Below are positions 1 through 64,000 of a DNA stretch of 64,000 nucleotides, piece after piece. Under the pieces are notes generated by a model that was not told the origin of the DNA, did not search any database, and was given only the letters and a program-made list of their open reading frames with translations. The position numbers and the translations under genes were made by a program. Position 1 is the first letter of the stretch; the number at the start of each line of letters is the position of its first letter. The stretch spans positions 2,776,001-2,840,000 of the forward strand of contig NZ_CP030265.1 of assembly GCF_008843145.1 (NCBI RefSeq). The letters are read 5' to 3'. The stretch is from Skermanella pratensis. Its GTDB lineage: Bacteria > Pseudomonadota > Alphaproteobacteria > Azospirillales > Azospirillaceae.

Positions 1-1495
1 CGCGGGCGAGCCTTCGCTTCCCGGCATCTCGATCGGCCACAACGGCAAGATCGCCTTCGGCCTGACGATCTTCTCGATCGACCAGGAAGACCTCTACGTC
101 TACGACCTGAACCCGGCGGACCGGTCCCAGTACAACTACCAGGGACGATGGGAGCCGATGACGACGGTCTCCGACGAGATCCCGGTCAAGGGGCAGTCCG
201 ATCGCAAGGTGGGTCTCCGCTATACCCGGCACGGCCCGGTGCTTTACGTGGACGAGACGAACAACAAGGCCTACGCCGTGCGCGCCGCTTGGCTGGAGCC
301 GGGGATGGCACCTTATTTCGGCAGCATCGACTATATGCGCGCCGAGAACTGGGACGAGTTCCTGGGCGCCATGAACCGCTGGGGCTCCCCGTCGGAGAAC
401 CAGGTCTACGCCGACGCCGACGGCAATATCGGCTGGAAGCCGGGCGGGCTGACGCCCGTGCGGCCGAACTGGGACGGGCTGCTGCCGGTGCCGGGCGACG
501 GCCGCTACGAATGGGCCGGCTACCGCGACATGGACGAGTTGCCGGTCGAGTACAATCCGCCGCGCAACTGGGTCGGAAGCGCCAACCAGAACAACCTGCC
601 GCCGGGATATCCCAACGCCGAGAAGAAGATCGGCTTCGAATGGACCGATCCTTCCCGCTTCGACCGGATCAGCGAGGTCCTGGGCGCCGACCGCAAGTTC
701 GGGCTGGAGGACTCCATGGCGCTCCAGGCCGACACGACCTCGATCCAGGGCCGGCGCGTCACCGCGCTGCTCGACGGGCTTCAAAGCGCCGAACCGGAGG
801 TGGGCCAGGCGCTCCGGCTGCTGACGTCCTGGAACGGCGTGCTGACCGCCGACAGCGCCGCCGGCGCGCTCTACGAAATCTGGTTCATGAAGCACCTGCG
901 GCCCGCGGTTGTCCGTGCGACGGTGCCGAAGGAAGCCGTGGAACTGGTCGACAAGGGTGGTGTCCAGAGCGGGGAACCGGCGGCGATCATCGCGGTGCTT
1001 GAACAGCCGGACCAGCGGCTCGGCAGCGATCCCGCCGAGGCCCGAAACGCCCTGCTGCTGGACACCTTGAAGCCGGCGATATCGGAACTGAAGGCGAAGC
1101 TGGGACCGGACATGCAGGCGTGGCGTTGGGCAAGCCTGCACCACGGCTATTTCGAGCATCCCCTGGCCGCGGTCGTCGGGACGGAGGAGAAGCGCCTGCT
1201 GGATGTCGGGCCGTTCCCCAAGGGGGGCAGCGGCTTCACGCCGAACGCCACGACCTATCGGACCAGCGATTTCCGGATCACCGCCGGGGGCTCGTTCAAG
1301 ATGGTGCTCGACGTCGGCAACTGGGACGCCTCGCGCGCGGTGAACACGCCGGGCCAGTCCGGCAACCCGAACAGCCCCCATTACCGGGATCTCGCTCCGC
1401 TCTGGCAGCAGGAACAGTATTTCCCGCTGCTCTACAGCCGCAAGGAGATCGAAGAAGCGGCGGCGGAGCGGATCCGTCTGATCCCGTCCAATTGA
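1..1495 (+). CDS. Penicillin acylase (N-terminal nucleophile) family hydrolase, 3' part
   Basis: The gene enters from the left edge in the frame starting at base 2; about 497 residues are visible, ending in TGA at 1493-1495. The first residues (SIGHNGKIAFGLT) and the later NQNNLPPGYP segment match the beta-chain of penicillin G acylase/AHL-acylase family enzymes, which hydrolyse an amide bond in N-acyl compounds, usually in the periplasm. The self-cleavage Ser and the signal peptide lie outside the window, so activity cannot be judged. An M20 amidohydrolase follows after 60 nt and a symporter pair after that. This suggests, by inference, a unit that hydrolyses an N-acyl compound outside and takes up the product. 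Family assignment is firm; the substrate is unknown. Confidence 0.88.
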   Translation, partial: AGEPSLPGISIGHNGKIAFGLTIFSIDQEDLYVYDLNPADRSQYNYQGRWEPMTTVSDEIPVKGQSDRKVGLRYTRHGPVLYVDETNNKAYAVRAAWLEPGMAPYFGSIDYMRAENWDEFLGAMNRWGSPSENQVYADADGNIGWKPGGLTPVRPNWDGLLPVPGDGRYEWAGYRDMDELPVEYNPPRNWVGSANQNNLPPGYPNAEKKIGFEWTDPSRFDRISEVLGADRKFGLEDSMALQADTTSIQGRRVTALLDGLQSAEPEVGQALRLLTSWNGVLTADSAAGALYEIWFMKHLRPAVVRATVPKEAVELVDKGGVQSGEPAAIIAVLEQPDQRLGSDPAEARNALLLDTLKPAISELKAKLGPDMQAWRWASLHHGYFEHPLAAVVGTEEKRLLDVGPFPKGGSGFTPNATTYRTSDFRITAGGSFKMVLDVGNWDASRAVNTPGQSGNPNSPHYRDLAPLWQQEQYFPLLYSRKEIEEAAAERIRLIPSN

Positions 1496-1555
1496 CGGCA
1501 TATTACGGCCCGCCGCCCATCGAGCGGAAGGCGGGCAAAGTCTTGGAGAAGTGAA

Positions 1556-2731
1556 ATGAAGATCGACGACCGCATCAGGGAAATGCACGGCGAACTGACC
1601 GAGTGGCGGCGTGACCTTCACGCCCACCCGGAACTGGGTTTCGAAGAGCACCGGACGAGCGACTTCGTCGCCCGAAAGCTGGAAGAGTTCGGCCTGGAGG
1701 TCCACAGGGGCATCGCCAAGACGGGCGTGGTCGGCGTGCTGCGGGCAGGGCGCGGCGGCAACCAGGCGATCGGCCTTCGGGCCGACATGGACGCCCTGCC
1801 GATCAACGAGGCCAACGACCTGCCGTACAAGTCGACTGCCCCGGGAAAAATGCACGCCTGCGGCCATGACGGCCATACCACCATGCTGCTGGGTGCCGCC
1901 CGCTACCTCGCGGAGACCAAGCGGTTCGACGGTACGGCCTACTTCATCTTCCAGCCCGCGGAGGAAACCGCCGGCGGCGGCCGGGTGATGGTCGAGGAGG
2001 GGTTGATGGACCGCTTCCCGATGGCGGCCGTCTATGGGATGCACAATTGGCCCGGCCTGCCGGTCGGGAGCGTCGGCGCCGTGGTCGGTCCGGTCATGGC
2101 GTCGATGGACACCTTCGAGATCACCGTGACCGGCCTGGGTACCCATGCCGCCATGCCGCACCTGGGAAGGGACCCGATCGTGGCGGGCGCCAACCTGGTC
2201 TCGACCCTCCAGACGATCGCCAGCAGGACGATCGCCCCGACCGACGCCGTGGTGGTCAGCGTGACCCAGTTCCACGCCGGGGACGCCTTCAACGTCATCC
2301 CGGAGACGGTGAACATCCGCGGCACGGTCCGCACCCTCGACCGTGACGTCCAGGCGGGCATGGAGCCGGCGCTGCGCCGGATCTGCGAGGGGGTGGCCCA
2401 TGCCCACGGCATCACCATGGAACTGCGATACACCTACGGATATCCGGTGACGGTCAACACGGCGGCGGAGACCGAGTTCGCCCGGATCGTCGCGGCGCAG
2501 GTGGTCGGGTCGGACCAGGTCCGGACCGACCTGGCGCCCAGCATGGGCGCCGAGGATTTCGCCTTCATGCTGGAGCATCGCCCCGGCTGCTATGTCTGGG
2601 TGGGCAACGGGCCGACCGACGGCAACCGGCTGCTCCATAATCCCCGTTACGACTTCAACGACGACATCCTGCCGATCGGGGTCTCCTACTGGGGCGAACT
2701 GGTCGAACGCGCCCTTCCGGCGCGCGGCTGA
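1556..2731 (+). CDS. M20D family amidohydrolase (hippurate hydrolase-like)
   Basis: This 391-aa cytosolic metallohydrolase belongs to the M20D group (hippurate hydrolase, IAA-amino-acid hydrolase, N-acyl-amino-acid amidohydrolases), which split N-acyl amino acids. Metal and catalytic motifs are visible: ACGHDGH at residues 101-107, PAEET around 134-138 and SMGAEDF near 345. The dimerisation insert (VTGLGTHAAMPH) lies in the middle. Length is normal for the family. GGAGAAG lies just upstream of the ATG. The acylase gene is upstream and the symporter genes follow 12 nt downstream, so the four genes are probably one operon for an acylated amino acid or similar amide. The exact substrate cannot be read from the sequence. 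Confidence 0.9.
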   Translation: MKIDDRIREMHGELTEWRRDLHAHPELGFEEHRTSDFVARKLEEFGLEVHRGIAKTGVVGVLRAGRGGNQAIGLRADMDALPINEANDLPYKSTAPGKMHACGHDGHTTMLLGAARYLAETKRFDGTAYFIFQPAEETAGGGRVMVEEGLMDRFPMAAVYGMHNWPGLPVGSVGAVVGPVMASMDTFEITVTGLGTHAAMPHLGRDPIVAGANLVSTLQTIASRTIAPTDAVVVSVTQFHAGDAFNVIPETVNIRGTVRTLDRDVQAGMEPALRRICEGVAHAHGITMELRYTYGYPVTVNTAAETEFARIVAAQVVGSDQVRTDLAPSMGAEDFAFMLEHRPGCYVWVGNGPTDGNRLLHNPRYDFNDDILPIGVSYWGELVERALPARG

Positions 2732-2743
2732 GGGAGGCGAGCC

Positions 2744-2977
2744 ATGGCGACGAGACTGCCGAATGAGAGCCGCCGGGACGCGAGCAAGCCTTTCGCGATC
2801 TTCACCCTGTTCATGCTGCTGGTCATGATCTTCCCCGTCTATGGCTTCGCCAACAGCGTCGAGCCCATGATCCTGGGACTGCCGTTCTCGCTGTTCTGGA
2901 TCATCGCCTGGATCGGCGTCGAATTCATTGGCCTGGTCTGCTTCATCGCCTATGAGTTCACGGGGGGCGACCGCTGA
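2744..2977 (+). CDS. Small membrane protein (DUF3311/YhdT-like), partner of SSF symporter
   Basis: This 77-aa protein has two hydrophobic helices (roughly residues 17-37 and 43-68) and a short hydrophilic N-terminus. It resembles the small DUF3311/YhdT proteins commonly encoded just before sodium:solute symporters. Its TGA overlaps the ATG of the symporter gene (TGATG), so the two are probably translationally coupled. It is likely an accessory subunit of the transporter in the inner membrane; this role is inferred from position and size. Confidence 0.8.
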   Translation: MATRLPNESRRDASKPFAIFTLFMLLVMIFPVYGFANSVEPMILGLPFSLFWIIAWIGVEFIGLVCFIAYEFTGGDR

Positions 2978-4437
2978 TGGAACGGTGGATGATCGCATTG
3001 CTGGCGATGGGCGTTTATCTCGTCTTCGCCTTCCTGATCGGGTTGCTGGCGGGCCGGGGCCGGTCCTTCTGGTCGGTGTCGGAATACACCGTCGCCGACC
3101 GCGGCCTCGGGCTCGTGCTGATGTGGTTCCTGATGGGCGGGACTGTGTTCAGCGCCTTCGCCTTTCTGGGTGGGCCGGGCTGGGCCTATTCCAAGGGGGC
3201 GGCGTCCTTCTACATCCTGGCCTACACGTGCCTCGGCCTGCTGCCCTGGTATCTGATCGGGCCTAAGGTGGCCCGCATCGGCGAGCGCAAGAACTTCTAC
3301 ACCATGGGCGATTTCCTCGGCGACCGGTACCGGTCGAGGGCCATCCAGGTCCTCGTGGGGATCATCTCCGTGCTGGCCTTCATCCAGTATCTCACTTTGC
3401 AAATCAAGGGGATGGCTTACGTCTTCAATGTATTGACTGAAGATGCGATCCCGATCTGGCTCGGTGCGCTGATCTCCTACGGGATCGTCATCGTCTATGT
3501 CGCGACCAGCGGCGTGCGGGGTGCCGCATGGAGCGACGTGCTGCAGGGGATCCTGATGCTGGTTGTCGCCTGGGTCGTCGGGTTCACCCTGGTCTACCAG
3601 TTCCACGACGGTATCGGCGCGATGTTCCGTGGGATCGCCGAGAGCCGTCCCGGCTTCCTGACGATCGGCGGCGAAGGGTCGGCGATGTCGCCCATGGCCT
3701 ATACCACCATCCTGCTGGTCTCGGTGATCGGCTTCATCATGTGGCCGCACCTGTTCACCAAATCCTTCACGACGACCGAGAAGAAGATCAAGCAGACCGT
3801 GCTGGTCTATCCGCTGTTCGCGATCTTCCTGGTGCCGATCCTGTTCATCGGCTTCTCCGCCGTGGGCATCGTCGATCCGTCGGAACTGTCCGGCCCGGAC
3901 ACGATCCTGCCCCATCTGGTGACCAGCGAACTGGGGGCGAGCGGGCTGGTGTACGGCCTGATCGGAGCCGGCGCGCTGGCCGCGGCGATGTCGTCGGCGG
4001 ACGCGATTACCCATGGCGGATCAGTGTCTTTCGGCCGGGACATCATCCAGCCTCTCAAGCCCGATCTGTCCGAGCGGGCGCAGATCTGGGTCATGCGCCT
4101 GTCGGTCGTGGCGATCGGGACGGTTGCCTATTACCTGTCCATCTTCGGGGCCGCCGGGCTGGTGCAGCTTCTGGTCGGCGCGTACGGGTCGATTGTCCAG
4201 TTCGCGCCGGCCGTCTACGGCGCCCTATGGTGGCGGCGCGGCACGGCGCCGGGCGTGATCGCCGGTTTGGTCGGCGGCATCGTGGTCAATTACTACTTTC
4301 AGCTCGTCCAGCCCGCGACGCCGCTGGACATCAATGCCGGGATCCTGGGCCTCATCGTCAACGTCGTCCTCTTCATCGGAATCAGCATGATGACGCAGCC
4401 GGACGAGGCTGCGGCCGAAGACTACGTCGAGGCCTGA
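2977..4437 (+). CDS. Sodium:solute symporter (SSF) family transporter
   Basis: This 486-aa inner-membrane protein has about 12-13 hydrophobic segments and the layout of the SSS/SSF family (PanF, PutP and acetate permease relatives), which import organic solutes with sodium. Typical pieces are the GGPGWAYSKGAASF segment after the second helix, and AMSSADAITHGGSVSFGRDI in the region that carries the sodium-site serines in this family. It is preceded by a small membrane partner and two amide hydrolases, so a substrate such as a hydrolysed acyl group or amino acid is plausible but unproven. A strong GC hairpin follows. Confidence 0.92.
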   Translation: MERWMIALLAMGVYLVFAFLIGLLAGRGRSFWSVSEYTVADRGLGLVLMWFLMGGTVFSAFAFLGGPGWAYSKGAASFYILAYTCLGLLPWYLIGPKVARIGERKNFYTMGDFLGDRYRSRAIQVLVGIISVLAFIQYLTLQIKGMAYVFNVLTEDAIPIWLGALISYGIVIVYVATSGVRGAAWSDVLQGILMLVVAWVVGFTLVYQFHDGIGAMFRGIAESRPGFLTIGGEGSAMSPMAYTTILLVSVIGFIMWPHLFTKSFTTTEKKIKQTVLVYPLFAIFLVPILFIGFSAVGIVDPSELSGPDTILPHLVTSELGASGLVYGLIGAGALAAAMSSADAITHGGSVSFGRDIIQPLKPDLSERAQIWVMRLSVVAIGTVAYYLSIFGAAGLVQLLVGAYGSIVQFAPAVYGALWWRRGTAPGVIAGLVGGIVVNYYFQLVQPATPLDINAGILGLIVNVVLFIGISMMTQPDEAAAEDYVEA

Positions 4438-4443
4438 TCATCC

Positions 4444-4473
4444 GCGGGCCGGGCGCCGCTGCGCCCGGCCCGC
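4444..4473. terminator. GC-rich terminator-like hairpin between convergent genes
   Basis: Perfect 13-bp arms (4444-4456 and 4461-4473) flank a CGCT loop 6 nt after the symporter stop codon. No U-tract follows. It lies between the convergent symporter and terC genes and could end transcription from the left, or protect the mRNA end. Confidence 0.6.
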
Positions 4474-4556
4474 CCGTTCCATACAGCCTGCCGTTCCACT
4501 CGCCGCGATGCGTCGGCCCGGCTGTCCCGGCTTGGTCAACCTGGCCGGGCACTGCT

Positions 4557-5282
4557 CTAGCGGGCCCGGCGGGCCAGTATGTTCAGGCTTTCTATCATAG
4601 CGGAAAAGGCCATCGCCGCGTAGATGTAGCCCTTCGGCACATGGGCGCCGAAGCCTTCGGCGATCAGCGTCATGCCGATCATCAGCAGGAACCCCAGCGC
4701 CAGCATGACGACCGTCGGGTTCCTGGCGATGAAGTTCGCCAGAGGGTCGGCGGCCACCAGCATGACGGTGACGGCGACCAGCACGGCGATCACCATGATC
4801 GGGATATGCTCGGTCATGCCGACGGCGGTGATGATGCTGTCGACGGAGAAGACGAGGTCAAGCAGGAGGATCTGGCCGATCGCAGCCCCGAAGCCGATGC
4901 TGCCGCCCTTTTTGTCGAACATGTCCGGCCCGGGATCGGGATCGACGTTGTGGTGGATCTCCTTGGTCGCCTTCCAGACCAGGAACAGGCCGCCGGCGAT
5001 CAGGATCAGGTCGCGCCAGGAGAAGCCGTGGCCGAAGGCCGTGAAGATCGGCTCGGTCAGCTGGACGATGAAGGCGACGGTGCCGAGCAGGCCCAGGCGC
5101 AGGACCAGGGCTAGGCTGATGCCGATGCGGCGCCCGCGCGAGCGTTGATCTTCCGGCAGGCGGTTGGTCAAGATCGAAATGAAGATCAGGTTATCGATGC
5201 CCAGGACAACCTCCATCGCGATCAGCGTCGCGAGGGCGATCCAGGCCGCCGGATCGGCGGCAAGCGCGAGCAGGTACTCCAT
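4557..5282 (-). CDS. TerC family integral membrane protein
   Basis: This 241-aa protein has about seven hydrophobic helices. It carries the two TerC signature stretches with acidic residues inside membrane helices: [15 protein letters not shown] near the N-terminus and [16 protein letters not shown] in the middle. TerC/YgdQ/Alx-type proteins are linked to metal (manganese) handling and tellurite resistance. I start at the ATG at 5282 ([14 protein letters not shown]), which matches the usual family N-terminus; an in-frame extension to 5360 lacks family character. It is a single gene, convergent with the symporter operon. Confidence 0.9.
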
Positions 5283-5387
5283 CGTCGGCAAGCATCCCCT
5301 ATTGGGTTTCAGTCGCGGGTAGTGGCCGCTGATAACGGCCTGACCGACCCTTTGGATCATGCTTGCCGCAAATTGGCTTGCCGCGGG

Positions 5388-6107
5388 TCAGGTTGCCTCG
5401 GCCACCTCCGGTTTCGGTTCGGGCTCCGGCCAGTGGCGGATGCCCAGCCGGACCAGCGTGGCGGCATGGTTGATGGCGCAGGTGGTGCCGTCGAGCAGCG
5501 GGACGGGAACCTGGTCGCGGATGCGGTGGGCCAGGCCAGCAAGGGGCCCGCCGCCGAGAATGATCGACCGGACGCCCGCGGTCGCGGCTGCCTTGCGGCA
5601 CAGGCTAGCCAGGACGGCGCCATGATCGTGCTGTACCGTTGCCGCCCTCCTGGCGGCGTCCTCCGCGCCGGCGGGCAAGTCGAGCGCATGGATCGCCGAG
5701 AGCCGCTCGGCGAAACCCAGCCGGCGGGCCGCCTGCTCCAGGACCGGCTTCAAGGCCGATCCCACGGTCACGATCGCGAACCGGCCGCCGCACATCAATG
5801 CGGTGAGCATCGCGCTTTCCGCGATACCGACCACGGGAACCGGCGAGATGTCGCGCGCGGCGTCCAACCCCGGATCGGAGAACGCCGCGATCACGACGGC
5901 ATCGAATCCCGGGGCCAAGCACGCGACCAGTTCCAGCACCGCTTCGGCCGCCGTCGCCGACTCTTCCGGTGTCTGGATGAAGGGGGAGCCGAAGCGGGCG
6001 GACACGCCGGTGATCTCGATGTCCGGGGTCGCGACGCGCCGCGCCTCGGCCACGATGCTCTCGGTGACGGCGACGGTCGTGTTCGGATTGATGACGAGGA
6101 CTCTCAT
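5388..6107 (-). CDS. Asp/Glu/hydantoin racemase-fold protein lacking both catalytic cysteines
   Basis: This 239-aa protein has the fold signature of Asp/Glu and hydantoin racemases: INPNTT at 6-11, a DPGLD stretch, PVVGIAESAM and a C-terminal substrate loop. In true racemases two cysteines do the proton exchange, in ACF-type and LGCAGM-type motifs. Here the matching positions read IAAFSDPGLD (Ala75) and LGGGPLAGLA (Gly186), so both cysteines are missing. A racemase reaction is therefore doubtful; an isomerase, lyase or binding role is possible. It is the last gene of the peptide-type ABC operon, with its ATG overlapping the stop of the upstream ATPase gene by 4 nt, so it probably acts on the imported substrate. 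Confidence 0.8.
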   Translation of the reverse strand: MRVLVINPNTTVAVTESIVAEARRVATPDIEITGVSARFGSPFIQTPEESATAAEAVLELVACLAPGFDAVVIAAFSDPGLDAARDISPVPVVGIAESAMLTALMCGGRFAIVTVGSALKPVLEQAARRLGFAERLSAIHALDLPAGAEDAARRAATVQHDHGAVLASLCRKAAATAGVRSIILGGGPLAGLAHRIRDQVPVPLLDGTTCAINHAATLVRLGIRHWPEPEPKPEVAEAT

Positions 6108-7126
6108 GATCTCTCGCGGTCGATTCTCAGGCACCTGGCGGTATGGTCGGGAGCCGGGTGGAACAGCGGGATGTCGCTCTCGCGGCACCGGGCATCGACA
6201 TAGCGGCAGCGCGGCGCGAAGCTGCAGCCGGGAGGCAGGCGGGCGAGGTTGGGCGGGGCGCCGGGAATCGTCCGCAGGCGCTCGCCGCGCGACGCGCCGT
6301 GGACGGTCGAGGCAAGCAGGCCCTCGGTATAGGGATGCAGGCGCCGGCCGATCACGTCGCCGACGGGACCGGTCTCGATGAAGCGGCCGGCATACATGAC
6401 CGCGACATGGTCGGCGATCTCGGCGGCGACGCCCATGTCGTGGGTCACGAAGATCACGGCCATGCCCATCTCGCGCTGGAGTTGGCGCAGCAGGACGAGA
6501 ACCTGCATCTGGACGGTGGCGTCCAGCGCCGTCGTCGGCTCGTCGGCCAGCAGCAGGTCGGGCCGGCACGACAGCGCAAGCGCGATCATCGCCCGCTGCC
6601 GCATGCCGCCGGACATCTCGTGCGGATAGGCCTTCAGGCGGCGCGCCGCGGAAGGGATCTGGACCAGTTCCAGCAGTTCGAGGGCGCGCTTGTCGGCGTC
6701 CCGGTAGGATACGCCCTCGTGGCGGACCACCGTCTCGGCGATCTGGCGGCCGATCGTGTAGACCGGGTCGAAGGCCAGCATCGGTTCCTGGAAGATCATG
6801 CTGACGACGGAGCCGCGGACCTGCACCAGTTCGCGCTCGGAGAGGGACAGGATGTCGCGCCCCCCGATGCGGATGCCGCCTCCGTACCGCGTCCGCCGCG
6901 GCGGGTGAAGGCGCATCATGGCCTTCAGCGTGACGCTCTTGCCGGAACCGGATTCCCCCAGGATGGTCAGCACCTTGCCGCGCTCCAGGGTGAAGTCCAC
7001 GCCGTTGACGGCGTTGATCTCCCCGTCGCCGCCCCTGAAGCGGACGGTCAGGCCTTCCACCGACACGAGGGGTGCTTCGGCTGGCGCCGTCCCGGGGGCG
7101 GCGTCCTGGCGCAGGGCTGCGGTCAT
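6104..7126 (-). CDS. Peptide/nickel-type ABC transporter ATP-binding protein (DppD/OppD-like)
   Basis: This 340-aa cytosolic ATPase energises substrate import with its partner encoded at 7123-8175. Walker A (GESGSGKS), the Q-loop ([12 protein letters not shown]), the signature MSGGMRQR, Walker B ([12 protein letters not shown]) and the H-loop (VTHDMG) are all present. The C-terminal oligopeptide/dipeptide extension ([12 protein letters not shown]) is the Cys-bearing motif of the Opp/Dpp/Nik group. It overlaps both neighbours by 4 nt. Confidence 0.92.
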
Positions 7127-8175
7127 GCTACGGCTCCGATCGGCTGGGGGGCGGCCCTCGTGTGGCCGGAGCCCGCGATTTCCATGTGGCAGGCGGCGGC
7201 GTGGCGTTCGGCGGGCCGGATGGTTTCCAGGTGGGGCTCCGTGCGGGCGCAGACATCCTCCGCGAAGGCGCAGCGGGTGCGGAAGCGGCAGCCGGACGGC
7301 GGGTTGATCGGATTGGGCGGGTCGCCGGTCAGGGCCGGCGCGGTCGTCCGGCGGGCCGGGTCCATGCTGGGCATGGAGGAGAGCAAGGCACGGGTGTAGG
7401 GATGGCGGGGGTCGCCGTAAATGGACTCGACCGTGCCGGTCTCGACCGCCTTTCCCAGGTACATGACCAGCACCCGGTCGCTGATGTACTGGACCACGTT
7501 GAGATCATGGGAGATGAAGATGTAGGTCAGGTTCATCTCACGCTTCAGGTCGTTCAGCAGGTTCAGGACCTGCGCCTCGACCGACTTGTCCAGGGCGGAG
7601 ACGGCTTCGTCGAAGATGACCAGGCGGGGTTCCAGCGCCAGGGCGCGGGCGATGTTCACGCGCTGACGCTGGCCGCCCGACAGTTCGTGCGGGTAACGGC
7701 GGACGAACAGGTTGGGGTCGAGCCCGACCTTGGCGAGCAGGGCACGGGCGCGCTCCCGCGCCGCCTTTGCGGGCACACCATGGACCTTGGGGCCGAAGGC
7801 GATCGACTCCTCGATCGTCAGGCGCGGGTTGAGGCTCGCGTAGCTGTCCTGGAAGACCATCTGCATGTTCCGCCGCATGTCCCGGACGGAAATCCCGTGC
7901 TGCTCGCCGACACCCTCGCCGTCGAAGATGACGTCGCCCGCGTCGGGCTCGATCAGGCGCATCAGGAGGCGAGCGGTGGTCGACTTGCCGCAGCCGCTCT
8001 CGCCCACGACGCCCAGGGTTTCCCCGCGGGCGACCTCGAACGAGATCTCGTCCACCGCCTGCACGGTGGCGACCTTGCGGTTCAGCACGCCGCCCAGGAT
8101 CGGGAAGTACTTCTTCAGGTCCTTGACCAGGAGGAGCGGCTGGGCGCTGCCTGGGGCGGAGATCGCCGCGGTCAT
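7123..8175 (-). CDS. Peptide/nickel-type ABC transporter ATP-binding protein (DppF/OppF-like)
   Basis: This 350-aa ATPase is the second nucleotide-binding subunit of the importer. It shows Walker A (GESGCGKS), MVFQDSYASLNP, the signature LSGGQRQR, Walker B (LVIFDEAVSALD), the H-loop (ISHDLN) and the C-terminal PPSGCRFRTRC motif. I start at the ATG at 8175, which overlaps the stop of the upstream permease gene by 4 nt; a longer in-frame reading to 8319 runs into that permease and is not used. Confidence 0.92.
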   Translation of the reverse strand: MTAAISAPGSAQPLLLVKDLKKYFPILGGVLNRKVATVQAVDEISFEVARGETLGVVGESGCGKSTTARLLMRLIEPDAGDVIFDGEGVGEQHGISVRDMRRNMQMVFQDSYASLNPRLTIEESIAFGPKVHGVPAKAARERARALLAKVGLDPNLFVRRYPHELSGGQRQRVNIARALALEPRLVIFDEAVSALDKSVEAQVLNLLNDLKREMNLTYIFISHDLNVVQYISDRVLVMYLGKAVETGTVESIYGDPRHPYTRALLSSMPSMDPARRTTAPALTGDPPNPINPPSGCRFRTRCAFAEDVCARTEPHLETIRPAERHAAACHMEIAGSGHTRAAPQPIGAVA

Positions 8176-9059
8176 GATTTCACGTCCATGGCGGCGCGCA
8201 GGCCGTCGCTCATCAGGTTGAAGCAGATCGATGTGATGAAGATCATCACGCCGGGCAGGGCGCAGACCCAGGGATTGACGTAGATCGATTGCCGCAGCGT
8301 GTTCAGCATCAGGCCCCATTCGGGTTCGGGCGGGCGGACGCCCAGCCCTAGGAAGCTGAGGCCGGAGGCGAGGATGATGGACACGCTGATCAGCCCGGTG
8401 GCGAAGACGAAGACGGGGCCGAGCACATTGCCCAGCACATGGACGCGGATGATGGTGAAGCTGCCGGCGCCGCTGGCGCGCGCGGCCTCCACGAAGTCCA
8501 GGTTTCGTACGCTGGTGGTCACGCTCTCGGCGACGCGGGTGATCGGAGGGATGAAGACGATGGTCAGGGACACGATGCTGTTGACCAGCCCGGCGCCGAG
8601 CGCCCCCGAGATCGCGATGGCGAGCAGGACGGAGGGGAAGGCGTAGAACACGTCAACCGTCCGCATGATCACCATGTTGACCTTGCCGCCGACGAAGCCG
8701 GCGACGATGCCGAGCAGGCTGCCGACCACCAGGGCGTTGATCACGGGGGTGATGCCCATCAGGAGCGACAGCCGTCCGCCATGGATCAGTCGGCTCAGCA
8801 TGTCGCGGCCCAGTTCGTCGGTGCCGAGCGGGAGTCCCGGCGTCCCGATGTCCTTCAGGCGGCGGATGACGCTGGTCTTGTAGGGATCGGCCGGCGCGAT
8901 CCAGGGCGCGAAGATGGCGGACAGGATGATGGCGGCCAGGACGGCGAGGCAGAGGATCGTCGTCCAGTCGCCGCTCAGCCGGCGGAAGACGGTGCTCCAA
9001 TAGCCGCGGGACGTGACCGGCACATCGGGAACCAATCCCGGCAGGGTGGTTTCGGCCAT
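8172..9059 (-). CDS. Peptide-type ABC transporter permease (DppC/OppC-like)
   Basis: This 295-aa inner-membrane subunit has one N-terminal helix (around 37-57), the family segment LGTDELGRDMLSRLIHG, and the C-terminal bundle with the EAA loop (EAARASGAGSFTIIRVHVLGN) that contacts the ATPases. Length is normal. It starts 3 nt after the stop of the upstream permease gene and overlaps the ATPase gene downstream by 4 nt. Confidence 0.92.
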   Translation of the reverse strand: MAETTLPGLVPDVPVTSRGYWSTVFRRLSGDWTTILCLAVLAAIILSAIFAPWIAPADPYKTSVIRRLKDIGTPGLPLGTDELGRDMLSRLIHGGRLSLLMGITPVINALVVGSLLGIVAGFVGGKVNMVIMRTVDVFYAFPSVLLAIAISGALGAGLVNSIVSLTIVFIPPITRVAESVTTSVRNLDFVEAARASGAGSFTIIRVHVLGNVLGPVFVFATGLISVSIILASGLSFLGLGVRPPEPEWGLMLNTLRQSIYVNPWVCALPGVMIFITSICFNLMSDGLRAAMDVKS

Positions 9060-9062
9060 GTG

Positions 9063-10016
9063 TCAGGCCCTCTTGATGCGGGGGTCGACCGCCGTCTGGA
9101 TCAGGTCCACGACGACGTTGAGGAAGACGAAGAAGAGCGCCAGCACCAGGATGGTCCCCTGGAGCATCGGGATGTCGCGGCGGAAGATCGCGGTGTTCAG
9201 CAGGAACCCGGTGCCGGGCCAGGAGAACACCGTCTCGATCAGGATCGAGCCGCCGAGCAGGTATCCGAGCTGAAGCCCCATGACGGCGAGGACGGTGGGG
9301 GCCACGTTGCGGATGACATGGCCCAGGATGTGGCGTTCGGACAGGCCCTTGGCGCGGAGCGCCTGGACGAATTCCTGGTTCAGGACCTCCGCCACGGCGG
9401 AGCGGGTGGTGCGCATCACGATGCCGATCGGGATCACCGCCAAGGTGATCGCGGGCAGGATCAGGTGCCGCATGTGGTCCCAGTCCCAGGCCCAGTCGGT
9501 CGAGCCGCCGGGGCCCATGCCGACCGCGGGCAGGGCGTTCATCTGGACCGAGAAGACGATCACCAGCACCATGCCGAGCCAGTAGTGCGGGACGCTGATG
9601 CCGGCCACGGCGATGGCGGTCGCGGCCTTGTCCATCGCGCGCCCCTGGTTGTACCCGGCGACGAACCCCAGCACGGCGCCCAGGGTGAACCCGACGAGGG
9701 CCGCGCAGAGGGAGAGCAGGATCGTGTTGCCCACGGCGGACATGACCTCCGCCGCGACCGGCTGGCCGGAGGCTACGGAGTTGCCCAGGTCTCCGGTGAC
9801 GGCGCGGCCGAGCCACAGCGCGAACTGGACCGGCAGCGGCTTGTCGTAGCCGTAGTCGGCGCGCAGCCGCTCGATCACTTCCGGCGGCGCGTCGGCGGGG
9901 GCGATGGCACTGATCGGGTCGCCGGGAGCGAGATGGACCAGCAGGAAGATCATCAGCGACACGCCGAGCGCGATGGGCACGGAATAGAGCAGCCGTCGTA
10001 TCAGGTAGGAGATCAT
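9063..10016 (-). CDS. Peptide-type ABC transporter permease (DppB/OppB-like)
   Basis: This 317-aa inner-membrane subunit starts with the typical YLIRRLLYSVPIALGVS helix. It carries the DppB-type periplasmic segment (DYGYDKPLPVQFALWLGRAV) and an EAA loop (QALRAKGLSERHILGHVIRN). It forms the channel with the DppC-like subunit encoded next. A palindromic GC hairpin separates it from the upstream binding-protein gene. Confidence 0.92.
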   Translation of the reverse strand: MISYLIRRLLYSVPIALGVSLMIFLLVHLAPGDPISAIAPADAPPEVIERLRADYGYDKPLPVQFALWLGRAVTGDLGNSVASGQPVAAEVMSAVGNTILLSLCAALVGFTLGAVLGFVAGYNQGRAMDKAATAIAVAGISVPHYWLGMVLVIVFSVQMNALPAVGMGPGGSTDWAWDWDHMRHLILPAITLAVIPIGIVMRTTRSAVAEVLNQEFVQALRAKGLSERHILGHVIRNVAPTVLAVMGLQLGYLLGGSILIETVFSWPGTGFLLNTAIFRRDIPMLQGTILVLALFFVFLNVVVDLIQTAVDPRIKRA

Positions 10017-10036
10017 GGCGCGGCCTTCCTGGATCC

Positions 10037-10055
10037 GGGCGGCGCGGCGCCGCCC
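10037..10055. promoter_or_regulatory. Intercistronic GC hairpin after the binding-protein gene
   Basis: Nine-base perfect arms (10037-10045 and 10047-10055) flank a single central G, in the gap between the binding-protein and DppB-like genes. Hairpins here often stabilise binding-protein mRNA or attenuate the downstream genes, which would explain more binding protein than permease. That role is inferred from position; there is no U-tract. Confidence 0.45.
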
Positions 10056-10062
10056 CGGCCCG

Positions 10063-11663
10063 TTACTCGACGGTGATGGAGGAGAAGTTCTGGTACCAGT
10101 TCTGCGCCTGGACGAAGCCCTTCACCTTGGGCGACATGGCGCGCGGCGCCACATCGTGGGTGACGTAGAGGAACAGGGCGTCGTTGACGAACTTCTCGTG
10201 GACCTGCTGCAGCGCCTTGGCCTGTTCCGCCGGCTCGAAGGCGGTCTTTGCCTTCAGGAACAGGGCGTCCATTTCCGGGTCGTTGTACCAGCCCCAGTTG
10301 GTCCCGTTCGGAGCGGTCAGCCGGCTGTCGAGGTGCCGGATGAAGCCGGTGAACGGGTCCTGGATGAAGTAGCTGAAATTGATGGAGTGGGCGCCCTTGA
10401 CCTGGTCGGACTTGGCGCCGGCGCGCCACAGGTTCACCATGGTGTTCCACTCGACCACCTCGAACTCGACATTGATGCCGACTTCGCCCAGCGTCTGCTG
10501 GATGTATTCGTTCATGGGGAGCGGCTGCATCTGGCCCGACCCGCTGGCGGAGATCAGCGCCTTGACGGTGACCGGCTTGTCCGGACCGTAACCCGCCTCG
10601 GCCAGCAGTTCCTTGGCCTTTTCCGGGTCGTAGGTGATGTCGAACTCGGGCTTGCCGAACCACTGGCTGCCGGGCAGCACGTGGCCCTTGGCCGGCACCA
10701 TCATGCCCCCCAGCAACTCGCTGAGCCCCTCGCGGTCCACTGCCAGGTTGGCCGCCTTGCGGATGCGGATGTCGTTCCAGGGCGAGCCTTCGACACGGCT
10801 GAGGTGCCAGGTCCAGTTGTGGGGATAGCCGTTGGAGGTGATCTGGAAGCCGGCCGACTTCAAGCTGGGGATCGCGTCGGGGGGGGGGCCTCGATCCAGT
10901 CCACCTGGCCGGAGCGGAGAGCCGAGGTCCGGGTCGCGGCTTCCGGGACCGGGACCAGGATCAGCTTGTCCAGCTTGGGCACGCGGGTCTTGTCCCAGTA
11001 GTCCTTGAAGGGCAGCATCTCGGCGCGCTCGCGCGGCGTCCACGAGACGAGCTGCCAGGGGCCGGTGCCGGAAGGCTTCTCGGCGAACTTGACCCAGTCC
11101 TTCCCGACCGTCTCCCAATGGGCAGGGCTGGAGATCAGGATCCAGGCGAGCTGGTAGGGCAGGAAGGCGTCGGGCTCCTTGGTGGTCACTTCCAGGATAT
11201 GCTCGTCGACAGCCCGATAGGAGGCGACCGCAGGGATGCGGCTGCGGCCCTGGGCCGCCTGCTTGGGATCATACTGCGGAGACTTGTCATCGAGCAGCTT
11301 GTCCAGGTTCCAGACCACGGCCTGCGCCGTGAAGTCGGAGCCGTCGTGGAACTTGACGCCCTCGCGCAGCTTGAAGGTCCACCGGGTCTTGTCGGTGGCG
11401 TCCACCGCCCATTCGGTCGCGAGGCCGGGGACGAGATCGGACGGCTTGTCGGCCGAGGTCAGGTCCCAGTTCACCAGCGCGTCATACACGGTGTAGCCCA
11501 TGAATCGCTGCCCTTCGCCGCCCTGGTCGGTCTGGCCGGTCGTCAGCGGAATGTCCGCCAGCGTCATGCCGATCCTCAGGGTGCCTTGGGCATCGGCGTA
11601 TCCGGGCGCCATCAGCGCCGTCGCGACCGCCGCCGCGGCCATCAGTCTCTTCATCGTGCTCAT
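10063..11663 (-). pseudogene. Family 5 peptide-type ABC substrate-binding protein, frameshifted in a poly-C tract
   Basis: Two overlapping frames together make one family 5 (Opp/Dpp) periplasmic binding protein of about 530 residues. The N-terminal part has a signal peptide (MKRLMAAAAVATALMAPGYA) and reads through KFHDGSDFTAQAVVWNLDKL to DWIEAPPP; the rest continues in another frame from DAIPSLKSAGFQITSNGYPH. The break is in a run of ten C on the coding strand (10879-10888 on the + strand); eleven would restore the family sequence EAPPPDAIPSLK. The start could be the ATG at 11663 or an in-frame TTG at 11669, which sits closer to a GGAGG at 11675-11679. A sequencing error, a real mutation or a slippery tract are all possible. 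It is the first gene of the importer operon. Confidence 0.85.
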
Positions 11664-11894
11664 GCGCAAAATTGCCTCCGCCCCGTTTCAGGTCCGATTT
11701 GTCGCAGGGCTTGTTCAAGATCGGTGCCAGGGAGGCGGCGCTTGGCGGTTGGTCGGACCGACTGTTCGCAACGCTTCGTTTCATGCTCAAAAATACGGCA
11801 GTATGTCTGCGGTGCCCAAATGACCGGCAGCACATTCGGCCGGCCGATGTTATCCAGGGAAGACTTGTCGAAGACTCCAAAGGAACGAGCACCG

Positions 11895-13064
11895 ATGCCG
11901 ATCGAGATTCCGAGCCGTGAGGATCACTCCGACCTGAGGGACGCCGTGCGCGGCCTGTGCGCGGACTTCGATGGCGCCTATTGGCGGCGGATCGACGAGG
12001 AGCGGGGATATCCGGAGGAGTTCGTCACCGCTTTGACGCGGGCCGGCTGGCTGGCGGCGCTGATCCCCGAGGAATACGGGGGCTCAGGCCTCGGGCTGAC
12101 CGAAGCGTCCATCGTCATGGAGGAGATCAACCGGTCCGGCGGCAACTCCGGTGCCTGCCACGGGCAGATGTACAACATGTCCACGCTGCTGCGGGCGGGC
12201 AGCGCGGAGCAGAGGCGCAAGTACCTGCCGGGCATCGCGTCGGGGGAGCTTCGCCTGCAATCCATGGCGGTCACGGAGCCGACGACGGGGTCGGACACCA
12301 CCAAGCTCAAGACGACGGCGGTGCGCAAGGGCGATTGCTACGTGGTCAATGGGCAGAAGGTGTGGACGTCGAGGCTCCAGCACTCGGACCTTATGATCCT
12401 GCTGGCCCGGACGACGCCTCTGGATCAGGTGGCGAAGAAGTCCGAAGGGCTGTCGGTCTTCATCGTGGACCTGGCGGAAGCGGCCGGCAAGGGGATGAGC
12501 GTGCATCCCATCCGCAACATGGTCAACCACGAGACCAATTCCGTCTTCTTCGACGACCTGGAGATCCCCGCGGAGAACCGCATCGGCGAGGAGGGCAGGG
12601 GCTTCCGCTACATCCTGGAAGGTCTGAACGCCGAGCGCGCACTGATCGCGGCGGAGTGCATCGGCGACGGCCACTGGTTCGTCGAGAAGGCATCCGCCTA
12701 TGCGGGGGAACGGGTCGTGTTCGACCAGCCGATCGGCCGCAACCAGGGCATCCAGTTCCCGATCGCGCGGGCCTACGTGGACGTGGAGGCGGCGAGCCTG
12801 ATGCGCTTCAAGGCCTGCCGTCTGCACGACGCCGGCCAGCCCTGCGGAGCCGAAGCCAACATGGCGAAGCTGCTGGCGGCCGATGCCTCCTGGGCGGCTG
12901 CCAACGCCTGCCTGCAGACCTTCGGGGGCTTCGGTTTCGCGGCTGAGTACGACGTGGAACGCAAGTTCCGCGAGACGCGCCTGTATCAGGTGGCGCCCAT
13001 CTCGACCAACCTGATCCTGGCCTATGTCGGCGAGCATGTGCTGGGAATGCCGCGATCGTACTGA
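11895..13064 (+). CDS. Acyl-CoA dehydrogenase family protein
   Basis: This 389-aa flavoenzyme should oxidise an acyl-CoA thioester at C2-C3. Family blocks are visible: EEYGGSGLGLTEASIVMEEI (59-78), the FAD/substrate segment QSMAVTEPTTGSDTTKLKT, and the C-terminal NACLQTFGGFGFAAEYDVER helix. The usual C-terminal catalytic Glu (as in YEGT) is replaced by RLYQVAP, but Glu247 in NAERALIA matches the alternative position used by isovaleryl- and long-chain-type enzymes, so it is probably active. I start at the ATG at 11895. It is divergent from the peptide ABC operon, with 231 nt between them, which may place it in the same catabolic unit. Confidence 0.9.
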   Translation: MPIEIPSREDHSDLRDAVRGLCADFDGAYWRRIDEERGYPEEFVTALTRAGWLAALIPEEYGGSGLGLTEASIVMEEINRSGGNSGACHGQMYNMSTLLRAGSAEQRRKYLPGIASGELRLQSMAVTEPTTGSDTTKLKTTAVRKGDCYVVNGQKVWTSRLQHSDLMILLARTTPLDQVAKKSEGLSVFIVDLAEAAGKGMSVHPIRNMVNHETNSVFFDDLEIPAENRIGEEGRGFRYILEGLNAERALIAAECIGDGHWFVEKASAYAGERVVFDQPIGRNQGIQFPIARAYVDVEAASLMRFKACRLHDAGQPCGAEANMAKLLAADASWAAANACLQTFGGFGFAAEYDVERKFRETRLYQVAPISTNLILAYVGEHVLGMPRSY

Positions 13065-13070
13065 GGAAGA

Positions 13071-13090
13071 GGGAGGACGCGCGTCCTCCC
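13071..13090. terminator. Palindromic terminator-like hairpin
   Basis: A perfect 20-bp inverted repeat, with GGGAGGAC and GTCCTCCC arms around GCGC, starts 6 nt after the acyl-CoA dehydrogenase stop codon. It lies between that gene and the convergent hydratase gene. It lacks a clear U-tract. Confidence 0.55.
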
Positions 13091-13171
13091 CGGCAACCTT
13101 GAGCCTACACGACCGCAGTCGGCGGCTCCCGCCCGTCGAAGTGCGCCGACAGTTTCCGGTTCAGGAAGTTT

Positions 13172-13929
13172 TCAGGAGATCTCGAGAACGGCCTTGCCCA
13201 CTCCGGGAAACTCCGCGGTTAGGCGGCAGGGGGCCTTCACGAAGATGGTGCCGCACGTGGAACCCGACGTGACTTGGTCGCCGGCCTTGATCCCGCCCTG
13301 GCTGCGGGACCCGACATTGGCGAGCCACAGCAGCATGCGCCGGGGATCTCCGGCCGAGTTGCCGCCGATCGTCTCGAATTCCCGCTTGTCGCCGACCCAG
13401 AGCGTGACCGGCTGGTTGACCGGCTCGATGCCGCGCCAGCCGGTCGTGCCGGTGCCGACCACGAGGACGCCGTGGCTGGTCTGGTCCGCGATCTGGCTGA
13501 ACTGGTCCACCGACTTCCACACCTTGTAGCGCGTGTCGGCGATCTCGATCGCCGCATGGACCGATCCGACCGCCGCCAGCACTTCCTCGAGATCGTAAGG
13601 CTTGTCCGGGCGGGCAGGGGGGATGCGAAGCGGTAGACCAGCTCGGCCTCCGCCCCGATGACGTTGAAGCTCGAGGCGGGAAGCCGGGCGGGGCTGTCGT
13701 GGATGGTGTCGGCCGCAAGGGCTCCGCGGACGGGTTCGGCCGTGGGGGACGGGGCCCCGACCTTCCAGCCGGCCGCCCCGCCCCGGCGCTGGACGAGCAG
13801 ATCCTGGATCGCGTAGGCCTCTTGCAGGTTTTTCGGCCGGGCGGACTCCGGAAGTTCCGTCAGCCACGCACCGGTGCGCCGGGCGTCGAGCAGGAGGTCG
13901 GCGGCTGCGGACAGGTCTGTTTCGGTCAC
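13172..13929 (-). pseudogene. 2-keto-4-pentenoate hydratase/FAH-family enzyme, frameshifted
   Basis: Two frames make up one protein of about 250 residues of the MhpD/2-oxopent-4-enoate hydratase group. The first frame (MTETDLSAAADLLLDAR to YRFASPLPAR) holds AAGWKVG and the metal-site segment IGAEAELVYRFA. The second frame continues with DKPYDLEEVLAAVGS, AAIEIADTRY and the C-terminal SGSTCGTIFVKAP. One base appears missing between 13600 and 13622, beside GG and six-G runs on the + strand. The enzyme family adds water to 2-oxo-4-enoic acids or acts on related 2-oxo acids. It lies just downstream of the sugar kinase gene (20-nt gap). As written it would not make a full protein. Confidence 0.8.
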
Positions 13930-13949
13930 GCTTGTCAGTCCTTCGTTCT

Positions 13950-14867
13950 TCAGGTTTCGAACACGGTCGCGGGCATCGCCGCCCGCGGGATGATGGCACC
14001 GCGATGCTGCACGACCACGCCGGCCAGCCTATGGCCAGCCCGCGCCGCCGCTTCCGGGTCGGCTCCCTTCAGGCGGGCCGCCAGATAGGCGGCGGCGAAG
14101 CTGTCGCCGGCCGCGGTGGTGTCGGTGACGTTCTCCACCGGTGCCGCATCGACCAAGCTGTCGGTGTCTCCCGTCATCACCCGGCACGAGGGGTGGGCCA
14201 GCTTGAGGGCCAACTCCGGGGGTTTGCCGCCCTCCAGCAGCGATTCCTCGCCGCGCCCGCCATACAGCAGGTCGAGATCCTCGGTCGACGCCAGGACGAT
14301 GTCGGAACGGTCGAGGACTTGGCGGTAGGCGTTACGCGCCACCTCGGGCTCCGGCCAGCCGCGGGGGCGGAAATTGGTGTCGAAGGCCAGGCGTGCGCCG
14401 CCGGCGCGGGCGCGGTCGATCGCCTCGAACAGGCGCCCGCGCCCGGCCTCGCCATAGAGCGACAGGGTGATGCCGGAGAGGTAGAGGAGGCCGTAGTCGC
14501 GGGCCAGCGCCTCGATCAGGGACGGGGTGCCCGGCTGGTCGAACAGGTCGCGCGCCGCCGCGCGGTCGCGCCAGTACTGGAACCGCCGCTCCCCCTTCGG
14601 GTCGGTCTGGATGACGTAGAGGCCCGGAAGACGGCCGGCCATGCAGACCACCCGGCCGGTTCCGATGCCCTCCTCGGCCCAGGCCGTGACCATCTCCTCG
14701 CTCCACCCGTCATCGCCCAGCGCGGTGACGTAATCGACCTCGACGCCGAGACGCGCCATGTACAGGGCGGTGTTGAGGGTGTCGCCACCGAAGCTGCGCG
14801 ACAGGGTACCGTCGGCACGTTCCGACAACTCGATCATGCATTCGCCGATGCAGGCGACCCGAACCAT
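13950..14867 (-). CDS. kdgK: PfkB-family sugar kinase, 2-keto-3-deoxygluconate kinase-like
   Basis: This 305-aa kinase shows the KdgK form of the PfkB family: ACIGECMIEL near the N-terminus, FGGDTLNTALYMARLG in the substrate lid, and the C-terminal ATP/anion-hole motif TDTTAAGDSFAAAYL with the catalytic Asp. KdgK phosphorylates 2-keto-3-deoxygluconate in uronate and sugar-acid catabolism. It is preceded by a LacI-family remnant and followed by the hydratase gene, forming an apparent operon under the palindrome at 15311. I start at the ATG at 14867. The KDG specificity is a family-level guess. Confidence 0.85.
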   Translation of the reverse strand: MVRVACIGECMIELSERADGTLSRSFGGDTLNTALYMARLGVEVDYVTALGDDGWSEEMVTAWAEEGIGTGRVVCMAGRLPGLYVIQTDPKGERRFQYWRDRAAARDLFDQPGTPSLIEALARDYGLLYLSGITLSLYGEAGRGRLFEAIDRARAGGARLAFDTNFRPRGWPEPEVARNAYRQVLDRSDIVLASTEDLDLLYGGRGEESLLEGGKPPELALKLAHPSCRVMTGDTDSLVDAAPVENVTDTTAAGDSFAAAYLAARLKGADPEAAARAGHRLAGVVVQHRGAIIPRAAMPATVFET

Positions 14868-14953
14868 GCTTTTTCTCCGTCCATGCCAGTGACACCCGCA
14901 CCCGGGGCCGTTCCCAGCAATAGCCGCCCGGACAGGGTTTGGTAAAGAATGCA

Positions 14954-15259
14954 TCAACTTCCCGCGCCCTGCCGCTCGCGGTCCTGGCGCTCCACCTGCT
15001 TGTTGGTGTTGGCGAGGAAGGGCGCCAGGCCGGCGGCGTCGAGGACATGGTCCGCCCCGGCGGTGAGTTCGGCGAAGAAGGGGTTGGTTATCTCGCAGAC
15101 CAGCAGGCCGACGGTCTTGGTCCGGGCGGCGCGCATGTTGGCGGCCAGCGGACTTTCGCGCAGCACAAGGGAGACGGTCGAGCGGGACACGCCGGCATGG
15201 CATGCCACGTCGAGTATGGTGACGCGACCCCGGCCCGCGATTTCATATGAATCCGGCAT
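14954..15259 (-). pseudogene. LacI-family transcriptional regulator remnant
   Basis: The 101-aa reading starts with a good LacI DNA-binding domain (TILDVACHAGVSRSTVSLVLRE). It then jumps to the start of the effector domain (RTKTVGLLVCEITNPFF) with about 20-25 hinge residues missing. It ends soon after ERQDRERQGAGS, where a normal regulator continues for some 200 residues. The kinase gene begins 86 nt on, so the effector-binding domain is deleted, not shifted. Without hinge and effector core it is unlikely to dimerise or sense a sugar, although a lone DNA-binding fragment might still be made. Confidence 0.8.
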
Positions 15260-15310
15260 TCGCTTGACCCGTCCTCCGTCCCCCCGGTGCGGCCGGTCGC
15301 TTCCATGTTA

Positions 15311-15324
15311 TTGGATCGATCCAA
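15311..15324. promoter_or_regulatory. Perfect 14-bp palindrome, probable LacI-family operator
   Basis: TTGGATCGATCCAA is fully symmetric with a central CG, the usual design of LacI-family operators. It lies 52-65 nt upstream of the LacI remnant's start codon, where an autoregulatory operator for the regulator-kinase-hydratase operon would be expected. Assignment rests on symmetry and position. Confidence 0.65.
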
Positions 15325-15385
15325 AACCGCCTTGAAGCTTGATGCGCCCGGCTGTCAAGGAAGTGCCGCTTCCCGCCATGCGGTA

Positions 15386-16435
15386 TCAAGCGCGCGAGAA
15401 GCGGAGCAGGCCGTCGCTGTCCGCCCGCCTGACGAGGCGATCCCTTATGGCCAGATGGTTGAGATGCGCCAGCGCCTCGCCGACCGCGAACACAAGCTGA
15501 TGGGGATCGAGCGGGCGGTTGAACATCACGCGGGTCACCTCGGCGACGGTGCTCGGTTCCGCGCAGGCTTTCACGACCTCGTCCAGCCGCTCGCGATGGT
15601 GGGCGGCCAGCGCGTCCAGCCGCGCATGCAGGCCGGTGAAGGGCGTGTCGTGCGACGGCAGGACCAGAAGATCGTCGGGCAGGCTCCGCAGCCGGTCCAG
15701 GGTGCGCAGGAAATCGTCCAGCGGGTCAGCGTCCGGTTCCGATGCCCATACGCTGATGTTCGGGCTGATGCGCGGCAGCACCTGGTCGCCCGCGATGAAC
15801 AGGCTCCGGTCGGGGCAATGAAGGCAGACATGTTCCGGCGTGTGGCCGCCGCCCGTGATCACGTGCCAGTCGGCCCCGCCGATCGGCAGGCGGTCGCCCG
15901 CCTTGAGGCGGCGCAGGCGGGCGGGCAGGGGAACCACGCCCCTGGCATAGGAGTTCCCGCGCTCCGCCATGACGGCGAGCGCCGCTTCGTCCAGCCCGGC
16001 GCGGCGGTAGAAGGCGAGGCTGGTACGGACCATGGCTTCCGGACTCTCCAGGCTGAGCATCCGGCCGAACAGCCACTCCGTCAGGCTGGCGCAGAACTCG
16101 GCCTTCCAGCGGTCGACCAGCCATCCCGCAAGGCCGACATGGTCCGGGTGGAAATGGGTCGCGATGACCCGCACCACCGGCTTGTCGCCGAGCGACTCCC
16201 TGAAGATCCGCTCCCAGTGGTCCTTGGTCCGACTGCTGCCGATGCCGGTATCGACGATCGTCCAGCCGTCTCCGTCTTCAAGAAGCCAGACGTTGATATG
16301 GTTGAGCGCGAACGGAAGTGGCATCCGCACCCACAGGACCCCGGGCGCAACCTGCCGCACAGTCCCGGGTTCGGGAAGCTCGTCCATGACCTGCCTCGCG
16401 GCGACCTGGCTCGGGGCGCGTCGGGCTTCTTCCAT
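15386..16435 (-). CDS. Metallo-beta-lactamase-fold hydrolase
   Basis: This 349-aa protein carries the metal motif THFHPDH at 93-99 (His94, His96, Asp98, His99), a further metal His in GGGHTPEHVC and Asp in FIAGDQVLP, and a C-terminal helical extension (about 280-349). Enzymes of this fold hydrolyse thioesters, lactones or phosphoesters with two metal ions. The extension resembles that of glyoxalase II-like hydrolases with an added winged-helix-like tail. An internal start at MDELPEPGT is possible. It is convergent with nothing close and seems to be a single gene. Substrate unknown. Confidence 0.85.
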   Translation of the reverse strand: MEEARRAPSQVAARQVMDELPEPGTVRQVAPGVLWVRMPLPFALNHINVWLLEDGDGWTIVDTGIGSSRTKDHWERIFRESLGDKPVVRVIATHFHPDHVGLAGWLVDRWKAEFCASLTEWLFGRMLSLESPEAMVRTSLAFYRRAGLDEAALAVMAERGNSYARGVVPLPARLRRLKAGDRLPIGGADWHVITGGGHTPEHVCLHCPDRSLFIAGDQVLPRISPNISVWASEPDADPLDDFLRTLDRLRSLPDDLLVLPSHDTPFTGLHARLDALAAHHRERLDEVVKACAEPSTVAEVTRVMFNRPLDPHQLVFAVGEALAHLNHLAIRDRLVRRADSDGLLRFSRA

Positions 16436-16657
16436 GTGCGTGGGCTCGGTTTGTTGGTCTCTGGCGTCGGGCCGGCACCGCCCGTTCCGTTATACAGGCC
16501 CGCCGGTCCGCCGCGTCAAGGATTATGCCTGATCGACGTACTTTCAGGGCAGCCAACTATTGCCGAATCCTCGGTGGAAACTGTCACACCGCGCCGTCAG
16601 ACTGCGGACATCTGGAAGAAGCCGACGGCAACCGGTCGAGACATGTCAGGAATGGCA

Positions 16658-16837
16658 ATGCGGGAAAGCTACATCATAGAGTTGGATGACGATGCGGTCG
16701 GCGTCGTCGTGGCCTGTGGCGACCGCGTCACCTTCCATGCGTCGGACGCACGCTTGGCGGAATTGGAAGGTCGTGTTTTCGACGATGCCGGTGAGGCCGT
16801 CAGGGCCGCCCGGTCGCAACTTGGGAAGGCTGCGTGA
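16658..16837 (+). CDS. Small acidic protein, 59 aa, unknown function
   Basis: The 59-aa product (MRESYIIELDDDAVGVVVAC at the start) looks like a short beta-hairpin followed by a helix (GEAVRAARSQLGKAA). I choose the ATG at 16658 because AGGA lies 6 nt upstream; an earlier in-frame ATG at 16643 has no ribosome-binding site. I do not recognise a named family. Codon use resembles its neighbours and the frame has no shadowing gene, so it is probably real. Confidence 0.6.
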   Translation: MRESYIIELDDDAVGVVVACGDRVTFHASDARLAELEGRVFDDAGEAVRAARSQLGKAA

Positions 16838-16863
16838 GGGGAGAAATCCCGAAGGCCTTTCGA

Positions 16864-16889
16864 CACCCCGCGGAGAGGTCTGCGGGGTG
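16864..16889. terminator. Terminator-like hairpin between convergent genes
   Basis: Eight-base arms (CACCCCGC at 16864-16871, GCGGGGTG at 16882-16889) flank a 10-nt loop in the short gap between the convergent small-protein and YbjN-like genes. No U-tract is present. Confidence 0.45.
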
Positions 16890-16921
16890 CCTGCTCAAGG
16901 ATGGGGCCCAGGCGCACGGGG

Positions 16922-17404
16922 TCAGGCGAAGCGGCGCATCCGTTCCAGCTGGCTGACAGCTTCCGTGGGAGTCTGGCCGCCCGCGGCGACCGCGAAGAAG
17001 CTGGGAAGGTGACGATCGACCAGGGCGATGTGACGCTCCACCAGAAGGTGCAGGCTGCTGGGGACCGCCTCGGCCGGAATGCGGTGGATGCCCCGGCAAT
17101 GGATTCGTCCCGAAGCGTCCGGTCCCTCGAACCGCCCGTCGTCAGCCAAGTCGTTCAGGCAGGCGACCAACTCCCCGATCGCGGCCCGTTGACGCCGGCT
17201 GACGGTCAGGGGCAGCGTGGAAACGATGTCGAGGATGTCGTCCGCGTGCTGCTGACGCCCCTCGTCGACGGTCATGACGACCGGCCAGTTGCCGTTGCGG
17301 CCCATGGCGTGGAAGCGCAATGCCTGAGGGTCTTCACGCTTGCGCGAAGATCCCGCGTGGCGTCTTCCCAAATCCTTCCGCAAATGCTCGAGAACCCGTT
17401 GCAT
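16922..17404 (-). CDS. YbjN-domain-like protein
   Basis: This 160-aa protein has a disordered basic N-terminus (about 1-30) followed by a domain resembling YbjN/secretion-chaperone-like proteins. The segment VSTLPLTVSRRQRAAIGELV and the later LVERHIALVDRHLPSFFAV with a GGQTPTEAV tail match the shape of that family. YbjN-like proteins are small cytosolic regulators or chaperones of uncertain role. A strong stem-loop lies in its leader. The family call is tentative because only the general pattern is matched. Confidence 0.6.
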   Translation of the reverse strand: MQRVLEHLRKDLGRRHAGSSRKREDPQALRFHAMGRNGNWPVVMTVDEGRQQHADDILDIVSTLPLTVSRRQRAAIGELVACLNDLADDGRFEGPDASGRIHCRGIHRIPAEAVPSSLHLLVERHIALVDRHLPSFFAVAAGGQTPTEAVSQLERMRRFA

Positions 17405-17435
17405 GCCGGCGTACCCCTCCCTTGGAGCAGCATCC

Positions 17436-17469
17436 GGAGCGTTCCTTCGCCCGAAAGACAGAACGCTCC
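17436..17469 (-). promoter_or_regulatory. Stem-loop in the leader of the YbjN-like gene
   Basis: GGAGCGTTC (17436-17444) and GAACGCTCC (17461-17469) form a perfect 9-bp stem about 30 nt upstream of the ATG at 17404; the loop itself can form a short inner stem. It may modulate leader stability or transcription. Function is unproven. Confidence 0.4.
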
Positions 17470-17576
17470 GTGACCCTTATACCCCGATGGTGCCCCCATT
17501 GGGTTCGCACTTGCAACACAGTCGAAAGTAAAGATTGCTTAAGGATATGTGAATGCGAGTTCCCTGTCCGGCCCGC

Positions 17577-18251
17577 CTAGGCGGAAAGGCGGGGTGAGAT
17601 ACCGTGCTGGATCGCCCAGACGGCTGCCTGGGTTCGATTTTGGGCACGAATCTTTCGCATGACGTTCTTGAAGTGCATCTTTACCGTCGACTCGGTGATA
17701 TTCAAATTGCGCGCGATCGCCTTGTTCGATTGGCCGCCCAGCAGGCAGCGGAGGATTTCGATCTCGCGTTTGGACAGTTCGTTGCCGAGCGGGGGCATGG
17801 CGGCCGAAGGCGGCAGGCTGACCTCTTCGAGCGCGTTGCTGATCAGCAGATCGGCGATGCTGCGCGGGAAAACCGCCTCGCCCAGCATCACGAGATGCAG
17901 GGACCGCTGCAGGGCTTCGCAGGACATCGTCTTGTTCAGGCACCCGTCGGCACCGCTCTGCAACGCTCCGCTGAGGATCTGGGAGGTCAATTCCGATGCC
18001 AGGACGACGATGCGTGCCTGTGCGGCGGACGAGCGCAGCAGCTTGAGCTGTGCCAGTTCCTCCGCATTGCCGGTCTGCAGGTTGAGCAGGATCAGGTCGG
18101 GCCGGCGCCCCTGGCGGACGGCGCTGTTGGCGTCGGTGAGCGTCGAGAACTCCGCGGAGATGCGGAACGCGGTTGTTTCCAGCAGAGCTGCCAACGCGGC
18201 GCAAAAAAGACGGTCGCTGTCGACAAGCATGACATCGCAGTTGGTCGTCAT
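17577..18251 (-). CDS. LuxR/NarL-type regulator with a pseudo-receiver domain
   Basis: This 224-aa protein has an N-terminal receiver-like domain (about 5-120) and a C-terminal LuxR HTH (about 155-215: LSKREIEILRCLLGG and NITESTVKMHFKNVMRKI). Receiver acidic residues Asp11 and Asp13 and the conserved Lys (CLNK) are kept, but the phosphoacceptor position is Asn57 in LILLNLQTG. Normal Asp phosphorylation should therefore not occur. It may be constitutive or sense something else. It is transcribed divergently from a second LuxR-type regulator with an intact Asp, so cross-regulation is plausible. Confidence 0.88.
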   Translation of the reverse strand: MTTNCDVMLVDSDRLFCAALAALLETTAFRISAEFSTLTDANSAVRQGRRPDLILLNLQTGNAEELAQLKLLRSSAAQARIVVLASELTSQILSGALQSGADGCLNKTMSCEALQRSLHLVMLGEAVFPRSIADLLISNALEEVSLPPSAAMPPLGNELSKREIEILRCLLGGQSNKAIARNLNITESTVKMHFKNVMRKIRAQNRTQAAVWAIQHGISPRLSA

Positions 18252-18355
18252 CGGGCTCTCCGATCTGGCGGCTCAGTCCGCATTGTTTGAAGTTAGATCA
18301 GTTTCTTCGGCTGTTTTCGTCAAAAGGAGTAGTCAAGGTCATCGTTAACAAAAAC

Positions 18356-18372
18356 CTACATGAATTATGTAG
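18356..18372. promoter_or_regulatory. Inverted repeat between two divergent LuxR-type genes
   Basis: CTACAT (18356-18361) and ATGTAG (18367-18372) are perfect arms around GAATT, in an AT-rich stretch unlike its surroundings. It sits 105 nt from one regulator start and about 130 nt before the small ORF at 18501. The symmetry and location suit a binding site for one of the LuxR-type proteins. Confidence 0.45.
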
Positions 18373-18500
18373 TGCAGTGCTATAGGATACTTACAAGTCC
18401 AAACACGCATTCCTAATCCGGTGATCGTAGGGGGCAACTAAAAAGAGACGTTTCGTCGATCCGGATCAGGGTTCGTGAATCCTTGCGAGGGGGAGTATCC

Positions 18501-18605
18501 ATGGACACCAGCCAGACGGTTGCATTGCAGCAACCCGCAGACCGACCTGAAAAGGTTTCTTTTCTGATCAATTTGCCAAACAACAGACGTGATCTGGTGC
18601 AATGA
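18501..18605 (+). CDS. 34-aa upstream ORF coupled to the LuxR regulator
   Basis: An ATG at 18501 is preceded by a strong ribosome-binding site (GAGGGGGAG) and opens a 34-codon frame (MDTSQTVALQQPADRPEKVS at its start). Its TGA overlaps the ATG of the response regulator (ATGA). The regulator itself has no comparable ribosome-binding site, so its translation is probably coupled to this small ORF. Either the peptide matters or the ORF acts as a translational entry point. No family is recognised. Confidence 0.6.
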   Translation: MDTSQTVALQQPADRPEKVSFLINLPNNRRDLVQ

Positions 18606-19264
18606 CCGGTAAGCGATTGAAAGTGCTGATCGTTGACGATCACGCCCTCGTTCTGCACGGCTTTGCGCTCTCGGTCCTCGAATTGTTCCCGGACGCCGAA
18701 GTCTTCGAAGCCAACTCCTTGGACGCGGCCCTGGCGATCGTGCGCCGTACCGAGGATCTGTCGCTCGTCCTTTTCGACCTTCATCTGGACAGCGCCGACG
18801 GGTTGTCCAACGTGCGCCGCATGATCGAGGCGCTGGACGGCATACCCCTGATCGTGATCTCGGCTTCCGACGAAAGCGCCGACGTCATCGACTGCGTCCG
18901 GGCCGGGGCTAAAGGGTACCTCCTCAAATCGGGATCGTCGGCCCTGCTCGAGCACGCCACCCTGCTGGTCCTGTCCGGAGAGACCTATGTTCCGATGCCG
19001 CGCACGGTGCTGGTCAGCGCGGCCACGGCCGAGCCGGAGCGTCCGACCAACCACATGCTGGACCGCCTGACCGACCGGCAGCGGGACGTATTCCAACTCC
19101 TGCTGGCCGGCCATTCCAACAAGGAGATAGCGCGGTCGCTAGGCGTCCTGGAAGGGACCGTCAAGGTTCATGTCCGTGCCATCATGCAGAAGCTCGGGGT
19201 CAAGAACCGGACCCAGGTGGCCGTGGCGGCGGCACGCGCGGGCTGCTTCCCGGAAGAGGTCTGA
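18602..19264 (+). CDS. LuxR/NarL-family response regulator
   Basis: This 220-aa regulator has a receiver domain with the acidic pocket VDDHA (11-15), phosphoacceptor Asp59 in VLFDLHLDS, and Lys in KGYLLKSG. It ends in a LuxR HTH (LTDRQRDVFQLLLAGHSNKE, GTVKVHVRAIMQKLGV). It is expected to bind DNA when phosphorylated. No kinase is next to it; the nearest one is the HWE hybrid kinase at 23287. Its start overlaps the 34-aa ORF by 4 nt. Confidence 0.92.
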   Translation: MTGKRLKVLIVDDHALVLHGFALSVLELFPDAEVFEANSLDAALAIVRRTEDLSLVLFDLHLDSADGLSNVRRMIEALDGIPLIVISASDESADVIDCVRAGAKGYLLKSGSSALLEHATLLVLSGETYVPMPRTVLVSAATAEPERPTNHMLDRLTDRQRDVFQLLLAGHSNKEIARSLGVLEGTVKVHVRAIMQKLGVKNRTQVAVAAARAGCFPEEV

Positions 19265-19272
19265 ACCAGGCT

Positions 19273-19299
19273 CCGGGGCCGGCCACCGGCCGGCCCCGG
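19273..19299. terminator. Strong GC hairpin between convergent regulator and phaC
   Basis: Perfect 12-bp arms (19273-19284 and 19288-19299) flank an ACC loop. It starts 8 nt after the response regulator stop and ends 7 nt before the phaC stop, so it can serve either strand. No U-tract. Confidence 0.6.
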
Positions 19300-19306
19300 G
19301 ATGCCG

Positions 19307-21382
19307 TCACTTCTCCAGCACGTAGGTGCCGGGGGCGTCGCACAGCGCCGGGTGGTTGGCGTTGCCGACCGGCGGGGCCGCCACCTTGTCGCCTGAATGG
19401 TCGACCAGCCAGCGGTTCCAGTCGCTCCACCAGCTGCCGTCGTTCCGCTCGGCCGCCTCCAGCCACTTTTCCGGGCTTTCCGCCGGCTTCTCCCCTTCGA
19501 GCACCGAGTAGCTGCCCTTTTTGCCGGCCGGATGGTTGATGATGCCGGCGATATGTCCGCTGGTGGCCATGACGAACCGCACCTTGCCACCAGTCAGCTG
19601 GGTGATCCGCCACGCCGAGTTCCAGGGCACGATGTGGTCCTTCTCGGCGCCCACCGCGTAGATGTCCAGCTTGATCCGGCCCAGGTCGATCGGCACGCCG
19701 CCCAGTAGGATCTTGCCCGGCTTGATCAGGTTGTTCTCGACATAGGTGTTGCGCAGGTACCAGCTGTGGGCGGCGCGCGCCATGCGGGTTCCGTCGCTGT
19801 TCCAGTAGAGCAGGTCGAACGCGGGCGGCTTGCCGCCGAGCAGGTAGTTGTTGACGACGTTGCTCCAGATCAGGTCGTTCGAGCGGAGCAGGTTGAACAT
19901 GTTCGCCATCTCGCGGCTGTCGAGATAGCCCCGCTCCATCATCTGCTGCTCGATGAAGTCGATCTGCGGCTCGTCCATGAAGAAGGCCGTGTCGCCGACC
20001 CGGCTGAAGTCCTGCATGGACACCATGAAGGTCGCGGCCCCGAACCGCTTGTCGCCCTTCTCGGCCAGATAGGACAGCGTCATCGCCAACAGCGTGCCGC
20101 CGATGCAGTAGCCCACCGGGTTGACCGTCTTGCTGCCGGTGATGTCCCGGACCACGTCGGCCGCGGCGAGCGGCCCCAGGTTCATGTAGTCCTCGAAGGT
20201 GATGTCCTCCATCGAGGCGTCCGGGTTCTTCCAGCTGACCATGAAGACGGTGAAGCCCTGGTCGACCAGATACTTCACCATGCTGTTCTTGGGCTGCATG
20301 TCAAGGATGTAGAACTTGTTGATCCACGGCGGCATGAACAGGATGGGGACCTCCTGGACCTGCTCCGTGGTCGGGCTGTACTGGATCAGCTCGATCAGCC
20401 GGTTGCGGTAGACGACCTTGCCCTTGGTGACCGCCAAGTTGCGCCCCGGCTCGAAGGCGGTCGCGTCGACCATGCTGAGGCGGCCTTCGCGCAGGTCGTG
20501 CAGCAGGTTGCGGGCACCGTCGGCAAGGCTGGCGCCGCCGGTCTCCATCGCCCGGCGCAATGCCACCGGATTGGACAGCAGCAGCAGGCTGGGGCTCATC
20601 GCGTCGACGAACTGGCGCAGGTGGAACGCGATTCGCTCGCGCTCCTGCGGGTCCATGTCGTTGTCCTCCAGCCCCTGGCGCAGCAGGAAGTCGGAGGCGA
20701 GCAGGTACATCTCCTTGAGGGTCCGGTATACCGGGTTGGAATGCCACTCAGGCGCATCGAACCGCTTGTCCCCGCCAGCGGGCGCGCCCGAAGCGACGCC
20801 CCACCAGCGCGCCCCGGCCGCGTTCCAGGCCTCGATGGCCGAGGTCCAGATCTGCATGTTCAGTTCGGCCGACCGGGTCAGGGTCTTGGCCGGGTCGCGC
20901 AGCGAACGGAGCCAGACGATCCGCAGGGCGCGGACGGCCTCGGCCCAGTCCACGGGGATCACTTCCCGAAGCGGGTTGGCGTTCCAGACCTTGTCGATCG
21001 ACGCCAGCATCGGGTCCGCCGCCACGAACCGCTGGAACTGTTCCACGCCGCTGGCGAGCAGCGTGCCGGACAGCGCGTCGGCGTTCATCGCCCACCAGGG
21101 CTGGGCGCCGTCGCCGCCGGCCGCTGACGGACCCGCCATCTTGCCCATGCCGCCGACATTCTGCGTCATCCAGGACATCCAGAGGCCGAGCGCCGCCTCC
21201 GGCGTCGGAATTCCCATGCCGACCGACGGTCCGGCATCGTCCTGCGGAGCCGGGCTCCGGGGCGCCGTGTCTCCGGAGGCCTTCTGCGGGCTCGGCTGGC
21301 CCGTGTTTTCCGAAGCGTCGACGGCCCGCTTGGCAGCCGGCGGCCGTTTGCGCCTGGTTTCATCGCTCTTCATGGTCGCCAT
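19307..21382 (-). CDS. phaC: Class I poly(3-hydroxyalkanoate) synthase
   Basis: This 691-aa enzyme polymerises (R)-3-hydroxyacyl-CoA into PHA storage granules. The catalytic triad is visible: Cys426 in the lipase-like box GYCIGG, Asp582 in AEKDHIVPW and His610 in TSGHIAG. The PhaC N-terminal domain (roughly 110-280) and the PPWINKFYILDMQP segment are typical. It is about 90 residues longer than usual because of a Pro/Ala/Ser-rich, probably disordered N-terminus. The ATG at 21382 has AGGGGGA a few bases upstream. Upstream on the same strand are a 57-aa protein gene and a PhaC-like Ser hydrolase gene. Confidence 0.95.
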   Translation of the reverse strand: MATMKSDETRRKRPPAAKRAVDASENTGQPSPQKASGDTAPRSPAPQDDAGPSVGMGIPTPEAALGLWMSWMTQNVGGMGKMAGPSAAGGDGAQPWWAMNADALSGTLLASGVEQFQRFVAADPMLASIDKVWNANPLREVIPVDWAEAVRALRIVWLRSLRDPAKTLTRSAELNMQIWTSAIEAWNAAGARWWGVASGAPAGGDKRFDAPEWHSNPVYRTLKEMYLLASDFLLRQGLEDNDMDPQERERIAFHLRQFVDAMSPSLLLLSNPVALRRAMETGGASLADGARNLLHDLREGRLSMVDATAFEPGRNLAVTKGKVVYRNRLIELIQYSPTTEQVQEVPILFMPPWINKFYILDMQPKNSMVKYLVDQGFTVFMVSWKNPDASMEDITFEDYMNLGPLAAADVVRDITGSKTVNPVGYCIGGTLLAMTLSYLAEKGDKRFGAATFMVSMQDFSRVGDTAFFMDEPQIDFIEQQMMERGYLDSREMANMFNLLRSNDLIWSNVVNNYLLGGKPPAFDLLYWNSDGTRMARAAHSWYLRNTYVENNLIKPGKILLGGVPIDLGRIKLDIYAVGAEKDHIVPWNSAWRITQLTGGKVRFVMATSGHIAGIINHPAGKKGSYSVLEGEKPAESPEKWLEAAERNDGSWWSDWNRWLVDHSGDKVAAPPVGNANHPALCDAPGTYVLEK

Positions 21383-21450
21383 GCTGGTTCCCCCTAATTC
21401 TGGTGCCGGACGAGCCGGCTTTGGCAGGTTCTGGTCTGGTGGTCAGGGAC

Positions 21451-21624
21451 CTAGCCGTCCGCCACCGTGGAGCGGCTGCGGTCGGCCTGCTCCCGCGACG
21501 GAGCCTCGCCCGATATGGGCGTCTGCGGAAGAACGCCCGGAGTCGTTTCGATGGAAGGCGTCTCGGGTGTGTCGGTGTCGTTTGCGAAGGTAGGTTCATC
21601 CTTGCCGCTGCGGGAACCACTCAT
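21451..21624 (-). CDS. 57-aa hydrophilic protein upstream of phaC
   Basis: A short frame with a good ribosome-binding site (AGGGAGA, about 5 nt before the ATG) encodes 57 residues beginning MSGSRSGKDEPTFANDTDTP and ending in TAG. It is rich in Thr, Pro, Ser and acidic residues and is probably disordered. It lies 68 nt upstream of phaC on the same strand and may be cotranscribed. I do not recognise a family; it is too short and polar to be a classical phasin. Confidence 0.6.
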   Translation of the reverse strand: MSGSRSGKDEPTFANDTDTPETPSIETTPGVLPQTPISGEAPSREQADRSRSTVADG

Positions 21625-21788
21625 CTGCTTCTCCCTGGGTCCGGAGCCGGGCGGGTGCTGCGCCTGGCGTTGCCAGAGTCAACACGGGACGAGTGCGATC
21701 CTCCCTGAAAAGATTTACCATAAAGCCCTCTTTGGCGGCAGTGGCAGTCACGGGGTGCGGCATTCCGACCACCGCTCATGGCCACCGT

Positions 21789-22943
21789 TCAAGCCGACCG
21801 GCCGGCTTCCTCGGAACGGGCGATCTCCCACAGCCAGCGCGTGATCTGCGGCCATAGGTGTTCGTGCGCCGCGCGGCCGATCAGCGGACCGACATGCTGG
21901 AGCGCCACGCCCACGTCTCCGGCATAGTCGAGCACCAGCTTCCGGTCCGCGGGCGAAGCGTCGATCACCGGCAGCATGGAACCGGGCGGAATGATCTCGC
22001 TACCCTTGCCGATGACCGCGAGCAGCGGCGCCGCCAGGCGCGACGGCAGCGCCGGCCGGCCGCCGATCGAAAGCTGGCCGCGGGCGAACAGGTCGTCGCG
22101 GTAAAGCTGCTCGATCAGTTCCTCGAAGAACCGGCCGGCGATGGGGAACTCGTCCAGCGTCCACCGTTCGACCGCCAGGTGGGTCTGGAGGGCTCTGGGA
22201 TCGGCGAGGCTCGCGATCATGTCCACCCGGCGTTGCCAGTTGAACTCCCGCGGGGACGCCCGCGCCGAGACGAGATTCAGGAAGCTTCCCGGGATGTTGC
22301 CGAAAGCCTCGCGCAGGGTCGCCGCCGGCGGCGCGTCGGCGACCATCCGGGCGAGCGCGCCGCCGTCCTCCCCGAAATGGAGCGGCGCCTCCACGATGAC
22401 CAATCCGCGCACGCTGTCCGCATGCAGGCTGGTGAACAGCGTCGCCAGCGTCCCGCCCAGCGAGTGCCCGGCCAGGAACACCCGCTCGCCTCCGCCGTCC
22501 CGGGCGATGGCGGCGACGCACTTCCCGATCAGGCGGTCGGCATAGTCGGCCAGGCCGAAATCCTGCTCGGCGTCGCCGGGCTCCGTCCATTCCGTCATGT
22601 AAACCCGGAAACCTTCCGCCGCCAACCGCCGGACGACGCTGACATGGGGCAGCAGGTCCCAGATGTAGCCGCGCTTGATCGGTGCGGGCACGATCAGAAT
22701 CGCGGGCAGAGCCGCGGGCAGAACCGCGGGCAGATCGGCAGGGCCGGAGGCGGGCAGGGGTTCGTACCGCCGCAAGCGGACCCCCGGCTGCTCCAGCACG
22801 ATCCCGTACGGGCTCTCCTGCGGCCCAAGGCCCATGCCGTCCATGGCGAAGCCGCGCCAGCGGCGGACGGCATCGAAGTGATGGAGCGCATCGGCCCAGA
22901 AGGTCGCGCCACCGGCGGATGTCCGCCGCCTGTCCTCGGTCAT
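21789..22943 (-). CDS. PhaC-like alpha/beta hydrolase with a Ser nucleophile
   Basis: This 384-aa protein follows the PHA synthase/depolymerase pattern of the alpha/beta-hydrolase fold: PIKRGYIWDLLP, MTEWTEPGDAEQDFGLADY and the nucleophile elbow GHSLGG (Ser161). Ser instead of the synthase Cys points to an esterase or intracellular depolymerase rather than a polymerase. A C-terminal LQHVGPLIGRAAHEHLWP supplies the likely catalytic His. Its position next to phaC supports a role in PHA turnover. A small in-frame 12-nt repeat codes for LPA units around residues 71-80. Confidence 0.82.
   Translation of the reverse strand: MTEDRRRTSAGGATFWADALHHFDAVRRWRGFAMDGMGLGPQESPYGIVLEQPGVRLRRYEPLPASGPADLPAVLPAALPAILIVPAPIKRGYIWDLLPHVSVVRRLAAEGFRVYMTEWTEPGDAEQDFGLADYADRLIGKCVAAIARDGGGERVFLAGHSLGGTLATLFTSLHADSVRGLVIVEAPLHFGEDGGALARMVADAPPAATLREAFGNIPGSFLNLVSARASPREFNWQRRVDMIASLADPRALQTHLAVERWTLDEFPIAGRFFEELIEQLYRDDLFARGQLSIGGRPALPSRLAAPLLAVIGKGSEIIPPGSMLPVIDASPADRKLVLDYAGDVGVALQHVGPLIGRAAHEHLWPQITRWLWEIARSEEAGRSA
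22701..22736. repeat. Three 12-nt tandem repeats within the PhaC-like gene
   Basis: Three near-identical 12-nt units, each beginning CGCGGGCAGA, follow one another and encode repeated Leu-Pro-Ala steps before the first core strand of the hydrolase. Repeat number may vary between strains. Confidence 0.55.
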
Positions 22944-23286
22944 CTAGATCAGCTTTCCTTCTTTCGAGCGGCTCCCGGCCGTCACCTTGGGAGAGCCTTG
23001 TATCACAGGCTGGGCTCATGCGGACAAGCGGACATCGTGCCGCCGCTGCGGGAAGGTCGGGAAGCCGGCTTCGTCCTGTTCATGCTTCCCTTCCGAACGG
23101 GATCGAGCCCAATATACGGAAAAGTAACGCCCTCGCGGCTTCCCCGGATCAGGAAGAAACCTTCTCCGCCAGAAAGAAGAACGACCTGTCTATCTCTCCG
23201 CTACGGTAGTAACGATAAGCAATCCATGATATTGACCGTAGCGCCGCTGGAGCTTAACTATCATGCCTAGGACTGCATAACCATTT
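22944..23286. other. Divergent intergenic region, no gene seen
   Basis: These 343 nt separate the PhaC-like hydrolase and the hybrid kinase, which diverge. The right half is AT-richer than its neighbours and should hold the kinase promoter; a TTGACC at 23232 lacks a convincing -10 partner. I see no supported coding frame or RNA. Confidence 0.4.
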
Positions 23287-26043
23287 ATGAAGCACATGAA
23301 AAGGATCACGCTTCTGTGGATTCTTGAGTGGGGTCTGGCATTCTCGCTGGTCTCCAATGCGATCCAGGCATGTCTGATATTGGAAGTTTCGGCACCCTTG
23401 ACCGCTCTTTTCGCCGTGGTTCCGGTCATGTTCTTCGCCTTGACGCGCGGCCGGATCGGCCATTTGATTGTCGATGAGCAAGTGCTTGGGCAGACTTCCG
23501 AAATACTCGAGAGTGTCGGCGATGCCTTCTACGCGGTGGATCGCCATTTCCGGTTCACCTATCTCAACCGCAAGGCCCTGGAGCAGATCGGCAAGCCGCG
23601 GGGCCAGCTGATCGGCCGGCGGTTCCTCGAGGTCTTCCCACAGGCCGAGGGATCGGGGCTCCATAACAGCTGCATCGAAGCCATGCGTGACGGCAGGGCG
23701 CGGGAGTTCGTCGGAGTGTCCCCGATCCTCAAGCGCTGGAAATCTTATCTCGTGCTGCCCCGGCCGGATGGCGGCCTGCTGGTCCATTCCCGCGACATAT
23801 CCGCCCAGAAGGCGGCGGAAGCCGCGATGCGCGAAAGCGAGAAGCGACTCCGGTTGGCGGCCCACGCCGCACGGTTCGGCACCTACGACTGGGACGTCGC
23901 GAGCGGCCAGCTGTTCTGGTCGCAGGAAAGCCTCGCGATCCATGGGCTGCCCTGTACCGGATCGATCATTTGCGAACGCGCCTTCGACCTGATCCACGCG
24001 GAGGACAGGAATCGCGTCGCGGCGGCGTTCGAAAGCGGGCTGGACCCGGGCGGGGTTGGCTTCTGGTCGATCGATTATCGCATCGTGCGCCCGGACGGGC
24101 AGACCCGCTGGATAAATGCCCAATCGCACGTTGTCTTCGAGGGCGAGCGCGGCGACCGCAAAGCGATCAGGGTGATCGGTACGCTGCAGGACGTCACCGA
24201 CAGCAAGGCGGCTCAGCAGGCGCTCCTGATCGAGCGCATGAGGTTCAAGACCGTGGTCGAGCATATGCCGGTCGGCCTCCTGCTGGTGGAGACCCCATCG
24301 GGGCGGACCCTGGTCGGCAACCGCCAGGTGGAACGGATCACGGGATGCGCGATCCCGGAAGATCCCGAGATCTGGGTGCTGGACCGCTGGAAGGGTTATG
24401 ACGAGGACGGCCGGGAGATCGCCGTCGCCGACCAGCCGCTCGCCATCACCATGGCATCCGGCGAGCCGGCGGAGCTGATCGCCCGGAGCCCTCGGCACGA
24501 CGGTTACATTGGCTGGCTGCGGATCACCAGCGCTCCCATCCGCGATCCCGATGGGGACCTCACCGGCATCGTCGTCACGATCTTCGACATAGACGCGGAG
24601 CGGCGAACCGCGGACACCCTGCGGGACAGCGAGGCGCTGCTTCGTCGCGCGGTCGAGGATGCGCCGTTCCCGATCATGGTCCACGCGGAGGACGGACGCG
24701 TCGTTCATCTCAGCCGGGCATGGCTGTCGATCACCGGCTACGCCGCCGAGGATGTCCGGACCATGGCCGGCTGGACCCGCCTCGCCTACGGCGATGGCGC
24801 AGAGGCGGTCATGGTCCGGGTAAGATCCCTCTTCGACCGGGACTGCCCGATCGACGAGCGGGAGAATATGGTGAGGGTGGCCGATGGATCGCGCCGGACC
24901 TGGAGTTTCCGCTCGGCGCCGATCGGACGCGACGCGGACGGGCGCCAGCTGGCCGTCACCATGGCGGTGGACCTGACCGAGCGCAAGGAGGACGAGGCGC
25001 GGCTTCACCTGCTGATGCGTGAGGTCGACCATCGCGCCAAGAACGTGCTGGCCGTCGTCCAGTCGATCCTGCAGCTCACGCGCGCCGAGAACCCGGCGGA
25101 CTTCACCACCGCGATCGAAGGCCGCCTGGCGGCGATGGCCCGCGCCCATACGCTGCTGGCCGCCAGTCAGTGGTCCGGTGCCGACCTCGCCGCCATGAGC
25201 GTCGATGAGCTGGCACCGTTCGCCAGCGCCGGCCGGATCGCGATCCATGGACCGGCGGTGTCGATTTCCGCCGAGGCTGCCCAGGCGGTCGCCATGAGCC
25301 TGCACGAACTGTCCACCAACGCGGCCAAGTACGGCGCCCTGTCGACTCCCGACGGCCGTCTGGAGCTGTCCTGGAGAGTGGAGGAGCAGGAACACGGCGG
25401 GCGGCTGGTCCTGGAGTGGGTGGAGGACGGCGGTCCGCCCGTGACGCCGCCCAGCCACATGGGGTTCGGCTCGATGGTCCTGCGGCAGACAGTCGAGGGC
25501 CAACTCGCCGGCGAGTTGGCCCTCGACTGGGATGCGGCGGGACTGCGCTGCCGCATCGCGATGCCGAGCGACTGCTTCTCGGCCGCGGGAGAGTCGGATT
25601 CCGCGGTATCGGTGAGCAAAGCTTTCAATGCCGGGCAGGTGGCGAAGCCCGCCGGTTCGGGCGCGCGCGTCCTCGTCGTGGAGGACGAGGCGCTTACCGC
25701 GCTTGCCATGGAACAGGTCCTGCTCGACGCCGGCCTCATCGTGCTCGGACCGGTAGGGCGGGTCGACGACGCCCTGGAACTGCTGCGCGAGACCATCCCC
25801 GACCTCGCGGTGCTGGACGTCAACCTGTTCGGCCAGACGGTTTTCCCCGTGGCCGACCGGCTTCTGGTTCTCGGAGTCCCCTTCGTGTTCTGTTCGGGCT
25901 ATTCAAGGCTGGACGGCATCAGCGAAAAACTGAGCCAGGCTCCCTTGCTGGCCAAACCCGTGCTCGCCGACCACCTCATCGCAACCTTGTCCAGCCTCAT
26001 GACGGACCGGACCCGGATATCCGCCGGAGCTTCCGCGCAGTGA
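23287..26043 (+). CDS. Hybrid HWE-family sensor histidine kinase with four PAS domains and a receiver
   Basis: The 918-aa protein begins with two hydrophobic helices (about 8-50). Four PAS-type sensor domains follow (about 72-175, 185-310, 320-445, 450-570). The kinase core is HWE/HisKA_2 type: MREVDHRAKNVLAVVQSILQ with the phospho-His near 582, LHELSTNAAKYGALS, and WVEDGGPPV. A C-terminal receiver (about 795-915) has VVEDEA, phosphoacceptor Asp in LAVLDVNLFG and Lys in LLAKPV. HWE kinases serve light, redox or stress signalling in alphaproteobacteria. A perfect 40-bp palindrome lies in its coding sequence. A Rho-independent terminator follows. Confidence 0.92.
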   Translation: MKHMKRITLLWILEWGLAFSLVSNAIQACLILEVSAPLTALFAVVPVMFFALTRGRIGHLIVDEQVLGQTSEILESVGDAFYAVDRHFRFTYLNRKALEQIGKPRGQLIGRRFLEVFPQAEGSGLHNSCIEAMRDGRAREFVGVSPILKRWKSYLVLPRPDGGLLVHSRDISAQKAAEAAMRESEKRLRLAAHAARFGTYDWDVASGQLFWSQESLAIHGLPCTGSIICERAFDLIHAEDRNRVAAAFESGLDPGGVGFWSIDYRIVRPDGQTRWINAQSHVVFEGERGDRKAIRVIGTLQDVTDSKAAQQALLIERMRFKTVVEHMPVGLLLVETPSGRTLVGNRQVERITGCAIPEDPEIWVLDRWKGYDEDGREIAVADQPLAITMASGEPAELIARSPRHDGYIGWLRITSAPIRDPDGDLTGIVVTIFDIDAERRTADTLRDSEALLRRAVEDAPFPIMVHAEDGRVVHLSRAWLSITGYAAEDVRTMAGWTRLAYGDGAEAVMVRVRSLFDRDCPIDERENMVRVADGSRRTWSFRSAPIGRDADGRQLAVTMAVDLTERKEDEARLHLLMREVDHRAKNVLAVVQSILQLTRAENPADFTTAIEGRLAAMARAHTLLAASQWSGADLAAMSVDELAPFASAGRIAIHGPAVSISAEAAQAVAMSLHELSTNAAKYGALSTPDGRLELSWRVEEQEHGGRLVLEWVEDGGPPVTPPSHMGFGSMVLRQTVEGQLAGELALDWDAAGLRCRIAMPSDCFSAAGESDSAVSVSKAFNAGQVAKPAGSGARVLVVEDEALTALAMEQVLLDAGLIVLGPVGRVDDALELLRETIPDLAVLDVNLFGQTVFPVADRLLVLGVPFVFCSGYSRLDGISEKLSQAPLLAKPVLADHLIATLSSLMTDRTRISAGASAQ
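25490..25529. repeat. Perfect 40-bp palindrome inside the kinase gene
   Basis: The arms 25490-25509 and 25510-25529 are exact reverse complements with no loop. Both arms code for ordinary kinase sequence (TVEGQLAGELALDWD), in the segment after the ATP-binding core. It may come from templated correction of an imperfect palindrome or be a structured element in DNA or mRNA. Confidence 0.85.
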
Positions 26044-26082
26044 GGGGGCGGCCACGAGGGAGCAGGGCTGCGCAAGAAAAAA

Positions 26083-26118
26083 GCCGCTCGGCATTGTCGC
26101 CGAGCGGCTCGAGTTTTA
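26083..26118 (+). terminator. Rho-independent terminator of the hybrid kinase gene
   Basis: GCCGCTCGGC (26083-26092) and GCCGAGCGGC (26099-26108) pair perfectly over a 6-nt loop, followed by TCGAGTTTT. An A-run just upstream mirrors the tail. It lies 39 nt after the kinase stop codon. Confidence 0.8.
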
Positions 26119-26387
26119 CAGGGAGGAAACGCTGCCCAAAGGACATCGTGGAATGGACTATAAGTCGATAATGGTTAACGAGCTGTGAGCGACCTCACAG
26201 GTCTTGAAGAAAATCGGGCGGAAAAGCGGATTGTTCTTGGACCGCTTTGTCGCACCCTTATGAGGGTGCATTTCCCGGGGCAGCGTCTCCGGCTGCATGC
26301 GTTCAGGTTCACTTTGTCGAACCTTCAACGCAAAGATGCCGTGGGATTACACGCTTTTCGTGCGTCCAGTTCGGCCCAGGATCGGCT
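26119..26387. other. Intergenic region with small hairpins, no gene seen
   Basis: With the terminator before it, this makes a gap of about 340 nt between convergent genes. GCACCCT/AGGGTGC (26252-26269, loop TATG) is a perfect 7-bp hairpin, and GTGAG/CTCAC near 26186 a shorter one. These could belong to a small RNA or to the 3' end of the downstream minus-strand gene. No coding frame is convincing. Confidence 0.35.
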
Positions 26388-26909
26388 TCAGAACTCCTCC
26401 AGCCGCTTTGGGCTGCTTTTCAACAGGGTTTCAAGCATACCGACGATCTCCTCGATCTCGATGCGGGTGGCTTCGAGCGCATCAGCGGTCTTGTCGTCGA
26501 TTCCCGCTTCGAAGATCATGTTGTCGAAATAGCCGTTAACCGCCGCGAAGGCCGTCATCTCGTCCGAAAGGATGTCCCAGGCGCCCAGGGAGTGGGTCAG
26601 GGTCAGGGGCGGGTTCGAGAAGAAGACGTGGCTGATATGGGTGAAAGCGGACAATGCCTTCAACTTCGCCCTGATGACCCATTGATTGAAGCCGGTCGGC
26701 AGGCTCTTCTCGACACGCGGGTATCTGTCCTCGACCGTGAAGATCAGGCTCTGGATCCCGAGATAGTTCTCCCGGACCTTCTTGTAGTGCAGGAACGTCT
26801 TGATGGCGCCGCCGTTGGACTGGCGCTGGAGATCGGTGATGTCGGTGGCCAGAGTGCGCGCCATCCCGATGACGATCTGAACGTCTTTGCGATTGGCTGA
26901 TATCGACAT
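26388..26909 (-). CDS. Hypothetical protein, 173 aa
   Basis: The product is a mostly helical soluble protein with no signal peptide (MSISANRKDVQIVIGMARTL at the start) and a long acidic C-terminal helix (ATRIEIEEIVGMLETLLKSS). I choose the ATG at 26909; a GTG nine bases earlier would add three residues. No family is recognised. The neighbours (kinase upstream, deaminase-like gene beyond) give no clear hint of function. Codon use looks normal and the frame is unopposed. Confidence 0.7.
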   Translation of the reverse strand: MSISANRKDVQIVIGMARTLATDITDLQRQSNGGAIKTFLHYKKVRENYLGIQSLIFTVEDRYPRVEKSLPTGFNQWVIRAKLKALSAFTHISHVFFSNPPLTLTHSLGAWDILSDEMTAFAAVNGYFDNMIFEAGIDDKTADALEATRIEIEEIVGMLETLLKSSPKRLEEF

Positions 26910-27096
26910 GTCCGTCACGATCGGTCCGCTGCCTCGAAGGATGGGATCTAAACTACCACACGGGCGGTCGATCCGGAACAGGATGGAATACCACGAAGGC
27001 GCCGCACCCTTCGTTCGGACATGCCGGCAGCCATCTTGATGATCGATCGTTGAACCCCGGCGCGCAATTAAGACAAAAGGCGGAAATCAGCCGCCT

Positions 27097-27315
27097 ATGC
27101 CTCAGCAATACCGGAAGAGACTGGCGGTGTCGCTCGCCGCCTCGTGCGCCTTCGTGCTGCCGGTCGCCACCCCGCCCAACGCCATCGTCTACGGCAGCGG
27201 CAACCTGATCGTCGCCGATATGGCCAAGGCCGGCTTCTACCTGAACCTGATCAGCACCTTGCTGATCACGGGCCTGACCTATCTTGCCGTTGGCACGCTG
27301 TTCAGCGTCGCCTAA
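27097..27315 (+). pseudogene. C-terminal remnant of a DASS/SLC13 sodium:anion symporter
   Basis: The 72-aa reading matches only the last two helices of divalent-anion:sodium symporters. It contains the family signature [21 protein letters not shown] followed by [21 protein letters not shown] working transporter has about 450-500 residues, so most of the gene is gone. No insertion sequence is visible next to it. It sits 48 nt upstream of the D-serine-deaminase-like gene, which may have been linked with the lost transporter. Confidence 0.75.
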
Positions 27316-27363
27316 CCTGAATCCGGAGGCGGGAACGTTGACCGCAGCACGGGGAGGAGCGCC

Positions 27364-28653
27364 ATGACGGACCGGGAGGAGACTGTCCTGATCGACGGCA
27401 GGACCAAGGGCATCCCGCCCGGACAGGAGCCGTTTCCGCTTGCGGAGATCGGCGGCAAGGGTTGGAACGTGCTGCGGGAAGACATGGTCCTGCCCCTGGC
27501 CGTGCTGAAATCGCACGCCCTCGACCATAACGGCCGGTGGATGCGCCGCTTTCTCGATCTCACCGGGACCGCGCTGGCGCCGCACGGAAAGACGACCATG
27601 AGTCCCGACCTGTTCGCCCGGCAGTTCGCCGACGGCGCCTGGGGCCTGACCCTGGCGACGGTGCAGCAGGTCCGTGTCGCCCGCGCCGCCGGTATCGGCA
27701 GGATCGTCCTGGCCAACCAGCTGGTCGGCAGGCAGGCGATCGACTATGTCGCCGCCGAGATGGCGGCGGATCCCGGGTTCGACTTCTACTGCCTGGTCGA
27801 CTCGATCGAGGGCGTGGAACAGCTCGCCGCCCGCCTGGAGGCGCGCGCGCCGGGCCGGCCGCTCCAGGTCATGGTCGAGGTCGGCGCCACTGGAGGCCGG
27901 ACCGGGTGCCGGAGCGACGGCATGGCGCTTGCGGTGGCGCAGGCCGTGAAACGGGCGGAGCCGCTCCTGACCCTGCGCGGCGTGGAAGGCTATGAAGGCA
28001 TGGTGCGGGGCGACGGCGACCGTGACGGGGCGATCCGGGCCTATCTCGACCGCATCACCGCCGTCGCGGTGGCCTGCGGGAAAGAGGGACTGTTCGGGCC
28101 GGGGCCAGTGATCCTGAGCGCCGGCGGCTCGGCCTTCTACGACATGGTGGCGGAGCGGCTCGGCAAGGCGGAGTTGGGGCGTGAGACCATGGTCCTGCTG
28201 CGGTCCGGCTGTTACCTGACCCATGACAGCAGTTCCTACGCGGCATTGTTCGAGCAGGTCCGGCAACGCATGCCCGAAGTGGACGACCTCGGGCCCGGAC
28301 CCGCGGCGGCGCTGGAGGTATGGGCCTATGTCCAGAGCCGGCCACAGCCCGACAAGGTGATCCTTACGGTGGGCAAGCGCGACATCTCCCACGATGCCGG
28401 CATGCCGGTCCCCGCCCGATGGTTCCGGCCAGGGCGGCATGACCGTCCCGCCGTCATGCCGCCCGGCGCCGTGGTGACCGAACTGAACGACCAGCACGCG
28501 CACCTGTCCGTTCCTCTGGAGTCGGACCTGGAGGTCGGCGACATGGTGGCCCTGGGTGTCTCGCATCCCTGCACCACCTTCGACAAGTGGCGGGTCCTCT
28601 ACGTCGTGGACGACAAGTACGACGTCGTCTCGGCGGTTGCGACCTGGTTCTGA
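27364..28653 (+). CDS. PLP-dependent D-serine deaminase/D-threonine aldolase-like enzyme (DSD1 type)
   Basis: This 429-aa protein has an alanine-racemase-like PLP barrel followed by a DSD1-type C-terminal domain. The PLP lysine is probably Lys76 in APHGKTTMSPDL. The metal-binding motif GVSHPCTTFDKWR near the C-terminus is the one that holds zinc in DSD1 enzymes. Relatives deaminate D-serine or cleave D-3-hydroxy amino acids. A strong GGGGAGGAG lies just before the ATG. The exact amino acid cannot be fixed from sequence alone. Confidence 0.85.
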   Translation: MTDREETVLIDGRTKGIPPGQEPFPLAEIGGKGWNVLREDMVLPLAVLKSHALDHNGRWMRRFLDLTGTALAPHGKTTMSPDLFARQFADGAWGLTLATVQQVRVARAAGIGRIVLANQLVGRQAIDYVAAEMAADPGFDFYCLVDSIEGVEQLAARLEARAPGRPLQVMVEVGATGGRTGCRSDGMALAVAQAVKRAEPLLTLRGVEGYEGMVRGDGDRDGAIRAYLDRITAVAVACGKEGLFGPGPVILSAGGSAFYDMVAERLGKAELGRETMVLLRSGCYLTHDSSSYAALFEQVRQRMPEVDDLGPGPAAALEVWAYVQSRPQPDKVILTVGKRDISHDAGMPVPARWFRPGRHDRPAVMPPGAVVTELNDQHAHLSVPLESDLEVGDMVALGVSHPCTTFDKWRVLYVVDDKYDVVSAVATWF

Positions 28654-28769
28654 ATCGGCCAAAAGAACAAATCCAAAGTTTCGCCATTGCCAAGCTACGG
28701 CGCGCCGCCCTATGTTCTGATGCTTTGCGAATAGCTCTCATTCGCGGATACAGGGAAGGCATCGGAACG

Positions 28770-29606
28770 ATGGCTGGTTCGAAGGTCAAGATCTGGGTTG
28801 GGCTGGGCACCTATGTGCTGGCCAGCAGCATCGGCGCCGCCGCCTGGGCGGAATCTTCCAAGGCCGAACAACACGGCAAGCACGGCGTGCAGATCGCCCA
28901 GGCCACTCATGGCCACGGCGGCGAAGGGGGTGAGGGCGGGGAAGGCGGCGAGGCCGGCTCCGACGCGCTCGCCGGGCTGGACGCCGATCAGGCCTACCTG
29001 GCGAACATCGCCATGATCCGGGGCCACCTCAATGTCGGCAACGAGCTGTATGCCAAGGACCGCCCCGACGACGCGCTGCCGCACTTCCTGCATCCGGTCG
29101 AGGAACTGTACGGCGAGCTGGAAGGGGTGATCAAGGAGAAGAGCGTCTCGCCGTTCAAGGCCGATCTCGACAAGCTGTCCGGGATGGTCAAGCGGAAAGC
29201 CTCCGTGTCGGAGGTCCAGGCCCAGACCGAAGTGGTCCTGACCCGGCTGACCGACGCCACGGCCGCCGTCCCGGCCGCCAAGCAGGCCGACCCCGCCTTT
29301 GCCCTGCCGATCGTGATCGGCGTGCTGCGTACCGCGGCGGACGAGTACGCGGCGGCTTTCGAGGGCGAGGTGATCGCCAACCCGGTGGAATACCAGGATT
29401 CGCTCGGCTTCGCCCGCGTCGCCAACGCGTCGGTCGAACTGCTGACCCCCGCCTTGACTGCCAAGGACGCCGACGCCGCGAACATGCTGCGGCAGGAGAT
29501 GAACACGCTGCTCCAGGCATGGCCTTCGGTGGTCCCCCAGCGCAAGGCGGCCAAGAACGCATCGGAAGTCTCCGGCATCGAGTTCGCCTCGGCCCGGCTG
29601 CGCTGA
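28770..29606 (+). CDS. Exported protein with a Gly-Glu-rich linker, unknown function
   Basis: The 278-aa product starts with a signal peptide (about 1-27, ending AAAWA). A low-complexity stretch follows (HGHGGEGGEGGEGGEAG, about 49-65), then a helical domain rich in Ala, Lys and acidic residues (DADQAYLANIAMIRGHLNVG and on). The early part of that domain resembles helical cofactor- or metal-binding bundles, but I cannot name a family. The His- and Glu-rich linker could bind metal. A PiuC-type iron-linked dioxygenase follows 44 nt downstream, so a link to iron is a guess. I start at the ATG at 28770, after CAGGGAAGG. Confidence 0.75.
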   Translation: MAGSKVKIWVGLGTYVLASSIGAAAWAESSKAEQHGKHGVQIAQATHGHGGEGGEGGEGGEAGSDALAGLDADQAYLANIAMIRGHLNVGNELYAKDRPDDALPHFLHPVEELYGELEGVIKEKSVSPFKADLDKLSGMVKRKASVSEVQAQTEVVLTRLTDATAAVPAAKQADPAFALPIVIGVLRTAADEYAAAFEGEVIANPVEYQDSLGFARVANASVELLTPALTAKDADAANMLRQEMNTLLQAWPSVVPQRKAAKNASEVSGIEFASARLR

Positions 29607-29650
29607 GCGGCCGGCGTCGGGCGGCGGAAAACCTTGAAGATGAACCCTTC

Positions 29651-30313
29651 ATGATACTTTGCATCGCACAGGTTCTGCCGCCCGACCAGTTGGCAGGGAT
29701 CGTCCGGCAGTTGGAGGACGCGCGCTTCGTCGACGGCGTGCGGACCGCCGGTTGGCACGCGAAGCTGGTCAAGGCCAACGAACAGCTCTCGCCGGCCGAC
29801 GCGGCCCACGCCGACCTGATCCGCCGCATCAACGCGGCGATCGAGGGGCATCCGCTGTTCCAGATCGCGGCACGGCCCAAGGCGGTCCGGCCGGTCATGG
29901 TCAGCCGCTACTCCGCCGGCATGGAGTACGGGACCCATGTGGACGACGCCATGATGGGCGGCATCCGCACCGACATCTCCTTCACGCTGTTCCTCGGCGA
30001 TCCCGCGACCTATGACGGCGGGGAGCTGGTGATGGAGGGGACCGGCGGCGAGCAGGCGTACAAGCTCGACGCCGGCTCGATGATCCTCTACCCGTCCGGC
30101 GCGCTGCACCGGGTCGAGCCGGTCACGCGCGGCGCGCGAATTGCCGCGGTCGGCTGGGCGCAGAGCCTGGTGCGCGATTCCGGGAAGCGGGAGATCCTGT
30201 TCGACCTGGACACCGCCCGCCGCGCGATCTTCCGGCAACACGGCAAGACGGCGGAGTTCGACCTGATCTCCAAGAGCACGGCCAACCTGATGCGCCTCTG
30301 GGCGGAGGCCTGA
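29651..30313 (+). CDS. piuC: PKHD-type Fe(II)/2-oxoglutarate dioxygenase (PiuC/YbiX-like)
   Basis: This 220-aa protein contains the iron triad: His96 and Asp98 in YGTHVDDAMMGG, and His153 in SGALHRVEPVTRG, with Arg163 placed to hold 2-oxoglutarate. RTDISFTLFLGDP and YDGGELVMEG are typical of the PKHD/PiuC group, often found near TonB receptors and iron-uptake genes. The substrate is unknown. It is convergent with the SagB-like gene, whose stop is only 6 nt away. Confidence 0.9.
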   Translation: MILCIAQVLPPDQLAGIVRQLEDARFVDGVRTAGWHAKLVKANEQLSPADAAHADLIRRINAAIEGHPLFQIAARPKAVRPVMVSRYSAGMEYGTHVDDAMMGGIRTDISFTLFLGDPATYDGGELVMEGTGGEQAYKLDAGSMILYPSGALHRVEPVTRGARIAAVGWAQSLVRDSGKREILFDLDTARRAIFRQHGKTAEFDLISKSTANLMRLWAEA

Positions 30314-30319
30314 CCGCCG

Positions 30320-31912
30320 TCACCCGCCGAGGTGGCCGTATGCCGGTTCGGTGGCGATGCGGGGATCGTCGATCGCGGTGCCGACGGTGAAGTGATAGAG
30401 GCTCTGCCACGCCATCGCCTCGCCGTCGATGCCCAGGGTTTCGTGGACCGAGTCGTCGAAGAAGCAGCCGATCCCGGTGCCCGAGACCCCCGCGGCGCTC
30501 GCTTCCAGGTACAGGACCTGGCCGATCAGCCCGGCTTCCCAGAACAGGCGCCGATAGGCCCAGGGGCCCTCCTGGTCCAAGGTCCGCGCGAACTCGGCCA
30601 CCATGCCGAGGCTGAAGGCGCCCTTGCCGGCGATGGCTTGAAGGCAGCTCAGCTGCGATGCGCGTTTCTCCAGATCGCCTGGCGCGAGCAGGAAGAGCGG
30701 CAGGCCACCCGGTTCCGCCACCGGCTGCCAGAGGAAGTCGCCGTCGCATGCCGCTTTCAAGGCCAGAAACGAGTCCGGGTCCCGGACCAGTGCGTAAAGC
30801 CCGCGCTCCATTCCCTCGACCCGGTGGACGAACAGGAAGAGCGCGATCCGCGCCGGCCAGGGGAAGCCGCCCCAGGGAACATGCCCCGCGTCGGGCAGGG
30901 TTGCGGCGAGCATGGCGCCGAAGGCGTCCCGTGGAAGGATCCTCGAAGCATCCATGCGCATCACGCTGCGCCGGCGCCTGATGATGGCCCCCGCCGGCTC
31001 GTCCGACACCGCACCCGACGGTGCTGGACGGGCCGGCGGGGGCTTTGGAGCATCGCCGGCCGGCTTGGCCGTGAAGTGCAGGGCGAGGTCGACCGCCGGC
31101 CAGGGATCGTGGTCGGCGCTCAGGCGATTGGCCCGGCCGAACCAGGCTCCACCGGGATGCTCCGGCATCGTCGTGGCGCAAGGCCCGGGATGGACCAAGG
31201 CCAGCAGGTCGGGGTGTTCGCGTTCGAACCGGTGGCAGGATTCCTCACGGTGCAGGCCGAGCCAGTCCGCGACCTCGGCATCTCCCGGCTCGGCCAGGAC
31301 GGTCAGCCGCCAGCCCAGGCAGGCGGCGGCGTAGGCGAACGATCCGATCGCGTGCCCGACATCGTGCTGGCAGTAGCGGAAAGCCCGCTCGCCGTATTTC
31401 CAAGCCTCGCGCCAGGCGACCGAGGAAAGCCCGACCATGAATCCGCCGGGCGGCAGCTTAGGCGTAGCGTCGAGCACGCAGCGCTCCTCCAGCGCGTGGG
31501 CCGCTGCCGCGTAGTGGTAAAGGGCGGGTGCCTCGCCGATGCCGGGAAGGGGCGGGAGGACGACATACCCTTCGGTCGGATGCAGATTGCCGCTGGACGG
31601 ATTGTTGCGGACCGCCCACCGAGCGCCGTCCAACGCCTTCCAGGCGCTCAGCCCCAGGGCCAGTTCCAGGAACAGTCCGAGCGATCCGGCGTCGAGGCGC
31701 CGAGGCGCCGCGCACTCCCAACGGCCGAACGGTGGCGTCGGCCGATCCAGCCCGAGCGGAAGGTCCAACTGACGGGCGCCGTCGAAGCGGCGGAAAGGGT
31801 TCGGCTGCGACTCCCAGTCCAGGAAGGCCGGTCCGAGCGCGTAGCGTTGCGGCGCATGCTTGCTGCGCCGGTGATACCCCCTGATGTCGCGCGGCAGGCT
31901 GTCGTCGGGCAC
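30320..31912 (-). CDS. SagB/ThcOx-like protein with two nitroreductase domains
   Basis: The 530-aa protein has two FMN-binding nitroreductase-type modules. The first (about 75-270) holds WAVRNNPSSGNLHPTEGYVV and QHDVGHAIGSFAYAAACLGW. The second (about 330-520) holds IIRRRRSVMRMD and the C-terminal LGIDGEAMAWQSLYHFTVG. SagB-type dehydrogenases oxidise azolines to azoles in peptide natural products, but many stand-alone copies have unknown roles; no YcaO or E1-like partner is near. The start is a GTG at 31912, with AGGATC upstream and no better ATG nearby. Confidence 0.82.
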   Translation of the reverse strand: MPDDSLPRDIRGYHRRSKHAPQRYALGPAFLDWESQPNPFRRFDGARQLDLPLGLDRPTPPFGRWECAAPRRLDAGSLGLFLELALGLSAWKALDGARWAVRNNPSSGNLHPTEGYVVLPPLPGIGEAPALYHYAAAAHALEERCVLDATPKLPPGGFMVGLSSVAWREAWKYGERAFRYCQHDVGHAIGSFAYAAACLGWRLTVLAEPGDAEVADWLGLHREESCHRFEREHPDLLALVHPGPCATTMPEHPGGAWFGRANRLSADHDPWPAVDLALHFTAKPAGDAPKPPPARPAPSGAVSDEPAGAIIRRRRSVMRMDASRILPRDAFGAMLAATLPDAGHVPWGGFPWPARIALFLFVHRVEGMERGLYALVRDPDSFLALKAACDGDFLWQPVAEPGGLPLFLLAPGDLEKRASQLSCLQAIAGKGAFSLGMVAEFARTLDQEGPWAYRRLFWEAGLIGQVLYLEASAAGVSGTGIGCFFDDSVHETLGIDGEAMAWQSLYHFTVGTAIDDPRIATEPAYGHLGG

Positions 31913-31985
31913 GTCGATGGCAGGATCCTCCGTCCGGGGTGAGCCGGGGCCGTCCCGGAATGCGGAATGGCCCCGGCCCGCCGGA

Positions 31986-32195
31986 TCAGCCCGCGTCGGC
32001 CAGGGTCGAACGGGCGAGCTGGAGGGCTTCGCCGATCGCCTCGACCTGCTCGCGGGTCAGGTTCACCAGCCGCTCGGTGACAGCCTGCGGCGGGTCCTGG
32101 ATCAGCACCAGATTCTCGAAGGCCGCGAGGATCTTCAGGGCTTCGGACTGGAGCAGTTCCAGATGCTCGATTCGCTCAAGGGGAGTCCTGTTCAT
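31986..32195 (-). CDS. Small helical protein, 69 aa, unknown function
   Basis: The product (MNRTPLERIEHLELLQSEAL at the start) is predicted to be two amphipathic helices with Leu and Glu heptads, likely a coiled coil. It lies upstream of and on the same strand as the SagB-like gene (73-nt gap), so the two may be cotranscribed. No family is recognised. Confidence 0.6.
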   Translation of the reverse strand: MNRTPLERIEHLELLQSEALKILAAFENLVLIQDPPQAVTERLVNLTREQVEAIGEALQLARSTLADAG

Positions 32196-32386
32196 CGTGC
32201 CGCTCCGTCATGCTGGGGTCTGGTTCGTTGAGAGATGACGTGATGCCGTCCGCCACGAACTTTAGTCATATTACATTAGGTCTGCGCCACGCTTTTTGAC
32301 GGCTCTCCTTGCAATTGCCGCCCTGCACCGGGAGAGTGCCCAAAAGCGCGGCAGACGCCGGGCGGGAGACGCAGAGGAGGAGCCGG

Positions 32387-33247
32387 ATGTACCGTCACCT
32401 GACCACCCAGGACGAGATCGACCGCGAGTACAATCCCCGACTCATAGTCTCGGACGTCGACCGGGTGGTGGCGGCCTGGACCGATCGGAGTGCCGCGACC
32501 CGGGAGGCGTGCCCGAACCGGCTGCGGCGCTCCTTCGGGCCGACGCTGGCGGAATATCTCCATGTCTTTCCCGCCGACGTGCCGAACGCGCCGATCCATG
32601 TCTTCGTCCATGGCGGCTACTGGCGGGCGTTCAATGCCGACGATTTCAGCTTCATAGCCGACTCCGGGCGGGGGCGGGGTGTGGCGACCGTGGTGGTCAA
32701 CTACGACCTCTGCCCGAGGGTCAGGATCCCGGAGATCACCCGGCAGGTCCGCGGCGCGCTGGCCTGGGTCTGGCACAACGCGGCCGAGTTCGGCGGCAAC
32801 CGGGGCAACATCGTGGTGTCGGGACATTCGGCCGGCGGGCACTTGGTCGGCCGGCTCCTGGCGACCAACTGGGTGCGCGACTACGGGTTGCCGGCCGACT
32901 TGATCAAGGGGGCGCTGCCGATCAGCGGGCTGTTCGACCTGGAGCCGCTGCGCTGGTCGTGGCTCCAGCCGACCATCCAGCTTACCGGCGACGACATCCT
33001 GAACGAGAGCCCGATCCGCCGCCCGCCGCCGGTGCCGATCCCTGTGCTCGCCGCGGTGGGCGGACTGGAAAGCGCCGAATTCCGCCGGCAGTCGCGGGAC
33101 TATGCCGACGCGCTGCGGGTCGAGGAGTCGCCGGCCGAGGCCCTGGAGGTGGCGGGACGCAACCACTTCACCATCCTCGACGATCTGGCCGACCCCGACG
33201 GGCCGCTGTGGCGGGAGGTGGAGAAGATGCTGAAAGGATCCGCTTGA
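32387..33247 (+). CDS. Alpha/beta-hydrolase (arylformamidase/carboxylesterase-like)
   Basis: This 286-aa enzyme carries the oxyanion motif HVFVHGGYW (71-79) and the nucleophile elbow GHSAGG with Ser148, as in kynurenine formamidase and related esterases; His in AGRNHFTILDDL near the C-terminus completes the triad. A GAGGAGGA lies upstream of the ATG at 32387. It directly precedes a branched-chain-type ABC operon (76-nt gap), so it may process that transporter's substrate. Confidence 0.85.
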   Translation: MYRHLTTQDEIDREYNPRLIVSDVDRVVAAWTDRSAATREACPNRLRRSFGPTLAEYLHVFPADVPNAPIHVFVHGGYWRAFNADDFSFIADSGRGRGVATVVVNYDLCPRVRIPEITRQVRGALAWVWHNAAEFGGNRGNIVVSGHSAGGHLVGRLLATNWVRDYGLPADLIKGALPISGLFDLEPLRWSWLQPTIQLTGDDILNESPIRRPPPVPIPVLAAVGGLESAEFRRQSRDYADALRVEESPAEALEVAGRNHFTILDDLADPDGPLWREVEKMLKGSA

Positions 33248-33323
33248 AGATTCAGCGGGATACCGGCAAAAAACGCCGCTAAGCTGCGGCAACGAAGAAG
33301 ACCGGACAGGGAGTCCCTTTTTG

Positions 33324-34504
33324 ATGAGATCCGTATCCCGCGGCGTCGCCGCCATCCTTGCGGCAGGCTTCGCCTGTTTTTCGGCGCCCCTTTCCGCCCA
33401 GACCGGTGAAGTGAAGGTCGGCATGATCACCACGCTGTCGGGTCCCGGCAGCGGCCTCGGCATCGACGTGCGCGACGGCTTCGCGCTGGCGCTGAAGGAC
33501 CTGGGCGGCACGCTCGGGGCCTGAAGGCGACGGTGATCGAGGGGGACGACCAGCAGAAGCCCGATATCGCCAAGCAACTCGCCGACCGCATGGTGGAGCG
33601 CGACGACGTCGATGTCGTGACCGGCATCATATGGTCCAACCTGGCCCTCGCCCTGATGCCAAGCCTGGAACGGGCGGAGGTCTTCTTCCTGAGCCCGAAC
33701 GCCGGCCCGTCGCAGCTGGCGGGCAAGCAATGCAACCCGTTCTTCTTCGGCGTCGCCTACCAGAACGACGGGCAGCATGAGGCGATGGGGCAGCACATGC
33801 AGTCCCAGGGCATCAAGCGCGCCTACCTGATGGCGCCGAACTATCCGGCGGGCAAGGACGCGCTGACCGGGGTCAAGCGCTTCTTCAAGGGCGAGGTCGC
33901 GGGCGAGGTCTACACCGCGGTCGGCCAGCTCGACTACGCGGCCGAGCTGGCGCAGCTTCGCGCGGCGGCGCCGGACGGCGTCTATATCTTCTATCCCGGC
34001 GGGATGGGAATCAACTTCGTCAAGCAGTTCGAGCAGGCCGGGCTGAAGGGGAAGGTCCCGTTGTTCGGTCCGGGCTTCAGCTTCAGCGAGGATTCGCTGC
34101 CGGCGATCGGCGACGCAGCGCTCGGCGTCATGAACACGGCGCAGTGGAGCGGCGACATCGACAACCCGCAGAACCGGAAGTTCGTCCAGGGCTTCGAGGC
34201 GGCCTACGACCGGCTGCCGTCGGTCTATGCGGCGCAGGCCTACGACACGGCCCTGCTGCTGGACAGCGCGGTGCGCAAGACCGGCGGAAAGCTCGAGGAC
34301 AAGGACGCCCTTCGGGCGGCGCTGAAGGCGGCCGAGTTCAAGTCGATCCGGGGCGACTTCAAGTTCAACGCCAACCACTTCCCGATCCAGGACTATTACC
34401 TGCGCGAGGTGGTCAAGGACGACAAGGGCCGGCTGACCAACGTGATCCGCGGCACCGTGTTCGAGGACCATGCCGATCCCTACGCGGCTGAGTGCAGGAT
34501 GTGA
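33324..34504 (+). pseudogene. Branched-chain-type ABC substrate-binding protein, frameshifted
   Basis: The first 67 codons give a signal peptide (ending AQTGEV) and the start of a type I periplasmic binding protein (VGMITTLSGPGSGLGIDVRD), then stop at TGA. The rest continues in another frame from GDDQQKPDIAKQLADRM to AECRM. Restoring one G in the run at 33516-33519 would give LGGTLGGLKATVIEGDD, a normal family sequence, for about 393 residues. The remaining frame is intact to the stop that overlaps the permease start. A sequencing error is as likely as a real mutation. Confidence 0.85.
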
Positions 34505-35421
34505 ACACGCTTCTGCTGGTCGAGCAGGGGCTGAACGGGCTTCAACTGGGCGTGATGCTGTTCCTGATGGCGGCCGGGCTGACGCTCGTCTTCGGCATCA
34601 TGGACATGATCAACCTGGCGCACGGCTCGTTCTACATGATCGGCGCCTACCTGACGGCGACCTTCGCGCCGCTGCTCGACAGCTTCGTCCTGGGCGTGCT
34701 GGTCGCCCTGCCGCTGGCGGCCCTGGTCGGCATGGCGGTCGAGATGGTGGCTCTGCGGACCCTTTACCGGCGCGAGCACCTGGACCAGGTGCTCGCTACC
34801 TTCGGCCTGATCCTGTTCTTCAACGAACTGGTGCGGATCGTCTGGGGGCCGCAGGCGATCTTCCTGAGCCCGCCGGCATGGCTGGGCGGAACGGTCGAGA
34901 TCATTCCCGGCGTGCCCTATCCCGCGTTCCGTCTGGCGATCATCGGCGTCGGGCTGGCGGTCGCCTGCTTCCTGTACCTGCTGATCACCCGGACCCGGAC
35001 CGGCATGCTGATCCGCGCCGGCGCGTCCAACCGGGAGATGCTGGGGGCGCTGGGCGTCGACGTTAAGCGGCTTTATACCCTGGTGTTCGGCCTGGGTGCC
35101 GCACTGGCCGCCCTGGCCGGCGCAATGGCGGGACCGATCCTGGCGGTTCAGGTCGGCATGGGCGAGAGCGTGCTGATCCTGACCTTCGTGGTGATCGTGA
35201 TCGGCGGGCTGGGATCCGTGCGGGGCGCCCTGGTCGGAGCCCTGCTGGTCGGCATGGTGGACACCATGGCCCGGGCGCTGCTGCCGACGCTGCTCCGCGC
35301 CGTGATGCCGCCGTCCCAGGCGGACGGCATGGGCGCGTCGCTGGCGTCGATGACCATCTATATCCTGATGGCCGCCGTGCTGGCCTGGAAGCCCCGGGGG
35401 CTGTTCCCGGCCCATGCCTGA
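34501..35421 (+). CDS. Branched-chain-type ABC transporter permease (LivH-like)
   Basis: This roughly 306-aa inner-membrane subunit has about eight helices and the LivH hallmark GLTLVFGIMDMINLAHGSFYM near the N-terminus, plus an EAA-type loop (NREMLGALGVDVKRLY). The likely start is a GTG at 34501, overlapping the TGA of the binding-protein gene; a GTG at 34492 is the alternative. It works with the next three genes as a HAAT-family importer of amino acids or amides. Confidence 0.9.
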   Translation: MNTLLLVEQGLNGLQLGVMLFLMAAGLTLVFGIMDMINLAHGSFYMIGAYLTATFAPLLDSFVLGVLVALPLAALVGMAVEMVALRTLYRREHLDQVLATFGLILFFNELVRIVWGPQAIFLSPPAWLGGTVEIIPGVPYPAFRLAIIGVGLAVACFLYLLITRTRTGMLIRAGASNREMLGALGVDVKRLYTLVFGLGAALAALAGAMAGPILAVQVGMGESVLILTFVVIVIGGLGSVRGALVGALLVGMVDTMARALLPTLLRAVMPPSQADGMGASLASMTIYILMAAVLAWKPRGLFPAHA

Positions 35422-36412
35422 CTTCAACAAGCGCGAAACCTGGGCGGTCCTGATCGGCCTCGCCTTCCTGCTGGCATTGCCGCCGCTGGCGGACGCCATG
35501 GGCAAGGGCTTCTACGTCACCCTGTTCACCCGCATCCTGATCTTCGGGCTGGCCGCGGTCAGCCTGGACCTGATCCTGGGCTATGGCGGGATGGTCAGTT
35601 TCGGCCATGCGGCGTTCGTAGGGGTCGGGGCCTACACGGTGGGCATCCTGTCGTGGCACGTGTTCGACGCCTCGCCGGTGGTCACCTGGCCGGCCGTGAT
35701 CGAGGGGACGGAGAACGCCTTCGTCGTCTGGCCGCTGGCGGCGCTGATGGGCGGGCTGTTCGCCCTGGTGATCGGGGCGGTCAGCCTGCGGACGTCCGGC
35801 ATCTCCTTCATCATGATCACGCTGGCTTTCGCCCAGATGCTGTTCTACCTGGCGATCGGCCTGCGGAAATATGGCGGGGAGGACGGCATCGCCCTCTATA
35901 CCAAGAGCGAGCTGGTGCCCGCCGTCGACCTGTTCGACCGGACAACGTTCTATTATGTCTGCCTCGCGATCCTGGCGGCCTTCCTGGTGCTGTGCCGGAG
36001 GCTGGTCGGCAGCCGGTTCGGCATGGCGGTGCGGGGGGCCAAGGTCAACGAGCGGCGTATGAAGGCGCTGGGCTTCCCGCCTTATCGGTACAAGCTGACG
36101 GCGTTCGTGATCTCGGGCGCCGCCGCCGGACTGTCCGGCGCGCTGCTGGCGAACGCCGCCGAGTTCGTCGGGCCGGCCTACATGTCGTGGCAGCGGTCGG
36201 GCGAGCTGATCGTGATGGTCGTGCTGGGCGGCATGGGGTCGCTATTCGGGCCGGTCCTGGGCGCCGCGGCCTTTCTGCTGCTGGAGGAATGGCTGGCCGA
36301 CTTGACCGAGCATTGGCAGATCTTCCTCGGCCCGATCCTTCTGTTCGTCGTGGTGTTCGCCCGGCGCGGCATCTGGGGCGTGATCGCCGGGCCTGACCGG
36401 GAGGAGCGCTAG
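35414..36412 (+). CDS. Branched-chain-type ABC transporter permease (LivM-like)
   Basis: This 332-aa membrane subunit pairs with the LivH-like permease. The LivM motif LILGYGGMVSFGHAAFVGVGAY, the LRTSGISFIMITLAFAQM helix and the loop ERRMKALGFPPYRYKLTAF that docks on the ATPases are present. The gene overlaps the upstream permease by 8 nt. Confidence 0.92.
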   Translation: MPDFNKRETWAVLIGLAFLLALPPLADAMGKGFYVTLFTRILIFGLAAVSLDLILGYGGMVSFGHAAFVGVGAYTVGILSWHVFDASPVVTWPAVIEGTENAFVVWPLAALMGGLFALVIGAVSLRTSGISFIMITLAFAQMLFYLAIGLRKYGGEDGIALYTKSELVPAVDLFDRTTFYYVCLAILAAFLVLCRRLVGSRFGMAVRGAKVNERRMKALGFPPYRYKLTAFVISGAAAGLSGALLANAAEFVGPAYMSWQRSGELIVMVVLGGMGSLFGPVLGAAAFLLLEEWLADLTEHWQIFLGPILLFVVVFARRGIWGVIAGPDREER

Positions 36413-36415
36413 GGG

Positions 36416-37156
36416 ATGCTGGAGACCCGGGACCTCTGCAAGCGCTTCGGCGGGCTGGTCGCGACCGACCACGTTTCCCTCTCCATTCGGGCGGGCGAGC
36501 TTCATGCGGTGATCGGCCCCAACGGGGCCGGCAAAACGACCCTGATCGCCCAACTGGCGGGCGAGATGAAGCCGGACGAGGGCTCCATCCTGTTCGACGG
36601 ACGCGACGTGACCCGGCTGCCGGTGCAGCGCCGGGCCGCCGCCGGGCTGGCGCGGTCGTTCCAGATCACCAGCGTGTTCCCGCAGTTCACCGCCTTGCAG
36701 AACGTGGCCCTGGCGGTCCAGGCCCATGCCGGGCACAGCTTCCGGTTCTGGCGCCGGGCCTCCCGGGATGAGGCGCTGAACGGCCCGGCGCGCGGGGCGC
36801 TGGACCTGGTCGGGCTGGGTGCGCGCGCCGGCGTCCCGGCCGAGCTGCTGTCGCACGGCGAGCAGCGGCAGCTGGAGATCGCCATGGCGCTGGCGACCGG
36901 GCCGCGCATGCTTCTGCTGGACGAGCCCATGGCCGGCATGGGGCCGGCCGAGGGCGCCCTGATGGTGGAGCTTCTGCGAGGACTGAAGCGGCGTTACACC
37001 ATCCTGCTGATCGAGCATGACATGGACGCGGTCTTCGCCCTGGCGGACTGGATCACGGTGCTGGTCCATGGCGCCGTGATCGCGACCGGCACGCCGGACG
37101 AGATCCGCTCCGATCCCGAGGTCCGCCGGGCCTACCTGGGCGAGGAGGACGGCTGA
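36416..37156 (+). CDS. Branched-chain-type ABC transporter ATP-binding protein (LivG-like)
   Basis: This 246-aa ATPase has Walker A (GPNGAGKT), the LivG-typical ARSFQITSVFPQFTALQNV Q-loop region, the signature LSHGEQRQLE, Walker B (MLLLDEPMAGMG) and the H-loop (LIEHDMDAVF). His replaces the first Gly of LSGGE in the signature, a variation common in LivG-type proteins. The gene lies 3 nt after livM. Confidence 0.92.
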   Translation: MLETRDLCKRFGGLVATDHVSLSIRAGELHAVIGPNGAGKTTLIAQLAGEMKPDEGSILFDGRDVTRLPVQRRAAAGLARSFQITSVFPQFTALQNVALAVQAHAGHSFRFWRRASRDEALNGPARGALDLVGLGARAGVPAELLSHGEQRQLEIAMALATGPRMLLLDEPMAGMGPAEGALMVELLRGLKRRYTILLIEHDMDAVFALADWITVLVHGAVIATGTPDEIRSDPEVRRAYLGEEDG

Positions 37157-37159
37157 GCG

Positions 37160-37846
37160 ATGCTGAGGGTCGAGAGCATCGAAACCTTCTACGGCACCAG
37201 CCAGGTCCTGTTCGGCCTGTCGCTAGAGGTCGGCACCGGCGAGGTGGTGACCCTGCTGGGTCGGAACGGCATGGGCAAGACCACGACGGTCCGGTCGGTC
37301 ATGGGCCTGACGCCGCCGCGGGCGGGGACCGTCAGCTTCGACGGGTCGGTGATCTCCGGCCTGCCGTCGTTCCGGGTGGCGCAGGCCGGGCTCGGGCTGG
37401 TGCCCGAGGGTCGGCAGATCTTCGCCAACCTGACGGTGCGGGAGAACCTGGTCGCGACGGCGCGGCCCGGCCCCTGGGACCTGGGAGGCATCCACGAGCT
37501 GTTCCCCCGGCTGCGGGAGCGCGGCGGGAACATGGGCAACCAGCTTTCCGGCGGCGAGCAGCAGATGCTGGCGATCGGGCGGGCGCTGATGACCAACCCG
37601 CGCCTGATGATCCTGGACGAGGCGACGGCGGGGCTTGCGCCCCTGATCCGGCAGGAGATCTGGCACTGCCTGGACCGGCTGAAGGCGGCCGGGCAATCGA
37701 TCCTTCTGATCGACAAGAACATCGAACCGATGCTCCGGCTGGCCGACCGCCATTACGTGATCGAAAAGGGCAGGGTGGTGTGGTCCGGCACCTCGCCCGA
37801 GCTGGCCGCCAAGCCCGAGATCCGCCACCGTTACCTGGGCGTCTGA
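37160..37846 (+). CDS. Branched-chain-type ABC transporter ATP-binding protein (LivF-like)
   Basis: This 228-aa ATPase is the second nucleotide-binding subunit. Walker A (GRNGMGKT), LGLVPEGRQIFANLTVRENL, the signature LSGGEQQM, Walker B (LMILDEATAGLAP) and the short LivF C-terminus are clear. It is the last gene of the five-gene importer operon, 3 nt after livG. Confidence 0.92.
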   Translation: MLRVESIETFYGTSQVLFGLSLEVGTGEVVTLLGRNGMGKTTTVRSVMGLTPPRAGTVSFDGSVISGLPSFRVAQAGLGLVPEGRQIFANLTVRENLVATARPGPWDLGGIHELFPRLRERGGNMGNQLSGGEQQMLAIGRALMTNPRLMILDEATAGLAPLIRQEIWHCLDRLKAAGQSILLIDKNIEPMLRLADRHYVIEKGRVVWSGTSPELAAKPEIRHRYLGV

Positions 37847-37852
37847 CCGGAC

Positions 37853-38428
37853 CTACGCCTCCGGCACCTCGTGGGCGCGGCCGTGCAAGCGGATCAGAGA
37901 GGCCAGGTCGGGGTGGGATGCCGCCACCCGGGCGTGGTGGCCCTTCAGTTCCCGGACCAGCGCGCCGCCCCGGCCGAGCAGGTCGTCGGCGATTCCGACC
38001 ATCAGGCTGTTGGGCCAGCTTCGCGGACGGACGCGGGAGAGCTCCTGGAAGATCTCGGGCTCCCGGCCGGGGTTGTTCTGGGCCATCAGGATCACGGCGG
38101 TCGCGGTCGAGCGGGAGACTCCGGCGTGGCAATGGATCAGGAGCTGGTCGGCCTTCTCGGCCACCAGTTCCTCGCCCAGCGACAGGATCTTGCGCACGTC
38201 CCGCTCGCAGGGAACGGTCATCCCCGGCCCGACCTGGAGGGTGTCGTCGAAACGCCAGAGGACGCGCCGGTGCGGCAAATAGGCCGTGAAGTCCTCCGGG
38301 TCGGCCCGCTCCGGGTCCAGTATCGACACCACGTGGGTGAAGCCGCTCCGGGCGTGGCCCGCCAATTCGTTGAGGCCGCAGATGGTGATGCGGTAGGGAA
38401 GCAGGGGCGTCGTGATGTCGGTGGTCAT
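37853..38428 (-). CDS. Tyrosine/dual-specificity phosphatase family protein
   Basis: This 191-aa soluble protein carries the Cys-phosphatase loop HCHAGVSRS (Cys100, Arg106). The probable general-acid Asp lies in the RFDDT loop before it (about 61-62). Such enzymes remove phosphate from tyrosine or phosphoinositides; bacterial members of this size often have unknown targets. It converges with livF (6-nt gap) and diverges from the secreted hydrolase gene. Confidence 0.82.
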   Translation of the reverse strand: MTTDITTPLLPYRITICGLNELAGHARSGFTHVVSILDPERADPEDFTAYLPHRRVLWRFDDTLQVGPGMTVPCERDVRKILSLGEELVAEKADQLLIHCHAGVSRSTATAVILMAQNNPGREPEIFQELSRVRPRSWPNSLMVGIADDLLGRGGALVRELKGHHARVAASHPDLASLIRLHGRAHEVPEA

Positions 38429-38552
38429 CGGTCCGGACGGCTTTCGGTTGGGGCTGCGGAAGAAAGCTGGCCCGTTCGGCGGCGAAGGTCAACCTTGCAC
38501 GAAGGGCGCTCCGCATGTTCAATCCCCGGAAGAGCCGGGGGAGGACAGCGGT

Positions 38553-39644
38553 ATGAACGAATGGATCAGCCGGGCGCGGGCCGCCTGCGTCGCCATTGCG
38601 ATGGGAGCGGCGCCGGCGCTCGCCGATCACGACGGCGATGCGCCGCACCGGCGCTTCGAGCTGGGCGATTTCCAGCTGGAGAACGGACAGGTCATCGAGA
38701 ACGGTTTCCTGACATATGTAACCCACGGGACGCTGAACGAGCAGGGCAGCAACGCCGTCCTGGTGCTCCCGGCGCTGATGGCGACCCATCACCGGCACGA
38801 TTTCCTGATCGGGCCGGGCAAGGCGCTGGACCCGGAAAAGCTCTTCATCATCGCGGCGGACACGCTGGGCAACGGCCGCGCGATCTCGCCCAGCAACAGC
38901 GGGACCCAGCCCGGCATCTCGTTTCCCCAGTTCTCGATCCGAGACATGGTCGCCGCCCAGCACCGGCTGGTGACCGAAGGGCTCGGACTGGAGCGGCTGC
39001 TGGCGGTCGTCGGCCTGTCCATGGGCGGCATGCAGGCGTACCAGTGGGCCGTCAGCTATCCTGATACCATGGCGGCGATCGTGCCGATCGTGTCCATGGG
39101 CCGCACCTCGCCCTGGGTCACCGCCATCTGGGAGAGCCAGCGGCAGGCGATCATGGCCGACGCCACCTGGGCGGGCGGCGACTATGTCGATCAGCCGACG
39201 CAAGGGCTGCGCGCCGCGGCGGCGGCCCTGGAGGTCTGGACCCGGCACTGGGACGGCCTGGACCGCCAATTCGAGGATAACGGCGCGGTGATCGAGTGGC
39301 TGGACGCCCGCACCGCCGAGACGGCCAAGGCGTGGGATGCCAACGACTTCATCTATCAGACCCGGGCCGAGGACCTGCACGACATCGCCGCCGGCGGCGA
39401 CTATGCGGCGGCGTTCCGCAGGATCCAGGCGCGGGCGCTGCTGATGCCCGGAACCCGCGACCTGCTGCACCCGGCGGCGGACGCCCGGTTCGCCGCGAAG
39501 CACATTCCGAGGGCCGTCCTGGTCGAGATCGAGTCGGACCAGGGTCACATGGCGAGCGGCGTGGTTGCCAAGGACATCGAGTTCGTTAACGATACGATCA
39601 GGCGGTTCCTCAACGAGGTGCTGAGCGACCTCGTCAAGATATGA
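38553..39644 (+). CDS. Secreted MetX-like alpha/beta-hydrolase
   Basis: This 363-aa protein has a signal peptide (about 1-24, ending PALA). The fold is related to homoserine O-acetyltransferase (MetX): LTYVTHGTLNEQGSNAVLVL, FIIAADTLGNGRAISPS and the nucleophile elbow GLSMGGMQAYQWA (Ser156). A C-terminal Asp (PGTRDLLHP) and His (SDQGHMASG) complete the triad. Because it is exported, acyl-CoA-dependent methionine synthesis is unlikely; an esterase role is more plausible. GGGGAGGAC precedes the ATG at 38553. Confidence 0.82.
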   Translation: MNEWISRARAACVAIAMGAAPALADHDGDAPHRRFELGDFQLENGQVIENGFLTYVTHGTLNEQGSNAVLVLPALMATHHRHDFLIGPGKALDPEKLFIIAADTLGNGRAISPSNSGTQPGISFPQFSIRDMVAAQHRLVTEGLGLERLLAVVGLSMGGMQAYQWAVSYPDTMAAIVPIVSMGRTSPWVTAIWESQRQAIMADATWAGGDYVDQPTQGLRAAAAALEVWTRHWDGLDRQFEDNGAVIEWLDARTAETAKAWDANDFIYQTRAEDLHDIAAGGDYAAAFRRIQARALLMPGTRDLLHPAADARFAAKHIPRAVLVEIESDQGHMASGVVAKDIEFVNDTIRRFLNEVLSDLVKI

Positions 39645-39708
39645 GGTCCGGAACGGCCGGCATCCCGGCGTGTTATGAAGGAGAGACCTTCAACGCGGAG
39701 GATTTGCC

Positions 39709-39885
39709 ATGCGAGCGATGATGGATGACCTGCGGGAGTACCGCCTGACCGGACCGATCCCGCCGACGCCGGGCCAGCCCGAACCGGACAACCCGGCCGA
39801 TCCCGACGCGCCGCCGCCGATCGACGAACCGCCGGCCCCGATCCCGGTGCCGCCGGTCCACAACCCGCCGGGACCGCTGACTTGA
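39709..39885 (+). CDS. Proline-rich 58-aa protein, unknown function
   Basis: A good ribosome-binding site (GCGGAGG, 7 nt before the ATG) starts a 58-codon frame. After a short charged start (MRAMMDDLREYRLTGPIPPT) the protein is dominated by Pro, Asp and Glu (PADPDAPPPIDEPPAPIPVP) and has no hydrophobic core. It could be a flexible linker or interaction peptide. No family is known to me. Confidence 0.6.
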   Translation: MRAMMDDLREYRLTGPIPPTPGQPEPDNPADPDAPPPIDEPPAPIPVPPVHNPPGPLT

Positions 39886-40026
39886 CGGCCTGACGATAGC
39901 GGGAGCCGGGGCGCCCCGCCATGTCGCGTATTGCCGCGCGCGGCGGCATCTGCTTTGGTAAAGGACCTTCCCAGGCGTTCCGCCCAGTCTTGCCGACCAG
40001 GCGTCCCGCAGAACCGGACCCATCCC

Positions 40027-41418
40027 ATGCTTTCCGTCGCTCCCGTGCTGGACCATCTCGACCATGACTTCGACGCCGCCGTGGGCCGGCTCTGCGATCT
40101 GCTGCGCATCCGCAGCGTCAGCACGGACCCGGCCTATGCGGGCGAGACGCGGCAGGCGGCCCAATGGCTGGCCGGCCAGCTGACCGGCATGGGCTTCGAG
40201 GCGAGTTTGCGCGACACGCCCGGCCACCCGATGGTGGTGGCGCACCATCCCGGCCCGGAGAACGCCACCGGGCCTCACCTGCTCTATTACGGCCACTACG
40301 ACGTGCAGCCGCCCGAGCCGCTGGAACTGTGGAACAGCCCGCCGTTCGAGCCGACCGTCGTGGACGCCAGGCACGGCAAGCGGGTGGTCGCGCGGGGTGC
40401 CGTGGACGACAAGGGCCAGGTGATGACCTTCATCGAGGCGTTCCGCGCGTGGCATGCCGTCCATGGGACGATGCCGGCGCGGATCACCGTCCTGCTGGAG
40501 GGCGAGGAGGAGACCGGCAGCCCCAACCTCGTCCCCTTCCTGGAGGCGAACAAGGCGGAGCTGGACGCCGATGTCTGCGTGGTGACAGACACCAACAGCT
40601 GGAACATCGAGACGCCGGCGATCACCTACATGCTGCGTGGCATGCTCTACCTGGAGGTGACGCTGCACGGGCCGAGCCATGACCTGCATTCCGGCATGTA
40701 TGGCGGCGCCGTGCTGAACCCCAACAACGCCCTGGTGCGAATCCTGGGGCAGATCCACGACGAAGCCGGGCGCGTGCAGTTCCCCGGATTCTACGACGAC
40801 GTGGTTCCGCTGACAGAGGCGGAGCGGGAGCAGTGGCGCGGCCTCGGCTTCGAAGAGGCGGGTTTCCTGGCAGGAGTCGGCCTGAAGACTCCCCGCGGCG
40901 AGGAAGGCTGGAGCACGCTGGAGCGGGTCTGGGCGCGGCCGACCTGCGACATCAACGGCATATGGGGCGGCTACACCGGGGCGGGATCAAAGACGGTGAT
41001 CCCGGCCCACGCCTCGGCCAAGTTCAGCTGCCGGCTGGTCGCGGGGCAGGACCCGAAAAGAATCCTGGCGGGCATCAGGGAGTTCCTGGACGCCCGGACC
41101 CCGGCCGATTGCCGGTGGGAGATCAAAACCTTCGGCAACTCGCCCGCGATCAAGGTTCCGGCGGAGCAGCCGCTGATGCGGAAAGCCATGGCGGGGCTGG
41201 CCGATATCTACGGCAAGCCGCCGGTGCTGATCGGGTCGGGCGGGTCGATCCCGGTCGTCGGCTACATCCAGCGTATCCTGGGGTTCGACAGCATCCTGGT
41301 CGGCTTCGGCCTGGAGGACGACCTTATCCATTCGCCGAACGAGAAGTTCGAGCTGAAATGCTACCGAAACGGCATGCGCTCCCACGCCGCCATCCTGGCG
41401 CGGATGGCCGAGGTCTGA
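40027..41418 (+). CDS. M20 family dipeptidase/metallopeptidase
   Basis: This 463-aa enzyme is a two-metal peptidase of the M20 dipeptidase group (PepV/carnosinase-like). Metal ligands and catalytic residues are visible: YYGHYDVQP, ARGAVDDKGQ, EGEEETGSPN and VCVVTDTNSW, with the dimerisation domain LTLHGPSHDLHSG-type loop (TLHGPSHDLHSGMYGG). The start is the ATG at 40027. Length is normal. It probably cleaves dipeptides in the cytosol. Confidence 0.9.
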   Translation: MLSVAPVLDHLDHDFDAAVGRLCDLLRIRSVSTDPAYAGETRQAAQWLAGQLTGMGFEASLRDTPGHPMVVAHHPGPENATGPHLLYYGHYDVQPPEPLELWNSPPFEPTVVDARHGKRVVARGAVDDKGQVMTFIEAFRAWHAVHGTMPARITVLLEGEEETGSPNLVPFLEANKAELDADVCVVTDTNSWNIETPAITYMLRGMLYLEVTLHGPSHDLHSGMYGGAVLNPNNALVRILGQIHDEAGRVQFPGFYDDVVPLTEAEREQWRGLGFEEAGFLAGVGLKTPRGEEGWSTLERVWARPTCDINGIWGGYTGAGSKTVIPAHASAKFSCRLVAGQDPKRILAGIREFLDARTPADCRWEIKTFGNSPAIKVPAEQPLMRKAMAGLADIYGKPPVLIGSGGSIPVVGYIQRILGFDSILVGFGLEDDLIHSPNEKFELKCYRNGMRSHAAILARMAEV

Positions 41419-41431
41419 GGGCCGGGGCCGT

Positions 41432-42220
41432 TCAGGGTTCGTGGAGGCGGGTGCCGTAGGGGTTGTGGATCGCCTCGATCACACCGAGGTGGACGAGTCG
41501 GGCGAAGATCGACACCGGGGTCCGCAGGAACAGTTCCAGGATGTCCAGCACCGTGGCGCCCTCCCGCCACATCCGGAGCAGTCGTTCGTCCTGTTCCGGA
41601 GTCCAGGGCTGGCCACGCCGCAGCGGCTCGGGGCAACGGTCGCGGCTGACCTTCTGGAGGCGGGGGTCGATCGCCTTGCGCGCCGCCTTGAGCGCGGCCT
41701 TCTCCCGATTGATCCCGGCGCGGACGGCGCGCCGCTCCTCCGCCGTCAGGTCGGGCAGGGTCTCCAGCCAGCCATGCACGGTGCGGCAGGCCAGCGCATC
41801 GGCCGCCGCCCGGTGCCACGGCCCGGCGGCCACGTGGCCGGCCCGTTCGGCTGCGAGCGACAGCTTGAGCGCGTATCCCAGCTTGGCGCGGCAGAGACTG
41901 ACCGTGCAGGTGCTCTCCGCGATGCCGGCCGCGGCTTCGCCGACCACGGTCAAATCGAACTGCGCGTTGTGGGCGACGAAGCGGGCACCCTCCAGGATGC
42001 GGGTCAGCTCGGGGCGGATATCGTCCCAGGTGGGGGCTTGGGCGACCATCTCGTCGGTAATGCCGTGGATCTGGGTGCAGAACGGCGCGATCGGGTGCAT
42101 CGGGTTGACCAGCTGGTCGATCAGGACGGTGCCGTCCTGGTCGATTACCGCGATTTCCACGAGGCCCGCGGGGCCGTTCCTGACCCCGCTGGTTTCGGTA
42201 TCGACGTAGAGAGTCCTCAT
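41432..42220 (-). CDS. DnaQ-like 3'-5' exonuclease with a C-terminal extension
   Basis: The 262-aa protein begins with an exonuclease domain (1-165). Motif I is DTETSG (Asp7, Glu9), motif II RFVAHNAQFDLTVV, motif III HRAAADALA, which gives the His-Asp pair of DEDDh enzymes. The C-terminal 95 residues include a basic helix (INREKAALKAARKAIDPRLQ) and a MYB/HTH-like segment (TPEQDERLLRMWREGATVLD), perhaps for DNA binding. It may serve DNA repair or proofreading; its partner is unknown. The start is the ATG at 42220. Confidence 0.85.
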   Translation of the reverse strand: MRTLYVDTETSGVRNGPAGLVEIAVIDQDGTVLIDQLVNPMHPIAPFCTQIHGITDEMVAQAPTWDDIRPELTRILEGARFVAHNAQFDLTVVGEAAAGIAESTCTVSLCRAKLGYALKLSLAAERAGHVAAGPWHRAAADALACRTVHGWLETLPDLTAEERRAVRAGINREKAALKAARKAIDPRLQKVSRDRCPEPLRRGQPWTPEQDERLLRMWREGATVLDILELFLRTPVSIFARLVHLGVIEAIHNPYGTRLHEP

Positions 42221-42533
42221 CAAGCTTCCCGCTTCCGTGTGATTCCTGGTTATGTAGTGTCCCTTATGGTGGATTTTATCGGCTGGTGCCTGGGAAGGAT
42301 ACCTTGACCTCCTGTCAGCCGGCCCGGTGCGATCTGGAGACGGAGGCGTCGGGACATGGAGGAGCCCGCGGGAAGGCTGCAGGCGCACGCATGTGATAAC
42401 GCATCCACCCTCCGGTCCGAAGAGGCAAATCGTCCACCTCCTGCGCATGCCGCCCATGAACCGGCGCGACTGGACATACCAGTCCGTCCTGGTCCAGATT
42501 AGACGGGAAACCGAAGCGCCTGGGGACATCGCG
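42221..42533. other. Divergent intergenic region, no gene seen
   Basis: These 313 nt separate the exonuclease and fRMsr genes, which diverge, and should carry both promoters. An in-frame extension upstream of the fRMsr start has no family character. I see no supported gene or RNA. Confidence 0.4.
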
Positions 42534-43028
42534 ATGCCGGCCGAAACCTTCCTGCCTCCCGCGGCCGATCTGCCGAAGGCGGAGATCTATGGGGATCTCA
42601 AGTCCCAGCTTGCCGGGCTGATGGCGGGCGAGACGGACCTGATCGCCAACGCCGCCAACATGGCGGCCGTGATCTATCACGGGCTGCCGGAACTCAACTG
42701 GGCCGGTTTCTATTTCATGAAGGACGGCGGGCTGGTGCTGGGGCCGTTCCAGGGGAAGCCGGCCTGCATCCGGATTCCGGTCGGCAAGGGGGTCTGCGGC
42801 ACGGCGGCCGAGCAGGGCGTCAGCCAAGTGGTGCCCGATGTCCATGCTTTCCCCGGACACATCGCCTGCGACGCGGCCTCGCGGTCGGAGCTGGTGGTGC
42901 CGATCGCGGTGGACGGCCGGGTGATCGGGGTGCTGGACCTGGACAGCCCGGTGCCGGGACGGTTCGACGAGGAAGACAGGGCCGGGTGCGAGGCTTTGGT
43001 CGCGGTGCTTGTCGACCATATAAGGTAA
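42534..43028 (+). CDS. msrC: Free methionine-(R)-sulfoxide reductase (GAF domain)
   Basis: This 164-aa GAF-fold enzyme reduces free L-methionine-(R)-sulfoxide with thioredoxin. The three catalytic cysteines of the family are kept at 78 (KPACIRIP), 88 (GKGVCGTAA) and 112 (HIACDAASRSE). The ATG at 42534 gives the normal length. It precedes the UxaA-type gene by 65 nt but is probably unrelated in function. Confidence 0.92.
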   Translation: MPAETFLPPAADLPKAEIYGDLKSQLAGLMAGETDLIANAANMAAVIYHGLPELNWAGFYFMKDGGLVLGPFQGKPACIRIPVGKGVCGTAAEQGVSQVVPDVHAFPGHIACDAASRSELVVPIAVDGRVIGVLDLDSPVPGRFDEEDRAGCEALVAVLVDHIR

Positions 43029-43093
43029 GCAAGAGAGATCAACGGAGGCGACTGCAAAGCCCTCCGGGGGAAATGGATCAGGAGGGAACGGGA

Positions 43094-44626
43094 ATGTCCG
43101 ATGTACAGCCGCTGACGATCCGTCTGAGCGCCGCGGACAATGTTGTGGTGGCGCGGGTCAACATGCTGCCGGGCGCGCCGATCGGCGTCGGCGACGTGGT
43201 GTGCCAGGGGCAGGTGCCGCGCGGGCACAAGGTCGCGATCCAGCCGATCGCGGCCGGCGAGCCGATCCGCAAGTACAACCAGATCATCGGCTTCGCGACG
43301 GTGGACATCGCCCCCGGCGACCATGTCCATGTCCATAACGTCGAGATGCACGACTTCGCGCGCGACTACGCGTTCGGCGCCGACGTCAAGCCGGTCGACT
43401 ACGTGCCGGAGGCGGAGCGGGCGACCTTCATGGGCGTCAAGCGGGCCAACGGCAAGGTCGGCACGCGCAACTATATCGGCGTGCTGTCCAGCGTGAACTG
43501 CTCGGCCACCGTGTCGCGCTACATCGCGGCGGAGTTCGAGAAGCCCGGCGCGCTCGACGCCTTCCCCAACGTGGACGGCGTGGTCGCGATCACCCATTCC
43601 ACCGGCTGCGGCATGGCCGACAGCGGGGAGGGCTATGCGAACCTTCAGCGGACGCTGTGGGGCTATGCGCGCAACCCCAACTTCGCCGGCGTGCTGCTGG
43701 TCGGGCTCGGGTGCGAGGTCAACCAGATCGACTTCCTGCTGGAAGCATACGGCATCGAGCGCGGGCCGATGTTCCAGACCATGAACATCCAGGGCCTGGG
43801 CGGTACGCGGCGGACCATCGAATTCTGCCGGCAGCGCGTGATGGAGATGCTGCCGCTGGCGAACGAATTCACCCGCACGCCGCAGCCGGCCAGCGAGTTG
43901 CTGGTCGCCTTGCAGTGCGGCGGGTCCGACGGCTATTCTGGGATTTCGGCCAACCCGGCGCTGGGGGCGGCGGTCGATATCCTGGTGCGCCACGGCGGCA
44001 CCGCGGTGCTGAGCGAGACGCCGGAGATCTACGGCGCCGAGCACCTGCTGACCCGCCGCGCGGTCAGCCGCAAGGTCGGCGAGAAGCTGGTCGAACGCAT
44101 CCGCTGGTGGGAGGGATATACCGCCCGCAACGGCGGCGAGATGAACAACAATCCTTCACCCGGCAACAAGGCCGGCGGGCTGACCACCATCCTGGAGAAG
44201 TCGCTGGGGGCGACCGCCAAGGGCGGCACCACCAACCTGGTGGAGGTCTACAAATACGCCGAGCCGATCACGGCCAAGGGCTTCGTTTTCATGGACACGC
44301 CCGGCTACGATCCGGCGTCGGCGACCGGCCAGGTCGCGGGCGGAGCGAACGTCGTGTGCTTCACGACCGGGCGCGGCTCGGTGTCTGGGTTCAAGCCGGC
44401 GCCTTGCATCAAGCTGGCGACCAACACGACCATGTACGAGCACATGGAAGAGGACATGGACATCAACTGCGGGACCGTCGCCGACGGGTTGGAGACGGTC
44501 GAGCAGGCTGGTGAGAAGATCTTCCGGAAAATTCTGGAAGTGGCGTCGGGTACGCCGACCAAGAGCGAGGCCCAGGGCTTCGGAGACAACGAGTTCGTGC
44601 CGTGGCAGATCGGCGCGGTAATGTGA
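43094..44626 (+). CDS. UxaA-family dehydratase (altronate/galactarate dehydratase)
   Basis: This 510-aa enzyme has the N-terminal SAF domain (about 1-90, NVVVARVNMLPGAPIG, HVHVHNVEMHDF) and the C-terminal catalytic domain of the UxaA/GarD family: GTRNYIGVLSSVNCSATVS, HSTGCGM, LVALQCGGSDGYSG and NPSPGNKAGGLTTI. These iron-dependent enzymes remove water from aldonic or aldaric acids. The FAH-type hydrolase gene follows 37 nt on, so the pair may process one sugar acid to a 2-oxo product and then cleave it. A GGAGGGA lies upstream of the ATG. Confidence 0.88.
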   Translation: MSDVQPLTIRLSAADNVVVARVNMLPGAPIGVGDVVCQGQVPRGHKVAIQPIAAGEPIRKYNQIIGFATVDIAPGDHVHVHNVEMHDFARDYAFGADVKPVDYVPEAERATFMGVKRANGKVGTRNYIGVLSSVNCSATVSRYIAAEFEKPGALDAFPNVDGVVAITHSTGCGMADSGEGYANLQRTLWGYARNPNFAGVLLVGLGCEVNQIDFLLEAYGIERGPMFQTMNIQGLGGTRRTIEFCRQRVMEMLPLANEFTRTPQPASELLVALQCGGSDGYSGISANPALGAAVDILVRHGGTAVLSETPEIYGAEHLLTRRAVSRKVGEKLVERIRWWEGYTARNGGEMNNNPSPGNKAGGLTTILEKSLGATAKGGTTNLVEVYKYAEPITAKGFVFMDTPGYDPASATGQVAGGANVVCFTTGRGSVSGFKPAPCIKLATNTTMYEHMEEDMDINCGTVADGLETVEQAGEKIFRKILEVASGTPTKSEAQGFGDNEFVPWQIGAVM

Positions 44627-44663
44627 AATCCTGGACCAGAAAAGAAGTGGAGAACCAGACACC

Positions 44664-45515
44664 ATGAAGCTGTTGCGCTATGGCCCGCCCGGAGCGGAGA
44701 AGCCCGGTATCCTGGACGCCGAAGGGCGCATCCGCGACCTGTCCGGCGTGATCGACGACATCGGGCCGGCGACGCTGGACGATGCCTCGCTCGATCGCCT
44801 GCGCGCGATCGACCCGGCGACGCTGCCGCTGGTGGAGGGCGATCCCCGCATCGGCCCGTGCGTCGGCAACGTGTCGAAGTTCCTGTGCATCGGCCTGAAC
44901 TATGCCGACCACGCCGCGGAATCCAACCTGCCGGTTCCCCCGGAACCGGTGATGTTCATGAAGGCGCCGTCGGCCATTTGCGGCCCGAACGACACCGTGA
45001 TCATTCCCAAGAACAGCACCAAGCCGGATTGGGAAGTCGAGCTGGGCATCGTGATCGGCAAGAAGGCCCAGTATGTCGAGGAAGCCGACGCGCTGGATTA
45101 TGTGGCGGGCTACTGCGTGGTCAACGACGTGTCCGAGCGGGCTTTCCAGATCGAGCGGTCCGGCCAGTGGGTGAAGGGCAAGAGCGCCGACACCTTCGGC
45201 CCGATCGGCCCCTGGATGGTCACCCGGGACGAGGTCCCCGACCCGCAGAAGCTGAAGCTGTGGCTGGAGATCGACGGCAAGCGGTTCCAGGACGGCACGA
45301 CCGAGACCATGGTCTACGGCGTGCGGCACCTGGTGCATTACTGCAGCCAGTTCATGACCCTGCTGCCGGGCGACATCATCTCGACCGGCACGCCGCCGGG
45401 CGTCGGCATGGGGCAGAAGCCGCAGGTGTGGCTGAAGCCGGGCAACACCATGCGCCTGGGCGTCGAAGGTCTGGGCGAGCAGGTCCAGAAGGTCGAGGCC
45501 TACTCGGGCAAGTGA
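44664..45515 (+). CDS. Fumarylacetoacetate hydrolase-family enzyme (2,4-diketo-3-deoxy-L-fuconate hydrolase-like)
   Basis: This 283-aa enzyme has the FAH fold and metal site: LCIGLNYADHAAES, DWEVELGIVIGKKA, and DIISTGTPPGVG, with an N-terminal ~60-residue domain. Members cleave C-C bonds or hydrolyse 2,4-diketo acids; this length and the MKLLRYG start fit the L-fuconate/L-rhamnonate pathway hydrolases. With the UxaA-type dehydratase upstream it likely belongs to an aldonate breakdown route. The exact sugar is unproven. Confidence 0.88.
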   Translation: MKLLRYGPPGAEKPGILDAEGRIRDLSGVIDDIGPATLDDASLDRLRAIDPATLPLVEGDPRIGPCVGNVSKFLCIGLNYADHAAESNLPVPPEPVMFMKAPSAICGPNDTVIIPKNSTKPDWEVELGIVIGKKAQYVEEADALDYVAGYCVVNDVSERAFQIERSGQWVKGKSADTFGPIGPWMVTRDEVPDPQKLKLWLEIDGKRFQDGTTETMVYGVRHLVHYCSQFMTLLPGDIISTGTPPGVGMGQKPQVWLKPGNTMRLGVEGLGEQVQKVEAYSGK

Positions 45516-45530
45516 CGGCCCGCCGCCGCT

Positions 45531-46118
45531 TCAGCCCCCGGGCGGGTTGAAGCGGATCAGGGCCCGGCGGGGCAGGAACCGCGGGTTGTTCCGCTGGCGT
45601 TCGGAGAAGGGCGTCAGCGGGTCCCTGTCCACGTTCGGGTTCTCCGACACGATGCCGGTGGTGCGGAAGTCGAAGAAGCTGGCGTTGATGGTGAAGTCGG
45701 GCAGGCGCCAGACGATCCGGAGGGATGCCGGGACCGCGATATCGCCTTCCCGCGCCGTCTGTTCCGGTTCGCCGAAACGGTCGGTCAGCACCTGGACGAT
45801 GTCGTCGAACACCATCGGCGTCGCCTGCCGGCCGCGCCTCTCCAGCAGGATCTGGCCGAGGCCGCCGGTTTTCCGGTCGATCTGGAGAAAGGCGCGGAAC
45901 GGGATTCCGCCGACCTCGACATGCTCGACGGTGGTTTCCGAATAGTAGCGCCCGAAGTCCCAACGGCCGGGCAGGGTGTTCGCGGATCGGCCCAGGGCGT
46001 CCGAAAGCTCGGCCGGGCTCATGCCCCAGCGGACGCTCCGCAGGGTGTCGAGGTCGGCGGCCGGGGCGGAGTGGAGGGACGACGCCAGCAGGACCGCGGC
46101 GGCCAGGCGGGCGATCAT
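45531..46118 (-). CDS. Exported hypothetical protein, 195 aa
   Basis: The protein has a signal peptide (about 1-20, ending APAA) followed by a small folded domain (DLDTLRSVRWGMSPAELSDA; later RIVWRLPDFTINASFFDFRT). The SVRWGMS-PAEL pattern is seen in exported bacterial proteins of unknown function. Its start overlaps the stop of the S10 peptidase gene by 4 nt, so the two are cotranscribed and may act together in the envelope. Confidence 0.72.
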   Translation of the reverse strand: MIARLAAAVLLASSLHSAPAADLDTLRSVRWGMSPAELSDALGRSANTLPGRWDFGRYYSETTVEHVEVGGIPFRAFLQIDRKTGGLGQILLERRGRQATPMVFDDIVQVLTDRFGEPEQTAREGDIAVPASLRIVWRLPDFTINASFFDFRTTGIVSENPNVDRDPLTPFSERQRNNPRFLPRRALIRFNPPGG

Positions 46119-47674
46119 CGCCGGTTCCCGCCCGAGTTCTCGTAGAAGCGGCCCACGTCCCCGTTCATCAGGCGTCGTTCGTCGGGCCGCATATACATCA
46201 TGTGGCCGCCCTGGTAGGTCTTGACCGCAAGGTTCTCCTTGACCTCGGGCGGCAGGCGGAGCTGGTCGATCAGCCAGCGCGACGCCAGGTAGGGCGTGAC
46301 CAGGTCGGCGATCCCGTGGGTCACCAGCACATGCATGTCGGGATTGACCGCCAGCGCCTCCTGAAGCTCATCGGTCGCGCCGACATAGCCCTGACGGCCG
46401 AGGTCCCAGTTCCACTCGCCCGAGACGCGGCGGTTCAGCAGGCGGTAGGGGGTTTCGGTCTCGAATCCCAGTTCGGTTCGCACATAGTCGTTGAACACGG
46501 CGGAGTAGGGCGCGATCAGAGCATCCAGGAATGGGTCGGACCCGACGGACTGGCGTTCCGGGCTGGGGTCCGGCGTCCGGATCGTGCCGTCGTAGAGGCT
46601 GACCACCCGCCCCGGCTCCTGCGGCATCTCCTTGGCGAAGAGCTGGATCGGCAGCTTGGCGCGGAACCGCTCCACCACCTGGGCCGGCAGGCCGGTCAGG
46701 CGGGCGACATGGGCGTGGAAGGCCTTGGCCTCTTCGCTTCCGGGTTCGCGCATCGAGGCGAGACCGACGAGATAGCCGTCCAGCGCGAAGCGTTCCACCT
46801 CCTCCAGGGGTGTCCCGTCGCCCCGGCCGAGCGCCTGGGCCGAGGCCGCCATGGAGGGCAGGGTCATCGCCCAGCCGAGCAGGTCGAAGTCGCCGCCGCG
46901 CAGCAGCGAGAACTCCAGCGCCGGGGAGACCAGCACCAGCCCGTTCAGGGCGATCCCATAGTCGCGCTGGAGCTGGCGGGCCATCAGGACGGCCCGGAAG
47001 CCACCGTAGCTTTCGCCGGCCAGGTATATGGGCGACGCCCAGCGGGCATTGCGGGTCAGCCAGAGCCTGACGATCTCCGACATGCTGGAGACGTCGCCCT
47101 GGACGCCCAGGAAACGCTTCTCGGCGTCGTCCTCCTTGCCGGTGGCGCGGGAGAAGCCGGTGCCGACGGGATCGACAAACACAAGGTCGGTGAAGTCCAG
47201 CCAGCTTTCCGGGTTGTCCTGAAGGCGGGCCGGCGGGCGGGTCAGGGTGCCGTCGGGATTGGTCACAAGCACCTTGGGCCCGACGACGCCCAGATGCAGG
47301 AAGGCCGAGGCGGCGCCGGGGCCGCCGTTGAACAGGAAGGTCACCGGGCGGGTGGCACGGTCCGCATCCAGCGCGGTATAGGAGGCGACGAAGATGCTGG
47401 CGGTCGTCTCGCCCCGGCCGTTGACGATCGGCATCATCTCCGCCGTGGCGGTATAGTCGAGCCGGCGGCCGGGCAGGTCGAGCGTCATCTCCCTGCGGGC
47501 GGGAGCGGGGGTCGATGCCGGGCCGGGGACCGGAGCTGTGGCCTGCTCCGTTTCCTCGGGCGGGGGCGGCGGCATTTCCTGGGCAGGGGCCGGCGAGCCG
47601 GCCAGCAGCCAAGCGGCCGTCAGGGCGGCGGCAAAAAAGGGCCGACGGGGAAGTGATGGCAAGTTCTGGAACAT
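46115..47674 (-). CDS. S10 family serine carboxypeptidase
   Basis: This 519-aa exported enzyme starts with a signal peptide (about 1-32, ending APAQ) and a Pro/Glu-rich linker. The S10 triad is complete: Ser in LAGESYGGFRA, Asp in THGIADLVTPY and His in YQGGHMMYMRP. LFNGGPGAASAFLHLG is the oxyanion segment. Bacterial members remove C-terminal residues from peptides in the periplasm. It is divergent from the PpiC gene that opens the peptide system, so a role in trimming that peptide is possible but speculative. Confidence 0.9.
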   Translation of the reverse strand: MFQNLPSLPRRPFFAAALTAAWLLAGSPAPAQEMPPPPPEETEQATAPVPGPASTPAPARREMTLDLPGRRLDYTATAEMMPIVNGRGETTASIFVASYTALDADRATRPVTFLFNGGPGAASAFLHLGVVGPKVLVTNPDGTLTRPPARLQDNPESWLDFTDLVFVDPVGTGFSRATGKEDDAEKRFLGVQGDVSSMSEIVRLWLTRNARWASPIYLAGESYGGFRAVLMARQLQRDYGIALNGLVLVSPALEFSLLRGGDFDLLGWAMTLPSMAASAQALGRGDGTPLEEVERFALDGYLVGLASMREPGSEEAKAFHAHVARLTGLPAQVVERFRAKLPIQLFAKEMPQEPGRVVSLYDGTIRTPDPSPERQSVGSDPFLDALIAPYSAVFNDYVRTELGFETETPYRLLNRRVSGEWNWDLGRQGYVGATDELQEALAVNPDMHVLVTHGIADLVTPYLASRWLIDQLRLPPEVKENLAVKTYQGGHMMYMRPDERRLMNGDVGRFYENSGGNRR

Positions 47675-47838
47675 CCGGGACCTTCGCTGACTGGCTGCGA
47701 CGACTGGCTCGTGGGTGCTTCAACCTTCCGGGGTGCGGGATGATCCGCCGATCCGGTCACAATGAAGTAACTAATTTGAGCTAAAAACATCTGGATGCGC
47801 TTCGAGGACGTCCAAGAAAATCATTCTTCTGGTGGAAC

Positions 47839-48588
47839 ATGGAACTTGGCACTGCGGTAACCACCGTCAAAGGCGATCCGATCACGGTTGCCGACGTGAT
47901 TCTTCACCTCAAGGCCAAGGGAACCTTCCGTACCGCGATCTATGAAATCATCGAGCGGCGGGTGGTCGAGTACAAGCTGGAGGAACATGGCGTCAGCCTG
48001 ACCGACGCCGAGATCGAGGAGCGGGTCCATGGCCGCAAGACGATGCTGGCGCTGTGGGACGAGAACGCCTTCGCCTCCTATCTCAAGCATTTCGGCCTGA
48101 CGCGGGAGCAGTGGCTGGATACCCTGGCGGCCGACATGCGGCGCGAGCGGCTGCGCGATCTTGTGGTGACCAAGGACCTGGTTCAGAACCACTACCGCCA
48201 GAACAGCGCCCGCTTCACGTCGGTCTCGATCGCGCGGATCGCCTGCCGCACCCGGGCCGACGCGGAGCGCGCCCTGGCGGCGGTCGGCGCCCGGCAGGCG
48301 GATTTCGTCGAGCTGGCGCGGCTCTACTCGGTCGACGACAACACGAAGCTGAGCGGCGGCTACATTGGCAACCTGAAGCGCGGCATGCTGCCGACCGAGG
48401 TGGACGAGCGCGCATTCGCCTGCGACGAGAACGAGATCATCGGCCCGTTCTCCGAAAACGGACTGTGGACCATCTACAAGGTCTATTCGCGGACCGTGAC
48501 CAAGCTGAACGACGCCCTGACGAAGCAGATCAAGGACCACATCTTCGAGGAGTGGCTGCGCCATCAGGTCTGCGTCGCGCCGGCCTGA
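47839..48588 (+). CDS. Cytosolic PpiC/parvulin-type peptidyl-prolyl isomerase, peptide-maturation type
   Basis: The 249-aa protein has a SurA-like helical N-terminus (about 1-110: IYEIIERRVVEYKLEEHGVS) and a C-terminal PpiC domain (about 125-225: SIARIACRTRADAERALAAV, LSGGYIGNLKRGMLPTEVDE). It has no signal peptide, unlike SurA or PpiD, so it should act in the cytosol. PpiC-related proteins of this kind occur in some ribosomal-peptide and type I secretion clusters. It precedes the HlyD gene by 1 nt. It may hold the precursor peptide unfolded for modification or export. Confidence 0.82.
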   Translation: MELGTAVTTVKGDPITVADVILHLKAKGTFRTAIYEIIERRVVEYKLEEHGVSLTDAEIEERVHGRKTMLALWDENAFASYLKHFGLTREQWLDTLAADMRRERLRDLVVTKDLVQNHYRQNSARFTSVSIARIACRTRADAERALAAVGARQADFVELARLYSVDDNTKLSGGYIGNLKRGMLPTEVDERAFACDENEIIGPFSENGLWTIYKVYSRTVTKLNDALTKQIKDHIFEEWLRHQVCVAPA

Positions 48589-48589
48589 C

Positions 48590-50011
48590 ATGGGCAACCG
48601 GGATCGGGGCCGTTCCGTGGCACCGGCGAAGGCCTCGAAACCCGCCAGGAAGCGGGCACCGCCGAAACCGGCCGGCAAGCGTCCGGCCACGCGGTCGCGG
48701 GACGAGGACCGGCATCCGCTGAAGGCCGCGACGCTGCTGTTCTCCTCGCCCAACCCGCTGTTCCGCGCCCCGGTCTATATTCTGTTCTTCACGCTTCTGG
48801 GAATGCTGATCTATTCCTTCTTCGCGTCGAAGGACACGATGGTGGAGGCGCCGCTGATGCTCCAGCGTCAGGCCATGGTGATCCAGGCGGTCGGCGGCGG
48901 CTTGGTGGAGGCGGTGGAGGCCGGCGAGAACGCGGCGGTGTTCGCCGGCGACCCGCTCGCCACGATCCAGGAAAAGATCCGGGCGGCGACCACGCCCGAG
49001 TAGGAGGCGATGCAGCGCCAGATCGCCGACCTGCAGCAGCAGGAGCGGGAAGCGGCCAAGGAGTACGATTTCCGCCTGGGACAGCTGGAATTGGACCGGC
49101 TGAACCTGGAGCGGCGCCGCGCCACCGAGCAGGGGGCGATCGACAACCGCATCCGCCAGATCGAGATCCAGCTCCAGATCATGCAGCGGAACCGCCAGGG
49201 CATCGACGAGGACTTGGCGAACGCCCGGCAGGACCTGGGTGTCCGGCAGCAGCTCTATGCCATGCGCGACATTCCGCAGGTCGAGCTTCAGCGCGCCCAG
49301 ACCCGGGTCAGCGACCTTCAGCGCGCCCAGGTGAACGCGGAATCCGACATACAGAACGTCAGGCTGGCGCTGGAGACGGCGCGGGGCGAGCGGGTCCAGA
49401 TGGCGCAGACCTTCTCCCAGTCCCGGCTGGAGAACGAGATCGAGAACCTGAAGAGCGCCAGGCAGCGCGACCAGGCACTGATCCGCGACCGTATCGACGA
49501 GTTGACCAACCGCCTGCTGGAGTCCCGCACGCTGGTTCCGGGCGTCCGCTACGACGGGGAGAAGGCGCTCTACAGCAGCGTCGTGGACGGCGTGGTCACG
49601 GCGGTCCATGTCCAGCGCGGCACGATCATCAATCCGGGCATGCCGATGTTCACCATGGTGCGGAACACGGCGCCGCTGGAAGCCCATGTGCTGATCAAGA
49701 ACCGCGACATCGGCCGGATCAGGCGCGGCCAGCGGGTGCAGATCAAGTATTTCGCTTATCCAGGTGACGATTACGGCGTTCAGAACGGCATCGTCGCGGA
49801 CATCGCGGCCAAGCCGGACAGTCAGCCAGGCGGGCAGTCCATGTACCAGGTCAAGGTGGCGCTGGAACGCGAGACGGTGACCGGGCTGAACGGCGTGACC
49901 AAGACCCTGGAAATCGGCCTGGAGGGTACCGCGGAGATCAAGACTGGGGAGAAGCGCCTGATCGAGATCCTGTTCGCCCCGGCCTCCCGGTTCTTCCAGA
50001 AGGAGGAGTGA
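48590..50011 (+). pseudogene. HlyD-family membrane fusion protein interrupted by an in-frame TAG
   Basis: The frame encodes about 472 residues of a type I secretion adaptor. In order it has a basic cytosolic N-terminus, one membrane helix (about 60-80: YILFFTLLGMLIYSFF), half of a lipoyl domain, a long coiled coil (about 145-305), the other lipoyl half (LYSSVVDGVVTAVHVQRGTI) and a beta-barrel (QRVQIKYFAYPGDDYGVQNG). At 49001-49003 TAG follows TTPE, in frame; one base change would restore a sense codon such as CAG or AAG. GGAGG and ATG directly follow, so the rest might be re-initiated, though the spacing is short. Whether the stop is real or an error needs checking. Confidence 0.85.
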
Positions 50012-50041
50012 GGCTAGCGGTCCGGCACAGTGATTTCAGTC

Positions 50042-50153
50042 GGTGCATCGCAGGTCGGACTCGGCTGAAGGCCGACGCCGACACCATGGCCGGAGCTTCG
50101 GTGCAACGCGTCGGCGTTCGCTCTTGCGGGCGAAGGCCGACCTATCGCACTCC
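50042..50153. repeat. Imperfect inverted repeat, REP/BIME-like, between convergent genes
   Basis: The left half (50042-50082) carries GCATCGCAGGTCGG. On the opposite strand the right half (50109-50153) carries the related GCGATAGGTCGG; each half also contains GAAGGCCGAC. The right half alone folds into a 12-bp stem with one mismatch (GTCGGCGTTCGC against GCGAAGGCCGAC). The pattern and position match dispersed REP-type elements. No second copy was noticed in this window. Confidence 0.5.
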
Positions 50154-50169
50154 GCGCCGCGTGACTTAC

Positions 50170-51138
50170 CTAAGCCGCCGCCTCCAGCGTGCCGGTCCGG
50201 GCGAACGCGACGAGATAGCGGGCGAGGGCGCCGAACACGGTGTGGCGGTGCTCGGGCGGCAGCCACATGACGAACGGGCCGGGATTGCAGTCGAGATATG
50301 TCAGCTTGCCGTCGTCATCCAGGATGGCATCCCAGGCGGCGTAGTGCAGACCCAGGGCTTGGTTGGCCCGGACGATGGCGGCCTCCTCCGCCGGGTCCAG
50401 GGTCACCGGCTCGAAGCCGCGGGTCGCGGTCCGCGAGTCGACGCCGTCGGCCAGGATGCGGAGCGGCAGCACGACCCGGTCTCCGACGATGTGGATGCGG
50501 ATGGTGGAGCCGGGCACGCGATGCTGGAACAGCGCCGGGCACAGCAGCAGCTCGTCCAGCCGCGCGCGATCCTCGGCCGTGACGCTGCGGGTGGAACCGA
50601 CGCCGATGGCGGGCTTGACCACCGCCTCCCCGACCTCGTCCAGGAAGCGCGCCGCCTCGTCCGGGCAGCTCGTGCTGAGCGACCGCGGCGCTCGGAAGCC
50701 GGCGGCGCGCAGCTTCTCGTAAAACTGGCCCTTGCTGTTGTGGTCGACATAGGCGGAGGTCAGCCGGTTGATCACCAGTCGCCCCGTCATGTGAAGATGC
50801 TCGAAGAAGCCGTAGGTCGCCGCGTTCAGCGCCTGTTCCTGGATGTAGGACACGCGGTACTCGGAATAGGTCGCCTCGTTCAGCACCGGTGGCAGGACGG
50901 GCAGGGTGCGCGGCGCCGTGCAGCGGATATGGACGGCCCGGATATCGCCGAAATCCACGTCGCCCCAGCGCGATGCAGCGGCGGAACCCGGCGCCCCGAT
51001 CCCGACCGTCGGCTTGCCCGGCCGCCCGATCTGGATGTCCATGACGACCGGCTCGGCGCCCAGCGCAGTCACCTCGGCGGCGATCTCGGCGATCTGGGCG
51101 CTGTCTTGGTTGGCGAACAGGGCGATCTTCGCAGTCAT
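50170..51138 (-). CDS. ATP-grasp ligase, probable peptide-modifying enzyme
   Basis: The 322-aa protein has the ATP-grasp layout. The pre-ATP-grasp domain (1-110) ends in LVINRLTSAYVDHNSKGQFY. The lid region has EAVVKPAIGVGSTRS, the central sheet PALFQHRVPGSTIRIHIVGD, and the metal-binding end YAAWDAILDDDGKLTYLDCN with the Asp and Asn expected to hold magnesium. Relatives (RimK, MvdD/MdnC, graspetide synthetases) join carboxylates to amines or hydroxyls on peptides. The gene starts 33 nt after the stop of the Gly/Ser-rich peptide gene on the same strand. By inference it modifies that peptide, perhaps by ester or amide cross-links. I start at the ATG at 51138. Confidence 0.8.
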   Translation of the reverse strand: MTAKIALFANQDSAQIAEIAAEVTALGAEPVVMDIQIGRPGKPTVGIGAPGSAAASRWGDVDFGDIRAVHIRCTAPRTLPVLPPVLNEATYSEYRVSYIQEQALNAATYGFFEHLHMTGRLVINRLTSAYVDHNSKGQFYEKLRAAGFRAPRSLSTSCPDEAARFLDEVGEAVVKPAIGVGSTRSVTAEDRARLDELLLCPALFQHRVPGSTIRIHIVGDRVVLPLRILADGVDSRTATRGFEPVTLDPAEEAAIVRANQALGLHYAAWDAILDDDGKLTYLDCNPGPFVMWLPPEHRHTVFGALARYLVAFARTGTLEAAA

Positions 51139-51171
51139 TCCAGGCATCCCCGCATGGTCGTCGCCGACCGG

Positions 51172-51429
51172 TCAGAAGCTGATGTCGATGGAACCGATGG
51201 CGGTATTGTCGGCGGCCGATCCGCCCAGCGCGCCGCCCGCGGCGGAGGAGGAATAAGCGTCGCCCCCGGACCCGAAGGCGTCGGCCTGGCCGAAGGAGGC
51301 ACCGAATGCGCCGCCGGCCAATCCCGAACCCGACCCCGCGCCGCCGATCCCGGCCGAGCCGGATTGGGCATGCCCGAAGGCGTCGCCGCCGGACTTCCCG
51401 TTCTGGTCGAAGTTCAGATCAGTGCTCAT
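51172..51429 (-). CDS. Gly/Ser/Ala-rich 85-aa peptide, candidate precursor of the ATP-grasp system
   Basis: The 85-residue product starts MSTDLNFDQNGKSGGDAFGH and ends AADNTAIGSIDISF. About two thirds of it is Gly, Ala or Ser. It has no Cys, Pro or Arg, and one Lys and one His. SGGDA[FY] occurs twice (13-18 and 54-59), with QADAFGSG between. Ser, Thr and Asp residues suited to ATP-grasp cross-linking are spread through it. An AGGGAG precedes the ATG at 51429; a longer in-frame reading lacks a ribosome-binding site. The ligase gene follows 33 nt on. It could instead be a structural or adhesive peptide, but its context fits a ribosomally made, modified peptide. Confidence 0.7.
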   Translation of the reverse strand: MSTDLNFDQNGKSGGDAFGHAQSGSAGIGGAGSGSGLAGGAFGASFGQADAFGSGGDAYSSSAAGGALGGSAADNTAIGSIDISF

Positions 51430-51741
51430 GGACAAACTCCCTGCCGCCATGCCGTCGCCATCCCGTGCCCCGCTTGCAACCAAGAGGAAATTTGCGGCCG
51501 CGCGCGTATGTCGTGGCGGGTACTGTGCCAATCGATGTACCATTTGTTGCGGGTTTCGTCCATGGCTTCGTCCGGGAGGGCGCCCTCGTCCGAGAGTCCC
51601 TGGACGGTTCCACCCCAACGGAGCACCGTTACAGCCAATTTTATATTTATCTTGAGTCGCTTGGACGGGAATGACATTAACTCAGGGTGGACCGGGCTGC
51701 CTCGCGAAGGGCGCTGGACCCCGATCAGGATGATTTCTTGA
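51430..51741. other. Divergent intergenic region between the peptide gene and the PP2C gene
   Basis: These 312 nt carry the likely promoters of the peptide-ligase pair (minus) and the PP2C gene (plus). A sigma-54-like site lies at 51514-51530. The right part (51600-51680) is AT-rich compared with the flanks. No coding frame is supported. Confidence 0.45.
51514..51530 (-). promoter_or_regulatory. Candidate sigma-54 promoter for the peptide gene
   Basis: On the minus strand TGGCAC (51530-51525) gives a perfect -24 box. GG and GC are spaced by 10 nt as required, but the -12 box reads CCGCC instead of TTGCA. Transcription would start about 75 nt before the peptide ATG. The element is partly symmetric, so a plus-strand reading toward PP2C (TGGCGG, GTGCC) also fits loosely. 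A sigma-54 activator is encoded in the same cluster. Confidence 0.35.
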
Positions 51742-52503
51742 ATGACAGGCATCACTCCCCGCTCAGTTCGATATGCCGGCCTCACGGATGTCGGCCGCGT
51801 CCGCTCCCAGAACGAGGACTCGTTCCAGATCGATCCGGACCTCGGCCTCGTGCTCGTGGCGGACGGCATGGGCGGCCATGTCGGCGGCGACATCGCCAGC
51901 CGGACCGCGATCGAAGCGGTGAACGACTTCATCCTTGAATACGAACCGGTGCCGGACCGCCTCGATCGGACCGGAACCGAGGGATCGATCGAGATCGTCC
52001 GCACCGCGGTCCACCGGGCGAACCAGCGGATCGTCGGCCTGAACCACGAGCGCGGCCTGCCGGACAACCGCGGGATGGGCACGACGATCGTCGGTTTCTG
52101 GCTGCCGTCGGGCTTGTCCCCGGCCATCGTCTTCCATGTCGGCGACAGCCGGCTGTACCGGCTGCGCGGCGGGCGGCTGGACCAGATCACCCATGACCAC
52201 AGCCTGTATCAGGCGTGGGTCGATGCGGGAAGGTCCGGCGCCCCGCCGAACCGCAACATCATCATGCGGGCGCTGGGCGTCGCGGACGACGCCGAGGCCG
52301 ATGTCTCCATCCAGGAGACCCGGGCGGGCGACACTTTCCTGCTGTGTTCCGACGGCCTGAACGGCATGGTTCCCGACGACACGATCATCGACATACTGAT
52401 CGAGCCGCTGGCGCCGGAGGAGGCCTGCCGCCGTCTGATCGCGGAGGCGAACGCCCATGGCGGCCGGGACAACGTGACCGTGGCGCTGGTCCGGTTCGAC
52501 TGA
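51742..52503 (+). CDS. PP2C-family (PPM) protein serine/threonine phosphatase
   Basis: This 253-aa soluble phosphatase has the bacterial Stp/PppA motif set: TDVGRVRSQNEDSF, VLVADGMGGHVGGDIAS, FHVGDSRLYRLRGG, LLCSDGLNGMVPDD and GGRDNVTVALVRFD, with all metal-binding Asp residues kept. It would dephosphorylate Ser/Thr on partner proteins. Two FHA-domain proteins, which read phosphothreonine, are encoded next to it, but no Ser/Thr kinase gene is in the window. It is divergent from the peptide gene and convergent with the cyclase-FHA gene. Confidence 0.92.
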   Translation: MTGITPRSVRYAGLTDVGRVRSQNEDSFQIDPDLGLVLVADGMGGHVGGDIASRTAIEAVNDFILEYEPVPDRLDRTGTEGSIEIVRTAVHRANQRIVGLNHERGLPDNRGMGTTIVGFWLPSGLSPAIVFHVGDSRLYRLRGGRLDQITHDHSLYQAWVDAGRSGAPPNRNIIMRALGVADDAEADVSIQETRAGDTFLLCSDGLNGMVPDDTIIDILIEPLAPEEACRRLIAEANAHGGRDNVTVALVRFD

Positions 52504-52516
52504 CTGGCGGCCGGGT

Positions 52517-53412
52517 TCAGCCGGCCTCCCCTCGATCGTGCCGCAGCGGTACCGGACGACGTTGTCCGGGTCCTCGGCCGGCGCGATCCCGAGGGAAATC
52601 AGGCCGGAGGTCAGCAGGTAGGTCGGCTCCCGCTTCAACACAAGCAGGCGCTGACTTTCGTCCAGGCAGAAGGTGCCGTTGGTGCTGTGGTCGGTCAGGG
52701 TGAAGCGGCCGTTCATGATCTCCAGCGTCGCGTGCCGACGGGAGGCCCAGTCGCTGTTGATCACCAGCCCGCACCCGCCGTCACGCCCCATCAGCACCGG
52801 CGCCGAGCCGGTGTCCAGGCGGAGCTGGCGTCCGCGGTGGGTCAGGATCAGGATGCCTCGGCGCTTGCCGCTGGACATATCGAGCTGGCCGGCCGCGACC
52901 GTCACGTTCTCCGGATCGCCGAGGGTCCGGTAGATCTCGACGGCATCGATGCCGCCCTTGACGACCGCCGAATCGAGCCGCTGGGTGTTGGGCCGGTAGG
53001 CCGGGTGCAGGGCGTCGACGCAGGCGCGGGTCATCAGCACCTCGCCGGGGCTGGCGAGGGCGGCGAGGCGGGACGCGAGGTTGACCGTCGTGCCGAACAC
53101 GTCGCCCTGCGTCACGATCACCGGACCGATGGTGAAGCCGATCCTGACCTTCGGCTCGGTGCCGCGCAACGCTTCCTGGACATGGGCGGCGGCGCAATAG
53201 GCGGTGTCGGCCGACGGGAAGGTGCTGAGCGCGCCGTCGCCCATGGTCTTGACCACGGTTCCCGCATAGCGTTCGGTCGCCTGGATGATCTGGCGGACGC
53301 ACCGCTCCGTCAGGGCGTGCGCGGCGACATCCCCCAGGACCTGGTATAGACGCGTGCTGTCGCAGACGTCCGCGAACATCACCGCCATGGACTCGCCGGA
53401 CTGATCCGCCAC
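52517..53412 (-). pseudogene. Class III adenylate/guanylate cyclase fused to an FHA domain, 3' frameshift
   Basis: The N-terminal cyclase domain (about 8-165) keeps both metal-binding Asp residues (MFADVCDSTRL and KTMGDGAL) and the NLASRL segment. A C-terminal FHA domain (about 195-290) has VLMGRDGGCGLVI, SDWASRRHATL and DHSTNGTF. The frame has no stop at its natural end: it runs on antisense through the PP2C gene. Adding one C to the four-C run at 52528-52531 would end it at 52517, 13 nt from the PP2C stop. I take a GTG at 53412, 19 nt after the FHA-protein stop, as start; an ATG at 53487 would overlap that gene. It would make a cyclic nucleotide in response to phosphothreonine binding. Confidence 0.78.
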
Positions 53413-53431
53413 GACCGCACTACCCCGCTCG

Positions 53432-54763
53432 TCACCCCGGGCCGGACCCCAGGAACTCTTTCCACTGGTTGAGCAACGGCAGATCACGGTCTTCGACAGA
53501 CTTGACCGCCGAGTTGAACAGTATGTAATCCACCGAAAGATACCTGTTCGTCTCCCGCCGGATCCGGGTGAAATCGAGCTTCAGCGCATCCAGGGCCTGG
53601 ATGCGGTCGCGCGGCGGCTGGGCCGGCGCGAGCTTAGACACCTGCGGGAACTCGGTCGAGAGCGCGCGCAGGTCGATCAGGATCCGGGCCAGCTTGACCA
53701 ACTCGCGAACCACCGCGAGTCCGTCGGTGGAGCCGTGCTCGGCATTGGCGGGAACCCGGCCGGCCGTCGTCTCCAGGTCGGCGTTCAGCCGTTCGGTCAG
53801 ACGGCGCAGGCTGGAGAGATCGCCCTTGGCGAGCAGCGGCAGAAACTCCCGCTCGAAGGACAGGAACTTCATGCGGGCCGCCAGGTCGGCCAACGGAGCG
53901 CTCTGTTCGGAGGCAAGCAGCCGGCCGCTGTCGGCGATCGCCTCCGCCAGTTCGTTCAGGTCCTGGTCGAAGGAGACGGCTTGGTTGCCGCCTGCATACT
54001 GGGATGCGCGATCGATCACCCGCTTGCGAATCGCGGAGGAATGCTCGATCGCCTTGGCGACGAACTGCTGCTTCTTGTGGATCGGGTAATAGACCGCGGC
54101 GCCGATTCCCAGGCCGGCCAGCACGGCGGCCACAACTCCGCCCAGGATCAGCTTGCCGCGGATGCCGGAACGCTCCCGCTCTTCCACGGTGCCGTCCTCG
54201 TCCTCGTCGACCTTCAGCTTGACGGGAGCCTCGACCTTGCGGACGGCGTCGAGCACGGCCTTGCCGGCGCCCAGGCTGCCGACCATCATGGTCCGCTCCG
54301 ACAGGTCGTCGTCATGCTGGACGGGCAGGGCGCGCCCGCGTTCCGCCGCGTTGGCGGGAGGGCGGTCCAGCTCGAAGCGGAAAGCCAGGGAGCCGAGCCG
54401 GACTTCGTCGTTATGCTTCAGCCAGATCGTGTTGACCTTGTGGCCGTTGACATAGACGCCGTTGGTGCTGTTGAGATCCTCGACTCCCCAGGTGCCCTCG
54501 CCGGGAAACAGTTTGGCGTGCTGGCGCGAGAGCTTGCGGGACGCGACGACGAACGAGCTGGCGTCGCCCCGCCCTATCGTGACCGTCTTTCCGGCGGCAA
54601 GCGGGACCACGACCTGGGCCGGACTGCCGTCGATCTGCGACGGATCCAGGCAGATCAGCTTTCCGTCCGGATTGCCCGCCGATGCGTTCGCCGCGCCGCC
54701 GGCGCCGGCCCTGCGCCCCTGGTCGCGTACCAGCATGGTTCTGTCTTGGTTTGAATCGATCAT
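53432..54763 (-). CDS. Membrane-anchored FHA-domain protein
   Basis: This 443-aa protein has an N-terminal cytosolic FHA domain (about 58-132: TIGRGDASSF, LSRQHAKL, DLNSTNGVYVNG). A linker follows, then one membrane helix (about 205-226) and a helical periplasmic part. Two similar Thr motifs flank the FHA domain (DRTM around Thr9 and SERTM around Thr158), plausible phosphorylation sites for a kinase that PP2C would reverse. It lies upstream of the cyclase-FHA gene and 144 nt after the second ATP-grasp-like gene. It may link phospho-signals to the export machinery. Confidence 0.85.
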   Translation of the reverse strand: MIDSNQDRTMLVRDQGRRAGAGGAANASAGNPDGKLICLDPSQIDGSPAQVVVPLAAGKTVTIGRGDASSFVVASRKLSRQHAKLFPGEGTWGVEDLNSTNGVYVNGHKVNTIWLKHNDEVRLGSLAFRFELDRPPANAAERGRALPVQHDDDLSERTMMVGSLGAGKAVLDAVRKVEAPVKLKVDEDEDGTVEERERSGIRGKLILGGVVAAVLAGLGIGAAVYYPIHKKQQFVAKAIEHSSAIRKRVIDRASQYAGGNQAVSFDQDLNELAEAIADSGRLLASEQSAPLADLAARMKFLSFEREFLPLLAKGDLSSLRRLTERLNADLETTAGRVPANAEHGSTDGLAVVRELVKLARILIDLRALSTEFPQVSKLAPAQPPRDRIQALDALKLDFTRIRRETNRYLSVDYILFNSAVKSVEDRDLPLLNQWKEFLGSGPG

Positions 54764-54907
54764 CGCTCGACGGGATGTCCGGACCAGAGGATGTGCGGGA
54801 CGCGCCGGCGTCGAGCCGCCGCGCCGCGGCGCAGAGCCGCACGGTCACTATGCCGAAGCATGGCATTTTAGGCAACCATGACGGTAACAATTAACGTTCA
54901 TTAATCT

Positions 54908-55963
54908 TCATGAGGGAGGTGCGGTGACATGCTTGGTCCGCTCGATGTCGAACTGGATGCGGAGCATGCGGCGCAGGAAGAGGCTTTCCCTGGGGGCGGC
55001 CGCGAGACTGTCTGCCGGGGGCGGCGGCTCCCCCGCGAGGGTGGCGGCCAGGCACTCGGTCAGGTGCTCGCCCAGCGCTCCGGGAAGATCCGTCACGGCC
55101 GGATCGGCGTCCACGTCATAGATGACCGGGCCGTCCGGGCCGGCCACGTACAGGACGCTGCCCCAGCGCAGGCCGGAGAGGGTGAGCGCGTTCCCGGCCT
55201 CATGGGTCTCGGCTTCGGCCGGCGGTCCGGCGACGGGAGCGAAGACCTCCAGGCGCTCCAGGGCATCGTCCGACGGCGGGGCCCATTCGAGCGTCAGCAC
55301 GGTCCGGCCGTCGATCGCGTAGGCCCGGCGCAGCGGCCCTTCCACGGTCGGCGCCAGCAGGACCGGCGGCTTGTCTGCTCCCATCAGGTGCTCGCGCTGG
55401 CGGTCGCGGAACACCTGCCAGGCGCATTTCCCTGTCGCCGTCCGCCACACCACGGCGCGGCCCTGGTCCGCTGCGGACCGGGCGAAGTCCCGCGCGGTGA
55501 CGGGGTCGTTGGTGCAGATCGCGGAGGCGACCCTAAGGCCGCCCCGGTCGAGGCGCTCCAGCTGGTGGTGGCGCGAGAAGGCGGCGAGATGCCCGGACGG
55601 GCCGTTATACAGCCGGACCGGCGCGTCTTCGAGCCGGGACAGCATGCTGTAGAGGAAGCTGTAGCGCTGCTGCCGCCGGACATGCTCCGACTGCCACAGG
55701 GACCAGTCGGCGCCGGGCTCGGTGCCGGGGTCCGCGGCCGGGATCACGGGGTCCTCGTAGCGGAACCCATGGACGAAAAGCGCGTCGAACCGGTCGAGTT
55801 CATGCCCGTCCCAGCGGATGCCGGTTCGGCACACGCTCATTCGGGTTCCCTCCGGCATCGAAGCGTCGAACCAGGGCACGTCGTTCCCCATCCGCCGGCG
55901 GAGTCCGGCATGGAGGCGGCGGCCGAGGGGGGACGCCGCGGGCGCGATCAGGCCGATCTTCAT
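54908..55963 (-). CDS. ATP-grasp-like protein with degenerate catalytic residues
   Basis: The 351-aa protein follows the RimK/MvdD plan: N-terminal domain (MKIGLIAPAASPLGRRLHAG), a hinge segment (PVRLYNGPSGHLAAFSRHHQ), a central sheet (GRAVVWRTATGKCAWQVFRD) and a terminal part (LRWGSVLYVAGPDGPVIYDV). In active ATP-grasp enzymes the last stretch ends in a Glu and Asn that bind magnesium; here it reads YDVDADP, so metal binding is uncertain. Its ATG overlaps the stop of the third TolC gene by 4 nt. Graspetide clusters often have two ATP-grasp proteins; this could be an active partner or a binding subunit. Assignment is by pattern only. Confidence 0.6.
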   Translation of the reverse strand: MKIGLIAPAASPLGRRLHAGLRRRMGNDVPWFDASMPEGTRMSVCRTGIRWDGHELDRFDALFVHGFRYEDPVIPAADPGTEPGADWSLWQSEHVRRQQRYSFLYSMLSRLEDAPVRLYNGPSGHLAAFSRHHQLERLDRGGLRVASAICTNDPVTARDFARSAADQGRAVVWRTATGKCAWQVFRDRQREHLMGADKPPVLLAPTVEGPLRRAYAIDGRTVLTLEWAPPSDDALERLEVFAPVAGPPAEAETHEAGNALTLSGLRWGSVLYVAGPDGPVIYDVDADPAVTDLPGALGEHLTECLAATLAGEPPPPADSLAAAPRESLFLRRMLRIQFDIERTKHVTAPPS

Positions 55964-57915
55964 GGTTTTCCTTCCGGTTTGGCGACCCCGTCCGGCCGGG
56001 ACGCGACGGGTCTGAAGAATGAGAGGTGGCCGGCGTCGGCCAGCAGCTCCAGGCGGTTGCGGTCGAACTGGCTGACGACGGTCTGCTCCGCCAGCGCGCC
56101 GGCGATGGTCCCCTGGGCGAAGAGCAACCCGCTCTCGGCCTGCTTCGCCTCGACGCGGGCCCCGGTCAGGGCGAGCCGGGCGGAGAGCAGGCGCCGCGTC
56201 GCCTGGATCAGCTCGTCCTCCGACACGGTGCCGGTGAGTGCCTGCTGGCGCTCCAGGCTGGCGACGGAGGTCGCCAGGTTGTCGGCTTCGGCGGCACCCG
56301 CCCTGACCCGCGCGCGCGCGGCCTGGACGGCCGCCAGCCGCTCGGTGATCTCGCGCCGGACGCGGTTCTGTAGGGACTGGGTGGCGAAATCCTGGTCGCG
56401 GGTGCCGAGCCGCGCGATGTCGGCTGCGGCCCCGGCGGACCGGTTCGCCCAGGGATAGGACAGGCCCAGACCGTAACTCTGGCTGAGGCTGTCCGGCGAC
56501 GCTGTTCCGGTATGGCTCTTCAGGGGATCGGCATAGCCGTAGGTCGTCCCGTTCTGCCCGGCGGTGACGTTGGCCACGAAGCGGAGATCCAGTCGGGCCT
56601 GATTGCGGGCCAGGGCCTCGTTGATGTCGCGCAGCGTCCGGTTGATGTCGTCCACCTTGAAATCGGGCCGGCTTTCCCGGGCGGTCCGCAGCGCCGTCTC
56701 CAGGTCGGCCGGGACGGCCTGCGCCAAGTCGTCCTCGTAATCGACCGGCAGATAGATGGCGTCCGCGCCGATCGCCGACGGATCGCCGATCAGCAGGGAC
56801 AGGGACTGCGACACGGCGACGTAGTCGCTGAGCGCCTGTTCGACCCGGACCCGGGCCCTGGCCGCCTCGGCGTCGATCTGCGCCTTCTGAAGCCTCGTGG
56901 TCTGATTCAGCGCATAGAGGCGGTCCATCCTTTCCTGCTGCCGGACGATCATGTCGCGGTTGGCGACGGTGGTCTCCAGCGCTTCCAGGCGGCGTACGGT
57001 ATCGAAATAGGCGGTGTCGATCTCCAGCAGGATCGTGTTGAGCAGCACCTGGAGATCCCAGTCGGCGCGTTCAGCCACGGCGGCGGCGCTGCGCGATGCC
57101 GCGTTCTTCCTGTTGTCGGACCCGAAATCCCTGGTGAAGGGCAGGGGCATGTTCAAGCTGCCGGACAGGTTGGTGCTCCACATCCCGTCCTCCCAGTAGT
57201 ACCCGGCGCGGTAATAGACCTCGCGCTGGGCAGTCCGGTCGGTGATCGAGAGGGTGCCGCCCCAGGGCAGCTCCTGCGTGATCTGGATCGTGTAGTTCAG
57301 GCTTTCCTCGGGACTGCCGAACTCCCGGCCCGGCGTCGCCTCGATCGGCAGCTCGATCAGTTCGCCGCCCTTGATCGGCCTCAGCTTCATGTCCTTGATC
57401 TGCGCCTGCCCTTCGTTCTCGCTCGGCGGCAGGTTCTTGAAGGGCGAGTTGATGTTGAAGCCGTCGGCATTGACCGCCTTGGTGATCGCCTTGCCGATGC
57501 GCGTGCGGTGCTCGGTGTCCATCCGGCCATAGCCGATCGTCAGGTCCAGCACGGGGTTGAACACGGCGTCCGCCTCGCGGGACAGGGCGGCGGCGCGTTC
57601 AGGCGTCGTCAGGCCGATCGCCAGGCGCAGGTTGTTGCCGAGGCCGCTGGCCACCGCGGACCTGCGGTCGAGCGGTTCCACCATGCGTGCGCCGCCGATG
57701 TCGGGCCGGCGCTTGAGCAGCTCGGCGACCAGGGTCATCCGGTCCAGGTCGCGGGCGCCGGGCTGCTCCGCGATCTGCCGCCTTACCAGTTCCGTGACGG
57801 CGGCGCCGTGCCGCGCGATCAGGTCGGAGCCGGGGGACTGGGCCGCCGCGGGAACGGCCTGTGCCAGGATCAGGATGGCGTTCACGAGCGGCAGCAGGAA
57901 TCGGCGCGGCGTCAT
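55960..57915 (-). CDS. TolC-family outer membrane efflux protein, third of three
   Basis: The 651-aa protein has a signal peptide (about 1-26, ending AAAQ) and an OEP/TolC body with long helical hairpins (DWDLQVLLNTILLEIDTAYF; ALSDYVAVSQSLSLLIGDPS) and two strand regions. It is longer than usual (TolC about 470) because of an N-terminal insert. The strand segment ELPWGGTLSITD is shared in form with the next paralogue (LPWGGNLDLTI), and MPLPFTRDFG with both others. The gene overlaps its neighbours by 4 nt on each side. Confidence 0.88.
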   Translation of the reverse strand: MTPRRFLLPLVNAILILAQAVPAAAQSPGSDLIARHGAAVTELVRRQIAEQPGARDLDRMTLVAELLKRRPDIGGARMVEPLDRRSAVASGLGNNLRLAIGLTTPERAAALSREADAVFNPVLDLTIGYGRMDTEHRTRIGKAITKAVNADGFNINSPFKNLPPSENEGQAQIKDMKLRPIKGGELIELPIEATPGREFGSPEESLNYTIQITQELPWGGTLSITDRTAQREVYYRAGYYWEDGMWSTNLSGSLNMPLPFTRDFGSDNRKNAASRSAAAVAERADWDLQVLLNTILLEIDTAYFDTVRRLEALETTVANRDMIVRQQERMDRLYALNQTTRLQKAQIDAEAARARVRVEQALSDYVAVSQSLSLLIGDPSAIGADAIYLPVDYEDDLAQAVPADLETALRTARESRPDFKVDDINRTLRDINEALARNQARLDLRFVANVTAGQNGTTYGYADPLKSHTGTASPDSLSQSYGLGLSYPWANRSAGAAADIARLGTRDQDFATQSLQNRVRREITERLAAVQAARARVRAGAAEADNLATSVASLERQQALTGTVSEDELIQATRRLLSARLALTGARVEAKQAESGLLFAQGTIAGALAEQTVVSQFDRNRLELLADAGHLSFFRPVASRPDGVAKPEGKP

Positions 57916-59960
57916 CGCGGGGGTTCCCCGAAAGCGGCGAGCGCGCCGGTACCGCGGAGCAGGGCTATGCGTTCCCGATCCTCGCGGGTCTGGGCGACCC
58001 CCTCCCCGTAGCGCTCGGCCAGGGCGCCGATGCTGGCCAGCATCCTGCTTTCCGCGATCCGGGCGTCGATCCGCGCTTGGATGTGGCCGAGGCGCGCCTC
58101 CAGCAGGGTGCCGAGGCGCTCGATCGTCTCGTAGACGGTCACGACTCCGCCAGCTTCCAGGCGGGCGGCCCTGTCGTGGAGGTCGCGGGCGAGGGCGAGG
58201 CGCTTGGCGGTGTCGTCGATCCGCTGACGGGCGCTGGCGAGCTGGATCCGGGCGGTCTCGTAGTCGCCGCGGATCTGCCGTTCGACCTGATGCAGCAGGT
58301 GGGTCTGCCGCGCGATGTCGAAATCGGCGCCGGCCAAGGCCGCCTTGGCGGCGCGGTTGCCGACCGGCCTGCGGTAAAGCACGCCGATGCTGAAGGACGC
58401 GCTGTCGTAGCTGATCAGGTTGCCGAGCGATTCGGTCACGCTGGCATAGCCGTAGACCGCGTTGCTCTGGCTGAGCTGGAAGGAGCCGCTGGCCGTAACG
58501 TCCGGTCGCGTCTGCGCGTCCCTGGTCTCCCGTACCCGAAGGGCGATCCGGATCGCCGTTTCCGACCTCAGGTAATCGGGGCTGTCCAGCACCCGGGCCG
58601 CCAGCCCGCCCGTTGCGCCGCCGGATGGGGACGGAACTTCGGGCGGCTGATCCAGGGCGGCGCTGTACTCGATCGGCAGCAGCAGCGCTTCGTCCTGCTC
58701 GTCCAGCAACTCGCGGAGGGACTCGGACGCGGTGAGATAGTCGCCGAAGAGCTGCTGCTGGACGGCGCGCAGCCGCTCCATCTGGGCGACGACTTGGCCG
58801 CGGTTGCTCTCGCTGGCGAGACCCAGCTCCATCCTGCGCTGCATGCGCGCGGCGCTCTCCTCCGCCAGCGCCACGGAACCAGCCGCGGCGTCGAGCCGCT
58901 GGATGCCGCCGACCAGGGTCCAGTAGAGGGTGTCGACGCTAAGCAGGGTCTGGTTGACCACCCCGCGGACGGCGAAGTCGGCGACGTCTAGGTTGAGCCG
59001 GGCCGTGTCGATAGCCAGTCGGTTCTCGTCACCCTCGCGGAAGTTCCGCGTGTAGGGGAGCGGATGGCTGCCGGCCAGCGTCGCCCGCGAGGTCCAGGGG
59101 CGCCCATAGGAGCCGTAGACCTTGGTCGAGGGATCGTCGGGATTGTTGACATAGTAGGCGTCGCGGTAAGTCGTGACGATGGTGAGGTCCAGGTTGCCGC
59201 CCCAGGGCAGCCGCTGGGATACTCCGCCGGTCCCGGTATAGGTCTCGGTCTGCCCGTTCGGGCTCTTGGTGCTCGCCTCCTTGCGGAACGGATAGTACCC
59301 GGCGACGCGCTCCTTGTCGAAGGCGACCAGGGCCACCGGGGCGGTGGACGGCAAGGCCCGGATATGGCACCGGCCGTTCGCATCGGGCGCGATCATCCGC
59401 CCCCGCAGGAAATTGGTCTGAAGTTCCGGCGGCTGGCTCGGGATGTCGTCCATCGTGCCGCACAGGAAGATATCGTCCGTCCGGGTGCCCGTCAGGATCT
59501 GCTGGCCCCGGACATATTCCTGCGTCGCGGGCTTCCATTGCATTGGCCGCTCGATCCGCTCGAAGCTGTTGGACAGGGAAGCGTTCGCCGCCAGGATGAA
59601 GACCGGGTCGAAGACCGCTTCCGCCTCGACCAGGGTGCGCTGGACCACCGACTGGTTCAGCCCGATCCGCTTGACGTCGAGGTTGCGTTGCAGCGCCGTC
59701 AGTGCCGCTTCGCGCAGGGCCAGCTCCCGTGTCTGCTCCGGGGCGAACAGGACCCCGGTCCGGGCGAGTGCCGCGCGGGTCTTCGCGACCACGGCGTTGC
59801 CGCCGCGCTCGTCATCGATGCGCGCCGGATCGCTGGTGAAAAGCCCCGCCGGCATCCCGGACGGGGGCTCGTTCCCCGTCGGCTGCTGGGCGGGAAGCGG
59901 ACCGGGGGCCAGCGCCAATGTCAGGAAAACGGCGACGGCGGGGGTCGCGGGCAGGCTCAT
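57912..59960 (-). CDS. TolC-family outer membrane efflux protein, second of three
   Basis: The 682-aa protein has a signal peptide (about 1-24, ending LPAQ) and the TolC helical hairpins (LDVADFAVRGVVNQTLLSVD; RIDDTAKRLALARDLHDRAA). The N-terminal half carries a long insert with a CGTMDDIP-type loop and the shared strand motifs LPWGGNLDLTI and HPLPYTRNFREGD. The three paralogues differ clearly in sequence, so they are old duplicates rather than recent copies. The gene overlaps its neighbours by 4 nt. Confidence 0.88.
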   Translation of the reverse strand: MSLPATPAVAVFLTLALAPGPLPAQQPTGNEPPSGMPAGLFTSDPARIDDERGGNAVVAKTRAALARTGVLFAPEQTRELALREAALTALQRNLDVKRIGLNQSVVQRTLVEAEAVFDPVFILAANASLSNSFERIERPMQWKPATQEYVRGQQILTGTRTDDIFLCGTMDDIPSQPPELQTNFLRGRMIAPDANGRCHIRALPSTAPVALVAFDKERVAGYYPFRKEASTKSPNGQTETYTGTGGVSQRLPWGGNLDLTIVTTYRDAYYVNNPDDPSTKVYGSYGRPWTSRATLAGSHPLPYTRNFREGDENRLAIDTARLNLDVADFAVRGVVNQTLLSVDTLYWTLVGGIQRLDAAAGSVALAEESAARMQRRMELGLASESNRGQVVAQMERLRAVQQQLFGDYLTASESLRELLDEQDEALLLPIEYSAALDQPPEVPSPSGGATGGLAARVLDSPDYLRSETAIRIALRVRETRDAQTRPDVTASGSFQLSQSNAVYGYASVTESLGNLISYDSASFSIGVLYRRPVGNRAAKAALAGADFDIARQTHLLHQVERQIRGDYETARIQLASARQRIDDTAKRLALARDLHDRAARLEAGGVVTVYETIERLGTLLEARLGHIQARIDARIAESRMLASIGALAERYGEGVAQTREDRERIALLRGTGALAAFGEPPR

Positions 59961-61843
59961 CGCAACAGGTCCTCCTCCAGCGTACCCTGGGCGGCGCTCA
60001 GCCGTATCCAGGCCTTGTGCATCTCCACCCTGGCGTTCGCCTCGTTGAGACGGGCCGTCAGGACGTCCTGGTAGCGGTTGACCACCTCGAACTCCGTTGC
60101 GAGCCCGCGCTCCCGCTCGTCGACGATGCGCTCATAGGCGAAGTCCGCCAGCTCCTTGTCGCCCCTGCTGACCAGCATCAGGGCCTCCGCCCCGCGGATG
60201 TCGGCCAGCGCCCGGTCCACCGAATTGACGATCTTCTGCTTGGCCTGCCGCGCGCGGTCGAACGCGTTGCGCTCGTCGATCCGGGCTCGGCTCTGGGCGG
60301 CGCGGGCGGCCTGGTTGCCGAGCGGGTAGAGATATCGGACGCCGATGAAGATGTTGGTCTTGTCCGGCTTGGTCAGGTTCATGAAAGAATCGGCCGGGTT
60401 TCCGAACCCGAAGGCGATGTCGCTCTGCGTGAGCTGCGCCGTCAACACCAAGTCGATGTCGGGCGCCGCCTGGTTGTCGCGGAAGGCGAGCGACAGCTTG
60501 GCCAGTTCCAGATCCTCCTGCGCCGCCATGATCTCCGGATTGCCGACCAGCGCGCGGTCGTAGGCGTCGGTCGGCGGCTCGGGCACGGCCTCGGCCAGCA
60601 GCGCCTCCGCGTCGGCCGGTATCAGCACCAGGTCGGGGTCGGCCGACATCAGGGTCAGCAGGGAGTTGGACCGCAGCAGGTACTGGGTCCAGGCGGCCTC
60701 CTCCCGCAGGGCGAACGAGGCCAGTTCCTGCTGGATCTGGCCAAGCTCGTAGTTGGTGACGGTCCCGGAGCCGATCAGCCGCTCGATCCGGGTGCGCCGA
60801 TGGTCCAGCACCCTCTTCTGCTCGTTCAGGATCCTGATGTCCTGGAGGCTGCGGATCATGTCCCAGTAGAGCTGGACCGCCTCGGCCAGGGTCGCGTTGC
60901 GGGCCGCCTGTTCCGCGAACACGGCCCGCCGGCTGCCGCTTCGCGCGGCCTCCACCCCGAAGTTCTCCGGCGATCCGGTCTTGCCGAAGCCCTTGGTGTA
61001 GGGGAGCGGCATTGTCGCCGACAGCGAAGCCGAGCTGGTCCAGAACAGCTTGTCGCCCCATCCGAACGGGTCGGTCGCCGAGATCGGCCTAGTCAGTGGT
61101 GGCGCCTGGGCGCCGGCCTTGCTGTTGAAGATGGAGCTGAACGACAGGCTGCCCTGGGCTCCGAAGGCGAACACCTTGGAAACGCCGAGCGTGGTCGTCA
61201 GGCGCTTGGTGGGCGGTCCCTTGAGGTTGGCCGCTTCCTCCCGCTCCGAGTATTGCGGCACCTGGCCGCACAGTCCCGGCCCGATGCCGCCGTTGATCAG
61301 CTCGTCGTCCTCGAAGACGCAGGGGACTTTCTCGCCGTCCACCTCTTCCACGGTTCCCCTGTTGCCCTGCACGAAGTCCGGTATGCCGTCGCCGTCGTCG
61401 TCACGGGTAAGGTCGGTGTCGGCGGTCCGGGGGCGGCCGATCACCTCAATACGGTCCGCCGTCCTGCTGACGCTGAGACCGACCGAGCCTACCAGGTTGA
61501 GATCGAAGGCCGCTTCCTTCTGTGTTATCTGCGTACCCGCCGCGTTGATCGCCTCGCGCGCCGCCAGCAGGCCGAAGTTCTCGCGCAGCAGGGTATCGGC
61601 GACGATCTCCAGGGTGATCTCGCGCGGTGCCAGACTGTCGAGCAGGCGCCGTACGCCGATCGCCGACCCCGAGGAGGCCAGCCGGACCATGGCGACGGGA
61701 TCGATCGCGCCGCTTTCCGCCTCGGCTTGCGCGTTGGCGGGGACGGCCAGGGTGAACGGCAGCAGGGCCGGCAACAGGCCTGCAAGGGCCCGATGCAACC
61801 TGATCAAACTCGCTCCACGGATTCTTCCAACAAGAGCTTGCAT
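59957..61843 (-). CDS. TolC-family outer membrane efflux protein, first of three
   Basis: The 628-aa protein starts at the ATG at 61843 with a signal peptide (about 1-39, ending PANA); an upstream TTG at 61867 is less likely. The TolC body has helical hairpins (NATLAEAVQLYWDMIRSLQD) and strand motifs MPLPYTKGFGK and KVFAFGAQGSLSFSS. An N-terminal insert contains an acidic DDDGDGIPDFVQGN loop, a possible calcium site. It is the first gene of a minus-strand operon of three TolC genes and the ATP-grasp-like gene, divergent from the sigma-54 activator. Confidence 0.88.
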   Translation of the reverse strand: MQALVGRIRGASLIRLHRALAGLLPALLPFTLAVPANAQAEAESGAIDPVAMVRLASSGSAIGVRRLLDSLAPREITLEIVADTLLRENFGLLAAREAINAAGTQITQKEAAFDLNLVGSVGLSVSRTADRIEVIGRPRTADTDLTRDDDGDGIPDFVQGNRGTVEEVDGEKVPCVFEDDELINGGIGPGLCGQVPQYSEREEAANLKGPPTKRLTTTLGVSKVFAFGAQGSLSFSSIFNSKAGAQAPPLTRPISATDPFGWGDKLFWTSSASLSATMPLPYTKGFGKTGSPENFGVEAARSGSRRAVFAEQAARNATLAEAVQLYWDMIRSLQDIRILNEQKRVLDHRRTRIERLIGSGTVTNYELGQIQQELASFALREEAAWTQYLLRSNSLLTLMSADPDLVLIPADAEALLAEAVPEPPTDAYDRALVGNPEIMAAQEDLELAKLSLAFRDNQAAPDIDLVLTAQLTQSDIAFGFGNPADSFMNLTKPDKTNIFIGVRYLYPLGNQAARAAQSRARIDERNAFDRARQAKQKIVNSVDRALADIRGAEALMLVSRGDKELADFAYERIVDERERGLATEFEVVNRYQDVLTARLNEANARVEMHKAWIRLSAAQGTLEEDLLR

Positions 61844-62044
61844 CAGCGCCTGGTTTCTCAAGCACAATGAGATCAGGCACGATTGATGACATTTCGAAAG
61901 GGGAACGGCAAGCCTTTGTAGGTAGACAAGTTGATCCGGTTGCGAGTAGATCTAGCAGGCGGGACTGCCCGGCGGGGTACTGCACGTTCCGCTCCGAGTC
62001 GATCAGGCCCGCCACCGATTTCGCCGCCCCGCCCGCTCAACCAT

Positions 62045-63298
62045 ATGCACCCGCGTTCCATGGACGATGATTACCGTCAGCCAAGCCCCTATTCCGCGGG
62101 GATTTTCGCCGACAGCAGCAGCGATCACATCAATGAATGCATCGCCCGGATCGAGGCCCTCAAGTTCAAGGTTCTCGGCAATTCAAGATTGTTCGACTTC
62201 GAGCAGCACGAGTTCCTGAGCGAGCTGAACACCCTTCGGGCCGCCTATCTTCATCTCTGTACCCTGACCCTGCCTGCGGCGGCCGCGCCGAGCGAGCAGA
62301 TGCGGCCTGTCGTCGCGTCACGCGGCCGGGAGAACCTGGAGCTCGAAGGCGTCCTGGGCGCCAATCACCAGATCGCGGCCAACCTCGACCGGATCGCGCG
62401 CATCGCCCCGTCCCAGCTCACCGTCCTGCTGGAGGGGGAAACCGGGTCCGGCAAGGAACTGTTCGCCCGGATCATCCATCTCAACAGCAAGCGCGACAAG
62501 TTCGTCGCTGTCAACTGCGGGGCGCTGCCCAGCGGAGTCATCGAGTCCGAACTGTTCGGCCACTCGAAAGGCGCCTTCACCGGCGCCACGGCGGACCGCA
62601 AGGGCCGGTTCGAGGAGGCCAACGGCGGCACGATCTTCCTGGACGAGGTTGGAGAGCTGGAGCCGCTCGCCCAGGTCAAGCTGCTGCGCACGCTTGACGT
62701 GGGGGAGATCCAGAGGGTCGGCTCGGACAAGGTGACCAAGGTGGATGTCCGCGTCATCGCGGCGACCAACCGCAACCTGGAGCAGATGGTCACCAACGGG
62801 ACCTTCCGTGAGGACCTGTTCTTCCGCCTGAACATCTGCCATCTGCTGATTCCGCCGCTGCGGGAGCGGCGGGACGAGATCCAGCTGCTGCTGGAATATT
62901 TCATCCGCAAGGTTTGCGCCGACAACGGCATTCCGGTGCCGACGCTGGATCCGGAGCTGAAGCGGTTCCTGGTGGAGACCTACCACTATCCGGGCAATAT
63001 CCGGGAGCTGCGGAACCTGGGCATGTACATCGCCCATATCTTCGACGGTCGGCCGGTGCGCATCGCGGACCTGCCCCAGCGCTATACCCGCGCGCACATC
63101 GATCCCGCACCGACCCACCCCGACGACGATCACCGCGTGGTCCGCGACCGGGCTGAGCGCAGCCACCTGAGCGAGCTGCTGCTGCGTCACAGCGGCGACA
63201 TCAAGGCAGTGTGCGCGGCGCTGGACCTATCGCGCGCGCGTCTTTATCAACTCCTCAAGAAGCACCATCTCCGCCCCGACGAATTCCGCCAGCGCTGA
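62045..63298 (+). CDS. Sigma-54-dependent transcriptional activator without a standard sensor domain
   Basis: The 417-aa protein has a short N-terminal region (about 1-100) of no recognised type. The AAA+ domain has Walker A GETGSGKE (131-138), the sigma-54 contact loop GAFTGA (176-181), Walker B (TIFLDEVGEL) and the arginine-finger region. A Fis-type HTH ends it (GDIKAVCAALDLSRARLYQL). It should open sigma-54 promoters. Start choice is uncertain (ATG at 62045 or 62060), as neither has a good ribosome-binding site. It is divergent from the TolC operon and is the obvious candidate regulator of the peptide system. Confidence 0.9.
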   Translation: MHPRSMDDDYRQPSPYSAGIFADSSSDHINECIARIEALKFKVLGNSRLFDFEQHEFLSELNTLRAAYLHLCTLTLPAAAAPSEQMRPVVASRGRENLELEGVLGANHQIAANLDRIARIAPSQLTVLLEGETGSGKELFARIIHLNSKRDKFVAVNCGALPSGVIESELFGHSKGAFTGATADRKGRFEEANGGTIFLDEVGELEPLAQVKLLRTLDVGEIQRVGSDKVTKVDVRVIAATNRNLEQMVTNGTFREDLFFRLNICHLLIPPLRERRDEIQLLLEYFIRKVCADNGIPVPTLDPELKRFLVETYHYPGNIRELRNLGMYIAHIFDGRPVRIADLPQRYTRAHIDPAPTHPDDDHRVVRDRAERSHLSELLLRHSGDIKAVCAALDLSRARLYQLLKKHHLRPDEFRQR

Positions 63299-63309
63299 GA
63301 CAGCCGGTT

Positions 63310-63579
63310 TCACCGGTCTCGCAGCCGAGCGGCGAGATCCAGGACATGGGCGGCAAGGGACCCGGCGAGGGATAGCGCGATCCAGCCCCACCATCCGTCG
63401 ACCAGCGCCGTTCGGAGCGCCAGCATCAGGCAGGCGCCCGAGGCGAGATTGGGCAGGAGCGCCCGGGCCAGCCGGGCCCGACCCCGGCGGCCCAGCCAGG
63501 CGGTCAATGCCGCAGCCTCGATCGCCACCAACACCAGGATGGCGTCGATGATCCGGCCGCCGGCGAAAAGCTCTTCCAC
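63310..63579 (-). CDS. Small integral membrane protein, 89 aa
   Basis: The product has three hydrophobic segments (about 10-27, 40-57 and 63-83) separated by basic loops (GRRGRARLARALL; AARLRDR at the end), so it should sit in the inner membrane. No family is recognised. It lies between the sigma-54 activator gene, with which it converges, and fusA. Confidence 0.62.
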   Translation of the reverse strand: MEELFAGGRIIDAILVLVAIEAAALTAWLGRRGRARLARALLPNLASGACLMLALRTALVDGWWGWIALSLAGSLAAHVLDLAARLRDR

Positions 63580-63593
63580 GGCAAACGGCTCCC

Positions 63594-63632
63594 CAAAAAG
63601 GAAAACGGCCCGGGAGTTTCCTCCCGGGCCGT
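63594..63632 (-). terminator. Rho-independent terminator downstream of fusA
   Basis: Perfect 12-bp arms (63605-63616 and 63621-63632) flank a 4-nt loop. Reading on the minus strand, the stem is followed by TTTTCCTTTTT. It lies just after the fusA stop codon. Confidence 0.85.
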
Positions 63633-63659
63633 CCTTCCGACATCGCGACGGTCCGTGGC

Positions 63660-64000
63660 TTACGCCGCGGCCTTCGAGGCGATGACCTCGTCGGCGACGT
63701 TGCGCGGCACCGGATCGTAGTGGCTGAACTCCATCGTGAAGGTCGCGCGCCCGGAGGTCATGCTGCGCAGGTCGCCGATGAAGCCGAACATCTCGGACAA
63801 CGGAACATGCGCTTCGACCGCCAGGTTCATGCCGCGCTCGAACTGGCCCAGGATCAGGCCGCGGCGACGGTTGAGGTCGCCGATGACGTCGCCCAGGTGG
63901 TTCTCCGGGGTGACGACCTCGACCTTCATGATCGGCTCGAGCAGGACCGGGTTGGCCCGGCGGATCGCCTCGCGGAAGCAGGCCTTGGCCGCGATTTCGA
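63660..64000 (-). CDS. fusA: Elongation factor G, C-terminal part
   Basis: The frame enters from the right edge and ends at 63660. The visible 113 residues are the EF-G C-terminal domains [57 protein letters not shown] and [13 protein letters not shown] drives ribosome translocation in the cytosol. It lies next to a strong terminator and looks like ordinary housekeeping sequence. Confidence 0.93.

Follow-up and report, generated by a model that had tools for sequence, protein, structure and literature searches.

A candidate graspetide-type peptide system with a pseudo-ATP-grasp and three TolC paralogues in Skermanella and distant relatives

RESULTS AND DISCUSSION

Gene content of the locus

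Does a cluster in which a small glycine-rich peptide gene adjoins an ATP-grasp ligase gene encode a system that makes, modifies, and exports a peptide, and if so, of what kind? The question arises from a stretch of 64,000 nucleotides in a Skermanella-genus genome (Azospirillaceae), referred to here as the window. The genes listed in the original prediction, which proposed a secreted, ATP-grasp-modified ribosomal peptide, are all present where it placed them and are backed by family searches. Gene identities and linkage, like the co-occurrence, ligase residues, peptide ends, TolC triplet, and promoter matches described below, are read from sequence. The features are as follows.

47839-48588, + strand: PpiC-type protein (PF00639, 42.3 bits; best NCBIfam match TIGR04500, 78.3 bits)
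48590-50011, + strand: HlyD-type adaptor (TIGR01843), with an in-frame stop at 49001-49003
50170-51138, − strand: ATP-grasp A, graspetide-synthetase-like ligase (TIGR04187, 66.6 bits)
51172-51432, − strand: Gly/Ser/Ala-rich putative precursor peptide with conserved family ends, directly upstream of ligase A
51742-52503, + strand: PP2C-type phosphatase (accessory; family search)
52500-53388 (about 52.5-53.4 kb), − strand: class III nucleotide cyclase fused to FHA (accessory; PF00211 and PF00498)
53432-54763, − strand: FHA-domain protein (family search), kept in the export operon of relatives
54908-55963, − strand: ATP-grasp B, apparent conserved pseudo-ATP-grasp (no Pfam match; TIGR04187, 24.4 bits)
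55960-57915, − strand: TolC-type protein, third of the triplet (family search)
57912-59960, − strand: TolC-type protein, second of the triplet (family search)
59957-61867, − strand: TolC-type protein, first of the triplet (family search)
61931-63298 (ORF; likely start 62051 or 62060), + strand: sigma-54-dependent activator (family search)

Overlaps of 4 bases chain the three TolC genes to one another and to the ATP-grasp B gene, and gene order from the PpiC gene to the activator gene (which lies at the edge of the compared stretch) is kept in all four congeners.

Distribution and co-occurrence

Within the order, 9 of 82 genomes carry ligase A; these same 9 also carry the peptide, and ligase B occurs in them and in one more (G031). 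A full-length exporter is found in 7 of the 9 ligase A genomes and in none of the other 73. Outside the order, where we sampled 15 genomes picked for carrying ligase A, ligase B is present in 15, the exporter in 12, and the peptide in 8 at an E value of ≤1e-5; this last count weighs against the model. The system extends to Magnetococcales, Beta- and Gammaproteobacteria, and Planctomycetota, with contiguous or near-contiguous clusters in each (L051/L185, L058/L184, L059/L186, and L057, respectively, with L058/L184 betaproteobacterial). In its fullest form it comprises the sigma-54 activator, PpiC, HlyD, an exporter with cNMP, C39, and ABC domains, the FHA protein, three TolC paralogues, ATP-grasp B, peptides, and ATP-grasp A. 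The check that had been proposed, whether peptide, ligase, isomerase, HlyD, and TolC genes recur together in relatives, was thus borne out within the family and in several phyla.

That unrelated genes became neighbors by chance is hardly credible, even though some genomes (G009, G027, G011, and G013) carry the genes at several sites or on several contigs: even where dispersed, they are inherited together, and in distant phyla they are joined. The neighborhood exceeds chance because its order is kept in 4/4 congeners and its core genes co-occur across distant phyla; for the core genes, co-inheritance rules a chance cluster out.

One apparently intact ligase and one apparent pseudoligase

Ligase counts include only distinct sequences of at least 200 bits and at least 600 bases; L065 (a fragment) and L043-L048 and L050 (genomes already represented) were omitted from these and from the TolC counts. 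Ligase A of the window has an intact ATP-binding Lys175, Asp-Ser-Arg (234-236), and Asp-Cys-Asn (283-285), and the graspetide-synthetase residues Lys, Asp, Arg, Asp, and Asn are kept in 25/25 ligase A sequences. It therefore carries the ATP-binding residues and the Asp-x-Arg motif by which an ATP-grasp synthetase of graspetide biosynthesis is recognized. In a profile search of solved structures its nearest match was 7drm (E value, 3e-32), whose Asp-Phe-Arg aligns with its Asp-Ser-Arg; it was also aligned with 5ig9. Ligase A might instead add a residue, by RimK-like glutamylation or formation of another amide, so that the product would be a tagged glycine-rich peptide lacking side-chain rings. 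We regard this as unlikely: RimK-type ligases do match ligase A, but far more weakly (1e-6) than graspetide synthetases do, and the Asp-x-Arg motif is invariant.

ATP-grasp B is a different case. The ATP-binding Lys is absent from all 26 ligase B sequences (Arg in 25 and His in 1), as is the Arg of Asp-x-Arg. Since the Lys is missing throughout, ligase B appears to be a conserved pseudoenzyme and looks like a catalytically dead twin of ligase A. On these residues we reject an active second enzyme, and the ATP-grasp pair of the original prediction reduces to one ligase and one pseudoligase.

Candidate precursor peptides

The window peptide is 85 or 86 amino acids long, depending on the start chosen. 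Its family has fixed ends, KxGG and DNTxI, with conserved Lys, Asp, and Thr; both end motifs were found in 67 of 69 distinct peptide ORFs (the other 2 are cut by the end of a contig or stretch), among matches to a profile whose own scoring favors these motifs. Between fixed ends, the middle is variable: 50 distinct peptides, in an alignment anchored on the end motifs, which makes end invariance there partly a matter of construction, average 33% Gly, 15% Ser, and 14% Ala, with no Cys. Peptide-carrying genomes have 2 to 7 copies, often distant from ligase A and often after a sigma-54-type promoter; the window's genome has three further peptide genes outside the window.

The peptide gene adjoins that of ligase A in the window and at L024-L027, L030-L032, L049, L051-L054, L058, and L061; at these loci a precursor is encoded beside the synthetase, as in graspetide clusters, and its conserved Lys, Asp, and Thr are of the residue kinds (Ser/Thr/Lys and Asp/Glu) expected of a graspetide precursor. 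It is not next to ligase A at L028 and L029, and no recognized peptide lies next to ligase A at L055, L056, L057, L059, L060, L062, and L064, which counts against a graspetide model.

The same composition, with its variable middle and fixed ends, and the many copies per genome would also suit secreted structural peptides, that is, a glycine-rich surface or biofilm fiber assembled or secreted by means of its conserved ends, on which the two ATP-grasp proteins would act unless they serve as chaperones. The apparent catalytic integrity of ligase A speaks against this possibility, which we hold to be the less probable one. It is compatible with a graspetide explanation, from which it differs mainly in the use of the peptide.

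Export genes and the TolC triplet

The PpiC protein of the window has no evident signal peptide, and its orthologues adjoin HlyD or exporter genes in relatives. The window's HlyD gene is split into two ORFs (48590-49003 and 49010-50011) by its in-frame stop, a feature absent from the original prediction and from 4/4 same-genus orthologues. That prediction acknowledged the lack of an ABC exporter and a protease, which is true of the window; relatives, however, have an exporter in which cNMP, C39, and ABC domains are fused, and in S. rosea and S. mucosa its gene is plasmid-borne. We did not find it in the single contig of the window's genome; the missing exporter and the interrupted HlyD gene count against the model in that genome. 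ABC exporter, HlyD, and TolC are encoded together at L051/L185, L057, L058/L184, L059/L186, L181, L182, and L189, so the type I secretion gene set is complete in those relatives, whereas the window lacks the exporter.

A C39 domain is present in the three exporters whose domains were scanned. Its catalytic Cys, His, and Asp are complete in only 7 of 18 aligned exporters; the Cys is missing in the other 11, and removal of a GG leader by C39 is therefore not general, being ruled out for lineages with a Cys-less exporter. The GG is still conserved in the peptides of such lineages. Two cyclic-nucleotide-binding-type domains are fused to the exporter, and in both the phosphate-pocket positions are poorly conserved, which counts against the model.

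All 19 loci with a complete stretch have exactly three TolC genes, in the same order. The paralogues are only 24 to 26% identical to one another and form position-specific clades, one per position, across Pseudomonadota; by this phylogenetic pattern, the three genes are anciently distinct. Whether they would form one mixed channel or three separate homotrimers serving different peptides or adaptors is, in our judgment, close to an even call. The TolC of Escherichia coli is a homotrimer (PMC8277102), and the low identity among the paralogues likewise favors separate channels; against them stand the constant number, order, and clades, and the single HlyD-exporter pair that adjoins the triplet in most clusters. 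Among the matches listed, we found no paper in the open-access literature on a mixed TolC trimer.

Regulatory genes and sigma-54 sites

In several relatives the operon begins with the sigma-54 activator gene. The window's genome has 19 perfect sigma-54 sites, 3 of which lie 90 to 97 bases before its three out-of-window peptide genes. Two results count against the model: the window contains no sigma-54 site, even at one mismatch, and no such promoter was found for its genes; and none of five in-cluster Skermanella peptides reaches a sigma-54 score of 20, on an ad hoc scale for which first and later genes were sorted by hand and near-identical congeners counted apart. Fisher values computed for these scores take no account of relatedness.

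Phospho-signaling genes had been proposed as part of the system. This holds for the FHA protein, which is core, but not for the phosphatase and cyclase: apart from L031 and L049, the PP2C gene was confined to the Azospirillaceae loci, and the FHA-cyclase did not extend beyond the five Skermanella-genus loci; because of this restriction we do not consider them core. The FHA-cyclase frame of the window extends to 51763, unlike that of congeners.

Comparison with known systems

We found no description of this gene set among the matches listed from the open-access literature, nor any open-access paper on Skermanella and ATP-grasp. The closest known system is that of the PPIase-dependent graspetide rosaritide. 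As described in PMC13097080, rosaritide is a Group 21 graspetide from the mir cluster of Micromonospora rosaria, which encodes a TIGR04187 synthetase, a TIGR04500 PPIase, and a peptidase-containing exporter; the PPIase-like MirC is required, including its N-domain of about 90 residues. The present system likewise pairs a TIGR04187-related ATP-grasp synthetase and a TIGR04500-related PpiC-type protein with a precursor peptide; its ABC exporter, known from relatives, contains a C39 domain, although one whose catalytic residues are often incomplete. The window proteins nevertheless fall outside Group 21, because both score under the family cut-offs (66.6 against 350 bits for TIGR04187; 78.3 against 180 bits for TIGR04500, the graspetide partner PPIase family). 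The TIGR04500 match starts at position 90 of 340 in the profile and residue 7 of PpiC, leaving the first ∼90 positions unmatched; the window protein thus lacks the RRE-like N-domain that MirC needs. The pseudo-ATP-grasp, three TolCs, FHA protein, cNMP-type domains, sigma-54 activator, and dispersed glycine-rich precursors go beyond rosaritide, and none of them is mentioned in the consulted passages of PMC13097080.

Two related ATP-grasp proteins per system recall the MvdC/MvdD-type microviridin clusters. Both microviridin ligases are active, however, and the present pair departs from that pattern of two competent enzymes, as ligase B lacks the catalytic residues throughout. Nor is ligase B truncated, unlike the truncated, inactive ATP-grasps of branch 8 reported in PMC8939145.

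The ABC exporter with a C39-like domain, HlyD adaptor, and TolC resemble HlyB/HlyD/TolC type I secretion, and TIGR01846 is the NCBIfam family that the exporter matches best; like 11 of the 18 aligned exporters, HlyB has a C39-like domain that lacks the catalytic Cys. In contrast to that system, the exporter has two cNMP-binding-type domains, there are three TolC paralogues, and the substrates are small. The cNMP-domain peptidase ABC exporters of cyanobacteria and Burkholderiales are similar in architecture as well: identity is 29% over 97% with Leptolyngbya and 33 to 34% over 94 to 97% with Caballeronia and Burkholderia.

Proposed mechanism and significance

We think it likely that these genes encode a graspetide-type ribosomal-peptide system with type I export, sigma-54 activation, and gating. 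This reading is based on the similarity of ligase A to 7drm, the likeness of the TIGR04187/TIGR04500/exporter set to that of rosaritide, co-occurrence, the kept peptide ends, and the sigma-54 sites; from there we infer the linkage chemistry, partner roles, joint TolC channel, gating, and use of the product outside the cell. In the cytoplasm, ATP-grasp A would modify small glycine-rich precursors, with the PpiC-like protein and pseudo-ATP-grasp B as noncatalytic partners that may hold either peptide or enzyme. The product would exit by a type I route through the cNMP/C39/ABC exporter (whose gene in Skermanella lies on a different replicon), HlyD, and an outer membrane channel of the three TolC paralogues. 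The sigma-54 activator would turn on the dispersed precursor genes, and probable gates on export are the FHA protein and the cyclic-nucleotide-type domains of the exporter. A bolder version, which we offer as a long shot, has ligase A and its dead twin staple the peptide between its two end motifs, joining the KxGG Lys or the acidic residue after it to the Asp or Thr of DNT, the product leaving through an obligately heterotrimeric TolC to which each paralogue contributes one third of the barrel.

Each of these points is open to testing, since the system has cultivable carriers: S. rosea, S. mucosa, S. aerolata, S. stibiiresistens, and a Granulosicoccaceae isolate. If the model is correct, graspetide-type chemistry would extend to glycine-rich precursors of 80 to 90 residues, encoded at scattered sites in the genome and served by a single machinery for maturation and export. 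The conserved pseudo-ATP-grasp would offer a test case for how dead enzymes serve as RiPP partners, and the TolC triplet is the best candidate known to us for a non-homotrimeric TolC channel.

Conserved gene cluster. Family searches found in the window every gene that the original prediction had assigned to a candidate system for modifying and secreting a small peptide:

47839-48588 (+), PpiC-type isomerase
48590-50011 (+), HlyD
50170-51138 (−), ligase A (ATP-grasp)
51172-51432 (−), Gly/Ser/Ala-rich peptide precursor
51742-52503 (+), PP2C phosphatase
51763-53388, FHA-cyclase frame, extending antisense into PP2C
53432-54763 (−), FHA protein
54908-55963 (−), ligase B (ATP-grasp-like)
55960-61867 (−), three TolC genes
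61931-63298 (+), σ54 activator

An in-frame stop at 49001-49003, unmentioned in that prediction, splits HlyD; it is absent from all four congeners and may represent a pseudogene, strain variation, or a sequencing error, which are indistinguishable here. The extended FHA-cyclase frame, likewise unmentioned there, ends near 52.5 kb in three close congeners. Within the stretches compared, FHA-cyclase occurs only in the five loci of the genus Skermanella, and PP2C in Azospirillaceae loci, L031, and L049; in most lineages the FHA protein is an operon member.

Gene order between PpiC and the σ54 activator is identical in all four congeners. Querying the genome collection with ligase A yielded 23 loci, which we mapped with profiles: they lie in Skermanella, other Azospirillaceae, Magnetococcales, Planctomycetota, Betaproteobacteria, Gammaproteobacteria (including a Granulosicoccaceae isolate), Thiotrichales, and a deltaproteobacterial MAG. 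The recurring order is σ54 activator, PpiC, HlyD, exporter, FHA protein, three TolC genes, ligase B, peptides, and ligase A. A single Magnetococcales contig (L051/L185) runs from a partial activator to ligase A and carries three peptides, and the same genes are grouped, in differing orientations, in Planctomycetota (L057) and a betaproteobacterium (L058/L184). Linkage in relatives, on which the original prediction had staked itself, was thus borne out by congeners and by joint clusters in these three distant groups; the genes are scattered over several places in four genomes (G009, G027, G011, and G013).

Among the order's 82 genomes, the same 9 carry both ligase A and the peptide; ligase B is present in each of these and also in G031, a draft of 91% completeness. 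Among 15 genomes outside the order, chosen through presence of ligase A, all have ligase B (in G120 visible only as two pieces on different contigs), 12 have the exporter, and 8 have the peptide (E ≤ 1e-5). This is a genuine, conserved system whose most likely role is to produce glycine-rich peptides, modify them, and secrete them.

A predicted active ligase and its apparently inactive twin. The best match of ligase A among solved structures was 7drm (E = 3.3e-32), which we take to be PsnB of plesiocin; weaker matches were the graspetide synthetases 5ig9, 5ig8, 9bou, 7mgv, and 7m4s. Lys175 (ATP-binding), Asp234, Arg236, Asp270, Asp283, and Asn285 are conserved in all 25 distinct ligase A sequences. 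Its Asp-Ser-Arg aligns with Asp-Phe-Arg of 7drm, a motif termed critical in PMC13097080.

Ligase B is also homologous to a graspetide synthetase (7drm, E = 1.6e-17) but lacks catalytic residues. In a first set of 19 sequences, Lys is replaced by Arg and the Arg is missing in every case, and Asn is retained once. In seven further genomes, Lys is replaced by Arg (six) or His (one), bringing replacement to all 26; Arg is missing from all seven, and Asn from the six that reach that position. These substitutions point to a conserved pseudoenzyme.

Dispersed precursors and σ54 sites. At E ≤ 1e-3, the peptide family comprises 69 distinct ORFs. Of these, 67 have KxGG together with D[NT][TS]x[IM], the other two being cut by an end; an acidic residue (Asp or Glu) follows GG in 60 of the 67. 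Between these end motifs lies a variable Gly-, Ser-, and Ala-rich region free of Lys in 49 of 50 peptides, and Cys is absent from all 50. The nine genomes of the order have 2 to 7 copies each, with 28 of 42 matches lying away from ligase A (14 of 29 outside the order). Tandem arrays beside ligase A reach five peptides in L032 and four in L030.

A strict σ54 pattern occurs 19 times in the S. pratensis genome (G000), versus twice for a reversed control; three occurrences lie 90 to 97 bases upstream of its three peptide genes outside the window. By an ad hoc site score (maximum, 22), sites scoring at least 20 precede 20 of the 28 peptide genes that stand alone or open an array, versus none of the 20 later genes and none of the 5 in-cluster peptides of Skermanella. 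No site was found in the window, even with one mismatch allowed. Because sites precede the scattered precursors and none lies in the window, the activator probably governs these rather than the in-cluster peptide. The other 16 strict sites are strong and located elsewhere in the genome; they may mark further regulon members.

Exporter and TolC triplet. The original prediction conceded the lack of an ABC exporter and protease. This gap holds for the window, but relatives fill it with a C39/ABC fusion: in L055, L057, and L058, HlyD and the FHA protein flank a gene for a protein of 1,025 to 1,061 residues with two cyclic-nucleotide-binding-type domains, one C39 peptidase, and one ABC transporter. 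With the L058 protein as query, full-length orthologues (52 to 56% identity) were found in G001 to G004, G009, G027, and G011, and not in G000 or G013; with the S. rosea exporter as query, these 7 were again the ones to carry it among the order's 82 genomes. The exporter of S. rosea and S. mucosa is plasmid borne (613 and 435 kb), next to a second HlyD (S. rosea, L087, 7427-12147; likewise L088). Since G000 is a single chromosome-sized contig (5.87 Mb), its record may merely lack other replicons that carry the exporter. The first HlyD of Skermanella remains with PpiC in the main cluster, splitting one secretion system between replicons. Plasmids of Caballeronia and Burkholderia encode full-length cNMP/C39/ABC relatives (33 to 34% identity) at positions where the annotation shows no gene.

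Of 18 aligned exporters, 7 retain all three C39 residues (Cys, His, and Asp); Cys is missing from 11, including all seven Azospirillaceae proteins and L055, L057, L059, and L061. The C39 domain could therefore remove the leader at GG in some lineages but is unlikely to do so in others. The GG of the peptides is still conserved despite this loss. The cyclic-nucleotide-type domains are conserved and may bind cyclic nucleotides, although conservation is uneven at their phosphate-binding positions.

In each of the 19 loci with a complete stretch, exactly three TolC genes lie side by side; contig ends cut three more (L055, L187, and L190), and L059 and L183 each have one additional weak match elsewhere. 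A phylogeny of 46 proteins places 14 second genes in one clade (support, 94/96) and 14 third genes in another (93/89); the 15 first genes all lie to one side of a weakly supported branch (64/94), and the Planctomycetota genes at the second and third positions cluster separately. The paralogues are old and distinct, and they have stayed side by side in a fixed order. TolC of E. coli forms a homotrimer (PMC8277102); a putative mixed trimer would be the economical reading of the triplet.

Relation to known systems. The nearest described system is rosaritide, a group 21 graspetide, which combines a synthetase of family TIGR04187, a PpiC-type protein of TIGR04500 that is needed for activity, and a peptidase-containing exporter (PMC13097080). 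The window's proteins score under both the TIGR04187 and TIGR04500 cutoffs, and the N-domain on which MirC depends is missing from its PpiC. The window system would function like rosaritide but is not classed as a member. HlyD and TIGR04500 proteins are among genes near graspetide ligases in PMC8939145, whose main text, as searched, makes no mention of TolC, FHA, or PP2C. Foremost among the new features are the conserved, apparently dead ligase twin, the ancient TolC triplet, and the dispersed precursors linked to σ54.
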